From: Talinum fruticosum
Lineage: Eukaryota > Streptophyta > Magnoliopsida > Caryophyllales > Talinaceae
Assembly (NCBI GenBank): GCA_021018815.1
Contig: JAITYX010000021.1
Coordinates: 4,865,001-4,929,000 of the forward strand
Reading direction: 5' to 3'
Length of the DNA stretch: 64,000 nt
Part shown: positions 1-64,000 of the stretch, in pieces
Position numbering within the stretch: the first letter of the stretch is position 1
Layout of the letters: each line of letters opens with the position of its first letter
Notes under the pieces: model-generated
Databases searched by the model: none
Seen by the model: the letters and a program-made list of their open reading frames with translations, nothing else
What the model was told of the DNA's origin: nothing
Program-made: the position numbers and the translations under genes

Positions 1-1406
1 CATTAAATATATGACATGGTAACTAGTGAACGAACTAATATATAGTTATGGCTAAATACTTTTAAGTTTTAGACTTATAAATTCTTCTATATTAGCTTTT
101 AATGATATATTTTTGAAAATTGATTTTTATTTTTAACTAATTAACCTCGTATCAAAATCATTCAATATTAGAAGATGTAAAACTCTAAATCTAAATTTAA
201 CTTGAGTTATTTCGAAAATTGACTAGTATATTTAACCAACCCTACCTAATGTGAAGTATGCCTTGCCAAAACATAACTCTTAAGAGGTTGAATGAGTGAA
301 TGAACTGAGTGCTTATCAGGTGATGAGTATGTATGATTGTTATTTTCAAATGGAATATTTTAGGCAGATTTCTTACTAAAATAACGGTCGAAATTTTAAT
401 TTGTTTCTTAACCTTTTTTTTTTTTTTTTCATTTGCTTATGTGATTACGTGTCTGTGAACAAAGGGGGAGCAAAACAGGAAGATAGATATGATGTAACCG
501 AACAGCATAAATTAGTGAAACCTAATCAACTTTGAATCCTCTGAACTGAAGTCAATGCAGTCTTGGACGGTTGGTTATGGAAGAAATATTGATGAGGAAT
601 TGACTAATTAAGCACATGATCAATTTTTGATTTGATTTACAGACTGATACTAAAGATTGCTTTTGATGACATACGTTGGCTCAAGCGGCTCAACACTTTG
701 CTTTGATTCGCTGAAGTAAGGTTTCTAATGTTAGGATCAGGAGTCCACTCACAAACAGTAAATAAGATTAAAGGAAGAGAAACAAAATCAAGACAAAAGA
801 TTTTACATAGAAAACCAAAAACCGGAAAAAAAAAAACCACGAATCATTCACTAGAAATTTCGGTAGCTTTATAAGGAATTTCACTCAAGCAATTACAAGC
901 TACGCACCTTGCTACTCACTGTTTCACTCAACAATGGAGGCCTATACATAATTATATAGCCAAAACTAAGCATTAATCACACAAAAAGGAAGAAAACGGC
1001 CGAAAACAAGCGAAGCCCAACAGCCACGCCTGTGGCACTGGCCGTGTCGGCCAACCCGTGCCTATTGCTAGCTGAGCTGATTCGTTTCCTTCAGCCTAAA
1101 ACCGCCCTTTTTCAATGCTCTTGGATTGTGCTCGCTATTCCACTTCTTAAACTTCAATTTCCCTAGCCCGAAACATCCACTAGACTCCACAGAATCCCAA
1201 CATCTCTAATGCAAGTCTTATAAATAAAGTAAACCTATTGTCTAGCCCGTGATTACTGTTGTCCTTAAATTGTCTTGTTTTTTGTTTATAGAAGTTGATA
1301 TCTATTTGTACTCTAATCTAGCAATGGAAATAATAATCATAAAAAAACTCAGATTAAACTGGTATTTGATCTCTAGCTCATGTACTAATAGTAACTCGAC
1401 TCGAAT
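1..1406. other. AT-rich intergenic DNA
   Basis: No convincing gene is visible. Short open frames here lack family similarity and codon structure. A less AT-rich patch around 980-1200 contains GCCC/GGCC motifs and could be an old transposon fragment, but I see no termini. Confidence 0.5.
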
Positions 1407-1409
1407 TTA

Positions 1410-1726
1410 GGGTCGGTTCAAAATGATTGCTAAAACCAATTGTTATAGCTAGTATAAGTGAAATGAACAAAAATGAGTTGAAACGAACCGAAATGATTAG
1501 TTATTATAGCTGTTATAAGTTGAAATAATTAGCTATTATAGGTAAAATGAGTTAAAATCAAATGAAATGATTAGTTATTATAGCTGTTATAAGTTGAAAT
1601 AATTAGCTATTATAGGTAAAATGAGTTAAAATCAAATGAAATGATTAGCCGGCTGTTATAAATGAGTTAAAAGTTGTTATAAATGTTGTTATAAATGTCG
1701 GCATAAACTTCATTTTGAACAAACCC
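1410..1726. mobile_element. Tourist-like (PIF/Harbinger-type) MITE with internal 74-bp tandem repeat
   Basis: The left terminus GGGTCGGTTCAAAATGA and the right terminus TCATTTTGAACAAACCC are inverted repeats differing at two positions. They are flanked by direct TTA triplets at 1407-1409 and 1727-1729, the target duplication typical of PIF/Harbinger elements. There is no coding capacity. Inside, a 74-bp unit is repeated twice in full (1491-1564 and 1565-1638), followed by a truncated third copy. A relative with similar ends lies at 12130-12297. Confidence 0.75.
1491..1660. repeat. 74-bp tandem repeat, about 2.3 copies
   Basis: The marker AAATGATTAG recurs at 1491, 1565 and 1639, exactly 74 bases apart. 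The first two copies are nearly identical, which indicates a recent duplication inside the MITE. The third copy diverges after about 12 bases. Confidence 0.8.
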
Positions 1727-1729
1727 TTA

Positions 1730-3310
1730 TAATGAATGGAGTTAACGAGTGTAAAGTAAGATGGGAGGAGAGAGAATCTTAAAAGGAGAAAAATGGTGAT
1801 GATGAGCATACAAAGAGCATTCTGGAAGTGGAACCATACGACCGTAAATGCAATATGAACTCTGGTGAAGCACGTCTTGCCTGAAAGTAAAAATGTATAG
1901 ACAGAAACAATCAAATTGGAATTCATAGCATGTGTTGGGGTTGCAAGTTTTGACAAGGACTGAGACAATTGCGTGCACTTAGCCTCAGATTTGTCTCTTG
2001 TGAATTTGCTTTGCTTTCATGATCTTCCCAAACTTAGGCTCTAGCTTAGGCTCCCAAGTAACCACTCAGATATATTCTCCCACCACTAAAGTAGAAACCA
2101 GAAATGGACTTGGAGTATTGGCCATTCATCCAAAAAGGTAAAATTTTGATTAGATTGTTTCTTTTTTCTCTATGCATCCATCCATCTTCCCAGTTTATCG
2201 AATAATTACTGCCTCTTTGCATTTGTGGTTGTGGGCATAGGATATATAGATTCATATATATCAAATGTGATACTAATCTAGCTTTGGAGTATACGTGCAC
2301 GGTAAAATCACATGTTTGTATGATCGATATTGATCTTAACAATAAATATATATCGATAAAAAGATATTGCGTAAAAATTTTAGTATAGTCGGAATTGTAT
2401 AATGTAACTTGGAGTATTAGTGGATATGTCCCTTTATAATCACAATATTGATAATACTTTCCTGCTATATATGCATAGTTGTCCTTTTTAATTGACAACG
2501 TTGAATTATTAGAGTAGTGCCGTAAAATTAATAATCATAAAGTTTATATTTATGTTTCTTAAGCATAGGGTTCGAAATTTGTCCTCGTAAGTTCAATTTA
2601 GGAGGGATCCATTATAAAAAGGGTTGTCTTAATGTTATTGTATGGGTTAAGTTTATGACATGACCTTGTCAGAGGATTTATAAAGGGCTAAGAAAGGGTT
2701 TAAAGTTTCAAAATTAAAAGACATCTTATCAATAAAATGTTGGTTGAGATGGTAGCAATCTCATCTAAATAAGGAGAAAAACACAAGTTTGGATTGCCTG
2801 AGGTGCACTTGTTGAGAAGTGTTTTACCTTAAACGCTCAGTAGCTAGAAAAGAATTCCACTCTTCTTTAAATTGAAAAAAAGTTAAAAGTATCCTTAATT
2901 GCTTAATAAAAGTGATTAGGTATTTGATTAATGAGGAATATCTTTCTGCATCAGCGTGGATTCATTGACATGTGCATTTTAATAAGAAATTGTTCCTTAC
3001 AGTAAAACCCAAAAAGATGAGCCAAAAACCAGACAAGAGAAGTTGCCATAAACTGCAGGAATTATTGAATTGCCATTTTGGGAATTTCCTGAAAGGGCCC
3101 TTTCATTTAACTATGGAAATTGAATCATAAGCAATTTTTTCAATATTAACATACAATATCTTTTTTGGTCATCAGAAGGAATATAATGGCATATAGTATC
3201 AATATCTCTCTTTCCAGAAATAAATATGCATTCACATTTGAACATCTAGCAGCTTAGAATCAGCAACACACACACATACGGTCTCTCTCTTCTCTTCTCT
3301 CTCTGTCTTT
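1730..3310. other. Intergenic DNA upstream of the MIR157 cluster
   Basis: No gene is recognised. The sequence is AT-rich and its open frames look random. The last few hundred bases presumably hold the promoter of the miRNA transcript; a CT-rich block lies at 3283-3312. Confidence 0.45.
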
Positions 3311-3316
3311 CTCCTC

Positions 3317-3324
3317 TATAAATA
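3317..3324 (+). promoter_or_regulatory. TATA box of the MIR157 transcript
   Basis: TATAAATA lies in a CT-rich context about 245 bases before the first miRNA arm. A start about 30 bases downstream (near 3350) would leave a leader of about 210 bases before the first mature arm, with both hairpins in one primary transcript. The start site is inferred from this spacing. Confidence 0.7.
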
Positions 3325-3391
3325 GGGTTCTGTAGTGCAAGTATTCACCCACAATCCACAAGAGATCCAAAAACCAAGCTAATGAGCAAGG

Positions 3392-3432
3392 AGCAAATTG
3401 CTCAACTTGCTCCGAGAGTTGAGCAATTAGCT
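3392..3432 (+). other. Extra inverted repeat in the pri-miRNA leader
   Basis: AGCAAATTGCTCAACT (3392-3407) and AGTTGAGCAATTAGCT (3417-3432) pair over 16 positions with one mismatch around a 9-base loop. It falls between the predicted transcription start and the first MIR157 hairpin. It resembles no known mature miRNA I can recall. It may only be RNA secondary structure or a duplication relic. Confidence 0.6.
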
Positions 3433-3466
3433 TCAAGGGCAGCCCTCGGGCCAGCGATCGAGCAAG

Positions 3467-3470
<4 letters not shown>

Positions 3471-3513
<43 letters not shown>
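3471..3513. repeat. (CT)n microsatellite
   Basis: About 20 CT dinucleotides lie in the leader of the MIR157 transcript. Such CT/GA tracts are common around plant core promoters and 5' leaders. Confidence 0.9.
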
Positions 3514-3514
<1 letters not shown>

Positions 3515-3540
3515 AGATTTGTATGTGAGTTTGGGGAAGA

Positions 3541-3660
3541 GGAGGCAGTGGTGAATGGAAGCTGACAGAAGATAGAGAGCACTGAGGATGATATGCATCT
3601 GGGAAATGCATTTCACTTCCTCTGTGCTCTCTATCTTCTGTCATCACCCTTCAGCCCCTC
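3541..3660 (+). ncRNA. MIR157: miR157 (miR156 family) precursor hairpin, first copy
   Basis: The 5' arm holds TGACAGAAGATAGAGAGCAC at 3563-3582, the miR157 form of the miR156/157 family. The 3' arm holds its exact complement at 3624-3643, giving a perfect 20-bp duplex closed by a short loop containing ATGCATCT and ATGCATTT. Flanking arms also pair. The family targets SPL transcription factor mRNAs and controls juvenile-to-adult phase change. Strand is fixed by the mature sequence being on the 5' arm. Precursor edges are approximate. A second copy follows 182 bases later, probably in the same transcript. Confidence 0.95.
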
Positions 3661-3719
3661 TCTCCTTTCTTTTTCTTTTTCTTTTCCATTTGTTTTCCTT
3701 TTCTTTAAAGTAGTGTGGG

Positions 3720-3845
3720 CAGTGGGGTGATGAATGCAAGTTGCTGACAGAAGATAGAGAGCACAGATGGGTGAAATGCCATGAAATTATGCATCTCATT
3801 CCCTTTGTGCTCTCTATCTTCTGTCACCACCCCTTCAACATCCAA
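3720..3845 (+). ncRNA. MIR157: miR157 (miR156 family) precursor hairpin, second copy
   Basis: The same 20-base mature sequence occurs at 3745-3764, with its perfect complement at 3807-3826. The loop differs from copy one but keeps the ATGCATCTC-type element. Flanks GGTGATGAATGCAAGTTGC and CACCACCCC resemble those of copy one, so the pair arose by tandem duplication. There is no second TATA box between the hairpins, so a shared primary transcript from 3317 is likely. This recalls the adjacent Arabidopsis MIR157A/MIR157B pair. Confidence 0.95.
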
Positions 3846-3849
3846 TCCC

Positions 3850-5356
3850 CTACTCAAAATCACAAAAAGAAAAAGATGAAAAATATCCGCCATCATTTTG
3901 CTTCCCTGTTTCGTGAAGTGGAACCTACCTTTTCTATCTTTAAAAAGCATATTAGGTTACATTTGAGACCGCATAGATTTGCATCTCTTTAAACCCTACT
4001 TTAAATATATCCAAACTGGATTGTCAATGTTAGTCGTTTATATGCGTAGCTATCTAATTAACCCTAAAATTAATAGGTTTAGCATTTTTTGTAATTAATT
4101 TTATTCCATTAATTACTTGTGTTAATTTAACAAGCAGGTGCTGAAGTGTGGCCGGCAGATAATGCAAAAACCTGATCATTCAAGAAGAAAGGAATAAGGA
4201 TTGAGGCCTTCACTGTAAGTTTTGTCAAGGTTAGTAGTAATTACTAATTAATTAATTAATAATTAAAAAATGGGAGAGCTAATTACTTTTGTGTTTCTTG
4301 TGACAATAATTAAGATTACCATTTAATTACCACAATACAGTAATAATTTTTAAAAAGTGGCAAACTTTTTGTGCTAGTTGGAGTTTTCGACCACTTAGGA
4401 TTTCCAGATTAGTCTCTACAGTCAGTTTCTATATGTAGAAAAATCAAGGACAATTTCCCTAAATAGAAAATGTGTACTCCCATTCAGTGCGCTTTTATCA
4501 GATTTATAGCCATAAATATATAAATAAAATATTATGTCAGAGTTAGCCCTAAATGATGATTGGACGAAAATCCAGAAGCTTATTATTGTCTGTCTTTAAT
4601 TGTGTTTATTATATGCTATTTAAAATTTATAAAGTTTTTAGTGTTTATTATTTTGATAGTTTGCGGGGTGGCTGTACAAGATTTAATTAAAATTAATTTA
4701 GATCTTTATAGTATTTTGTAATTGGATCAATGGATCCGAGTTTGCAAAAATAAATTAAGTTTATGTTTTTGTTATCATCTCGAATTGTCACATCCTAGTT
4801 TTTGGTAAGTATATATAACATTTATTGCATGTGAATGTAAGACTTTTGCAAATGTAATTACTTGTATAGTTGTATACATAAATTTGTGATATATATCAAT
4901 TTTTTGTTTTGTTGGCATCTCAAGCTCCAATCACGCTCATACAAAAAAATAAAAATAAAAATTAATGGACAAAATCATAATAAAACTTCTGGATCTAACA
5001 TTTATATGGTTGGACAAATTAATGAGAGAGACCCACCTGGATTTTATCAATTTGATGCGAGCCCTGATCAATCATCAATGTCGCTTTGTTCATCGTATGA
5101 ATCACTGTAAATCAAACCAAGTCGTTTTTCTAATCAATCCGCTGTCGAGCAAACTAGTTAGGCCTATCTCCCTGTCGTTCTCGAGCCACGCCTAGGACTA
5201 TTTCAAGTTCGGTAAATTTTGTGTCAGATCAAGTTTGGTGGATGAAATCCATTTTTGGATATCATATAATATTATTGTTATCTCAAGTCTATTTTAAATT
5301 AGTTTTGATTGGACCATTTGTATTATGAATTTAGTTCGGATTCGACTCAAGTTAAT
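3850..5356. other. AT-rich intergenic DNA 3' of MIR157
   Basis: Nothing codes convincingly here. The first part probably contains the 3' end of the miRNA transcript; I cannot place a polyadenylation site. The rest is AT-rich DNA without recognisable repeats. Confidence 0.45.
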
Positions 5357-5584
5357 TTAGGCACTTGTTTGGTTGAGCAAAATTAGAATGGAATTATATT
5401 TCTCCGATTTCAAATTTCTTTTTCACTTGTTTGGTTGGGTATTTTGAAAGTTGAACTTGAAATTTACAAGTTACAAGCTTCCCTAAAAAAGGGAATTTGA
5501 ATCTTCCCCAAATAGGAGCGATCAATTTTCAATCCCTTAGGAATCAGTTTATAATTATTAAAAAACAAAAATTAGCATATCTGC

Positions 5585-5586
5585 TA

Positions 5587-5674
<88 letters not shown>

Positions 5675-5815
5675 GTTCTTCTTCTTCTTCTTCTTCTTCT
5701 TCTTCTTCTTCTTTTTATTATTGTTGTTGTTTTTGTTATTATTTTTGTTATTAGGTTGGGGTATTTTTGTTGTTGTTGTTGTTGTTGTTGTTATTATTAT
5801 TATTATTATTATTAA
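5585..5815. repeat. Compound trinucleotide microsatellite (TTA)n-(TTC)n-(GTT)n-(ATT)n
   Basis: (TTA)n covers about 5585-5674, (TTC)n about 5676-5712, then imperfect GTT and ATT runs to about 5813. All apparent open frames here are homopolymeric repeat translations (Tyr, Asn, Ile, Ser, Phe) and are not genes. Confidence 0.95.
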
Positions 5816-5999
5816 ATTTTTATATATAATTTTTTTCATATTGTTTGATAGAACATTATAGTTTGAAAATAGGTTAATTAAAAATTATAAATAAAATTTA
5901 TTAATTATTGAAAAAATTACAAGATAGTTAATTAAAAATTTAAATAAATATAAGACTCAATTATTAGTAAATATGCTAACGAGCTTTGAATCAAATGAT

Positions 6000-6006
6000 G
6001 ATGATG

Positions 6007-6064
<58 letters not shown>

Positions 6065-6090
6065 CAACAACAACAACAATAATAATAATT
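6000..6090. repeat. Compound microsatellite (GAT)n-(AAT)n-(AAC)n
   Basis: Short GAT, about 18 AAT, then six AAC units. It is the complementary partner of the left-arm repeat within the same MITE. Confidence 0.95.
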
Positions 6091-6294
6091 TACAGCGATA
6101 TAAAATAATTTAAAAAATAAAACAATTTTAATTTTATTCAATGTTTAACAACTAAACAATAAGAATTAGAACTTGATTCTATTCCTGTTCTCTACCAAAC
6201 ATTTGAAGAGAATATTTAAGTTATATACCTAAACCCTCAAATATTATTCCTTGACTACATTCTATTCCAATTTTACATACCAAACAATACCTTA

Positions 6295-6897
6295 GAGACA
6301 ATATTAATCGACATTAGAGAATGTTGTTGTGTAGAAGCATGTTAACCCATACCAGAGTCTTTAGAAAAGGATAGCTATTACGCGTTTAAAAAGAGATAAT
6401 CTGACACTCGAACCGGTTTTGTATTTATCAAACCTAAAATCCCGAAGCGCCATACGCTGATTTGTATCGCCAAGGCCTACCGCTACGACTAATCCCTTGT
6501 ATATTTTATGTACGTGTTGAACGTTTGAGGAATTCATGGTCCCATACAGTTTATATGCTGTTGTTCTGTTTTTTTATTTAATCCAATTATTGATATTGTT
6601 CACGTCCTGGTTGGAGTGCCCAGCCCTAAAATTTAAATCAAATAACCATTTACAGCTAACTTTGGATAAAGCCAATAGCCGCAAGGAAAAAATGGCATAA
6701 CGTGATTATGAATTTGTTTCCCATATCATATCATTATCTACAAATGTCGTAGTTTACAAAACCCAAAAAGAAAAAGAAAAATCTTTGGAAATAGAAGTCT
6801 ATCCGAATGCATAGTAATCTACTTTTCGGAATTGACCGTTCTAAGATTTTTGAATTCTATCAGACTGACAAAAAAATACAGAGGTTCTAAAAATATG
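6295..6897. other. Intergenic DNA
   Basis: I see no gene or repeat between the MITE and the tRNA terminator. Confidence 0.4.
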
Positions 6898-6902
6898 AAA
6901 AA
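6898..6902 (-). terminator. RNA polymerase III terminator of tRNA-Glu
   Basis: On the minus strand five T residues lie seven bases after the tRNA 3' end, as expected for Pol III termination. Confidence 0.7.
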
Positions 6903-6909
6903 GGAATAT

Positions 6910-6981
6910 TCCGTTGCCGGGACTCGAACCCGGGTCTCTCGGGTGAGAGCCGAGTATCCTGACCAGCTAGACTACAACGGA
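6910..6981 (-). tRNA. tRNA-Glu (CTC anticodon)
   Basis: The 72-base minus-strand sequence folds as a cloverleaf. The acceptor arm TCCGTTG pairs with CAACGGA. The D-loop region is TAGTCTAGCTGGTCAGGATA. The anticodon arm GGCTCTCACCC has CTC in the loop, and the T arm holds GGGTTCGAGTCCC. There is no intron and no encoded CCA, as in plant nuclear tRNAs. CTC decodes GAG. Internal A and B boxes are present and a T5 terminator follows. Edges are set by acceptor-stem pairing. Confidence 0.97.
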
Positions 6982-6984
6982 ATT

Positions 6985-8040
6985 TGATGCTTCAGTAGAA
7001 CTTTATTTATAAAATACAATTTATGTATTTAGTGGTTTTCTTCTTCTTGTGATCCAGCCCAAATTGGCCCATTTACATCTAATCAAAATCTGTGACGATG
7101 GTAAATCTTTTAAAACAAATTGGCGTCTTTAAAACATTTTCAGTGACTGAATTTGATCTCAGTTTATCAATTCCAGCAACTTCATTAATAAAATATGAAT
7201 CAAATAATCAAAACTAGACAGTTGAAGATTTAAAGGCTGAAGCTCATTTTAGATCTCAATTATTTGACACCAGGCACTGAATTATCATGTATCACTAAAA
7301 TTTAACACAAAAAAGAGGGGGAATCAACTTAGGTACTTACAGTTTACTGCAACTATTTAGTAGACTTTTTGCAAATCAGTTGATTATACTGACTGAAATC
7401 TCCAACAGTAAAGATCATACTGTAATATTAGAGCCCTACCACTTATTCACCAATATCAGTGGGAAATTGTGCATCATTTTTGTGATCATCACTGAGGGTT
7501 CCTCAGAGAGTATTGGATCTCGATACAACCCCAGTGAGGATCCTATACAAGTTGCCTTAATCTCTGCAGGGGCAGCACAAAATATACGAGCAGGCCTGAG
7601 TATCTGTAGCCGGCAGAAGACATTTCGCGATTGGCACTGCTAGACAGATCAGCCATTCTACAGACTGCTGTCAATGTCATCTATAGCCAATCTGATGGGA
7701 TCTGTTCCTAATAACAAAGAGAAGAAACAATGAACCGCAGAAAAAAAAGGGGCAATTTTATAACAAGACAAGATTAAACATCGCTATTGTACTTGCAAGC
7801 TCTCAAACATGAATCATATTAAGTCTAGTGTACATGAATATACATCAATACATGCTGATGCCAATCCAACCGAAAATACCACAACATTCTATACCACGTT
7901 GGCACTCTATATGATGACTTATTCCAAATCAGTCTGCGACATGCAGCCTTTTCAGATAATTGAAGCAGCAGATGATTGTAGCAAACTATGTGGCTAAACT
8001 TGATGCTCCACGGGAAAAAGGATTCGAGTATGTCTTATCT
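6985..8040. other. Intergenic DNA and probable 3' UTR of the HACL gene
   Basis: No separate gene is recognised. The part closest to 8046 lies downstream of the HACL stop on the minus strand and probably holds its 3' UTR and polyadenylation region. Plus-strand open frames at about 7380-8000 show no family similarity. Confidence 0.45.
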
Positions 8041-8045
8041 AAACC

Positions 8046-11000
8046 TTAGTTCTTGTGCTGCATTCTCCCACTTTCTGCTCCAGCATAAGGATCAATCATG
8101 ACATTTATGACAGCAGGTTTCTTAGCGGAGAAAGATTCATCCAAAGCTGACTTCAGTTCAGCTGGATCCCTGGCCAGATAGCCCTTCCCGCCAAATGCTT
8201 CCATTAAGACATGGTATTTTGCCTCTGGAACAAATGAAGTGGGTGCAGGATCGTCTTTGTAAGGACCTGTGACCTCTTCAGGGTTTCTCCGGTCACCACC
8301 ATAAACTCCACCATTGTTGAAGACGATGACCACCACAGGCAGCTGATACCGAACCAATGTCTGCAAAAGTTGAAGGGAAAAAGAGGGTGGGGGTAATCAT
8401 CAAAACTTGTCCTGAACACAATGCAGGATTATTTTTACTATAATGTTCTAACAAACAACCATTTGCATAAATATCAAACTCCAGCCTTGTTGGTAAAATA
8501 AAATTCAAATAATAGAAACAGGCAATGACAATGCATCCAATTGTCACCAATGCACTGAAATGTTCTCTGCTTCTAGTTAGCAGTAATTTTGCATCCTGGA
8601 TACAGCTTTCCAATCCGGTCTTGAAGAGGCCGCAAAGCATCTCGAATAATCTTAAGCTGGTTATATACAGGACCCATCGATGCAACCCCCCAACCCCTAA
8701 AAGGAACACATGCACACGGACTATGTCATCTTCATGAGACACAGGCCCCCTAATTGGTCTATCTATAACCAAAACACACACACGTGCATGCAGAAAAAAC
8801 ACCAAAATAGCCAATCTGAGATGCGCCCCATCAGAAGAATAAGGGCCATAGTTATGGTATTTTAGATCGCCACAAAAACACCAACACCGACAGATGGAAT
8901 CAGACCTAAGCAGTCATAAGATGTCACTACCGTAACAATAAAAAGAAACCAATAGAAAAGCAAACAAAAATGCATCTCAGCAGAGAACCTGACACAAGGC
9001 TAGGAGATTGATGAAGAAGAGGCTGTTGGTACACACTACTAGACAATGTAAGTCATATACCTTTAGTGCATACTCCTTACACATACATGAGGAGATGAAT
9101 TCAGCTTGCAGCTTTGACAAACAGTAAATCCACTAAAGACTTCATCTCTCAATATTCGGACAATGAAAACCATACACATTTCTGCCAACTCAATGTATGG
9201 AAACTATCCACCCTCTTGATCTATCACAAGTTCTTAAGGCTAACAGAAGGAATCAGCTAACTTGTTTATGATTTATCTAGAGACAAAACCCACATACTTG
9301 AAAAATTATATTTCTTGTTCAGTAATGCTGGCGTCCTAATTATTAGACATCAATACCTAGCAACAAAATCCACAAATCTTCTCGATAATGCTAGATATTG
9401 ATCTCAGTTAAGGAAATAATCTTGTGCTAATAGTCTGCATGTAGATCATATAAGAAAAAAAATCAGAGGTGAAGGTACAGAAATGAGTTTTAAATTATCT
9501 GTACTCTTTGTGAACCCAAAATCATCAAGGAACATGAAGGTAAGAGATGCCACAAAAGGAGAGAGCAGAATTCTCCTAGTTTCTCTGGGGTATATCAGAT
9601 ACTCCAATTTTTGGACAGTTTAAGTAGTATCCAACTATCCACACTATCTTCTAAGTTATTAAAAGTCATTTTCACAGCCCGATCTGACGATGAATCGTGA
9701 TATAAGGACAATAAAGATTTAGCACACTGCTCCGTTCTCTCTCCATCTTATTTGCCATTACAACTAAAATGGGCAACTGATATCACGGTCTCAAATATAT
9801 AAGCTACTAGCTACACACATTACACTCAACTGAGAGAATCTTATTGACCACAAATGATATACTAAGCCAATAAATTGCAGGTCATTTGACGGTATCATCC
9901 ACAACACACATGCTAGAGTCTTAATATAATGTTAATCAATGGGGAGTTCTCAGGTAGACATACCTCTACTTCCATAGCACTGAACCCAAAACCAGAATCT
10001 CCTTCAACAGCAACCACCAAGCGATCAGGGCATGCCACAGCAGCTGCAATACAATAACCCAGGCCAACACCCATTGTCCCCCACGTCCCTGCATCCAACC
10101 TCGTCCTAGGCTCCATTTGGAGCAACACAGCCCGACCCACATCCATGGTATTCGCCCCTTCCGAGATCAACACTGGAGCAGGACTTCCCAATGCAGAGAT
10201 CGCATCCCTAATGATCCTCAAAGGAGTAAAGAAATTGAATGGCACAACATCCTTAGCTAACTGACCCTCCATCCTTGACACATTGTCTTTAACCTTCTTA
10301 GAAATGGACTCTACCCAAGGATGATTCTTTCCCAAGCAAAAGGGATCATCTTTAATCTCCTTATTAATCAAATCCACCACCTTCTTGGCATCCCCAACTA
10401 AACCTAGATAGGGCTTCCTGCGCTCGATTTCTTCCTTATCCACATCAACCAGTATGAATTTCACATCCTTAGACCACTTAGGGGCTCACCAAAATGGAGC
10501 AACCAATTAAGCCTCGCTCCAACAACAAGGGCAACATCACATTGGCCAATTGCGAGTGACCGGGCCGCGGTGGCAGCCAATTCATGAGTGTCAGGGAGTA
10601 AACCCTTCCCCATTGGGGTAGGCAAGAAGGGTATTCCTGTACTCTCAACCAATCTCTTCAGAGAATCCTCGGCCTTAGCATAAGCCGCGCCTTTCCCAAA
10701 CACAATCAGCGGCCTCTGAGCTTGCCTGAGTGCCGAAACAGCAATCGAAATGTCCTTCTCGGAAACAGTTTCACTTTCTCTTTCTCTCTCCAGCTTCGAC
10801 GAATCCTCCAACGCTTGGCAGATCAACTCCTCGGCCTCCGCCGCCGACATCTTCTGGTGGAGGACGTCGGAGGGAGGTCCAAGTAGCACCCGCCGGGCCG
10901 GGCCGAAACGGCGTGGCTTAGCGCCTCGAGGACCGACTTAGGGATTTCGGAAATTGAGGTAGCCTTGACGGAGAATTTGGAGAAGGGCTTGACGGCGGCG

Positions 11001-11380
11001 ATTTGATCGAGCTCCTGGAAGTCCCCCTTGCCGGCGTCACCCTGGTCGCAGGAGCCGGAGATCATGACCATGGGCCAGGTGTTGATGGCAGCGTTGGAGA
11101 GGCCGGCGAGACCGTGGACGCAGCCTGGTCCGGAGACGGTGAGGAGGATGCCGGGCTTTCCAGTGAGGTACCCATATGCGGAGGCGGCGTACCCGGCGGA
11201 CTGCTCGTTGTGGAAGGCGATAAACCGGATGCCCAGCGCCACCGCCCGGGTGGCGACGGAGGTGACAGGAATTCCGACGACACCAAACATCCGGTCGACG
11301 CCGCCCCGGGCGAGAGACATGGCGACGAGGGAGTTGCCGTCGATTTGGACGGAGGCATTTTGAGGGTTGGATTCCGCCAT
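8046..11380 (-). CDS. HACL: 2-hydroxyacyl-CoA lyase (ThDP enzyme), two exons, two single-base frameshifts
   Basis: Thiamine-diphosphate enzyme that cleaves 2-hydroxyacyl-CoA to formyl-CoA and a shortened aldehyde, usually peroxisomal (alpha-oxidation). It resembles oxalyl-CoA decarboxylase and Arabidopsis AT5G17380. Exon 1 is 11380-9964 and exon 2 is 8360-8046, with GT-AG ends, joining at MEVE/TLVRYQ. The PYR-domain catalytic Glu is in FHNEQSAGYAAS; the ThDP motif is VEGDSGFGFS to FNNGGVYGG. The protein is about 576 residues, a normal length. The frame breaks at 10872-10874 (CCC where CCCC restores LDLPSDVLHQ) and at 10481-10484 (CCCC where CCCCC restores EPPKWSKDVKF), on the coding strand. 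With both bases added exon 1 is exactly 473 codons. No other lesion is seen. It could be a young pseudogene, but sequence error fits better. Confidence 0.9.
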
Positions 11381-11399
11381 TATAGAAGGGATATAGTCT

Positions 11400-12126
11400 C
11401 TTTCTCACTCACTCTCTCAGTGGTGGGATTTTTTCTGAAATAAAAGCAACGCAGAAGAAATGGAATTAGCTAAAATGAGTAAAGTATACTTATTTTATTG
11501 GGTTCGTCGAAGACGGTAAGAAAAGGAGGGAGAGAAAGAGAAAATGGGAGGGTGTTTCTGGGGAAGGAGGGAGTTCAGTTAGGTCAGGGGGAAGAGGAAA
11601 AGACAGGGAAGATTAGGTGGGTGGATACCAACACGAGAATGGAGGAGGCGAAAGCGAAATCAAAATCGAAATGTGTGATTGTGAATCGTCGCCCTCAAAC
11701 AAAGGCGATTGTTTCATGCATCGGCGTTCAACTGTTGAAAAGTGGGTAGAATTACTGTAAATCTGGAATCCTAAAATCTTAATTTTTCTGAAGCTTCCTT
11801 CAACAATCATGCATACATTCTTCCCAGAATCCCAGGATAGTCGTAGGAAGGGTAGGATACCCATATTTTCTGACGCAATATAGTAATACACTATGAAATT
11901 TTTACTAATATAGTATGTGAGCATAATTAAAATATTACCTCAAAATTGAAGAGATTTAATGATAAAATTAAATTAATTAATTCTAATATCTCAGTATAAT
12001 TTTGGTATATTTCTTTTGTTAGTTTAAATAAATTTTTGATATATAATAAGTATATTGTCGAAATTGTTTACATTAAAAAATTTTGCTATCTTCGTTGGTT
12101 TATTAGAGATAGTAAGTTTTAAAAAT
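11400..12126. other. HACL upstream region and AT-rich intergenic DNA
   Basis: A CT-rich leader and purine-rich block precede the HACL start on the minus strand (11390-11660). No other coding region is recognised; plus-strand open frames here are antisense shadows or random. Confidence 0.4.
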
Positions 12127-12129
12127 TTA

Positions 12130-12297
12130 GTGTACTGTTCGAAATGACTATTAAAATTAATTATTAGAGTTAAAATTGTCAGTTATTATAGCTAAAATAT
12201 GCTTGAAATGATTATATGTTATAATTATTATAAAAATAATTAAAATGAGTTTAAAATTATTATAAATATTGATATAAAATGTCATTTCGAACGGATC
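12130..12297. mobile_element. Small Tourist-like MITE related to the one at 1410
   Basis: The ends contain GTTCGAAATGA and TCATTTCGAAC as inverted repeats and are bordered by TTA at 12127-12129 and 12298-12300. Internal motifs such as AGTTATTATAGCT are shared with the 1410-1726 element. At 168 bp it looks like a shorter member of the same family. The outermost few bases match poorly, so the exact ends are less certain. Confidence 0.6.
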
Positions 12298-12300
12298 TTA

Positions 12301-13600
12301 CTATGGGATAGTAAATGTTTTAAGTAAATTATATATAAAAAGCCTTATAATGTAAGATTGTAAAAAACATCCGGGACATTGTAACGAGAGAAATTATAAA
12401 CAATAATACAATAAATATAAAGTTAGATATAAACATCTATAAGTTATAAATTATCACTAAACCGAACAACATCAATATTAAATGAAATCACCACGCTTGG
12501 ATTTTTAAAATAAGACTATCACCCGCCCCCTCCCCCAAAAGTTTTAAAACGAGGCCATTAGTCCAAGGGTTTTAAAAGCCATGCACAAATAAAATGAGGC
12601 CATTAGTCCAAGTTCACACGCCAGAATAGTTTGTCAAAATACACGTCGATGGATGGATTGTGTTTTGTGTGTAAAACAATCAACATTTTTATTTTTTCTG
12701 TCAATCACAAAACGATCAACAATTTGTAATTGCATACTTGTCGGTTGCGTACTTAGAACGTAGAAACAAACATGGAGATCTCTTGCGTGCGGAATTTACG
12801 GGTACCAATTTCTTTTATCCTAATAATAATAGAGCCTTTTTAGTAAATAATCTTTTATGATTAAGAAAAAAAAACTTATTTCTTTTTTACTAGAATCAAA
12901 TGAAATATATAAATTTTGTACTATGTCTATGTTAGATTGAAACTCTTATAATATCTTCAAAATAAAATATAAAAAGATATACATTATTCATTGATGTTAC
13001 AATCGAGCATTTAAAATTTCGCAAGATAAAGATTTATTTTTTAAAAAGATCTTGCATTACAAATAAAAAAATAAAAATCTCACTAAAATAACAGCCACCA
13101 ACTATTCCAGGTATACTATTATAAATTGAAATCAAAATTTTACTAGCACGAATATTGCAAATAGATTAAAAAAATCACAATAAAAATATGAAAGTTTTAA
13201 TAATAAATTATTTAAGATATGTCAGTATTTTTTTTATAATTTTTGTTAAACTAATTATGTCCAAGTTGCGCTAACTATTGAGACACACACCTTGCTGGTT
13301 TTTCAGGGGATAGTGGGAATATGAATATATGACCGATCATTGTCATTCATCATTCTTTCGATCTTCATCCAAATGTATACGCAACCTTTAAACTCGATAT
13401 GAATGTAAATATAAGTTTAAATTTCTCATAACATATTATTAGGAGAGATTTTACTTTATTTTAAAAGTTTGCAATAAAAAACTTACACCTCGATGAAATA
13501 TAATTAAAGAAAAAAAAAACTTTGTTGACGTAATTTGGGGGAAGAGAATTTTAGCAGTAATAGGATAGGAATTTTTTTAAAATGAAAGGCAAAAATAATA
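12301..13600. other. AT-rich intergenic DNA with a 17-bp direct repeat
   Basis: There is no gene. GAGGCCATTAGTCCAAG occurs twice, at 12551-12567 and 12596-12612, with a 45-base period. The remainder is AT-rich without recognised structure. Confidence 0.5.
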
Positions 13601-13609
13601 AAACATAAA

Positions 13610-13741
13610 TGGGCTTGAGCCTTTCATATACGGAGCCCAAAATATATTGGGCCAATCCTTAATTGGGTCATCTTCAGTTAATGCCCAACCCACCCGAATT
13701 GTGATTCCCCTCGTCTTCCCCAAAATATCGATTAAACCCTA
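13610..13741 (+). promoter_or_regulatory. Site II elements plus telo-box
   Basis: TGGGCT (13610), AGCCCA (13634) and TGGGCC (13648) are site II (TGGGCY) motifs, the targets of TCP factors. AAACCCTA at 13734-13741 is a telo-box. Their combination is typical of plant ribosomal-protein and ribosome-biogenesis promoters. They lie 70-200 bases before the zinc-finger gene start. Confidence 0.65.
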
Positions 13742-13812
13742 CTCTTAACCCTTCCTCCATCGTTCCCTGCCTCTCTGGTTCACTGTCAGAGGAGAGAGAG
13801 AGAGAAATAAAA

Positions 13813-16648
13813 ATGATAAAGAGAAGATTTTACAGACAAGACCACGGAGAGAAAGACGGTGCTTCCTCCGATTCTTCTTCTTCCTCCGACTCCGACCTCG
13901 AAGCTCAGACCTCCGCAGATTCTGATGCTGAACCTCAAGCTCAACCTCAAGCTCAACCTCAAGCTGACCCAGAAGCTGATTCTGATGTTGAAGCTGTTTC
14001 TGATGAAGCTGACGACGACGACGACGATGATGGGCAGGCTCCTTTGAGACCCCAGTTACCTTCCTCGTCTTCTTCTGGTTCTCTATCTCTCTGTCCTTCC
14101 TCTCCTCACCTTGAATTCTCTTTTGGTTTAGCTGTTGTTCTAGTTTAATTCATTCGTGAGTTCCCTCTTTGCAGGATACGAGAGTGAAGATAGCTCCGCA
14201 AATGAAATTGAGGCTGAATCAGCAGGTAATGGGATTGCTTCTTGCAATGTTGTATTGTTGTATTATTCTTGGTTTTGCCTGTTTTGAAAATGGTGGGTAT
14301 GGTTCAAATTGAAGTTGCAGTAACGACAGTTAGCAGTATACTTGATTTTCTATGTTTTGAGTGGTGTATGCTGGCGGTCGATATGTGGGTGATTTGTATG
14401 GTTGCTTGCTAGAGATTATGATTCACCCATTCAAGGAACACCCCCCTCGGCCAGAGTGCCACCCACGGGGGTTGGGGAGGTGTGGTTTTTCCAATGACGT
14501 ATGGATAGGGAAATCATTGAGATAGTGTTAGCATGGAAACTTATAATTCACCGTCCTATGTGGCCTATTATCAGTGCGAATCCATCTCTGGGACAAGATA
14601 TCGATAAAAGAGAATATGGATATTCTAATCTGCTTCAGCTGGCCAAACATGCTTAGTGACACTGGATCAATCATAAGCAGTAAAGGGCACTTGACTGCAG
14701 TCTAATCGTCATCATGTCTGAGGGCTTCAACTCAATCTCTGCATGTACTTATCAGCTAGCATTTGTTGCGGCTGCCTAACCTGCATCTTCACTTCATTAA
14801 TCACCTTTAGCATTTAGAGTTTGGATTTCTTGATCGAGAGTGATGCATTGTGACTTCTGATCATGTTGGGAGGAAAAGGTTGCATCTCTGTCTAGAACTT
14901 CTTTGGAGTTGCACCCTCCCATAGGGGTGAAATGTTCTGCCTTACCTCCTGAGACCAGTGTTTCTACTGAAGGAAAAAATTGGAAAGTTGCTGCTTTGGC
15001 TGCTCGTGTTAAGACCAAGGAATGAATATTTTTCATGTATATTTCTCTCTGATAGTACCCTTTAGGGATAAAGCTAGTTGAAAGGGTTAAATTTAATACA
15101 TCTATGCTTTAGGGTAGAAAGGGAATATACTGATTTTCTCATTCATTGACAAAATTAACCTGTTCAAGTCTTTTGTTCAGCATCCTACCATAGGCTGAAT
15201 TGGCAGAGGATTCTTAGGATATTTACTATACCATGTTTTTATTTAGTTTTAAGCATTCTTTATGAAATATTCGATTTGGGTTTTCCATCAGTTATACACT
15301 GATGATACTACTTTCTTCAGTCCAACTTGTCCATCACAGAATAGGATCTCTTTGATGTGATTCAATTCTCCTCCTGCTTCTTGAACTCAGACCAGATTTT
15401 GAGCAAGTCAGGCTTGGATACACCAGGGAGGGGAAGTTGTCTGGGTGCTTGATTGGGGCAAACTTTTGCAACATTTACATTCAGCGATTTCATGGAATTT
15501 TTGGCCCTGCAGAAACAGTTAGGGGCCATACAACTCAATGCTTGTAGTGTATAGACTAAGCAGAGTACAAATTTCGTACTCTTATATCTCCTCTGCGGCG
15601 AGATAAAATGCAAAATTGGAAAAGGAGTTTCAGCTTATGGGTTATGGCCACAAAATGATTCTAAATGCTCCTTATTTATAATCTTATTGTAAAATTATGT
15701 GAATTTCCTTTTTTGTTTTAAGGTTCATTATAATGTTATATCATGATATATGCCTGTATATAACAATGTCATTAGTTTAATAATCGTAAAAAGTTTCAGC
15801 TTATATTAATGACAAGAATGTGAGCAGGTTTACCAACAAATGATGATAACAGTGGATCAGAGAGAGATGGAGAAAAACTTAGTGATAGTCTTGCTTTGAG
15901 GAAAAAGAATGGTACGATACTGGGGACATTGGCCAAAGATCTTCCTGTTGCGCATGATATTCCAAGCTGTATTTTGAGAAGCAAGTCAGTTTTTAAGTGC
16001 CGTCTCTGTCCAAAAATTGTTTGTTTGAACATGGAGAGTTTGAAGGCACACCTCCAATCCAAGGTTTGGCACACCCTTCTCTGCCACCATTAAAATGTTG
16101 GCCAATGTGCAAAAGGTGTATTGTGCTTTTTGTTGACTACATTTCACTTGATTTGTGTGTAATTCATTCAGAGGCACGCTAGGTCTGAGAAATTACTGAG
16201 TGATGGAAGACTGAAGCGTATTCTCAATAGTGATGGAGAGGAAGAAGTTTTGTCTGAAGATGATGATGGTGAGACTCATGCAGAAAGACATGCAAGAATT
16301 GTTGCTTTGGCACAGGTTTGTTCGTTCTTTCGTGGATAGCACTGTGATCCCTGCATTTACGAGGAGTGGATTGTGACAAAAATGATGTTGTTGCACATAA
16401 TCGCAGAGCAATCCAAAGAAGAAAGGCAGAGGGCGGCAGCGACAAAGGGAAAGGTTGAAAAGGAATGTCAGGAAGGTAACATTCTATAAATCCTCAACAG
16501 ATGGCAGTTTTGTATAAATGATACTCTCAGATATATCTAAGGTGTTATTTCACTTGAACTGCAGAAACAGAAAAATTCTTCTGACGTTCCAAATTCTGGA
16601 CAACAGGAAGAACAACGCACCAAGAGAAGACGAAAAAATGTTGATTGA
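13813..16648 (+). CDS. U1-type C2H2 zinc-finger nuclear protein, probable ribosome-biogenesis factor
   Basis: Six exons with GT-AG junctions in phase: 13813-14077, 14175-14225, 15828-16063, 16172-16315, 16407-16475, 16565-16648. They total 849 bases (282 residues). The N-terminal 90 residues are acidic and Ser-rich with AQPQ-type repeats and an Asp run, suggesting CK2 sites. A single zinc finger, FKCRLC to HLQSKRH (C-X2-C-X13-H-X5-H), sits near the middle and is split by an intron after QSK. The C-terminus is strongly basic (KKKGRGRQRQRER; KRRRKN), fitting nuclear or nucleolar targeting. This finger type occurs in pre-ribosome factors such as Bud20/ZNF593. The promoter motifs agree, but that role is inference. 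The gene is intact. Confidence 0.85.
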
Positions 16649-17083
16649 TGCTTTGGGTTAACGTTCCTGTCAATCTCTCTCTCAAGACAGATGCATGGAA
16701 GAACTTTTTATCTTTTCTGTTTCATCCCTTTTTTTGAATTTTTATGAAAAATTTTCCCTTCAGAGTTCATAGCAGTATCACCCCACCAGTTGCAAGTTCT
16801 CCTGTTAATCTTGTTCTTTATGTGGATCTTGCTAGTAGAACAGAGAATGGCTCTATATGGTATGGCTGTTTTTAGTACAAAGGCTCTCGAGCTTGTAATT
16901 CAATATGTTCTACAAGGGCTTTGGGGCTTGTAATTCAACATTTTGATGGTGATTCCAAGATTTGCTTCTGGTGTTTGAGTGGTTTATCTAATTCTTCTTT
17001 GGATCAACAAACCTGACCCACCACTAGCTTTCAACTCCACAAAATAACGTCACCAGCGGCAACCAATTCAACTAATCTAACAC

Positions 17084-17091
17084 TATAAATA
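17084..17091 (+). promoter_or_regulatory. TATA box
   Basis: TATAAATA about 90 bases before the chosen start of the small membrane protein gene. It is followed by a (CT)n leader at 17140-17175. Confidence 0.6.
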
Positions 17092-17133
17092 TATTGTTGC
17101 ATTGGTTAAGCAACTCAATCTCAAAACTTGCCT

Positions 17134-17177
<44 letters not shown>

Positions 17178-17182
17178 TCATA

Positions 17183-17532
17183 ATGTTTCTCTCTCTCTTC
17201 ACCTCCCTTCTCTCCCAGCACTTATCGTGGCGCCGGCCTATGCTGTTATATGCCGGTGTTTGGACAGCACTTCTAACTGCAACTGTAGCGGTGGCGGCCT
17301 TATCCCCTGAAATGGCATTCATATGGGCGTTATCTCCAACATCGTCATTTTCAACTACATGCGGGACCAACCACAGCTTGTTCATAAGGATGCCCGCGGA
17401 ACTTCCGTCAGAGGTCATCTGTTTGCCATCGAAGCTCTTCCAACGGTCGGCTATCGATGTTCTGGTGCCCCCATTTTTGCCGCCCTAGTTGTTGCTACCT
17501 CTGCCTGCGTAGTTAAAGCCATGCTCCTATAA
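17183..17532 (+). CDS. Small plant-specific membrane protein, one frameshift
   Basis: Single-exon gene of about 116 residues. The first hydrophobic segment is in VWTALLTATVAVAALSPEMA. A conserved middle follows, containing ALSPTSSFS, a Cys, and PSEVICLPSKLFQRS. A C-terminal hydrophobic segment reads FAALVVATSACVV. I recall an unnamed plant family with the layout SPEMAF, CLP, RS, VPP, FAA and VVA. The frame breaks at 17468-17472: five C where six restore VPPIFAALVV, and with the added base the gene is exactly 117 codons including stop. The start at 17183 is chosen as the first ATG after the inferred transcription start; ATG 17240 is an alternative giving a length nearer the family core. Function is unknown. 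Confidence 0.7.
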
Positions 17533-18045
17533 AGTTGCCGTACTTTCTGGACCGAGAAATCCACGAAAACTCTCTTAAGATTGATTTTGGGACTAGTAAA
17601 TTGATACATGTTAAAAATCTGTAAATATTGGCTGTGCATAGAGCTTACTATTATTACTACTGATTATGAAAGGTTTGAGATGAAGGTTGGCATCGGCTTT
17701 CTAAATAGAAAAAAGTTATATTAATTTTATAATTTCCCGTGGGAAAAAAGAGGTTTCACATATACATGCAGGCTTAACAAAGAAGCACCTCAGAGTGAAA
17801 GACAGAGTACTTTCCGCCATTGCCACCGGCGATGTCTCCCCTCTTCAGCCCCGCCATGGACCACCTCCCCTCCCCCTCTTTACCGCTGTCCCAGCTGCCT
17901 CACCAAAATTCACATTATCAAACCCTGCCAGACGCTACACCTAATATTTACAAAGAATTTCATCTGACACTACACCTTCCTTACATTCTACCAATGCATA
18001 GACTACAATTCAATGCACAATTTTCAAGATAAAACATGCATTGCC
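17533..18045. other. Convergent 3' region, including probable LIG6 3' UTR
   Basis: The plus-strand membrane-protein gene and minus-strand LIG6 converge here. A CCGCC-rich stretch near 17815-17890 gives short open frames without similarity. Confidence 0.4.
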
Positions 18046-18051
18046 TAGCGC

Positions 18052-21000
18052 CTAGTGGGCAACGCTTACATCCATTTTCCGTGTCTGAGAATGAAACATT
18101 TCAGCAATATCTGATGATGTACTGCAGTCTTCTGGTCTTCTATCCGAAAGACAACGGATAAATCTAGGAAATCTCATAGATATTCCCCTCGATGGATGAA
18201 CAAGCCCAACTGCAGCCTTGTGAGCAGGTGATACTGTAAGATCCGCGCCTCTTATTTCCCAAACCAATTCAGCTGAAAACCACATATCTGGAGCTTCATC
18301 GGTTCGGTAATACAGGGGCTTCTTGGACAATATCTTATCACCAGAGAAGAAGTCTTTCATCTGCTTAGGTCAAATTTTAAAGAAATGGAGGTTATAGTGA
18401 AATCTCTTATGCACGTATAGGAAAGTAATGACCAAATTTCGTGTCATACTAGTATATATCCCGTGCTTTGCAAGGGTATATGTCGAACTTTGTTTGTTTT
18501 TTGTTTTTAATTTTTAACTTGTTTTTTAATTTGTTGGATCAAACTACTAATTAAATGATAAATATTTATATGTTATTTAAGTTACTCATGTAATCATGAA
18601 ATAGTAGAAACTCCTGAGTTTTGTTTTTGATTATGATAAATTGTTATACATATGTTATGGAAAAACATTACTTTTTCTAAAATTATTTTAAGTAAATTAT
18701 TATAATACTAAATGATACTCCCTTCTTTTTACAATATGTGCCTTTAAGTAACATTTTTCATTTAGTAACATTATTTTTTTCTTATAAGAATGTTTTTATA
18801 TTAATAATAATAACTATTACTCCAATATTTTTCTTTTGATTATTGTTTTGATATTACAATTATTACTATTTTGAAGATTGTTTTATTTTTTAATATTCTA
18901 AGAATTTTAAAAGGCATGATAATAATAGTGCAATAAATGAAGTGTTATAAAAGATTTTGATGATATTCACAAAAAATAGAATGTAACAAATAGAATCAAT
19001 CAATGATGATCGATGCGCCAAGTGTCGATCTCCTAATACAAAACTCAGTTTTAAGTATATCTATAAGTGGAGAGAAATGGATTACTATGTTTTTTTCACA
19101 AAAAGAACAATAAGAACTGAAGACAGAGGGAACATCTTGTGCAAATATTTTATCTAACATCAGAAAGATGTGTTCTAGATTGTCAGCATTTTTTGGTGGA
19201 TTGTTTCGGCAGCCCGGGGGTTGTGGGATGGATGTTCACTGTCAGCTTAAACCACGCTTATGCAGCTAGCCCGCTTATGTAACCAAATATTTTAATGCAC
19301 CTTAGAAAATATTTACCCACATGGAGAAAGAAGACACTGAATTAATCATCCTATGACATGAACTAGAATTTGATGCCACAAAATTTGCACTACCACCAAA
19401 TGTGATACCAGCTACCTACCGATAAATGTACTGGACTGAACTATGTTTTTTTAGCTTAAAGTTCCTTCCAGCTGCTTACCGCTCCTTACAGCTTTACAAC
19501 CTTACACCCAAAAGGAACTAATTGTATCGTGGGTTTATATGTAAAGGACAGCCTGCCTATGTCAACCAGGAATATCCCATTTACTGCATGATTGTCCTTG
19601 TTTAAAGCTTCCTGATGGTAGTATATCATGTAATTTCATGCAAAAGAAAAAAAGTCCAGCTCTTAACCCTACAATCTTGAAGACCAATGATTTAGCATCT
19701 TATGGATATCTTTACAAGATGCAGGTGTAATTACCTCCATGTAAAAAGAATCAGAAAAACCTGACATTACACGGCATAAACTTTCATATTCCTCCGTGTC
19801 TGGATTATAGCAAGCCATGAGGAATGGACTATACCTGATAACACGAAACAAACTTATATAAATATCATATGGCTGCATTGGACCATTTATATTCTGCCTG
19901 CAGCAGTGCATCACATCAAATGCACTCCACTGTCATGGAAAATGGAAGGCCTTAGAAGTAATTGTCCTCTTAAGAAAGAATAAGGCATCATAGGAAGCTC
20001 CAGGAAGCAAAATATTACCATCCTGCCTTTCTCCCATTGCCATACCAAGCACCAATAGGGACCAAGTCAAGGGAGTCCCCTAGTCCATCCAAATAATCTC
20101 GCTTCACCTGTAAAGAGCACATTTTTGTCAGGATGGAAATATATATATTCTGATAAACAGTGGACAGGCAAAACTATTCCGATGAACACCTTTAACCATG
20201 AGTCAGCACGTTTTGAAGCACAATAGCCAGCATCCATATCTAGTGATTTAACCATAATTCCTTCGCAGGAAGATTGAAATGCATCTTCAAGGAAAGAATT
20301 TATCTTCGTCAAGGTGGCTTCACTGTCTGGATGAGCATCATCTGCTTCTATCTGAGAAACAAAAGCATATTGCCATATAACAATAACAAACAAATATCAG
20401 ATGGGATGAATATCAAAGACAGACTCACGGTTATTTGCTTTGCATACTCAAAGGATGAATATCAAAGACAGAGGACTCACGGTTATTTGCTTTGCATACT
20501 CAAAATAACCTGGCTTTTCATCCCTAAACAGATCTTTCATACCTGTGTATTTTGGAAGTAAACAAGTTGTAACATACTAATTTCCAACAAGAAATTTCTT
20601 TCCCAGAGGAAAAGAAAATGAATCAATCACAGTACAAAAGAATTTATACATTGTCTTCTTTTTCGGAGAGGGTAATCCAGCAGCCTGAACACAGAATGTA
20701 TGTCAAAGTCAGCATGAACATTAATCAGTCTAATTAGCTCATGTACGTCAGGAGACATCATTATGAATAAAATATCAAATTCAATAGCAACTCTTCAACA
20801 AAAGAAAGTGACAATCAAGCTAAGTTACTCCTGCTAGCTTGCAAACACAAAATGTTAAAAAATTGGCAGCAAAGCCAATTACCATACATGATGACATTGA
20901 AAAATTGGAGAACTGGGCGTTCAAGGTGGATTCACATGGCTCCCATGGATGTCACCCATTAATGGGAAAAAGAAAATATTGAAATTTCTGTGCAAAAATC

Positions 21001-24000
21001 CATTAAAAATTTGCAAATATACACTCATAAAACTAATTGACACTTCTAAAATTCTAATAAGCACAAAACAAAAGTAGGGGACAGAAATGAAAAAAACTAA
21101 GCAATTACATATTTTAAGATGTTGCATAGAACTGGCTGTTCAGATTAGGTATAAAGGGCTGGTAATCGCCACTGGAAGTGGATTAGGAAATATTTAGGCT
21201 TTAGGTTTTTGTAACCTTTTTTGTAGCCAATTGGATCAGAAATTTGTGTTGCTGTATACTCTTCACTATATCTTGCAAATTGGGCTCACAAGGATCCAGA
21301 AATCATATTCACTCAAGCAGCTGAACTCGACAACTCCACCACCTCTCCCGTCTCCCCCCACCAAAAAAAAAAAAAAAAAGAAAAAGTGCAGGTCTCACCT
21401 TCACTCTGGGGAGATCCACATATAGGCAAGGCAGTCTTACCTCTATAAGCAGAGAGTGACTCCAAGCAACCCACAATTTTTTTTTCCGGGGGTAGAAAAA
21501 AGGGTTTTCGTTTTTGGCAATATAACACATCTTCTGTAAGTAAGACGTTAGACAATAGTAGTTGCAGCTGAACTTCGCATAATGTTCCTTTTTTTCCCGT
21601 ATCTCTCCCTCCATCTATTCTAATAAACAAATGTCTAATATCCTTTGTCAATAGCTACACTTCTAGCTGCCAGCTGCTTATCGATTTTTTAATAGTAATC
21701 ATCAAGGTCTAACTTTCAAATATATTGACAATTGTTTTTAGCTTAGTTGACAAGGATAACATCTTAAGACATACTTCTTGTCTCCAAACCATTTCAGTGC
21801 AACTCACTTCCAATGAAATTTCATCATTTAACTTAAGTCACAAACATCTGTTGGCTTATACATGATTATCAATGCTCACAACTATCTACTTCCAAGAGTA
21901 AGAAAGGATCATATACAGCTGGCTACTATATCACATGAAAGAACTAAATGAAAATCAGAAACTTGAAAAGGCAATTATGTAGAAAGACGAGTCCGGATGC
22001 TTACTTCTCGCCATTGACAAACATGATGTCAAATGCTAGGACACAAATATCAACCTGCAATCCCCATGTAATGGGACAAAGAGAACAATCAAAAAACTAA
22101 AATACAGAGCTAAAAAATGTCTGCAGAGAAGTTAACACGTTGTCAAGCAACCTACGACACAGAAGGGCATTAGACATGTACCTTTTTCTTCCTCCCTCCC
22201 CCTCCCCCTCCCCCTCTTAGGGGGAGAAGGGGGGATTGTACAATTGAGAACATATAGAAGAACCTCCAGCATGTCGTTAAAAACATTCCCAGAAAAAGGA
22301 TTGCACACACTAAAACTTTCACATATTAAAAATATTTGAATAATACTCATACAATTAAACAATGATGAATTATAAAGATCTCAACAAGAAATATTAACAG
22401 AAATGCTAACATTAGTTATAAATTCTCAGGAACTCAATCTACAGCCAAAACTGGCATCCAACTCCTTGAAAAATGTTATGTTATATGAATCATTTAAGAC
22501 ACTATCAAACAAACGTTGAAGTGGTCTGGCATTGCAGAGCAATAATCAGTTTATATAGCTCAATAGATTTAAGTGGGAAAATAACAATGACATGTCACAT
22601 ATTTACAAACTTTTGGACCTTTGAAATATGTCCAGTTTCTAAATCTCACAGACATTGTTCAAAGCTGGAAGTCAAAAAGATTGCTGCGCAAATCACTAGG
22701 ACTAATTGAACAATGAATGCAAACTAAATTATGTCCATTAGGATAAACTTAAACAAACAGATTCTAATAACCAATGAAACTGCTAAGAGAATTCAAAAAA
22801 TGACAGCAGAAATAACCATAACATAATAGATCTGACCTTTATCCTATCCAAGGTAACCAAGGTAGTTTTGCTCCCCTCTCTCTTGTAGACAGTTCTTGAA
22901 AGGCCAAAAACTTGCCACCATTCTTGCGATCAATCCCAACAACCTGAAACATTGAATGATTCTTCACCTGAAAAGGGGGCAAGAGCAAAACAAGAAAACA
23001 TGCAAGAGCAGGGGCACATAGAGGAATAGCTTCTGGTGCATAATACTACCTCGGCATCTATAATGAAGGACACTGCAGAAGGTTTACATAGATCCTGAAC
23101 AATATGCACTAAATCTGGAAACCTTGAAGTTGTCTCATCTCCATTTCTTGAGAAGATACGTACTGACCCATCAGGGAGTTTGTGAATTTGGGCACGTTGA
23201 CCATCATACCTAGACATATGCAGACAAATTAAGCAGATATAGGAAGGTGCATCCAGGATGCCACTAGCGTTTACCACAGGGCCCCTTCCACGACATATCC
23301 TAACTTCATATTGAATCCATCAGTAACTTCACACAGAAGAAGAGTTCATACACGCAAATATTCCATGGCATTTCTTCTTTGAGCAAACATGAAGAGAACA
23401 TCAGAAGCCACATGAAAATGTCATCTTGAAGAGATCAAAAGAAAATGATTGTGCAGCCAAGGAACTCAAGCACAGCTTTTCAAATTTCCACCCCGCAGAA
23501 AATCTGAGTGAAGTATCAAAAATTTGGCTAGAAAGAAAAACAGAAGTATAGTTTTCTAATATAGCACCGATGCCACCAACCAATGTCAATTCCACTTAAG
23601 TAGAGTATGGGAAGATCCAAGTATAAGCAACCTCATCCTTGCAAACAAAGGAGCTAATTTCGGAAGACCCACTACATAGAGTAAGAATCGTCAAAAAAAT
23701 ATCTACAACAGAGTATTGCATAAGAACTTGTTTTAAAGTGCCAACTCCATACAAAATGTTATGTACAAAAAAATTGTGGACTTCTTGGAATTGGTCTCTC
23801 TATGGGCAGAAATGTTTGCAGGAGTACTCCCACCTACATTTGGATCTCCCAGACCCCATAAAAGCAGGTTCTACAATGAGTTTGTTGTTGTTGAGTTAAC
23901 ATGAGAAGGTAGGAAACAATCAGTTAGGAACGCATCAAATGATGCCACTTACTTGTACTCGCATGTGAAAGCTTTATTTTGGAACAGCTTCAATGCTTGT

Positions 24001-27000
24001 GCAACCCCATTAGTTATCCTATAAAAGAGTGAAACAAATAAATCAAAAATATGCTACATAGTAACTTAGAAAGAAAAAAAATGGTCACAAGTATCAAGAA
24101 AAGAACTTACTTTGCAAGCATGGGCCTGATAGGAATGCCTGGTACCATATTCAATGTTGTCGTCGAAAATTCTATGCCTTTGCTCATAAGAGAAGGAACC
24201 AGCAGATCCTTAATAATTAATGAGCATGATGCAGATCATTAGGTGATCAAGAAGCGTCAGCATCTTGTTAAAACTTCCTCCCATCTCAAAATCATTATCC
24301 TCTTTGACTTTTCAAAAATACTAAGAGGAGTGAGAATTGACAAACAGTATACATGGGGTGTGTAAGAAATACTACATATTCACGAAAGTCAATTTGAGGC
24401 CCAAATTAGAAATAAGAACAAGCATTCCAAGACATAGGGAGTAAAAAGCTAGCCAAACAAGGAAAAGAAATGGTTATCATGCACTGTGATTTAAACTATG
24501 TAGTTGCTCATCGTATGCACAAATTAGCCAGCTTTATAATGAACTACACCAAAAATACCCACCAAATTAGATAAACGTAACACACTTTGGATATAAAAGG
24601 ACAAACGCCACTTACCAACTCAGGAAGAACATTGTAAGCGTCAACAACAGCAGCAGAAAGGCCCTACAAGCATAAAATAATAAACGGACACACATGAGAA
24701 CAGCATAGAATTTGACAGCAAGACTTCTAGAATGAACGATTACTCCTATTTTTGTATCAAACATCAACTTCCAGAAAGAATTCAACTTCACCAATTATTT
24801 TTGGTAGAAGCATTTTGTTGCAATTAGCCAATCAAGATTATTCATTTAAAGGCCCAGACCTGAAGCAGTTCTTTTGGATTTTTTACGGCTCCTTCAACAC
24901 AAGGGAGGGAATTCAAAGCAACTGCTTGAGCCAAAGCTGGAAGAATAGTCCTCATCATGGCTCCAATGCGGAGGTTTCTCACCTGTAAACAAATGTCCAA
25001 ATTGTTAGCATGATTCACATGTGTTGACGGTCTCTATTTCAATCACCTACACCTCCAGAACCAGGAATATGAAGACTAAACAATCATGTGTTGACAGTCT
25101 CTGCGCAATCACCTCCAGTGTTAGCTCCATGAACATGCTGACTACGCCAATACAAATTAAATTCTTACCCTTACCCCGCAGACTTAGAAAAAGATGGACC
25201 TGGCCCCAAAAGGAATGTAATTCTAGTACAGGACTCCAAGGAGAGAGAATCATATTGTCAGCAAAATTCATCTCAAAACATAGAATCCCATCATAACTCA
25301 CCAAAGTTCTGACAATAAACTTCATCTCCGTCTCACGGCAAGATCGCATAAGACGCACAATCAGGCTTTTCCTCCGACCCATGCTCCCACTGCCAGTCTG
25401 TACACTGGAATTGCATTGTAAGAAAAAGAAAATGTGCAGGTTTTCAACATTTAAAAGCATTGTCAACAAAACTGCCCAGATATATAAGAAAGACTAAAGT
25501 ATGTATGAGAAAATTCAGAAGGTTTATAAAGCTTTGGTTCACAATTTCCATCGAAAAGACCAAAGAAGTTAACTTTAAATCAATATATCAGTCTCGTTGA
25601 AGGAGATAAGACAACAATTATTATCCATTAACCTAATTTCCAAGCAGACATCTCTTGAATACTGGCCATTGCTGGTATTAAACTATAGTTCAAGGATGAT
25701 GATGATCAGATTTACGAATCTTACCTAATTTTCCGAAGTGTAGCATACACATCTCGGATTAATAGTGGTGAAGGAGGAATAAGAAGTGACTGTGTTTGTC
25801 GACACTCTTGTGCAACATCACCTAAGAATGAGTATAGCACACATGACTATTGTTCACAAGAAATGTTAATGAGGAGGAACTAGTCAACATCACCTACCAA
25901 GATCACCGAAAGTGTTGTACATCTCTCTTATCTTAGCTCTGTTTGTCCCACATGCCTCTTCAATAGCAGAGGCTACCAAACTTCCACCAACGTTCAGTTG
26001 CTACACTAACATTGAGAAACAAGTTATGAATCATTTGGAATAAGCCTAAACTGTTGCTGTGCTACTGTTAAATCAACTACCCAGTGAGAGAACTCCACAG
26101 TTGCCTTAGGTAAACTACCATAAAAGAGTTTTATCAATATGTGAATATGTTAAATCACAATTGATTGGCAAAAGCCACCAAGCTGGCAGTGAGCAAAAAA
26201 ATCTGGATACTGGCTAATACAAGATATGAACTTTTACACCAAAGAGATAAAAAACCAACCATATTTTCATGGTCAGCGGCAATCTTATTTGTGCAAAGAT
26301 AGACAGCAGGTAGGACATCCTCAGGAGACAAAGCCAGCAAACTGCAATATATCATGAACAACACTCAGATTTCACTCGAAAGACAAAAGAACAGAAATAA
26401 ACAACAGATCTAGTGAAAAGCAACAAAGGTATTGGCACCGAAACAGGAGGCATAATTTTACAAATTTGGAACACATGCAACATGGCACATTACCTTCTAA
26501 ACATATTGCAAATCATAGAGGTAGCTTTTATCTTGCCCTTTTCACCTTCAACTAGGTCAAAAGTACGTGCCAGATGTAAATAAGGAGCAGGCTGACCATG
26601 CTTCCAGCAAGCTGCAGGCAGATTCCTAAAAATGAAATTGCACAGAAATAAAGTAACTATGTGTGGTGAAAAACAACGAAATTCAAAGCTAACCATGCTC
26701 AATGGGAGAATACTTCTCATGCGGTAGTGATATAAAACCATCCATAACATTATCAGATGATGATTCCAGCTCCAGTTGATAAACACGGTTAGACGGTTCA
26801 GCAGAAATTCCTTTGCCGTATGTTTTGGCACCTTCAAAGGGTTCTGATTTGATACTATTATCCATATTCTCATTATGATCAGGTTGAACAGAATTATTAT
26901 AATACATGTCCAGTGCGAGTTCAATATTTCCTCTAGCCTTTTCTATTAGTTCAGCAGCATAACTTCTTGTCGATTCACTGCTGTCATTAATGATCTGAAT

Positions 27001-28954
27001 AAACTGCTCTAATTCTTCTTGATAAGGTTTGACGGACGGAACTCCAGATAAACTCTTATCTACGGTACATTTCACAGGCAAAGGACCTGGAGTGCTTCCC
27101 TGAGAAACACTGCTGTTTTTACTGAAGAATTTTGTTATTGTAGATTGTTTAATGCCACCAGGTTCAAGATTTGAGTTAATTTTGGCCTTCTTCTTCTGCT
27201 TATTCTCAGTATGTCTCCTCCTTTTTCCAGGAGAAACACTACTCCCTACTGAATGCTTCAAAGGGGGAAATTTGGGGCTTTGACTTGGCAACAGCGACAT
27301 TTTAGGAAGGCTGCTCTCCACAGAAGGGGATTTTAGGAGTGGTGTACATTCAATTTTCGAGTTTGATTGGGATGAAGAAAGAGATTTTGCACACTGCTCA
27401 TGAAATTCAGTTTCATGTTCATAAAAATAGGATACAGCATCAACAACATTTTTACCGGATATTTTAATCAGCCCCAAAATCTGATCTTCAGAGACCCAAA
27501 TGGGCAAACAATCACGTAGCTCTTGCATAATCTCTTTTCTTTCCTTATCACTTAAGAAAGCCAAATCTTGTGGAGCAGGTTCGTGCGAAGAAGCTGATGG
27601 ACATAAAATTGGACCAGAGTCAACTATATCATCAAATTTTACATCCCTCATATCCATCTCCTCTACTCTTGATTCCAGTCCCTTATCCAATCCAATCACA
27701 GGATTATCCAAATCAGCCTTAACCTCTGCCTGGGATCCACGAAAAACCCCATTAAAAACTCCTGCTTATTTGCCATTTCATCCATCAGTCCAGCAAAATG
27801 CTTCCGTATCTTTACAGCATCTTTACTGTCCATGTTTTCGACATCAGAGCCTACCGTAGGAATTACCTTCTTTGGCTTCAAAAATTTCACATATTCTCTA
27901 AGCTCATTGTAGTTTGAATGCTCGCTGTAAGGCACGAGATGGATCTCAAAAATATCCTTGGTTCTAATAGCAAACTTGTTTTTCTTCACTTCATATGTCC
28001 ACCCGGTAGGAACAAATCCCACAACCCTTGAGTATTCCCTCTCGACCATAATTTCCTTCATCTTCACGAAATTAGGCCGAAAATACGGCCACGTTTCCCC
28101 CAATACATTCCACCCAACAACATGAACATCAGTAGCAGATTCCTCATCTGTGAAAATGTCATCATCCCCAAAACCTAACACCCGCAAAACCTCCCTTTTC
28201 CTACTGTCTACATATATTTTACGACCACAACGACGTGAAATTTCCAGCAAAATCCTCTCTTTTCCAATAACATAAGTAGCAACAAGAAACAAAACACTCT
28301 TGTCTTCAGTTCTATTATCAGCCCCAAACCCGTTTATCACACTAACTACGTATTCAATCGACTCCTCTTGCGAGGGGAACACAAATTTGGGGTCACAATA
28401 AGTGGTATCAAGAAACACAGCGTCACAACCAACAAATTCAGTCAAACAAGATTCCAATTTCATCGATTCACAGTACCTAAAATCGCCAGTATGAACAAAG
28501 CGTTCGAATTTCCCACCCCCAACGGGAATTCTAAACAAGAATTGAACAGCCCCAGGGCAATGATTAGCATCAATTAGGGTTACCTCGCAACCGTCAATGA
28601 GAACTGTCTCGTTCATCGGAAGCCCGAAGACAAGGACCGGAGGAACTCCTAGAACGTCAGTGGCAAGGCAGGCCGTGGTGTCGGAGCAGTAGATTATGCC
28701 TTGAGACCAGTTCGGGGAGAGACCGGCGTAGTGATCGGAGTGGAAGTGGGAGAGGAAGTAGGAGATGGAGAACTCGCCGGCGTTGCGGAAGCCATCGACG
28801 ATGAAGTGGGTCTTGGGGATGAGCTTGGAGAGGGGGAAATCGAAGGGGATAGGAGGGAGAGGAGAGGGAAAGGGAATGGGAGAGGAGAGAGAGGGGTATT
28901 TTTAGATTGGAGATAGAGGTCGGAGGTGGTTAGGGTTAGGGTTTTGGTTGACAT
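18052..28954 (-). CDS. LIG6: DNA ligase 6: SNM1-like metallo-beta-lactamase/beta-CASP domain fused to ATP-dependent DNA ligase
   Basis: Nuclear repair ligase, plant-specific fusion, about 1391 residues. Exons: 28954-26694, 26611-26494, 26341-26260, 26000-25898, 25821-25725, 25404-25302, 24982-24860, 24663-24616, 24208-24111, 24018-23953, 23209-23050, 22943-22837, 22054-22005, 20684-20650, 20542-20481, 20351-20190, 20107-20019, 19834-19735, 18360-18052. Nuclease part: HFHSDH (about residues 70-75), [21 protein letters not shown]. Ligase part: adenylated Lys in CEYKYDG (about 1034, codon split by an intron), FSRNGDE, DAEV, EGIMVK, WLKVKRDY. Intact frame needs one base added in 28846-28901 (likely the C4 run at 28893), a sixth T at 27742-27746, and a fifth G at 22873-22876 (coding strand). 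All junction phases then agree. Compares with Arabidopsis AT1G66730, which is linked to seed longevity. Confidence 0.95.
18449..18476 (-). mobile_element. Possible Helitron 3' terminus in the last LIG6 intron
   Basis: On the minus strand CCCTTGCAAAGCACGGG forms an imperfect hairpin (one mismatch) seven bases before a terminal CTAG followed by T. That is the layout of plant Helitron 3' ends. The matching 5' TC end was not found, so the element length is unknown. It lies in the intron between exons 18 and 19. Confidence 0.45.
18717..19132. mobile_element. Possible Stowaway-like MITE in a LIG6 intron
   Basis: The left end TACTCCCTTCTTTTTACAAT resembles Stowaway termini (CTCCCTCCGT type). AGACAGAGGGAACA at the right reads as the opposite end. 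The match between ends is short, so this is tentative. Confidence 0.35.
20429..20542 (-). repeat. 52-bp tandem duplication of an exon end and splice donor in LIG6
   Basis: The 3' end of exon 15 (GAGTATGCAAAGCAAATAACC) with its donor GTGAGTC and about 20 intronic bases is repeated directly, so identical donors lie at 20480 and 20428. The upstream one keeps the frame (AKQIT/IEADD). The second would add 52 bases and an in-frame stop after ten codons. Confidence 0.85.
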
Positions 28955-29260
28955 AACGGCGGGTTTCGTGGTGGTTATTGGAGCATTGCGGCGGAGAAGG
29001 GCGGAGAAATGGCGGTTGGATTTTGGGTTTATGGCGCCAAAAGCTGGGTCAGTTACTCGGTTCCGTATGGGTGGTTCGCCGAAGAACGAACGACTACCGT
29101 TTTGACTTCCTCAGATTAATCCATAGTTTGTTTTTTTTTTCACTGGGTAAAGAATGGAGGAACAACAAAACTTGGACAGCTCTTTCTCATAAGGGTTATA
29201 TTTATGTTATCACTTATCGAATACAAGAAAAAGAAGGAGATGGGCACTCATCCCCAACAA
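28955..29260. other. LIG6 5' leader and promoter region
   Basis: No other coding sequence is seen. GGCGG-rich sequence just upstream of the LIG6 start is probably leader and core promoter on the minus strand. Confidence 0.4.
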
Positions 29261-29264
29261 GTAG

Positions 29265-29685
29265 GAGGCATAATTGTGTGTCCATAAGTGAGTCAACCAA
29301 TCTGCTGCAATATTTGTTTTTCTATATATGTGATTGATATCACGGTTTTAAAAGCGGACATCATCCGTCCGATGGCTTGAATGATGTAGTCGATTTCCCA
29401 TGTTATTTTATACTTTCTTATGATGCTTTCAATGATCACTTTGTTGTCACCTTCAATAGCTATTTTTTTAATGTTTTCTTTTAACTACTTGATGAATCCC
29501 AAATCTAAGTGCACTCGCTTCGACTACTAGAATTGATGTGTGGCCTAACCTAGCTGGTCCCGAAAGTAGAAGATTGTCATGGTTATCTTTCAATAGGAAA
29601 CCTATAGCTACACTATTGTTTCTAAATGAACCATCAAAATTGTTCTTAACATGTCATTTGATTGGTTTATTCCATTTCACCGAGA
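29265..29685 (-). pseudogene. Degraded RNase-H-like domain (retroelement-derived), first copy
   Basis: The minus strand carries the RVT_3/RNase-H-like order: KNNFDGSFR, IGFLLKDN, LLLSGPARLG, VVEASALRFG, then IEGDNKVII in another frame, and near the end AADWLTH. Stops occur early (after KPIK) and after VVKRKH, followed by a frame change. It is a decayed fragment. Such domains are common in plants as LINE-derived or host RNase-H-like proteins. No reverse transcriptase lies next to it. Confidence 0.75.
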
Positions 29686-29689
29686 TGAA

Positions 29690-31955
29690 GTTGTTTGTCT
29701 CTTGTTGAGCTCGCTGTTGTTGCAAACATCCGATTGAGAGAAGAATTTTCTTGATTTCCATTTTGCCGCTCCTTTTCTTTGCTCTAATAAGCATTTGTAA
29801 CAGGTACCAAAAACGATAAGCATTGTAGTTTTTTTTTTCGATATTTGATAAGTATTATAAAATTAAAAGAGTAGTTTTTTTTTATTTACTAAATTATAAA
29901 CAACATAACTTATATATTTATATAATATAGGTTTATTTTTAAGAGATTTATACATTATAAATTAGGATTATTTAATTGAGATGATTCCATAAAGGTGAAT
30001 CAAACTTATATATGCAATTGTATATGGTGAGATTCAAGTTCAATTCACTAATTTATTTTTCTCTATGTGACATTTTGGATTTACAAAGTTAAACCAAAAT
30101 TATTTGTACTATTACGGTTGCTCTATACTCTTCATTAAAATTGACTTTCGAATTGAACAAACTTTATAGATATATACTTCTAAATATTATTAATTAAAAT
30201 TTGAATTTAAACAAGCAATACCAGTTTTTTTTTTTAAAAAAAACACAATTTGAGAATAATATATAGTGGCACGTACCAACAAGTTGGAAAATTGCATCAA
30301 AAGTGCTAAACGCCTCGTCATTACAAAACAAAAAGTTGCAAAAATATATATCACCAACCAGAGAAATGAGAAGAGACCAATGCTCTCTCCCAAAATGCTC
30401 ACAGTTATTACAAAAATCACTTATTTTGACTGGTGGGTCAAGCAAAAAGTAATCACCTTAGAACTATAACTTTCTTACATTCACACAGAAAAAAATAAAA
30501 TTATTACTTTTCTTACCATGTTATAACTTCGTAGATATATCAACTTTATTTTTAGGTTTCTTTGGGGTCATATGATCTCTAATCTATTAGACGCGATACT
30601 AAAGTTGCAGTATTCGATTGATCTTTTCTATTTATAAAACGACCAAAGGTAGCTGATAAATTGTATTAATTAGTTATCGCAATAATTTTTTAATTTTTTT
30701 TTCAGATGAGTCATGAAAATAGTATAATATATTAGTACAAAGAGAAATGGAGAAGTAAACCTGAGACATATAAATTAATCAGGACCTCAATTAATTAGTT
30801 AGTGATTTCAATATCACTTAAGGCTAACTAAAAAGGAGCTAACTAGTTGGTCTAACATTGAACATTATACACATATTTTTCTTTTGTTCATCACCGAGTA
30901 TTAATCTAGTCAATCTCAACAATATAAGCTTACTAACAACTTATTTACGATGGATGTAACCAAAGGTCTTAACATTATAGCATGTACGATAAATATGGTT
31001 GTCGTGTGAGGATAGCATACAGTGACAAACACAAACCTACAACAATATACATCATGACTCACGAACAATCATACTACTAACCACAATTATTCAGGTGCAT
31101 ATATATATGCACTCCAAATTGACAAAAGTTTGGTGCCAACCGAATTGTACTGTCAATACTTTTGAAGGGGAAGGTACGGAACCCTAATTAATTCCTAATC
31201 CTCACAGACAATGACACTATAAACAGAACGCAAGATGCCACACTTTTCTTTCTTTTTGTTTTAGGTGATTGTGATCAGTGCGATCAAGGTATAAGTTATC
31301 CTATATTTTGCTGTCCCATAATGTGAAAGAGGAGCGTGCTCCTCTTCACCAGAAAAAGAAAAAGAAAAAAAAAAGGTGGTTTCCTTTAAATTTTTTAGAT
31401 TAATAAACCATTTATTCTTTTTGCCACCTATGGTGGTCTTTATTTAGAGTCAAATAACAATATGTTTGTATAATATAGTTCTTACAGGCCGATAAATATA
31501 TGCTTTGTTTACATAATTAAAATTTATTTGGATAAATATTAAAATATTAAAATTAAATTTCATAAGAATTGGACAGTTTATTGTATTTAGTATTTTAAAA
31601 AAGGCATTACATTTGTGATGCTTGCTATAGGCATGTGAGTGAAGCTAAGGGAAATGTTGGCGATCATATATGTGAAGCTGTAATGGGCAACCGACTTTTG
31701 CTTGGAGGGAAAATAATGCAAGAGAATAATGTATCTGTGATTTTTCAGAAGCTCAAACGGAGATCTGTTTTTTTTTTTTTTTTTTTCACCGGCTTCATGA
31801 GTTTGATCATGTGATGTTGTGCTACATCATGCAATCTTATTGTCACATAATTTCATACTTTTGTTATTGTCTTTTGATTGGTTTGTAAATTCTACATTTT
31901 AAAAAGCTATTTGGCATGTAATGTTTGGAGTTAAGTTTTGCAAATAAATTATATT
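29690..31955. other. AT-rich intergenic DNA with a short perfect inverted repeat
   Basis: No gene is seen. AAGAGGAGC-GT-GCTCCTCTT (31327-31346) is a nine-base perfect inverted repeat with a two-base spacer, extendable with a bulged A to GTG/CAC. The rest is AT-rich and featureless to my reading. Confidence 0.45.
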
Positions 31956-31960
31956 TAATA

Positions 31961-32446
31961 CTTCCTCCAATTTAAAATACATTTCAACTTAACTATTTTT
32001 TTCGTTTCATAATATTTGTCACTATATCACTTCAATGACTTACTAATTACTAGTTTACCAATTTTATCCTTATTAATTGCTTTATTTCTCTCCTTTTCTC
32101 ATTGATTTTCTTCATTTTAATAAAATCTTGGAGTAACTTGGTCTTTAAACACAAATTTTTGGTCATGAATTTAGTGTGTCTTTGATACTCCTTGATAATC
32201 TTAAAGCAACAAGTATTTTAAAACGGAGAGAATAATATTTTTCACTTTATTATGCTAATGATATATTAACAACAAGTTTATAAACTTTATTCCTATTAAT
32301 TATTTTTTTCTCTCGTTTTTTTTATTGACTTCCTCATTTTCAATTGAACCTCAAGATAATTGAATTTTTAACACAAATTATATATTTTTTGATATTTCTT
32401 CACGTCTTAAAAATGACAGACTATTATGAAACAAATGAAGTAATAT
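31961..32446. mobile_element. Overlapping Stowaway-like MITEs
   Basis: One set of ends is CTTCCTCCAATTTAAAATAC (31961) against GTATTTTAAAACGGAGAGAA (ending 32232), flanked by TA at 31959-31960 and 32233-32234. A second pair is TTCGTTTCATAATATTTGTC (about 32000) against GACAGACTATTATGAAAC (about 32413). The two pairs interlock instead of nesting cleanly. Both resemble Tc1/mariner-derived Stowaway termini. Confidence 0.55.
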
Positions 32447-32449
32447 ACA

Positions 32450-33160
32450 TCTAAATATATGAAATTTATTTAATTATCTGATACTTCCATACAGTAACAC
32501 CGTTGCTGCTCATAATTTATAATTATCATTAAATTATCCTTTTTTTTATATAGTAGCTAGAATTTTGCTGACAAGTCTACCTACACTGCCATGATACAAG
32601 TGCTCGGCAAGATCAAGGGATAAGATTTTCAGTGACTGCCCATACTTTTGACAGCTACGTACCGTATCTCATTATTTCCATCTAACCACATTAACATGGA
32701 ACACACATTTTCACACTAATTAAAACACGGATTAAACTAAACAAATCCTACTTTCCCACCTTAAGCTAAGTGTCATTAACTAATATTGCCCGTAACATCA
32801 CCATCTCTCTCTCTCTCTCTCTCCGGTGGAATGTGATTAGTTAAAGCAGTAAACGATTATTAGATTATATTAAACCAACAAAGCAGACGTAAGTGGGACC
32901 CGCGCGAATTCCTCATAAGTGGGCTCCACGCGAATTCATCCCTATGAGGCTCCCAATTATCATACGCACAACACAAAAAGAAGACTTTTTAAAAATGCGA
33001 AAAGAAGACGAAAATTTACGGATCACAACTAGAAAACGCGGGATGGAAAACCCTAAAAAAAAAAAAAAAAACAGCCTTCTTCCTCCTATTTTGATATCTT
33101 TTTCTGGTAATTTCGTCAACTATTGCCCAACTTTCAGAACTCGGTTTAGTTTAATATTCC
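32450..33160. other. PADRE gene upstream region
   Basis: Intergenic promoter DNA with a (CT)n tract at 32803-32823 and an A-run at 33056-33070. A plus-strand open frame from 32893 that runs into the gene in a different frame is not supported. Confidence 0.4.
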
Positions 33161-33163
33161 AAG

Positions 33164-33190
33164 TTGACTTCAATATTTCCTCTATATATA
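33164..33190 (+). promoter_or_regulatory. W-box and TATA box of the PADRE gene
   Basis: TTGACT (33164-33169) is a WRKY-binding W-box core. TATATATA at 33183-33190 is a TATA box about 175 bases before the ATG. This spacing leaves a CT-rich leader of roughly 140 bases. Confidence 0.6.
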
Positions 33191-33362
33191 CACACCCCAT
33201 CCCCTTTCGCTCACATCAAACTCCAACCACAATCTCTCTCCTCTTTCTCTCTCTAAACTCAAGCTATCAAATCTGTCAATCTCCCTTTTCAATCCAAACA
33301 CCAACAAATCTTTCTCAAAATCAGCGACTTGAATCTAAATTCTGGGGAAGATCCAAGGTAAA

Positions 33363-33860
33363 ATGGGAAACTACGCTTCATGTGCGTTGGCTGGGCAAAA
33401 CGGGAAACAGAGCAGGGCGGCGAAAGTGATCTTACCTTCCGGCGAAATCAAGCAATTCCATCAGCCCATTAAAGCTGCGGAGCTTATGCTGGAGATTCCC
33501 AATCATTTCGTAGTAAATTCCAAGTCTTTGAAGGTCGGCCGGAGATTCTCCGCCCTTAACGCTGACGAGGACATCGAAATCGCCAGTGTCTACGTCATGT
33601 TCCCGATGCAGAGAGTAAACGCTTTCGTTACCGCGGCCGATATGGGGGCCCTCTTCTTGGCGGCCAAGCGCGGGGCGGGGAAGGTCCGGGTGGTTCCGGC
33701 GTGCTCCGCCGAGGTCAGAGAGGTGGAGTCGCCTGCGAGTGAGGTGAAGCCGGATATGGAGGAGTTCTCTTCGCCGGAGTTTAGGCACCGGATGTCTGTT
33801 TGCCGGTCGAAGAAGCCCCTGCTTGAGACCATTGCGGAAGAGCCCGTTCGTTCAAGGTGA
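33363..33860 (+). CDS. PADRE (DUF4228) domain protein
   Basis: Intact single-exon gene of 165 residues. The N-terminus MGNYASC fits N-myristoylation at Gly2 with possible palmitoylation at Cys7. The PADRE signature follows: AAKVILPSGEIKQF, then AAELMLEIPNHFV, the SLKVGRRFSALNADEDIE segment, and YVMFPMQRVN. The C-terminal third is low-complexity with Glu/Ser-rich stretches and a basic SKKPLL motif. The family is plant-specific, often induced by pathogens or abiotic stress, with no known enzymatic activity. The W-box upstream agrees with stress regulation but is only suggestive. The ATG is the first after the TATA box and gives the conserved MGN start. Confidence 0.93.
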   Translation: MGNYASCALAGQNGKQSRAAKVILPSGEIKQFHQPIKAAELMLEIPNHFVVNSKSLKVGRRFSALNADEDIEIASVYVMFPMQRVNAFVTAADMGALFLAAKRGAGKVRVVPACSAEVREVESPASEVKPDMEEFSSPEFRHRMSVCRSKKPLLETIAEEPVRSR

Positions 33861-34245
33861 TACATACATACTGGCAGCAATCCAAACAAAAAAAAAAAGA
33901 AAGTAAAAAAGGAGAAATTTTTTGGAGCTCAGTTTTACAGTTTTTATGTAGCAGATTGAGAAATTGAAATTGAAATCCAAATTCATAGTTAGAGACAGAG
34001 ATGTATTATAGTGGATTCTTTATAATTCTTTGTAACTGTATATTCAAAATGTGGGGTTGAATAATCAACCTAATAATATTAAGCAAAGATGAAAAAATAT
34101 ATATATTTTCAATGATTTTTATGCTTCTTTTTAAGGTTTTTTTTCCTTTTTTTTCGTTCAAAATCATCTACTAACAAAGTTCAAATAACTATAACTCATA
34201 AGCATGTTCGTTTCAATAGTACCGATAAATATAACAGTAAGGGAA
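33861..34245. other. PADRE gene 3' UTR and downstream DNA
   Basis: An A-rich and T-rich stretch follows the stop codon. AATAATATT-type signals near 34070 could serve for polyadenylation. No further gene is seen. Confidence 0.4.
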
Positions 34246-34249
34246 AGGA

Positions 34250-34426
34250 ATAATTAGTAACGTGACATTTGGTTAAATGTAATGTTGTGTAATAACAATC
34301 AACCTTATAATGTAATCATGATTATGTAATTTGTAGTAATCATCATTGTAATTTTTTTAATTATAATACTCTTACATACAAGTGTGTATGATAAGGTTAA
34401 TTACATCTAATCAAATATTACATAAG
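34250..34426. mobile_element. Possible small MITE
   Basis: ACATTTGGTTAAATGTAAT at the left and ATTACATCTAATCAAATATT at the right are imperfect inverted repeats about 130 bases apart. No clear target duplication is visible. Confidence 0.4.
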
Positions 34427-34429
34427 CTT

Positions 34430-36622
34430 TAGTGAAGAGTAGTAATTAAGGAGCGGTAAACAGTTGTACATTTTTTTTGTAAAAAAATAAGGTAATATAG
34501 ATAGCGACAAGCAAGAATATGATTTAAGGAACAGTAACCATCAATATCAATATGGAATAGTACACAACGATATATTAATAAAAATAATTTAAGAGTAGGG
34601 GATCTTTTAGTATTTTTTTGTTTACGAAACTTTTTTTTGAGTCATTTTGTTGATGAAACTTAATAAACTCAAAGGTAATAAGCTATTTAAACCAGAAGTT
34701 AATTTTGGTGTCTTTGTTGATGCATGTATTAATTGACGTGAAAAATAGGGAATGTGGTATTTGCTTGGAAGCACCAATGTAGGCTAGATTTTGAGCTGTC
34801 ACATTGAAGCCTCCTCAAATACTTTGCATTGACCTCAATATTATTTAGTCACCGGCTAATCACGGACGATGTCGGCCAGATTGATAGAAGGGGAAAACAT
34901 TTACTCAATCAAAACATGGAACAGTTCGTTGTTGACCGGATAATTCACCGGCTAGAGGATTAAACATGAAAAGGTCTACTGCACCCGATAAATTATTTGT
35001 CTAACAATGAATCTAGTACTCATACGAGTCTAAAACTTGGCTATGATAATTATTCCTTTAGCTCTAATTTCCTTACCAGTTATCAGATATTGAACTTTTC
35101 TTAAGTCAATCTCTCAAATAATTAGAAACTTTAACTTGAAATCTCTCGAATGATTAGAATTTTGAATACATAACCAATCTATATCTCATTTACACAAGCT
35201 TGGATAAGTTTTGGTTTATAACTTTCATCTTAACCTCGTATATTATCATAACTCGTGAGAATAATTGTATTATGTTATGATCGTCATCAATGTAATATAT
35301 ATGTTCCTTTTAACGCAATAGAAAACATTCATAATTCATGTTATTGTGTAAAATATCGTTCACTCTTTATATTTAAATGTAATACTTGTAAGTTTAAAAT
35401 CGACTTATATGTAACTACTTTTATCTATAAGAGGTTCTTATAATGAGTTTTATCTCTATAACCAAATGGGTGTTGACCTAAATAGTGATAAACACTCCAT
35501 ATTTTTATTTGGGGAGAAAATTTTCTTACAAGTTGTTAAAGGAGTTGGAGTTGATTGTGGGTCCGGACTTAGTATTCATATCCATCTTGAACCTTCAAAC
35601 CCAACTACCCCTGAATAGAAACTCAGTTGGATAACTTACACTTACTGTTAAAAAAACAAGTTTAAAATTTTTTATGTGTCAGATACAATTATCTCGATTA
35701 CCTTAGCATGACTTATAACCATCAAAGCTAATACAAAAGAAGCACATTTTAACATTTGGAGACAATCAGAAATGATGGTCCCTGCATGATCCTTATAAAA
35801 CCCCTCTGGTGGGGGTTGCCATTTTTGAGCTTGCCTCCATCTTATAAAACTTAATAGAAAAGGAAATTGTTGACTTTAGATCTTTATTGATTAATTCACT
35901 ACATAGGAAACATTTATACAAAATTATAATTAAGTGGATGTCAATTAATCATGATTAGAGATTTGAGTTTGAATATCGTTTACAGTGATATTTACTTCTC
36001 ACTTACATCGAAAAAAAAAAATCAATAGATAGGCAGGAAAGATAATGAAGCTGAGAGCATTAGTAGTTAGTGCATGGGACACGATGGGTCAGGGGGTTGT
36101 TGGGCCAAGTGAGTTTGAGGTTATCCGCACTCAACAAGTGGTGTACTTGCTGAGACCAGCCGCAAAGGTGGGCCAAATGCCAATCCAACAGTGACCCTTT
36201 GTTGGTTGGTTTCTAGACTTGTACCCGTGTGCTACTTTGTAAAAGCCAACATTCTAGATTACAAAATTCATTGACTCCCTCAAATTATTATTAGCTTACT
36301 TTATAATTATACATTTATATTTAGCTTTGCAACCAATAGAATCATAGATTTAGCTAATATAAATTTTCTATCTTCTTCTTCTTTCTATTTTTACATATAA
36401 AGTTCCAAAATTATGATACTTGAATTATTATATAAAACTTAATCGAAAAGTGTTTAAATACCAGGTCGTTTCTACGCTTGTATCATTGCAATGAGCTACA
36501 TACATAGGCTCTATTTCATTAAACTTTAACTTAAAGTCTTATTGTTCCTTAAAATTTCTTACGATTGCTTACAACTCTTTATAACTAACTTTGCAACTAT
36601 CTTATAACTCCTTTTCTTGTGC
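34430..36622. other. AT-rich intergenic DNA
   Basis: I see no gene, RNA or clear repeat. The right-hand end (36500-36620) has many short CTTACAACTCC/CTTATAACTCC-like motifs into which the LTR-like element inserted. Confidence 0.45.
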
Positions 36623-36627
36623 TTACA

Positions 36628-39600
36628 TGTAATACCCGGAATTTTAAAGAAAGCAGTTGAAAAATATAGAATTATTGAGTATTTTTCCCCGCAACTAGGG
36701 GGTTGAGTGGCTGATTTTATTTACGACCGGACATATTACGTTGGAATTCCTTTGGAGGCTGGTGGCGAATAAATTAAATCAAGGAAATTGCCTCCTTTTT
36801 CCAAATTGAGCTAAACTGTTGGGTGATTAGGAATTTTCGGGGCCGGCGTATTAAAAAAGTTAGAATGCAAGCAACGTAAGAGGACAGAAGGGAGGAGATA
36901 TAGACTTGTGATATATGAGCCGGCGATTATTTTCACCGAATTATGAAGAGATGATAAAGCTTATTTGGGTCCAATGAGGATCATTAACCGCTAATTAAGC
37001 GGTGAGAGAGAGAGGCGGGTAAGGAAGGGGGCCTCGGAGGCCCGAGCGAGAGGAAAAAGGAAAGGGAAACGCGAGAGGGAGGACAGGGAAAGAGAGAGAG
37101 GGTGCGTGGACCCGAGCCGAGGTCGGAGGCCGGCGAGCCGGCAACGAACGGAGGGAAGGCGGCCGGCGCACGCAAGGGAAACGGAGGAGCAGAGAAGGAG
37201 AGGGTCACCGCCGCAAAACGCACGAGAGAGAGACAAGGCGAGCGGTGCGAGGGTCGAGGAGACCGAGGGGTGGCCGGCGACCACCGCAGACCCGAAAGCA
37301 ACGGCCGGTGACCCGAGCAGACGCGAGCGAAGCGAAAAGAAAGCGAGAGACCGAGGTAGAACGAGGGTGAAGGAAGGAACCGAGCGAGGCTGGCGCGAGA
37401 GGGTCCAAGAGGCCGGAAACCGAGAGAATAACGACGGCAAGGGGGAAGGACCGGCGGCGAACGCGCGAGGGCTCGGACCGAGAGTCGACGGAGGCTGAAA
37501 CGGCAAGCCGGAACAGGGAAGCGAAAACCGAGCGACCGAGCAAGGATCATGGAGACGGAGACCGAAATCGAAGGCGGGAGTAAAAGAGTTCAAAATCAAT
37601 CCCTAAAACCCGAGAATTTCGGTGGGTAGTCTTATACTCTAAACTATTAGTAATTTCGAAACCCAAATGGATTTGTTGTGAATGTTGAATGTGTTCCGTG
37701 AATATTGAATTGTTGTGAACGTTGAATATCCGTATTGCAGTAACGGACCTAATCGTTGTTTAAGATTGAAATAAGAGCTTAGAATGGATTTAAGGAATTG
37801 AGAGGGCTGAATCGTGAAATGAAAGGAGTTACTTGGGTTAAATAGTAGAACTAAATTGGGAATTTTGAAGAGATTTAATAGTTACTTAAGGTTGAATTGG
37901 AGCATGTTGATTCAAAAGAGGTTAGATTGCATAGGTCAAATGAGTAATATTGAAGTTTCGGTTAGCTATTAAGGATGAAGGGTTGGGACATTGATATGAA
38001 TTATGAGTTAATTAAGTCTCGGAGATTCTTGAACCTGCAGTATTAAAGAGCTAATTACGAACATTGGGGAATGATAGGTCGAAGTATAAAGAGAAGTATG
38101 AATTCGTATTGAGTGATGCGCAATTGGGGTATGTAAGTGAGAATTGGGTGATGGTGAGATTAATTACGTTCGAAGTATATTTAAATCCTCGAGGTTGAAC
38201 CGAGCGTGAAGATAAGCGAAGTAACGGAAACCGAATAATGGAAAAGTGATTAAGAGTTACATAACTAAGGACGGACGAGTAAGAGTTAAGTAATGAGTTA
38301 GAGACATACAACGGGAATTTGAGGCAGGGAATGGTAAGGTTCAGTTGAGGAATTGGAGTAAAGAAAGGGAGTTGAGGAAAGTGGAGACGTGAGCAAACAA
38401 AGTGGATTCACAGGGTAGAGACATAAAGTGAGGAATGGAGGTGAAGAGAATGAATTGTGACGAATTGAATGTAACTTAAGTGATATGTACTTGTGGTTAT
38501 TGTGGCTCGGAAAGTGGAGATAATCGTATTCAATTGATGAATTGAGAAAGATATAGTTGGAAAAGAGTTGAGAATGATTGCTTGCAATGAATGGTGATTA
38601 TTCGTACTATGTGATTGCTTTACGTGATGCTCAAAATAGTTTTGAAAGGAGTTTTGTATTTTACGTGAAATGATTCTTGAATGCAATTTCTTGTGAACTG
38701 CCTTTCGAACGTGAATGTGTTTTAAAGAAGCAAAGTTTATTTGAGAAAGTGAATTTATAAGGGTGACACGTGGTGTCATGCATTCCTTGATACCAAATCG
38801 ATTGAGAAAGTTGTGAAGTGAATGTGATGAATGAGAATGTGCAAATAGTTTTGAATCGACAGTGTAACGCCCCAGCTACCATTACTTAATATTTCCCTAA
38901 TTTGAGAATATTAGGTAAGGTCGCAGCTGAAGTTAACGATCGAAGGCGTCACCACCGCCCTAATAATAGGACAAGGCTAAAAATAAAATACCATAGCACC
39001 CTGTGTTTATCGATTATGCTTAAGTCTTTGAAAGCACTAAATGTTATGTTGCACGGAGCCAAGCTCGGCAATATAAATAAACCAATCCCAAAGTAGAGTC
39101 CTGCTAAACCTTTATACATTAAACAAGCCAATACAACAATCTACGATAGGAAATACACAATATTTAATTATATTCCAAAGTCAAACCCGTAATTTAACGA
39201 GGATGAGAATCACTCGTGAACGTCTAATCCCATCATAGCACAATGATAACAACATACCCGAGCTAGGTCTTGCTCCCGTCAGGCTTCTTAGGCAAAGGAT
39301 CTGTTCACATATGCTTTTCTTAAAAACAAAAACATTAAAATAATTCGAAGAATGAGTCGAAACTCAGTACGAACATTCCTGCAAAGTTAAATAATTTTGA
39401 AACACATTGATTGAGCACACGCATTTCAATTCATTTTAGTTTGAAATCGGGGAGAAAATATGAGTAAAACTTGCTTACCGGTTATTATCCGAAAGTGGAA
39501 CCCCTTAATAATTGGTACGATCTTAGTAAGGTGCACACCTCCCGGGCCGACCGAGAACCCGAGTTGAAGCCGCGCGGGTTGGGCATAAGCCCCGATTATT

Positions 39601-42405
39601 GATAATTGATGGGCATCAGCCACGATAATTGATAATTGGGCGGGGACCACTTGTTTAGGTGGCAAAACTTGATTTGCAAATGATTCATTATTAGTTATAT
39701 ATATGAGAAATGTTGAGATTTGATAAACCATGTGAGTTTTCGAAAGGTACGAGCAATGAACGTACTCGAATTGAGAATATTTGTTTCTCCCCTTTTGTAA
39801 AAATTTAAGTTACTGACTATTCGGCAACCGAAGTGGCCTCAATTCTGTTTCAAATAGATTTTTGTTGTTAATAATGTATCTCTTGAGTTTTACTAATTGA
39901 ATTTGTATAAGCATTGACAATTTATTCATTTTCTATACTTATACGACAATCGATTAAACTAACGTTTGTATTACTCAACTTTACTGCGTTAATTCGGTTT
40001 CAATTATTGAATATAATACATACTAATTAAAGAAGTTAATTATGCTAATTAGATACTCCATGATTTTGATGTAATTAGATTTGTTAGTTGACTTGGGTTG
40101 AAAATGGTATACATATATATATATATATACATAAGCAATCACTTATTTCTAATTTATTCCTTACTTCTCCCCTCCTCGCACTCGAACTCATAGTTAAGTG
40201 GTTAATTAATCCGTCAAATGCCTTTCCATAGGAAGGTTTCACAATTTGCCGAATTACCCAAAGTTCATACATATACCAACTTAAGGTCATGAGCATTATT
40301 CTCACCACAAAATTCACATTCGCAATCACAATTAGGCATGCTTAATATTTGAACTATTTTCTCACACCTCTGCAATTACACATTAGCTAGTTCAACTTAT
40401 ACATATACTCGCCCTACGTTTTATCAGTATAGTCATTCCCCAAAATATCAGAATCCATCCAATTACTCAATTATATAACCAAACATCCCTACTTTTGTTC
40501 TCTACATTATAATTTCCTAAAAGAAATTACATTTATACACAATCAATCCCTCACCGCCACACCTCGACCATCCATACCAATCCATACCAATCTGAATTTT
40601 CTCAAATCAATCCTCAAATTCACTTCACAATTATATTTCTAGATTATATACTTCAATTTACCATTACAATTGCTTAAATAAATAAGGAATTTGATAGCTT
40701 AGGGTTTAACGTTTTACCTTCAAATTCGGAGAGGAGAAGTCAAGGGGACGAGCAGGGGTGGTGGTGGACGGCAGCTGCACCGGCAACCACCGGCGAGGCG
40801 GCGACGAACTCCGGCAGCCGCTGCGGCTGGGGTCGGCGACTAAGTGAACCGCGGCAGAGGGACCGAGAGGCAGGGAATCGACGCGATAAGAGAGAGACAG
40901 AGGGAGCGAGCGCCACCGAGAGAGAAAGGGAGGTAGGAAGAAGGCCGGCGCCGGTCCTCCGGCCGGCGTCGGTCACGCCGGTGGTCGGAGGAGGGCGTCT
41001 GCGAGGAGAGAGGGGCAGGGGAACGACGGGAGGAGCAGGGGAACGGGAGAGGCAGAGATTGAAGGAAATGGCTAATCGAAGCTTCCCGATTACATTTATC
41101 TCCGTATTTTAAAATTTTTTTTCCGAGATAATTCTATGTCTGGATTTTTCTTTAAAAAATCTGATTTATTTATTTCATTTTGACATTTATTTTTATATAT
41201 TTATTTATTTATTTATTTATTATTATTTCTATTATTGTCTTATTGTTACTTTTTAATTTTATTTTAATAATGATGTTCACAAATTATAACCTTATTATGA
41301 GATTTTTATTAGAGCCACTTCGTCGCTCGAGTTGCATAACACGTATATAAAAATAATTTAAATATGAAATATCAAATTGAAGTGCACGTGCTTAATTATA
41401 TTAATCTTGTAATTAATAAGATAGATAATGTGATTTAAGGTCGGGTTGTTACAACAGAGCTACGGATCGTTTAGCATACCGAAGGGTTCGAATTGGGGAC
41501 GCCCGGTTAGAAACTTCGAGGGAAGGGTTCTAATAGGGGTCCTGCAGAGGCAGGATACTCGCCCCGAGACTTCCTAGAAGATAGGTCCCGGGAGTCTTTT
41601 TGTCGGGGTTGCGCGCCGAGATGAAAACAAGTGCTAGTTCGAATCCTCGAAGGCCCGGAAAAGTTGATTCAACCCCAAAAGTATGTTCATGAATGTGAAA
41701 CTGTGTTTTTAAGTGATTGAAGAGTCTTGATCTTTTTCATTGCAAGAGATTTCAAGTGAAAAGTATATAAATTTCTATTATGTTATTATGTTTTCGCAGA
41801 TTTCATTATTATGAGTATTATGTGTAAAGAATTTCCATTTTAAGGGTATAAGACTCCGGTGAGCCCGTGGATTATTGCTCACCCCCACAAATTGCCTCGT
41901 CCCCACCCAGTGTTGCGGTACACTTTCGAAGCATAATCTACACTTAGCACGCTTCGGACTCCAGCTGATTGTTGACGGTTGAAGTGACCCATGTGGTCTG
42001 TCATGCATTGTTTGTTTCTAAATGATTGTACTTGTAATTTAGTGCATATAGTTGTACCAAATGTATAGTAACCAGTTAGATTGTTTTAAGTTAGATTGTA
42101 AGTTTTACCGCATGATTGGTTGAACTCCCGCATGTGGCCGTTGAGTTGTATACTCCGAGCGTGTGGCTTGTCGAGTTTTATTATGCTTTTTATGCAGGGT
42201 TGTACGGTTTTAAGCCTATGGGTTAGTCCATATGACAAACGTAACTCGCCGAAATTTTTAGGAAATCTCGGATCCTTTTAGGAAACCATCGTTGTTATCT
42301 TTAAGTTGAGTTTAGACAACCAAACCAACACCGTAAAGAGCCTTGGGAGTTTCTCTAAGGAACTCGACGATATAATACTCCCAAGGGGTGTTTTGGGGTG
42401 TTACA
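36628..42405. mobile_element. Long LTR-like element (probable solo LTR or non-autonomous LTR retroelement), interrupted by a second element
   Basis: It begins TGTAATACCCGG and ends GGGGTGTTACA, giving TG/CA termini with inverted-repeat ends. It is flanked by TTACA at 36623-36627 and 42406-42410, a perfect 5-bp target duplication. Without the inner insertion it is about 3.18 kb. It has a GC-rich block (36980-37600) whose open frames are Arg/Pro/Ser-rich in every frame and look non-coding. There are no gag, protease, reverse transcriptase or integrase motifs and no internal second LTR, so a solo LTR is the simplest reading. Long LTRs with TGTAA ends are common in Ty3/gypsy elements; the lineage is inference. 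Confidence 0.75.
38863..41453 (-). mobile_element. Second LTR-like element nested in the first, opposite orientation
   Basis: Starts TGTAACGCCCC and ends GGGTTGTTACA on the plus strand. ACAG at 38859-38862 and 41454-41457 forms a direct repeat. Length is 2591 bp. Read on the minus strand it begins TGTAACAACCCG and has a GC-rich block 380-720 bases in, matching the layout of the outer element. This suggests a related family inserted in reverse. The four-base repeat is one base short of the usual five. No coding domains are seen. Confidence 0.7.
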
Positions 42406-42410
42406 TTACA

Positions 42411-42718
42411 ACTCCTTACAATTTTTTAAAAATTTCTTATAAGTCCTTACAATTAAAAGAAACATAATCTAAAGTTGTCTAATGGCTTTAAAGTCAATGA
42501 AATTCTAACGTCATATATTATCATGACCAAGAGCTTCAAGGGTGGTTGTCTCCCACTCCCTTTGAAAGGCTTATGTCCATCTTTTGTTTTGAGGTTTATA
42601 TCGAAATTTCTTCATCTTACCAACCCATGGCAATTGCATCAAGGCATCTAACAATTGGGCTTACTTCAACTTTTGACTACTACATCTATTTACCCATATC
42701 TTTTTAGATGCCCAACTC
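42411..42718. other. Intergenic DNA
   Basis: The sequence continues the CTTACAACTCC-like tract outside the LTR element. No gene is seen. Confidence 0.4.
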
Positions 42719-42721
42719 TTA

Positions 42722-43155
42722 GACTCCATTTGGTTTTATGAAAAATAGAAGGAAAGAAAAAGATTTCTTTCCCTTATTTGAATTGAAGAAAAAATAGAGA
42801 AAAAAGTTTGATGGAAAAATTCATGAAAAATTTTGTCAATTTGGTCACTTATATTTTCATTCCATAATTAAGAGGAAAATGGAAGAAAAAATTCACAAAG
42901 AGAGAGAAATGGAGAAAAGATAGAAACTTCTATTAAGAATGGCCATTAAGAATTTTTTTCTCATCTCAATTAATCTATATTATTGAGTATTTTTCTCCGA
43001 TCTCCATGATAATGTGGTGAATGGGTAAGAGGTCGAAAAATGATTATGTTTTTTCCCTGAACCAAACACAAGAAAAAAAAAACAATTTCCTCTTAACTTA
43101 TTTTTTTCATTTAAATTTTATTTCCAATTTATTTTCTTAAAATCAAATAGAGCTC
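42722..43155. mobile_element. MITE-like inverted-repeat element
   Basis: GACTCCATTTGGTTTTATGA at the left and its counterpart TTAAAATCAAATAGAGCTC at the right are imperfect terminal inverted repeats. The bordering triplets (TTA and TAT) do not match cleanly, so the ends are approximate. The interior is AT-rich and non-coding. Confidence 0.5.
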
Positions 43156-43159
43156 TATT

Positions 43160-43968
43160 TCTCCGTATGTTTTCATAAATTTAGAATATTATCATCTTAT
43201 TAGTTTTAATAAAACTAGCTTGTTTGAGGATGTCATTCATAGAAAACACATGGCACTCTACATAAACAATCCATGACATTCAAATTTAAGGGGTACCTAG
43301 GGCCCAACTGTTCAGATATCTAAATCCACTCCAAATCTTTGCCTTGGATAGAAATAAGGGAGAAATACACTACAAATATGTGACTATCATTTTCGGAATA
43401 ATAATTAAAACATTTCTACACATAATTTTCTGCTTAATTTCTTACCTCATTTACGGGAACGTCATCATCGGTAATTTCTCCCCTTTACCCCTTTTCGATT
43501 ATTACAGTCTCTCTCTTTAACTTAAAAGTTAGATCAGCTCTTTCAAAAAAAAAAATCCTAAAAATTTACTATAAAGAGAATCCAAAAACATAATTATTAA
43601 ATTTGAATTAAGATAACTTATTTTATAAATCAGTTATTTTAATGCACCTCTTTTTGATTTATCTCCAACCAAGTTTACGCACGCAACATGAAAAGAAAAA
43701 GGTTATTGCAATAAAAAAGGTTACTGAGCACGGGATCCACCATCTCTACTCTACTGCTCTACCTCAAAGTGGGTCCCGCATATAAAGATCGGTCAATCAG
43801 GACGCCGTTCCGCCAAGTACCTCGTCCAACCCTTTTCATTTGGCTCCCTCCCTCCCTCCCTTTCTCTCTCTCTCCCGTAGCGGTTGTAGGGTTTATCTCT
43901 CTCGCTCTCCCTCCCCCTCAAGTCTCTCCCGTGATCCCTTGAGTTTCCAGCTTGAGTCTGGGGCGTCA
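43160..43968. other. AR401 upstream region
   Basis: Intergenic DNA and promoter. The CTCCC/CT-rich block at 43845-43930 is probably the 5' leader of the methyltransferase gene. Confidence 0.45.
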
Positions 43969-46900
43969 ATGGCGGGGATTAAGCTTCCCCGGCGGAGGAA
44001 CCGGCGGAGCTGCTGCAGCAGCCAAGAACTCCGGCTACCGGAGATCTGATCTCCGACGACGACCGCTCCGTCGCCGCCGACTCCTGGTCCATCAAGAGCG
44101 AATATGGTAGCACATTGGACGACGAACAGCGTCACGCTGACGCCACCGAGGCCCTCGCCGCAGCCAATCTCCGCCCATCTTCCGAGTACAGGTATTAACC
44201 CCCCTTTTCTCTGTCTTATTTCCTTTTCAATTTTCTACACGAAGTTGGTTTTGGCGTTGACTCAGATCGAATCGACTTGTCAATAATTGATTCTTTTCTT
44301 GTAACTTGTAAACGAAAGAACTTCGATCAATATTATCTGTTAATCGCAGCCGTTTGGGCTAATCACTCGATGAAAAAGTTCAAATGAGTGTTTCTTTGTT
44401 GATTCAACGCTTTACTTTTCTTTCTTTCTTTCTTTCCTTTACTGCTGATTGGAAATTGTAAATTACAGCTCCGACAAGGATTCAGATAAGGAAGGGGAAG
44501 AAGATGAAAATGGGGTAGCATCAATGCTAGGTCTTCAGAGTTATTGGGACGCTGCCTACTCAGGCGAGCTCGCGAATTTCCGTGAACATGGTCATGCTGG
44601 TGAGATTTGGTCAGTTTTGCTCACACCCATTGGGTCTTGTATTTGTTGATTTGGTGAAGTTTGTCATATTCAAGTACATCTTTAGATTTATTGTTTGTAA
44701 ATAGTCATCTCAGTTTGATTGTGAAATTGAATAGAAGATTCAAGAGCTGCATATGTGATATGTGTGAGATCACCACCAGGGTCCAACTTTAGATTATGTC
44801 TTTGAGGTCACTAACAAAATGACTGAGTAAATAAATTGGTAATGCCCGTATCCAACAATGATATCTTGCGTAATCAATCCTCAACTGAACGATGATGTCT
44901 CTCGTAAGCACCCATGAATCTGGAGTGGCACAGATCTGCATTGAACTCAACTGTATTACAGTCCTTGCATTTGGTTGCGCAGCAAATAAGAAGTATACAG
45001 AATGCTATTTTTGGGGATTGGATGGTAGACTAGTCTGGAGAACTCTATATTCTCCTGCTGTTTTGGAGATGCACTTCCAGAAGTGTCCAATTTTGTTGAC
45101 TTCGCTATTTTGCTGAATTACTGCTTGTTAACAGGTTTGGGCCTGAAGTCATGGACACTGTTGCTTCCTGGACAAGAGGCTTGTGCATTGATATTTCACG
45201 GCGTCGGATGCTGAATCATGTTGATGCTAATAAAGTGGGACGCAGTGAATTTGGTCATGACTTGGCCAGCTGGAGTGTACTTGATCTGGGGACAGGGAAT
45301 GGTCTGCTTCTTCAAGAGCTTGCAAAGCATGGGTATTTATTGAATACTGTCAATCTTCTATCATGAGCATAAAAAATTCTGTTGGATGATATGCCATTCT
45401 CTAGAGTTGGGTGACTATCTTGCTTTAGTGCCTTTTAATTTTTATAATCATTACTATGGAGTGCATTTGCAATTTTACTTGGGGAAGCTACTATGTTGCC
45501 TGTCCAAAACATGAAACTTAACGCTTTCAAGACATGGAAACGAAAATGGCACTAATGCTTTCACCCTTCTACTTGCTGCTCACCTGTGTCCATGTTGTGT
45601 CCGAGTTTGTGTAGCCTAGGTTTTATATTTCTGTCAATAGTGTGCGACAACGTAAGACTGATCCTATGGGGTTTTGGTACCTAGAATTTTTATCTACTTG
45701 CGAAAACTTTGGAATTGGGGATAGACCCTGACTTTTCTTCTTGTCCTTTTCTTTCCTTTCTTTTCTTTTTTTTTTTAAGGGGGAGGAGGTTCTTTTTCCT
45801 ACTCTAGATATACCTGAACCTTGTTTGTCTGTTAGGCCTCTCAGCCCCCTTTATTTGTCTTATTGACGTGAATTCATGACCATTTTGGATTCAGGTTCTC
45901 TGATCTGACTGGTGTTGACTACAGTGAAGGGGCTATTGACCTTGCTCGTGGCCTTGCTGATAGAGATGGGTTTACCAACATTAATTTTCTGGTATTACTC
46001 TGATTTATTGATGTCTACTTTCCTCATTACATGTTATCACTTCAAGTGATGCTTTGTCTCATAGTTTTGAGGATGTGGTGCTATGGATAGATAAATAGAC
46101 AATCTCAGAAAAAAGATGAAATTAACACTGAACTAGAGTTTATATTGAACATTTAGCAAAGGAAGAGATTCAGATAAAGGGGAATATGTGGAAGAGCTTC
46201 TATTATAACTTGGAGCAGAGGGATGTTTTATCAGGAGAGAGCGTATTTGTGTGTGTGGGTGGGGGGTTGGTTAATTTTAAACCAGTTGACAAAGCACTTA
46301 GGAAATATGCCGCCTTCCCTTTCTTCATCTTATCGTGTACCAGACAGCTTTGTAGTTATCTTTTGAAGGTCTCATTTGATTTGTTCCCAAAATATTGAAA
46401 ACTTCTTGTTGTCCACATTTTGACCTTATCCATGTCTTTTTCTTGTATCTTTTCTATAAGTTATAGTAGTTCAGTAGTCCCTCCTGCTAATTCTTCAAAC
46501 AAAAGTTGCATTCAAGAAACCGTTAATTCACATAACAAAGCTCGGTATTCCTGGTTCAAGATTTTGACCACCATGGCATCCTCCCCACACATGCAGCACT
46601 ACCTGACTGCTTGAGTGTATCAGAGGCCTCTATAGAATTATGAAATGCTTTTGATCCACTGACTCTAGTACTCACGCGCGGAAAATCTTTGTCTGCTCAT
46701 ATTACTGTAGTATATAATGTACTATTTACCACACATAAATAGTCTTTTGCAGGTGTTGAAGTTGCCTACATTTGAATTTGTCCTTAGCCTACCTTAGGCA
46801 AAGTCAGTCACACATAGAGCAGTAGTGGTGGTAGTCCAGTTACAGTATCCCAGATCGCTTAGGCATTGTATATGACAAATTATTCTAGAAAATAGTTGCC

Positions 46901-47928
46901 CCCTTGATTTCCCTTTTGTTAGCATAATCACTTGATCATGTTAACTTCCCTTGTTCCTTTCTTATTTTTCTTCCAAAAGTTTTAAGTTGACAAACGTTTT
47001 CAACAAAAAGGAATTCTTACTGGTTTCTGAAGTTAACCTCTTTGCCTACAAGGTTATGATTGCGTAAATTTAAATTTCCCTATACTCTACTCAGAGAGCT
47101 GTAGATGTAATCACATGATCATCATGATACTGCTTTTGTGTTCAGGTCGATGATGTTCTTGAGACAAAGCTGGAAAGACAGTTTCAGCTTGTAATGGATA
47201 AGGGAACCTTGGATGCCATTGGCTTGCATCCTGATGGCCCTATAAAGAGGTTTGTTGTTTATTTGTGATTACCTGTTCCCATATGTCATTTCAGAAACTT
47301 TTTAGTTTGATTACTCTTATTTTTCCGTTGCTTGCTATTGCTTATAAAAGTTTGTGTTAAGAAGTATGGATGATGAAATTGCATATACTCAGTCTGCTCT
47401 TTTATTGGTTTAAGACGTTAGTTTTGAGGTCTCATAATTCTGTGTTCTCTTCAGGCTTATGTATTGGGATTCTGTTGCAAAATTAGTGGCACCTGGTGGT
47501 TTGTTAGTAAGTTCTCTTAGCAACTGCTGTTATGATGCTTGTTTCTGGATTTATATTTTTCATCCTTCTGCTCTGCTCCTACTGTGAGAGAGAGAAGGGG
47601 GAGGGGGTAATAATAAATAGTTATTGCCCACCACCTCAATTTCCTGGTGCTGATTTCTCATCAGTTCCCTGACCTCTGTTCTTCTCTTTGACAGGTCCTA
47701 ACATCTTGTAACAGTACAAAAGATGAATTAGTGCAAGAAGTAGAGAGCTTCAATCAGAGATCTGTTGGTGCTTCTGTCATCCAGGAACCTGACTCCCTAA
47801 CGGACCAAGAGGCCTTAACATCTCCACCCCAATTCCAGTATCTTGATCATGTTCGATCTTACCCAACATTCATGTATGGAGGAGTGGTGGGTTCGCGTGT
47901 CGCAACTGTAGCATTTCTCAGGAACTAA
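43969..47928 (+). CDS. AR401: AR401-type SAM-dependent (eEF1A lysine) methyltransferase, one frameshift
   Basis: Seven exons with matching phases: 43969-44191, 44469-44609, 45135-45332, 45895-45991, 47146-47249, 47455-47506, 47695-47928. They encode 349 residues. The Rossmann SAM-binding motif I is VLDLGTGNGLLLQELAKHG, followed by LTGVDYSEGAIDLA and the post-motif DKGTLDAIGLHPDGP. The N-terminus is acidic (SDDDRSVAADSWSIKSEYGS). It matches the EFM4/METTL10 family, which methylates a lysine of elongation factor 1A, and Arabidopsis AT1G66680. Exon 1 lacks one base at the C4 run 43987-43990; adding it turns a stop at codon 27 into the expected PPAEEPAEL reading and makes exon 1 end in the phase needed by exon 2. 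The long introns hold no other gene. Confidence 0.93.
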
Positions 47929-48230
47929 ACCCTCTGCTGATTTTGGTGTGATTTGGTTGACATTATAGAGTTGGAAAACAAGTAACCAGAACATTGATAC
48001 TTGTCAATAGAACGAATCAGTCTCTCGCTCTTTGACTGCTGGAACGTTTTGAGTAGCTAAGTGATGTTTGAATGTTGTTTTACATCGTAGTTGAACACAG
48101 TACATGCCGAAAACTCCGGAAATTTTATGTAAATTTAACCTATGATTTGCAGTATATGCCTTTGTGAAGCAGAGAATAATTAGTCGCTGCTGCAGCTTGC
48201 CATACGCCCAACGCTATAAATCTTGAGTTC
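47929..48230. other. AR401 3' UTR and intergenic DNA
   Basis: No further gene is seen before the inverted repeat. Confidence 0.4.
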
Positions 48231-48235
48231 CCATT

Positions 48236-48704
48236 TTTTGTTGGATTTTTGGATGGGAGTAACATGAATTTTGGTGGTATTAGCAAAAAATAATATGATC
48301 TTTTTTCTTGATCATGAATAGTACGAGCTTTAATACTATTTAACAATTTAATAACACAATCAAGTTTGGAAGTTGAGACTCATTTGAGAGTTGTGTAGAT
48401 GGAGTTAAAATTTTAACTTTGTATTTATGAGATTTAATGGTCACATAAGCAAACTTTCGCATGTTGGGGAATTAAATGAAAAAAAAAACTTGTTTATATG
48501 GTTATTAAACCTAAAAAATTTAAGGTTAAAATTTTGTCTCCATTTAATGTGTCAATTCTTAGATGAGTTCAGACCCCAAACTCAGTTGTGTTATGAAATT
48601 GTTAATAAAGTTTGTATTGTTCATGGCCAAGAAAAATGTTATTATTTTTTGTCAATCCCCCAAAATTCATATTATTCCCATCCAAAAATCCTTTTTGTTT
48701 TGTT
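48236..48704. repeat. Long inverted repeat (foldback), arms about 200-220 bp
   Basis: The left arm (48236 to about 48440) and the reverse complement of the right arm (about 48480-48704) align over nearly their whole length. Shared words include CCCATCCAAAAATCC, CCAAAATTCAT, TTGTTAA, ACTCAT and AAAATTTTAAC. By eye identity is roughly 75-80 percent, with only a short central spacer. No clear target duplication is found. It could be a foldback MITE or an inverted duplication able to make long hairpin RNA. Confidence 0.7.
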
Positions 48705-48709
48705 ACTGT

Positions 48710-49250
48710 TCGAAAATGTAAATCATGTAAAATTTTTAAAATTGAAAAAAATCTTAAATATCTTGAGAAAAGAAAACTTAGTTTTATCTTGTAGAAAAAT
48801 TCAACTCAGAAACAATTTGGAGCTTGCCAGAGTGGTCACGGAAGAATTTGGAAGCCTAACATGTAAAGCATAAATTAAGCTATGAAGTAATTCATAGTGG
48901 AGCTGAACTGAGCATGCATCAAGAGTTGCCTAAATTAAAGCCCCTTAATTGATAGTATATGGTATTGGTAAAAAGAGTTATGTAAGCCCATGGAACAAAG
49001 CATCAATCATATAATCATATGTTCAAAGTTCAGAGGAACTTTAGTTTCTGGCTCTATTGTCCCACATCCAAAAGAGCAATATATTGGGGAGATTTAGTTG
49101 CAGAAGCACCTCATGGTCGTGCTGTTTTCCTTCCAATTGCTAAAGTATGACATCAGTCTTATTCTAGGCAAAATACACGAATAATGCTCTTTGCCTAAAG
49201 GACCAAGTGTAACAATCAGCAATTCTGGAAAGAGCGAAAGAATGCGACAA
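48710..49250. other. Intergenic DNA and probable 3' UTR of the endosulfine gene
   Basis: No coding region is recognised. The part nearest 49257 is downstream of the endosulfine stop on the minus strand. Confidence 0.4.
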
Positions 49251-49256
49251 TATCTA

Positions 49257-50737
49257 TTAATTAGCAGTGGGTTCCTCGGACGAAGCACTTCCTCCATCTG
49301 CACCTAGGTCACAACGGAGACAAGTTCGAGCCACCATGAGAGCTTTTTCATCAAAAGAAAAAAGTTTTTTAGTAAAGAATTTACCTTCACCTTCTGAAGG
49401 AGCACAAGGAGATTTCCTGTACCGTGTTTGCTGCTGCGTGGGCTGAAGTAAGAAAGACAATGTGGGATGTATCATTGAGAAAACATGCGGATTTTATAGA
49501 TTATTAAGATGCAGCATAGGCAAGCCACTCTAAGAAGTTTGGAACCCAGTTCTAAGCATACATTAATAGAGCAGAGCACCCCCTCGGGCAGCTAGAGTCA
49601 TGGTGTTAGTATCTTCGACATATAACCCAATGGCCCACCGGAAGATAGAACATTATGTGATGAATGACAAATCTGACAGTTTTGTGCTGTTCAGACTCCT
49701 GAAAACTATCGGCATTAACATACATGAGCCTCTTCACTGGGTAAATCTCTTTCAGTCAGGTGACTGGCTCCTTGAAGCAGTTCAAACGCTAAAAGCTATT
49801 CCAATCATTTGAGCCAGTCTTTTATCATAAATCACTAGCCATGTAGCGCAGGTGTAAAGCCTTCAGAATGACAATTGGATAGGAATCATTGTGCAGGGTC
49901 CATATTTAGCTTGCTAATGTTTGTTCCGAAGCAAGAAAGTATACCTAAGGCAAACTAGACCAAATCAACGCCTCAGAATCCTGCCTGAGGTAGGAGTTGG
50001 GAGGGGTGGGGCGATCAGATGTATACAGATAATTAATCAAAAACCAAATACAGCAGGTAACTAATTGCCAAACAGTTTTTCATGTGTACAAGGAGCATCA
50101 AAATTGAGTCAATCAGATGCATTTTTACAATCATTTCCTGGACAAACTCTGACATCCCACGTATAACTCCGAAAAATACCTGTAACTTAGGCCGAAGTGC
50201 TTCAAGCGGTCCTTTAGGCTTCTCTACACCTTGCTGCTCACAGCCCAGGCAAAAATGAAATTACATTAAGAGAGCCAGACAAGTTAATCTCTATTTCTCA
50301 TTTCACAGCATAAACTTAAAATGTCGGATGTATGGGATTCCGGAAGTAAGAAAATACCTTTCCGAGAGCCCAGTCGGCTGAATCAAAGTAAGCCCTTTCA
50401 TGATCCTGGCATGAAGATCAAAGCTTCAGCGGATCTCTTAATTAATCCCATTTAAGAAATCATAGCTTTAGGCCTCAAATTTTACAAACAGCCCTCAAAA
50501 ACTACAATCAACATATCTGGGCGATAAAATGAGATGGCTCATATACCTTGCAGATGAGTGGTGGTTTCTTGGGCACAATCCCACCATATTTTTTCTTTAC
50601 AATTTCTTCCTACGAGCATAAAAAGAATAGAAATCAACAATCCATAACAATCCTTGATTACACTGACAAATTTATGACATACAATGAAGTAACTCAAAGA
50701 AAAATGTGAAAAGAAATGAGACTGAGGGAAGGGGGTC

Positions 50738-50778
<41 letters not shown>

Positions 50779-50833
50779 CCTCCTGTTGAGGTGATGGCAT
50801 TGACTTTGAAGCATCTTCTTCTGCGGTTGACAT
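49257..50833 (-). CDS. Alpha-endosulfine/ARPP19-family PP2A regulator
   Basis: Six coding exons with phases that close: 50833-50780, 50609-50547, 50405-50358, 50233-50180, 49442-49385, 49303-49257. They encode 107 residues. The conserved endosulfine core is split over exons 2-5: KKKYGGIVPKKPPLI, then AYFDSADWALGK, GPLEALRPKLQPT and TRYRKSPCAP. The FDSADW motif corresponds to animal FDSGDY, whose serine is phosphorylated by Greatwall to inhibit PP2A-B55. In plants the upstream kinase is less clear. The C-terminus is short and acidic/Ser-rich. A likely 5' UTR intron uses the donor CAG/GTATGTTT at about 51137. A (GA)n tract (50741-50773) lies in intron 1. The gene is intact. Confidence 0.92.
50741..50773. 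repeat. (AG)n microsatellite
   Basis: About 16 AG units in the first coding intron of the endosulfine gene, just downstream of exon 1. Confidence 0.95.
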
Positions 50834-51139
50834 ATTGATCTGAGATCATACATTGGCGATTCCAAGTTAACAAAAAAAAAAAAAAAACGAATAAAACCAA
50901 TTAAAACAAAAATTAGAAGAAATAAACTATGACAGCAATTTCCGAAATGGGATCCATATACATTGAAGCTGAGAATCACTAGATCGCAGCAAAATTATCA
51001 GAAGGAAATCCAAACCCCAGGAAATGAAGCTCTTAAAAAAAAAAGGGCTGTTCCTTTTTACAGCGAAAGCACATTATTTGAGATCAGAAAATAAATGCAT
51101 GAAGAAAAAAAGACGAATCTGGTGAAATAAACATACCTG

Positions 51140-52350
51140 CTTCAAATTTAATGGTTTTGCCGTCACAACAACAGACTTTCGGTACTGATCTGTCCCTCTC
51201 TCTCAGTCTCTCTCTCCTTGTCTTAAAACCTTCGTTTATGGCGTTTTCAACTACGTATTGCTATTTTACGTTTCTTTCTTTCTTTATTTATTTTTTCATT
51301 TGCCCCTCAGCGAACAGTTTTGATCTCTTAAAATTGGTCACTGTGCTTGCAAAATATATACAGGGTAAATATTTAAGGGGTAAGGTACCATACTATTGAG
51401 GTGTATAACTTACATGGTACCATATTCTCGGATAAGTGCAACATTGACGATTGCATTCATAAAGGCATGATCTATTTATTCCGTTCTTTTGAGTATTTTA
51501 TCTCGATTAGATCAAACATTAGGAGCCCAATTTACTATCAAAAGAAAAATCAAACATAATGTTTTTAGATTTGAATTTCTTTAAACTCTATAAAAGTAAA
51601 AACTATAATAGTATTACCTTCAATAAGAAGTCGTTCTATCCCTATTTTTTTTCCTTTTATAAGGCATTTTATTTGTGAACAACTAACTTTTAATCAAAAA
51701 TTTTAAGTCAAATACAATTACTCTAATTGAAAATTGATTAGGACCGAGTGTGATTGAGTGAGATGGAATATTAGTGTGTTACACTTATAATGGTGAAGAT
51801 TATTACGTTTTCCGAGTAAAATGTTCAAAAAGAACTGTACATTGGAATGAAATATAAATTTTTTACAAAAGAATTTGAAATTCTGAAATCATAAGCAACA
51901 CTGCTGTTTGTCTAGAAACCACTTGTTATTGTGACAAAGGTTTCTTCCATTGGGTATATCCACAATCTCGTGTTTTTTTCCTGAGATAGTACTCAAGGTG
52001 TTCATCCATTAATCATGTTCATATTGATCACTAGGAAGGAGTTCAAGAATAAAACAAAGCACATTTGGTATTAAAAGAGAAAGCATAACATAACATACAC
52101 GTACCAAATTTCCTGAAAACTAGAACATTCAATTAAATTGACCAAAAAAAAAAAAAAGGGGGAAACATCCTTGAGAAACAAACCCATTTCAGCAAACCCT
52201 GCTTAGGCAAGATCTACAGCAAGAGTGCCACTATTTTTTCATCAAATGAGAATCCTTCCTGTAGGCTCCACTCGTTGAGTTTAGAATTCTGAGTCTGGCA
52301 CCTTGCTGTTTAAACTTATCCATAGCAAGTCAGCCACGAATAATTAAAGT
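51140..52350. other. Endosulfine promoter side and PPR 3' region
   Basis: The CT-rich stretch at 51195-51220 is on the upstream side of the endosulfine gene. The remainder, up to the PPR stop, is AT-rich without recognised genes; the last 200-300 bases are probably the PPR 3' UTR. Confidence 0.4.
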
Positions 52351-52355
52351 TCAGC

Positions 52356-54629
52356 CTAGGCTAAACAACTTGAAACATCGGTTACGCACATTTTGCTAGT
52401 TAGTCTGACAAGTTCCTTGGTCTCTTCATCTGATACTATCTTATCTTTTTCCATCCTCTCTGTAATTATAGGTGGCATCTTCCCAGCATTTGCATAAGTT
52501 CGTAGAAGCATATTGTATATCTCTGTAGTTACATACCCAGCTTTACGAAAGACTGAAAGCAATTTCTCGGCCCCATAGATATTTCCCTGATCCTCTAAAT
52601 GCCTATACATCTCATGGATGATCTTCTCATCGGGTTCCCATTTCTTCACGCTGCTAACAGCTTTCTCAAAACAATCAATCATGTGGTCAATTTGCCTCTC
52701 TTTCAGATAACCCCAAGTGAGAAGCTCCCATGTAGTGTAACTCGGTTTAATTCCTTTCTGTACAGTGCGATCATAAAATCTCCTTGCCCTCTCCATTTGA
52801 CCTATGTTGATGTAAGCTGCAATCAACAAATTAGGAACTCTGGAGTCACCAGTTGTAGAAACTGACTCCCATTCAGTGTATAATTTCTCAGCTTCTTGCA
52901 GTTCCCCAAGCTTAATGTGGGAAGATATCATGCATGTATATTCTGAATCGTTTAGTTTGCGAAACAATGACTTCATCTTCCTCCATATTGCGTGGACTCC
53001 ATCTCTTTTCCCCAGATTTGTGAGCAAACTGATGAGAGATGGATATGCTGCTCGGCTCTTGCGAGTTATCCGTTTCTCCATTTCCTTCAACGTGGACTCA
53101 GCTTTATCATTCAGTTCTTTCTTAGTATACAAGCTGGTGAGTATGCTATATGTAATCCAATCTGGCTCAATTTTGGCATTCCTCAGTTCGAGGAACACCT
53201 TTTCTGCTGTTTCAACATCATCTTGAGACTGACACATTGTTAGCCACAGATTGTACGTGACAAGATCTGGTGTTGTATTCTTCTTTAACTCTGTAATCAA
53301 ACCAGGGATCTTGTCCAACTGCCTGTTCTCCAAGTACATAGATATCATATGATTATATGGAAGAGGGCAATCCACATAACCACATTCTGTCATTTTTTCC
53401 ATCAAAGCCTCTGCTTGCACATAAGCATGATGCTGAACATATGTGTGTAACAATGCAGAAAGGGTGGGCGCCCGTCTCATTTGCTCAGGTAGATCTTCAA
53501 AGAACTTTTCAGCACTATTTAAGCCACGAAGTTTTGCAATCAAATCCAAATGGACAGCATAATCTCCCGGTAACAACTTGATATCTTCTTGCGTTCTCAT
53601 CCATTCACATATCTACACGATTAGCAATAATTCAGATCAAATAACAAAATTCATTACCATGTCCTCAAACATTACTACTTTCCCTAGTTCTAAAAACGAC
53701 AAAACAAGGTCGTCCTTCAAATGACCAGCTGCAGGTGGACAGGATTCATAGATAATGCAAATTCATCAATAAAGCTACGCCTGATAGCTGATTCTATTGT
53801 ATTACCATGCCCTTAAAGGGCAGAAATTTGAAAGGAACACAATCAATACATGGATCTACTTCGATCCACTTGGTAGTTCTCCAACTTTGAACCTACTATG
53901 CATTACTTGCAGGTGGACAACTCATGAAAACTAAACAGGACTCAATGGCAATTAAATGTTCCTATGAATGATTAATAATCCTACACAGAAAAAAATTATT
54001 ATTTCTTCAAAAAGATGAAAATTTGCAACAATTACGACTATGTGCTACCTTAAATCATTAGCAAAAGCTTGATAATTTAATTTTAATTCAACCTTTCAAG
54101 TCAGCTAAATGATATTAACCACATCTTCAAAATGTTTTCAACTACAGCAAAAATTTCCAAACTAATTGTAAAGGGAACAAAATGTAATGCAAATAAGCTC
54201 AAACAGAAATGCTCAAAATACAGATTTGGCTTAAACCCTCAGAAAACCCTAAGGCCGAAGCGAAGACGGGAAATTGTTGTTTACCTCAAGGGCATGCTTG
54301 TAGCGCTTGAGCTTACGAAGCTCACGAACGATACGATTGAGCTCGTATTTGCGAACGACATGGCCTTCCTCTTTCCACTTCCTTAATGCGACAACTGCGC
54401 TGCGTTTAGGGTGTACCAGGGCGAAGAGTCTTCGTCCCAATGTGTTTCGGCCCCCGCCTGAAGAAGAAGAAGAAGAAGAAGAAGAAGAAGAAGACGAAGC
54501 AGAGGAAGACAAAGACACGTTGGTTGATTGGTCACAATTAATTGACGCCGCCACCTGCGCCGCCTGTGTTGCGGCTGTGAAGTGGCGGACGGCCCTAGTG
54601 ACGGCTACTCGGATGTGGCGCTGTAGCAT
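52356..54629 (-). CDS. P-type pentatricopeptide repeat protein, probably mitochondrial
   Basis: Two exons, 54629-54285 and 53612-52356, join in frame at HALE/ICEWMRTQ. The protein has 533 residues. The N-terminal 45 residues are rich in Arg, Ala, Ser and Thr and lack acidic residues (MLQRHIRVAVTRAVRHFT), which fits a mitochondrial presequence. A poly-Ser run encoded by a TCT microsatellite follows. From about residue 140 onward 35-residue PPR motifs are visible, for example TPDLVTYNLWLTMC, EPDWITYSILTSLY and PNLLIAAYINIGQM. There is no E, DYW or other C-terminal extension, so it is P-class, of the type with few divergent repeats. Such proteins bind organellar RNA; the target cannot be told. 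The gene is intact. Confidence 0.92.
54463..54494. repeat. (GAA)n microsatellite coding poly-Ser
   Basis: In-frame TCT/TCC repeats on the minus strand give a long Ser run between the presequence and the mature PPR protein. Its length probably varies between individuals. Confidence 0.9.
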
Positions 54630-54639
54630 GTCTCTCTCT

Positions 54640-55650
54640 CTCTCCCTCTCCAGTCTTTACAAGCCAATTGCTAGTCGTTTTAGGTTTCTACTTCTATGAA
54701 TTTTTTCCAGTCTATTGAATGAAACAAGTTAATCATCTAGTCGAAAAATTAATGGCGATTTGCTAAATAAATTTATCCCTAAAAATTATATTATTTTAGT
54801 TTAATATTTATTAACATAATTTATTCGAAAGATATTTGGACAGACTGTATGTGAAAAAAGACTAATACTTTCAAGTTACTCGTAATTAATTACCTTTTAT
54901 TTAAAAAATTTTAAAATTTTAGCACTATATTTGGATCATAGTTTTTTCTAGATGGATAAATTTAAATAATCAACCACTTAAACTTGTAGTAGCTGTAACT
55001 ATTACTTACAAGAAGTCTCCCCTCTCCCCTACTTCCAAATAAGATGTACTCTACACCCGTAAATAATGCATTAACATTATTTTTAATTTTGTATTGGATC
55101 TTCTAGTTTAAGGAATCGAGCTATTGTTATCCATATGAATGATAAAGTTGCTATCAGATTGTATTTTCTCCATATATAAAATTCAAAATTTGGATCTTTT
55201 TCTTAAAAAATAAGTGTCAATTCACTTAAATCGAGATCGGTTTTTAGTATTTGATATCATCAGTTTTCTTTACAAGTCTTTTCATGATTGTAACAAAGAG
55301 GTCTTGGACTTTTGCCTATAATTATTTTCTTAAGGTATAGATTCATATGAATTCCCGTCACATTTTTTTTTATGTCACCTCACATGTTGAGCGAAAGAAA
55401 AATATAAAATCGCTTATAAGAATTAGGGAAGGGCTTATCAAATACTACTCCGTCCATCAGTAATGTACATTAAATGTTTTAGACGATCAAAATTTTTAAA
55501 TAATAAAATATAATAATTAAACTCACAAACACGATAAATATTTAAAGGCTGGAAATTTTATACAATACTTGCATATTTCTTCTCTATTCTTTTTGTACGG
55601 CTTTGGAGGATCTCTCCAACTTGCTTTGTCATTCAGCCAAATTGATACCA
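54640..55650. other. PPR upstream and AT-rich intergenic DNA
   Basis: The (CT)n leader of the PPR gene is at 54630-54655. A single Stowaway-like end (TACTACTCCGTCCATCAGT, near 55441) is seen without a partner. No gene is recognised. Confidence 0.45.
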
Positions 55651-55657
55651 GCAGAAC

Positions 55658-56103
55658 TTACGTGTCAAGTTTTAGAGCATCGTTCCACACATAACATATA
55701 TCGAATTGTCCATGGCGATTCATCCTACACGGGCCAGACTCCTTGATCTGCCACCAACATTGCTTCCAACATAAATTCGAATCCCTCCCTGAATGTATAT
55801 ATCAGTCAAATGTACCTGCCTATTGTTATCCCAGTCAAAGTGACAGTAGAAGAGGGTATTTTGCCAAAAGGATGGACGAAATGTGAACTCGTAGAAGTTC
55901 CCATTCGTTATTTGATGCATGCCTAGATCGTCGTTCTTGGACTTGCATCGAACATCAAGGGGTTGTCCCCGGCTTAATGTGTTTATGATCCTAACGTGGG
56001 CTTTCTGTCCTGCAAAATGCAAAGCAGCGTTACTCATGTAACTGTTTGATAAAACTAGTATCGCAATTGATGCGATAACAACATTAATTTGGGTTTGATC
56101 CAT
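55658..56103 (-). CDS. Plant self-incompatibility S1-family (SPH) secreted protein, one frameshift
   Basis: Single-exon gene of about 148 residues. The N-terminus has a signal peptide (INVVIASIAILVLSNSYMSNA). The mature part shows the S1 signature: HVRIINTLS, LDVRCKSKNDDLG, YEFTFRPSFW, TLFYCHFDW. The usual C-terminal Cys motifs appear only after a frame change: CWKQCWWQIKESGPCR and FDICYVW. Adding one G at the run corresponding to 55787-55789 gives QGRDSNLC and a frame of exactly 149 codons with a stop at 55658. S1 is the poppy stigma self-incompatibility determinant; most homologues are small secreted proteins of unknown function, often reproductive. Without the added base the protein would stop at 55720, lacking the last conserved Cys pairs. 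Confidence 0.88.
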
Positions 56104-57165
56104 CTTGAAATCTAAAATTCGTTCAATATTGTGGATTCAAAGAGGGATTAATACACAAAGTAGGGTGCAAAGGATTGGCGTGGGTAGAGTTCGTTTTTGA
56201 CCCTTAGTCGTTTGAATGATCGAGAGGTTTTATTGGCTGACTTCAATGTTGACACCACTTACGAAGAAGGATGATATATGTTTGCCGCAAGTATATATGT
56301 TTAAATAGGGATATGTCTTTGTGATGTAGAATCGATGTTAAAATGAATCAATTGCGTGATTGAAGCACAAGGCTGGCTGTGCATCTAAATAAGTAGGGTG
56401 AAATGACGGTGGTCAAGACACATGAGTTAATAAAGATTAATATTAACATTAAGGGGTTTTGGTAATTCATTTTGAAAGGAACATACAAAATATAAAGTTT
56501 GATTAAAGATATAATTTCTTTTCACTCTTCAAGTGTTTGAGGTAAAAACTCTTCTCATAAACGTATTTTTAGAAATACATATATTAATAATGAAATATTA
56601 TGAGCCAAACAGAAAAAAATAGTAAAGTATGTATCAAACCAATTTTAATTGGAATAGACACTTATTATGTTAATCACTTCCATTGTACTTTGCCCTATTT
56701 GTGTATTCAAGAAATTAGCCCCGCCCCTCGAGCTTTAAATCTATTTATTCTCAATAATTCAACTTTTAAAAAACTAGCCAAAGGTGAGTTGGGATGAGGA
56801 ATTCATGCCTAGTTTTCCCTAAGCAAAAATTATTAAGAATAATAAAGCCAAAAATCGTTTTAATCAAAATCAAACCAAACTATGAACAGTACTCCTACAA
56901 CCATAGTTTCTACTGATGATCAAATATTCGTAAGGGCTCCATAGTTCATAGTATAAACTTTAGTTTTATTTTATGGTTTGAAATGATGATCGGATAGGGA
57001 TATAGAGAAAAATCAACGTTAATTTGGAGCATCCATCATGTGGGAATTTGTAATGGTAAGTATAAAGAATATTAGACAACTTTTCTCTTAAGGGTTCTAC
57101 CTCTATTATCATTAGAAAGTAAATAAAAATTTGCGAATGAGAGGATGTAAAGGTAACTCTAGACC
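56104..57165. other. Intergenic DNA
   Basis: Includes the upstream side of the S1-family gene. No other gene or clear repeat is seen. Confidence 0.4.
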
Positions 57166-57171
57166 TCATGA

Positions 57172-57499
57172 CACATTCTCTATTGGCAATATAGTCCGTT
57201 GCCATATTTTCCTATCTGAAAACATGATTAAGTAAATAACATGAAAACATTGAAAGCATAAATCTCATATCATGAACTAGTGACTTGATCCTCCACGGAG
57301 TATGAATACCCCGAATCGCTCGAATAACTAACTTATTGTCGCCCTCCACTTGTATGTGAGTGTAGCCTACTTCTAATACTCCTTGAATACCATCTCGTAT
57401 AGCCATGACTTCAGGCACAAGTATAGGTGCCATATACGTAAATCTAGTACCCGCTTGAATGAGACCTCCTTTTCAATCACGGAGAACATAACTTCCTGC
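57172..57499 (-). pseudogene. Degraded RNase-H-like domain, second copy
   Basis: The minus strand reads AGSYVLRD, stop, KGGLIQAGTRF, VPEVMAIRDGIQ, VEGDNKLVIRAIRG, then HVFR, stop, ENMATDYIANRE. These are the final strands of an RVT_3/RNase-H-like fold. TGA replaces an expected Trp and TAG an expected Glu. No upstream reverse-transcriptase sequence is seen. It is a fragment of a LINE-type or host RNase-H-like gene. It is a different and better-preserved copy than the one at 29.3 kb. Confidence 0.8.
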
Positions 57500-57514
57500 A
57501 GTTCCTCGCTAGAG

Positions 57515-57801
57515 AAAAGATGTCATCGAAATTGATTTTGATAAAATCGCTTGGGGAGAAGTCCACTTTACTAAACAGGGGCTTGGATATGTGGCAATTG
57601 ATCCCAGAAATAACAAGCAATTTTTGCAGCAGCGATAAAATGCAACACAAAGCCAAAATACTATCTACAAAAATTTCTTCACTTCCTTCATCTAAATGCG
57701 ACTATGCATACTCGTGCCTTTCATGCGCAAACATTTATATTATCGGAAATAGTTTTACCATCACAACAATATATATCTTATATATATTTTGGGTATGTAA
57801 C

Positions 57802-57868
<67 letters not shown>

Positions 57869-58375
57869 CTTTATTTTGTGTATTTTATTTTTGTGTATGT
57901 AACAGTGATTTTTGAGGCTTTTGTATATTTTGGACTTTATTTTATCCCTATGTGTGTAGACGTGTGGTTTGGTAGGAAAAAAATTATCTATATAACGTAT
58001 ATTTTCTCATAAAAGCAGTTAGATCACGTGTTATATTCACTTTGTATGTAAACAACCATAATAATTCTGTAGTTTCCTTTTGCCTATTCTGAATGACAAT
58101 AAATTAGAGTTATTTCAATCCATATGGAGAACGATTTAATGAACGATTTCAATCCATGTAATGTCACGTTTTCTACCTTATACTAATTTTTATTTTATTT
58201 TATAGATTTTTTTAGACTTAAGTTTTTTTGTACTTGGTGCCAATTCCTGACAAATGTATTTTCAGATTTTGAATACATTAATTTCTCTTTCCTTAAACTG
58301 AGATAATTTTGCCGTCCATTGGAACGTAATTAGACAATTAGAGAACTTGCCAAAGTAAATGACCCAAAACACTTC
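57515..58375. other. AT-rich intergenic DNA upstream of RACK1
   Basis: No gene is seen. A long (AT)n tract is listed separately. Confidence 0.4.
57806..57867. repeat. (AT)n microsatellite
   Basis: About 30 uninterrupted AT units. Confidence 0.97.
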
Positions 58376-58379
58376 CCCC

Positions 58380-58437
58380 AGCCCAGCAATTTTATCCAGT
58401 TTACGACGTCGTTTACCTGCAATCCTTTGTATTTAAA
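58380..58437 (+). promoter_or_regulatory. Site II motif and TATA box of RACK1
   Basis: AGCCCA (58380-58385, reverse site II) precedes TATTTAAA (58430-58437). A pyrimidine-rich leader follows (58493-58525). Pyrimidine-rich leaders and site II motifs are typical of translation-related genes. Confidence 0.55.
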
Positions 58438-58561
58438 CCACCCAAGCCCTCCCTCTCCTCCCAAAGTAGCACCACCACCCTTACAAACTCCCTCTTTCTC
58501 TCTCTCTCTCTCGGTCTCTCTCTCATTTTGAAGCCTTCCATTCCTTGACTTTCTGATCAGC

Positions 58562-59822
58562 ATGGAGGACGTCCTGATTCCCTTCGGAACAATGAAAGGC
58601 CACTCCGACGCCGTGACCGCCATCCAAACCCCCATTGACGACTCCTCCCGGATCATTACAGCCTCCCGAGACAAGTCCCTCATGGTGTGGGCCCTGCAGC
58701 CCTCCGCTGCCCTGGTGACCACCGAGGCGCTTCACCGGCCACTCTCACTTCGTCTCCGATGTGGCCCTCTCGTCCGACGGGCCGCTTCGCCCTCTCCGCC
58801 TCATGGGACCGCGACCTCGGGCTCTGGGACCTCTCCTCCGCCTCCACCCAGCGGTTCGTGGGACACACCAAAGACGCCCTCTCCGCGGCGTTCTCCCCGA
58901 CAACCGCCAGATCGTCTCCGGGTCACGTGATAAGTCCCTCCGCGTCTGGAACACCATCGGGGACTGCAAGTACGGCATCTCCGGCAGCGAAGAGGCCCAC
59001 TCGGACTGGGTAAGCTCAGTCCGGTTCAGCCCGGTGGAGCCGGTGGTGGTGTCCGGCTCGTGGGACAGGACGGTCCGGGTGTGGGACGTGGGCCCAGCAG
59101 GCGTGAGGCTGCTGGGGGTGATGGAGGGGCACCGGGTTTACGTGAACGCGGTGGCGGTGTCCCCGGACGGCTCCCTCTGCGCCAGCGGGGGCGGGACGGG
59201 GTGGCCATTTTGTGGGAGTTAGGGAGGGGAAGGCCCTCTATGAGATGCCCGCAGGGGGATTATACATGCGCTGTGTTTCTGCCCCTCCAGGTACTGGTTG
59301 TGCGCCGCCACTGAAGGGTCCGTGATGATATGGAATCTGGAGAATAAGAGCTTGGTTCAGGAGCTCCTTCCTGGCCTTCATGAGGTGGCGCCGCCCAGTC
59401 AGTTGGTGGAGAGGGAGAAGGATGATAAGAAGAGTGAGCGGACGCAGTTTCTCCCTCCTCCACACCCTCCTCCCATCAACAAAAATCATGTACGTGCTTC
59501 TTCTTCTTTTTTTTTTTTTTTCCATTAGAGGTTTTCCTTTTTTAATAAAAAAATTGATTTTCATACATTTGACGGTTGAAAAGATTTTACGTTGAAAATG
59601 ATTGTCCAATTAAACGAATATGATAAGACCCTCTTCAATCCCTCATTAATCTCTGCATTTGGCCATGTGAAGTTAATCAGAAATGCTTAAGATGTCTAAT
59701 TTCTATGGTGGCAGCGATTGTATTGCACAAGCATCAGCTGGAGCGGGGATGGAAACACTCTCTTCACTGGCTACACAGATGGTGTCATTCGAGTTTGGAG
59801 CACTCGTCCTGGTTATTACTAG
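58562..59822 (+). CDS. RACK1: RACK1 (receptor for activated C kinase 1), WD40 protein, two exons, six single-base indels
   Basis: Seven-bladed WD40 scaffold of the 40S ribosomal subunit and of hormone signalling. Exon 1 is 58562-59489 and exon 2 is 59715-59822, which reads [20 protein letters not shown] through VIRVW to the stop. The order of repeats is complete: [101 protein letters not shown]. Exon 1 changes frame at 58730 (extra T), 58779-58783 (extra G or C), 58895-58898 (C missing), 59187-59191, 59222-59224 and 59254-59258 (G missing in each). Corrected, exon 1 is exactly 310 codons and the protein 345 residues, slightly longer than the usual 325-330 because of an acidic, Pro-rich insert before exon 2. 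Either a recent pseudogene or badly called sequence; the other genes favour the latter. Confidence 0.9.
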
Positions 59823-60645
59823 TCTACTTCAGTTATGGACAATGGACCTCCTAAAACAAATCCAAAATCAAATAAAATCAACTTCTCTTACTTGCGTAAT
59901 ATTATTTCTGCATGCTTCCTTTTTAGAATATAAGTTTTTGATTTTATTTTCTGGCTGATTTTATAAATGAGTCGGTGGGAGAAATTGACTTCTTTCTTCC
60001 GGATTTCAAAAATAGGTAACAAATGAAATGTGAATTGTACTGGAGTAACATTAAATTCATAAGATATCTAAAAAGCTTCTTACATCATGATTTGATGATC
60101 CTGAATCTACATAACATTGTGCACCTCATGATGACTCTTCTTGAGTGTCCATGTATTCATAGTGTAATATTGGAGGGTATGAAGGTAATTTACAATGTGG
60201 CCATACAACTACTCCAACACTATGGAAATATTGATCCTTCTTTGTGTGGGTTTCTTACTTGTTTGTTTATGTTTCGATCTTTTCGTGCAAATATTGAAGA
60301 GAGAAAATGCAATAATCCAAACTCGTAACACATGTAAATACATACAATCTAACTCTCAAACTGATATTCGAGATGGGATATCCAAGCAGAATTTGTACCT
60401 ATAAAGGTTAAACTCACATCATCTTTGTGAGTGACCATGGCACAAAAACATTCATGCATTATCTTAAATCAAGGTATGTTGTATAATTCAAGGAAGGAGG
60501 CACGAATCGATGACAACTCCACTAATATCTGCTCTGGCATTAACTCTAATGTTACAGATGAAAGCAGAAATGAATGCAATCTTGTCATACTTCTATACAT
60601 AGAACTAGAAGCCTAAAACACAAACCATGGAGTCGTACTGTCCGC
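59823..60645. other. Convergent intergenic DNA
   Basis: RACK1 on plus and the Cys/His-rich gene on minus converge here. It probably holds both 3' UTRs. No other gene is recognised. Confidence 0.4.
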
Positions 60646-60650
60646 ACCAT

Positions 60651-62425
60651 TCACCAGTCATCATAAGACAGATGTGGAGAATATGTGCATCCAGGGTCAA
60701 ACGGATCTTCTGATCCACAGCAATGCCAATACTGGAAAACTTGGCCAGCGTTGGGGGTGTTCATCGTGCCCCCTTCATACACGCTCTCAAACTTCCTCTT
60801 CGTCTCTCCTGTTTGTTAAGTTAGAAGAAATTAGGATCACAGACATTCAACGGAAGCATTTGAAGTGAAACTGAGCTAGAAAACTTAAAATCAAATTATA
60901 TTTTACAGGACCTACTACAAGATAAACAAGTATACTTGGATTGGCAACAAATTGACGGTTTCAAGCTTAGCAACTCCATGCAAGACTCACTCATCAAGTC
61001 TAGACACAGAGAGAGAAATGAAGACGGAACAGAACATTTGAATCTTTGAATAAAACACAGGCCCTAGAAAACACCAGACACGGTAGTTTTTGACGAGGCT
61101 AAAAACAAATTCTTCAGCAGACCCTGTCATTATAAACTGATATTGAAAAGCATAGAAGATGATCAAAGAGCAGATCTTGCAAACACAGTAACCATACCAA
61201 TCCGAACAGAGACACTGATTACTGAGAGCCACTACCATCAATTTGAGATGCACCATAAATTATTCCCAGCATCCCTTACTGAGTAGTAAAAGCTACTCAT
61301 TCCTTTTAGTCGATCAATCAAAGATAAAGGAGCATCTGACTCCCCAGCTAGCATCATGTGCAAGTGCAATGCACACACAACAAAACTCTACCAATGTCAG
61401 CAAAGCCATGTAGCTGTACAACTTATAAGCAGTCCACCTAAGACGCAACAAAAGTTGATGACAATTGAAAAATGATGAGAAGACAACATAGTGCCACTTC
61501 AACCAAAGCACCATTACGGGTCATGCTAAACAATTAAGCTATATGTTCTATAAGGTTCTCCTGCAGTTTCCTCCAAAGAAGAAAGATTGTAACCGATAAG
61601 TTAACTCGCCATCATGACACATTTGAATTTCAAATCAAAGCCTTGAATTTAGCCTATCACTAAGCACTAAATACCACCTCCATAACTTCAGAATTCTGAA
61701 TCTGGGTGTCAGTGATACTCCATTGTGGCTAACACCTCCATTCATGATTAAGGCCTCTAATTTTATCGATGCAGCACAAACCCTACTTTCACATTCCAAC
61801 AACTACTCATATAGCTATAAAGAGACTGACATGTCCTAAAGGTTAACTCTATCATTCAACCAAGCTCTTTTTGAAATTAACGAGACCAAAATCACAATCT
61901 ATTCTTGGACTATCAACACTGTTGAGATTTTAGTTGGCATTAAACTGCTTAATTACCGGCTAACAAACGGCAAACCCACCTCCTTTTAGACAATTCATCG
62001 TTCATTAGCAATGTTTATGACGTATCGAAATCCTATTCACCAAAGTATACAGATTTCAAAGTAATTGGTGAAGTCTCTCCTAATGAATTCGTAATTCTTT
62101 AGTTGGGACAGCATAACCAAGGGGGCAATGAGAATGTAGAAGAAGGAATATTACCTCCAAAATGTGCAGTGTGAAATCGACAAGCACGAGGATGATTGAA
62201 CGCTGGATCGAACTGGGTTTTACAATTCTTGCATGTTTTCAGTGTTCCGCTTGGTTTCTCTGAACATTTGATGCTGAATTTCTTCGATTGGGGCGAAAAT
62301 TTCAGAGAATCGCGTCTCGAGCAAGATGAATCCCAGATGTGGCGGGAATGGATTTTGTGAAACGAATGGAAACACCGAATCGAAGATGCCGAAGAGGAGG
62401 AGATAGAATGCACAGGGACCAGCAT
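60651..62425 (-). CDS. Plastid-targeted small Cys/His-rich (CHORD-like) protein
   Basis: Two exons, 62425-62155 and 60808-60651, join in phase at HFGG/ETKRKFE and give 142 residues. The first about 60 residues are rich in Ser, Arg, His and Lys with few acids, typical of a chloroplast transit peptide. The mature part has a conserved metal-binding pattern: CKNCKTQF, then HPRACRFHTAHFGG, then QYWHCCGSEDPFDPGC. Spaced Cys and His residues of this kind resemble half a CHORD zinc-binding domain; that is my inference. I recall conserved unnamed plant homologues. Function is unknown. The intron is 1346 bases with no other gene. The open frame is intact. The start at 62425 is the first ATG giving a full transit peptide. 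Confidence 0.85.
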
Positions 62426-62429
62426 ATTT

Positions 62430-63470
62430 CCAAATTCTGGAAAAAAAAATGAAAAAGTGGGATGGAGTTGAATTGACCAAGGCCTCTTTCTGGTCCCTGA
62501 TTGTAGATGAAGTACTACGGTATTACCCGCTTCTTCTCCCCTGATCCAGGCATCCTAGTATCGTTTTTACCGCATTTCATCAACTTTTTTAGGCACAAAT
62601 ATTAGCTTTTTTTTTTTTTTTGGTAGGCTTAGCAAACTGGTTGTTCAGTTTATATACGGATTAGGTTAACTTTGAATCATGTCAATTAAACTTTGGTCTA
62701 ATAAAAACTTTTTATTAAAAATTTCAGGTCAGATTCAGTTTGTTTAGGATCAATTTGAGTCTTGGCTCGAGTTTAAGGTATCCGGGGCATAATTTTCCAG
62801 CAGATAACATAGTGGGGAATGAGCATAGTGGGGATTGCCTCAATGTCATCCATGTTGCTACATGTAAAATAAAAAAGGCGCAAGGAGGAAAATAATAGCC
62901 ATGTTGAATTTAAAGATTGAATCAAGGAGAAATAAAAAGATGGAGAAGATTTTTGAATTCGGATTCTTTATCAATATGAGTCTATGAAGTATGAACTAAT
63001 GTAGTATGATGCAATATAATCTTGTGTGACGCAATGGAAATGTTTTATTTTGAAAAGGCAACATGTAATATTTGAACCTACAGACATTTATTGAATAAAA
63101 AAACTTTTATCGAAAACATATAACTCCTATATTGAGGGTAATCTTATTGTTGACATGAATTACAAAGGAGAAAACTGAAACAAGGACCAGAAAATCCACA
63201 GCTATCCGTCCGAACTTCCGAACTGTTAAAGTTTCAGTTGCATCCTTAGGTATTGCCTACTCTCCTGGTCATTCAAACTTGGAAAACAAAATCAATTAAT
63301 TTAACACATTGCACCAAAAAAAAAAAAAAAAAAAAGAAGGCTCATGTAAATATCAATCAATTTTCAACAGAAAAAATATCAATAAATTTATGGATTTCTC
63401 TGCAAGTTTCATATATTTCAAAATTAGTGAGCAGGGATAACAGTGTAACCTATGCTAGTTGGCCAGATCA
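62430..63470. other. Intergenic DNA and CLPP3 3' UTR
   Basis: The upstream side of the plastid protein gene and the downstream side of CLPP3. An A-run lies at 63317-63334. No gene is seen. Confidence 0.4.
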
Positions 63471-63474
63471 GGCC

Positions 63475-63957
63475 CTATACTGAAGATGGGGTTTCTTTTT
63501 CTTGCTGTGTGCCCTTGTCGTCATCGTTCCTTTGGCCTCCGGCATATTCCTTCTGTAAGATCTTGTGTTCAGAGGGAAGGTTCTTCTTGGCTTTGCGGCT
63601 GCCTTCAATTTTCCAGAGATCCCACACCTTTGTCTTTGGAGGTGGAGTAGCATCTCCTACGGGAGCCACTAGTCCTGGCTTGCCATCGTCAATAATGGCA
63701 TCTACAAGTCCGTAGTCTTTTGCCTCCCAGGGATTCATGAAATTATCACGGTCGGTGTCTATTTCAATCTGCAGAAAATCAAAGCTAAGTCAAAGGATTG
63801 GTAGTATGTAGTCAAGGGTGGAAGAAAGGCATATGGCAGGAACACTCTTTTGATGACTAACCTGCTGCTCGGGCTTCCCTGTGACTCTAGACAAGATTTT
63901 GTTCAGCTTGACTTTGTGGTATGCCATTTCTCTTATACGTATGCTCATCTCTGTTGC
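63475..63957 (-). CDS. CLPP3: Plastid ClpP3 protease subunit, last two exons (5' end beyond the window)
   Basis: Exon 63957-63862 (ATEMSIRIREMAYHKVKLNK) and last exon 63768-63475 (IEIDTDRDNFMNPWEAKDYG onward). Both have correct GT-AG ends and join at KPEQQ/IEIDTD. FMNPWEAKDYGLVDAIID is the ClpP C-terminal block with the catalytic Asp region (DTDRDNFM). The GTPPPKTKVWDLWK-type extension with a charged tail is characteristic of the plastid ClpP3 isoform rather than bacterial ClpP1. It forms part of the chloroplast stroma Clp protease core. The Ser and His of the triad are in exons outside the window. The sequence present is intact. Compares with Arabidopsis AT1G66670. Confidence 0.93.
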
Positions 63958-64000
63958 CTGGAATCACAAGAAAATTTTTCTTTTTTCAGAAAAGGAGAAG

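What the first reader, a model, noticed from the sequence alone, without database searches (positions are those of the whole stretch)
3317..63957. Conserved gene order with Arabidopsis chromosome 1 (CLPP3-AR401-LIG6-MIR157A/B)
From right to left the window holds CLPP3, AR401, LIG6 and two tandem MIR157 hairpins. As I recall, the Arabidopsis counterparts are AT1G66670, AT1G66680, AT1G66730, AT1G66783 and AT1G66795, in the same order. Keeping a miRNA pair linked to the same protein genes over such distance suggests that the MIR157 tandem duplication predates the split, rather than arising independently.
Basis: partly seen in the sequence, partly recalled or inferred. Interest (0 to 1): 0.75.

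Follow-up and report, generated by a model that had tools for sequence, protein, structure and literature searches.

The report
Conserved neighbourhood of paired MIR157 genes
A stretch of a plant genome keeps the same protein genes beside its miR157 microRNA genes as Arabidopsis does, but the doubling of the microRNA gene here looks like a different event from the doubling in Arabidopsis.

Summary
The gene order is real. CLPP3, AR401, LIG6 and two miR157 hairpins lie in the stated order; papers give the Arabidopsis numbers of CLPP3, LIG6 and MIR157A (AR401's from a search listing, MIR157B's recalled). CLPP3 and AR401 are also close in Saponaria, Arachis and Cinchona by locus tags. This is ordinary microsynteny.

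The inference about the tandem pair is not supported. A 2025 paper reports Arabidopsis MIR157A/B as one copy at the matching place in Arabis alpina, so that doubling is probably young. Here the hairpins lie 182 nt apart behind one TATA box and differ at 36 of 117 columns. A colinear block on contig C16 (Ks 0.57 for CLPP3, 0.74 for LIG6) carries one hairpin that pairs with the left copy in 80-99.7% of bootstraps over 14 data sets, so the local pair is probably older than that block duplication.

A third locus, on C38, lies beside DUF599 genes, as Arabidopsis MIR157C does by recall. MIR157A/B-like and MIR157C/D-like loci thus look like two old lineages. Whether this pair predates the split from Arabidopsis is open.

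The parts
3317..3325 (+). TATA-box-like element, likely start of the shared primary transcript
   Evidence: only match to the TATA patterns tried in 3201-3830; a similar CTATAAATAGGG..TTCTGTAGT stretch precedes the C16 hairpin
3562..3644 (+). MIR157 hairpin H1 (left copy)
   Evidence: pairs with the C16 hairpin
3744..3827 (+). MIR157 hairpin H2 (right copy), 182 nt downstream
   Evidence: no intact counterpart on C16
8046..11404 (-). HACL-like thiamine-diphosphate enzyme (2-hydroxyacyl-CoA lyase; name recalled)
   Evidence: TPP_enzyme N and C domains
18052..28901 (-). LIG6 (DNA ligase 6)
   Evidence: SNM1-type metallo-beta-lactamase, UBA-like and ATP-ligase N/M/C domains; homologues named DNA ligase 6
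33363..33860 (+). PADRE-domain gene
   Evidence: PF14009 8.5e-35; two copies on C16
43998..47922 (+). AR401 / EEF1A lysine methyltransferase 2-like gene, 7 exon-like pieces
   Evidence: homologues
50174..50845 (-). endosulfine (ENSA/ARPP19)-like gene
   Evidence: PF04667 6.7e-7 on a 33-aa piece, 29.7 bits against a cutoff of 29.8; two neighbouring pieces gave no match; colinear match on C16
52356..54656 (-). PPR protein gene
   Evidence: PPR_2 3.5e-30 for 52359-53612; the rest by open frame
58562..59798 (+). RACK1-like gene, broken by several frame changes
   Evidence: the inner frame changes read by eye
63475..64000 (-). 3' part of CLPP3; the gene continues to about 67.1 kb (about C21:4932100)
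   Evidence: PF00574

Best explanation
The window is a segment of a Caryophyllales-like plant genome that keeps the eudicot neighbourhood of the Arabidopsis MIR157A/B locus: MIR157-LIG6-(PADRE)-AR401-CLPP3. Its two hairpins most likely form one dicistronic primary transcript, read rightwards from the TATA box at 3317 (inferred). DCL1 would cut miR157 from each hairpin, and AGO1 would use it against SPL messages, as for the family elsewhere (inferred from the family). The local tandem duplication probably happened before the block was duplicated onto C16, where the right copy was lost. The Arabidopsis MIR157A/B tandem is probably a separate, younger event. The C38 MIR157 gene probably belongs to the other old lineage, that of Arabidopsis MIR157C/D.
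For: Gene content and order. C16 block: five shared elements (MIR157, LIG6, PADRE, endosulfine, CLPP3) in the same order and orientation (endosulfine named; repeat-like matches left out). Quartet H1, H2, C16, C38: H1+C16 is best in 89.5-96.9% of bootstraps over 12 alignment settings, 99.7% with long flanks and 80.4% hairpin-only; H1+H2 0-4.5%. H2 is hardly further from C38 than H1 is (33 of 114 against 31 of 114), so a long H2 branch does not explain it. A promoter stretch is shared with C16. C38 has DUF599 genes beside its MIR157 and no LIG6/AR401/CLPP3 match in the 40 kb read, 35 kb of it on one side. Arabis alpina single copy: PMC12404414. Linkage elsewhere.
Against: The hairpins are short. 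In one search hairpin-only site patterns favour H1+C16 by only 3 to 1 and 2 (61.9% of bootstraps). In the 6-row tree only the H1+C16 fork comes near support (89/93), and an H1+H2 clade is not rejected (AU p = 0.057). An earlier 10-row tree did not group H1 with C16 (holding them together not rejected, p = 0.226), on an alignment that I judged wrong around C16. PADRE lies between LIG6 and AR401 here but has AT1G66480 in Arabidopsis, outside CLPP3-LIG6. Five of nine assemblies with comparable tags do not show CLPP3 and AR401 linked (by eye). The Arabis state could be a loss. One guide RNA served MIR157A and B in PMC12404414, but another served C and D, so that is weak evidence of recency. DUF599 = AT3G18215 beside MIR157C is recalled; only co-occurrence of the two terms in one paper was seen (listing). 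LIG6's best named homologue is from Quercus, not Caryophyllales. No small-RNA or transcript data.
Confidence: 0.7

Rival explanations
1. One reading: one ancient MIR157 tandem pair, older than the split of the two lineages, survives both here and as Arabidopsis MIR157A/B.
For: The pair sits at the same syntenic place, and here it is probably older than the block duplication.
Against: Single copy in Arabis alpina. H1 and H2 differ at 36 of 117 columns, while Arabidopsis A and B are recalled as nearly identical and further apart (AGI 66783 and 66795, the latter recalled).
Confidence: 0.1
2. The window pair arose after the C21/C16 block duplication, and H2 has simply evolved fast.
For: C16 carries only one intact hairpin; the AU test does not reject an H1+H2 clade (p = 0.057).
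Against: With C38 as outgroup H2 is not markedly faster (33 of 114 against 31 of 114 for H1 and 37 of 121 for C16); H1+H2 wins 0-4.5% of bootstraps. A 13-nt piece of the H2 3' arm lies 413 nt past the start of the C16 miRNA; 4 of 2000 shuffles reach 13, though a Smith-Waterman test was weak (1 of 40 shuffles as high).
Confidence: 0.12
3. The pair predates the Caryophyllales-Brassicaceae split; Arabidopsis first lost one copy and later re-duplicated the other.
For: Not excluded: with recalled Arabidopsis hairpins, holding H2 with At157a costs no likelihood (AU p = 0.479).
Confidence: 0.2

Closest known systems
Arabidopsis MIR157A/MIR157B (AT1G66783 / AT1G66795, the second recalled)
   Same: mature miR157; neighbours LIG6, AR401, CLPP3 in the same order (AR401 by listing)
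   Different: there the copies are separate genes, single in Arabis alpina; here a 182-nt pair with diverged loops and intervening genes
Arabidopsis MIR157C/MIR157D (AT3G18217 / AT1G48742)
   Same: same mature family; matches the C38 locus by its DUF599 neighbour (the Arabidopsis neighbourhood is recalled)
   Different: no LIG6, AR401 or CLPP3 match beside the C38 gene in the 40 kb read
Close-set miR156 arrays: tomato chromosome 8 sub-cluster (PMC9569937, passages); maize Corngrass1 tandem miRNA (title in a reference list)
   Same: several hairpins within a short stretch; for tomato suggested to be one polycistronic transcript
   Different: miR156, not miR157; their genomic places were not compared with this one

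Membership tests
MIR156/MIR157 precursor (Rfam RF00073) | exact mature miR157 on the 5' arm of a stable hairpin | tested here: met
MIR156/MIR157 precursor (Rfam RF00073) | Rfam gathering score (62 bits) | tested here: not met
   42.3-48.6 bits; E 5e-8 to 2.6e-6; the call as miR157 rests on the exact 20-mer and fold, not on Rfam's threshold
MIR156/MIR157 precursor (Rfam RF00073) | cloned 20-21 nt product with precise ends | not testable with these tools
   no small-RNA reads
Orthologue of the Arabidopsis MIR157A/B locus | LIG6, AR401 and CLPP3 as neighbours in this order | tested here: met
   AR401's Arabidopsis number by listing only
Orthologue of the Arabidopsis MIR157A/B locus | same tandem duplication event | tested here: inconclusive
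   evidence points against; no tree by position across species could be made
MIR157C/D locus (for C38) | DUF599 gene beside MIR157 | tested here: met
   PF04654 6.2e-55 on C38; that Arabidopsis has this neighbour is recalled, with a listing co-occurrence

The most novel reading that the evidence does not exclude
All Arabidopsis MIR157 genes come from one ancestral block in which MIR157 lay near RACK1. That block was duplicated at or before the core-eudicot hexaploidy into a LIG6-side lineage (this window, C16, MIR157A/B), where RACK1 decayed, and a DUF599-side lineage (C38, MIR157C/D), where Arabidopsis keeps RACK1B and RACK1C nearby. The two lineages have been kept apart ever since, so their division of labour may be a shared eudicot trait.
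Probability: 0.3. Interest if true: 0.45.

Novelty: new member of a known kind. Interest (0 to 1): 0.3.

Why it matters
Synteny tells MIR157 genes apart where the nearly identical hairpins cannot. A flank-based naming (LIG6 side against DUF599 side) would let the different roles reported for Arabidopsis and Arabis MIR157A and MIR157C/D (PMC12404414, passages) be tested in crops such as spinach, beet and quinoa. It also shows why a tandem pair at the same place in two species is not proof of one event.

Tried and rejected
Motif reading of loops: I first took H1 (GCACTGAGGATGA) as MIR157C-like and H2 (GCACAGATG) as MIR157A-like and expected reciprocal loss. The DUF599 neighbour of C38 argues that C38, not H1, is the MIR157C counterpart, so I dropped loop motifs as a guide.

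First hairpin tree: 10 rows with four MIR156 outgroups; C16 was misaligned before the 3' arm and nothing among the miR157 rows resolved, so it was replaced. In the six-row tree the two arms were joined by hand and the At157c row fits roughly at the join. Remnant of H2 on C16: suggestive only. Printed precursors of other species: two searches listed 1 and 6 papers (the jute paper in both); the four that I looked into showed only mature-length strings, and the two others (pomegranate, blueberry) were not opened. Pattern scans of viral and prokaryote contigs gave one match each, taken as chance and not read. Of the 20 MIR156/157-like matches in the genome, six lie in the miR157 loci; of the other 14 I checked six: four fold as MIR156, two do not. 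Eight further TGACAGAAGAGAGAGAGCAC places were not checked. C16 matches that I took for repeats or chance and left out of the colinearity count lie at window 1.5, 5.4-6.2, 23.6, 32, 36.6, 42.1-43.2 and 57.2 kb, at 67.4-68.6 kb past the window, and in the reverse-transcriptase stretch upstream.
Full report
What is there. The window is G000:C21:4865001-4929000 of a 620-Mb plant genome in 264 contigs. Among named homologues, those of its AR401 are nearest to Chenopodium, Silene, Gypsophila and Saponaria (79-81%), and those of its CLPP3 to Bienertia, Amaranthus and Spinacia (78-79%). The first exon of LIG6 has Quercus as its best named hit (72% over 90%) and a Nepenthes protein at 78% over 60%. 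So it is most likely a Caryophyllales genome (inference). The miR157 20-mer occurs 4 times in the window, twice per hairpin because each 3' arm is its exact reverse complement; none of 100 shuffles held one. The genome holds exact copies at only two other places, on C16 and C38. The hairpins fold stably. They score 42-49 bits with Rfam MIR156, under the gathering score of 62 but at E below 1e-5. The only TATA-like match in 3201-3830 is at 3317, before the left hairpin.

Protein genes. On the - strand: HACL (TPP enzyme domains), LIG6, an endosulfine gene (a hair under Pfam's cutoff), a PPR gene and an S1-family gene, and CLPP3, whose 5' part lies in the next 3 kb outside the window. On the + strand: a PADRE gene, AR401 in seven exon-like pieces, and a RACK1-like gene that is 49% and 53% identical to a recalled RACK1A over its two longest pieces, which lie in different frames, and 78% over a 27-residue last piece; further frame changes inside it I read by eye.

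Arabidopsis numbers. From passages of papers: CLPP3 At1g66670 (PMC6508832); LIG6 AT1G66730 and Plastid movement impaired 2, a PADRE protein, AT1G66480 (PMC10293835); MIR157A AT1G66783 and MIR157C AT3G18217 (PMC8270478); MIR157D AT1G48742 (PMC3981707); RACK1B At1g48630 and RACK1C At3g18130 (PMC2577656). AR401 with AT1G66680 was seen only as co-occurrence in a listing. AT1G66795 for MIR157B is recalled. AGI numbers run along the chromosome (established knowledge), so the order CLPP3-AR401-LIG6-MIR157A agrees. PADRE does not fit: it lies between LIG6 and AR401 here, but AT1G66480 lies outside CLPP3.

Order in other plants. The AR401 list shows the best 120 of 521 hits, the CLPP3 list the best 120 of 8000. 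By eye, nine locus-tag prefixes occur in both. Three are close: Saponaria RND81_10G120400/10G119800, Arachis HN51_005689/005688, Cinchona ACH5RR_011656/011648. One is on a contig of equal length but 168 tags apart (Liquidambar). Five are not linked or lie on other contigs (Gypsophila, Craigia, Rhamnella, Protea, Escallonia). Without comparable tags, hits of at least seven more species name contigs of equal length in both lists (Ancistrocladus, Fagus, Sarracenia, Malania, Momordica, Abrus, Glycine) and others do not (for example Bertholletia, Cornus, Diospyros, Quillaja, Tripterygium, Coffea); I did not count these fully. In Escallonia herrerae LIG6 (RJ639_010360) and a predicted protein that merges PADRE with AR401 (RJ639_010365) are five tags apart on a contig of equal length, which supports LIG6-PADRE-AR401 as an old order.

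A second copy inside this genome. In 200 kb of C16 the window's MIR157, first LIG6 exons, PADRE (two copies), endosulfine gene and CLPP3 recur in the same order and orientation; other matches there I took for repeats or chance and left out. HACL, PPR, AR401 and RACK1 gave no match at E 1e-4 (AR401 at E up to 10 only a chance-level hit; RACK1 none at 1e-3). The ligase half of LIG6 is missing or decayed. Ks by a script of mine is 0.74 (LIG6, 384 codons), 0.57 (CLPP3, 204 codons in three exons), 1.36 (PADRE, 158 codons) and saturated for the second PADRE. This looks like a lineage's own genome or segment duplication (inference).

Age of the tandem pair. C16 carries one intact hairpin with a similar promoter stretch. 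With flanks, H1 and C16 differ at 17 of 116 columns, H1 and H2 at 36 of 117, H2 and C16 at 37 of 116; against C38 the differences are 31 of 114 (H1), 33 of 114 (H2) and 37 of 121 (C16). The four-point sums are 50 for H1C16|H2C38 against 68 and 73, best in 99.7% of 2000 bootstraps; hairpin-only 80.4%. By informative site patterns the counts are 8, 2, 2 with flanks (96.1%) and 3, 1, 2 hairpin-only (61.9%). Over 12 settings of flank and aligner the four-point value is 89.5-96.9%, and H1+H2 never exceeds 4.5%. So the pair is probably older than the block duplication, and C16 lost the right copy. A 13-nt remnant of the right copy's 3' arm may lie 413 nt downstream on C16 (4 of 2000 shuffles reach 13; Smith-Waterman 1 of 40 as high). 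Against: the AU test does not reject H1+H2 (p = 0.057), and the first tree did not group H1 with C16.

Two old MIR157 loci. C38 has no LIG6, AR401, PADRE or CLPP3 match in the 40 kb read, of which about 35 kb lie downstream of its MIR157 and 5 kb upstream. It has DUF599 domains (6.2e-55, 1.7e-8, 3.9e-9) in what I read as two genes about 4.5-11 kb downstream, and a poly(A) polymerase gene. I recall AT3G18215, a DUF599 gene, beside MIR157C; one paper holds both terms (listing only, PMC4222868). C38 is then the MIR157C/D counterpart, and the window and C16 the MIR157A/B counterpart. RACK1B and RACK1C bear numbers near MIR157D and MIR157C, so the broken RACK1-like gene here hints that the two loci once were copies of one block. 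That is the boldest reading and untested: the genome search did not answer when I tried to look for paralogues of PADRE, LIG6 and DUF599, and RACK1 was not asked for.

The Arabidopsis pair. [quoted passage not shown] The simplest reading is a young duplication in the Arabidopsis line, though the authors allow duplications or losses. The same paper used one guide RNA for A and B, but also one for C and D, so the guide says little about recency. Sharing a place is therefore not sharing an event. Whether the window pair itself predates the split stays open, because no hairpin of a third plant lineage could be read.

How it works. By the family's known biology (PMC5929574, passages: miR156/miR157 repress SPL transcription factors and are loaded onto AGO1), each hairpin should yield the same miR157. 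Two hairpins in one transcript would raise dose without a second promoter. Transcription from 3317, the dicistronic unit and DCL1 processing are inferred; no reads were at hand.

Verdict. The synteny is real and ordinary. The useful residue is a flank-based sorting of MIR157 genes into two old lineages and an order of events for the local pair. In three searches for MIR156/157 duplication, synteny and clusters (17, 4 and 18 papers listed) I saw no title or passage describing this locus in Caryophyllales; most of these papers were seen as listing only.

Noticed in passing
window 3562-3644 and 3744-3827: Both 3' arms are exact 20-nt reverse complements of miR157, so either strand would fold with miR157 on its 5' arm; the C16 and C38 hairpins are not exact palindromes.
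   Followed up: partly
window 58562-59798: RACK1-like gene with several frame changes: decayed gene or assembly indels in a GC-rich stretch.
   Followed up: partly
window about 28900: The start of LIG6 (MSTKTLTL...) and the metallo-beta-lactamase part lie in different frames, perhaps one indel (by eye).
   Followed up: no
C16:7680258-7682984 (L022): The C16 copy of LIG6 keeps the SNM1-type half; traces of the next exons hold an in-frame stop and the ligase part is not found.
   Followed up: partly
window 55720-56136: Self-incompatibility S1 family protein (PF05938, 1.7e-20) in the middle of the block.
   Followed up: no
window 6908-6982: tRNA-Glu(CTC) on the - strand between MIR157 and HACL.
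   Followed up: no
window 60654-62554: Two-exon gene (KTCKNCKTQFDP...QYWHCCGSEDPFDPGC, spliced by eye) with no Pfam match.
   Followed up: partly
window 36984-37602: GC-rich stretch open in several frames on both strands, over 200 aa in two frames of the - strand and 167 aa on the + strand.
   Followed up: no
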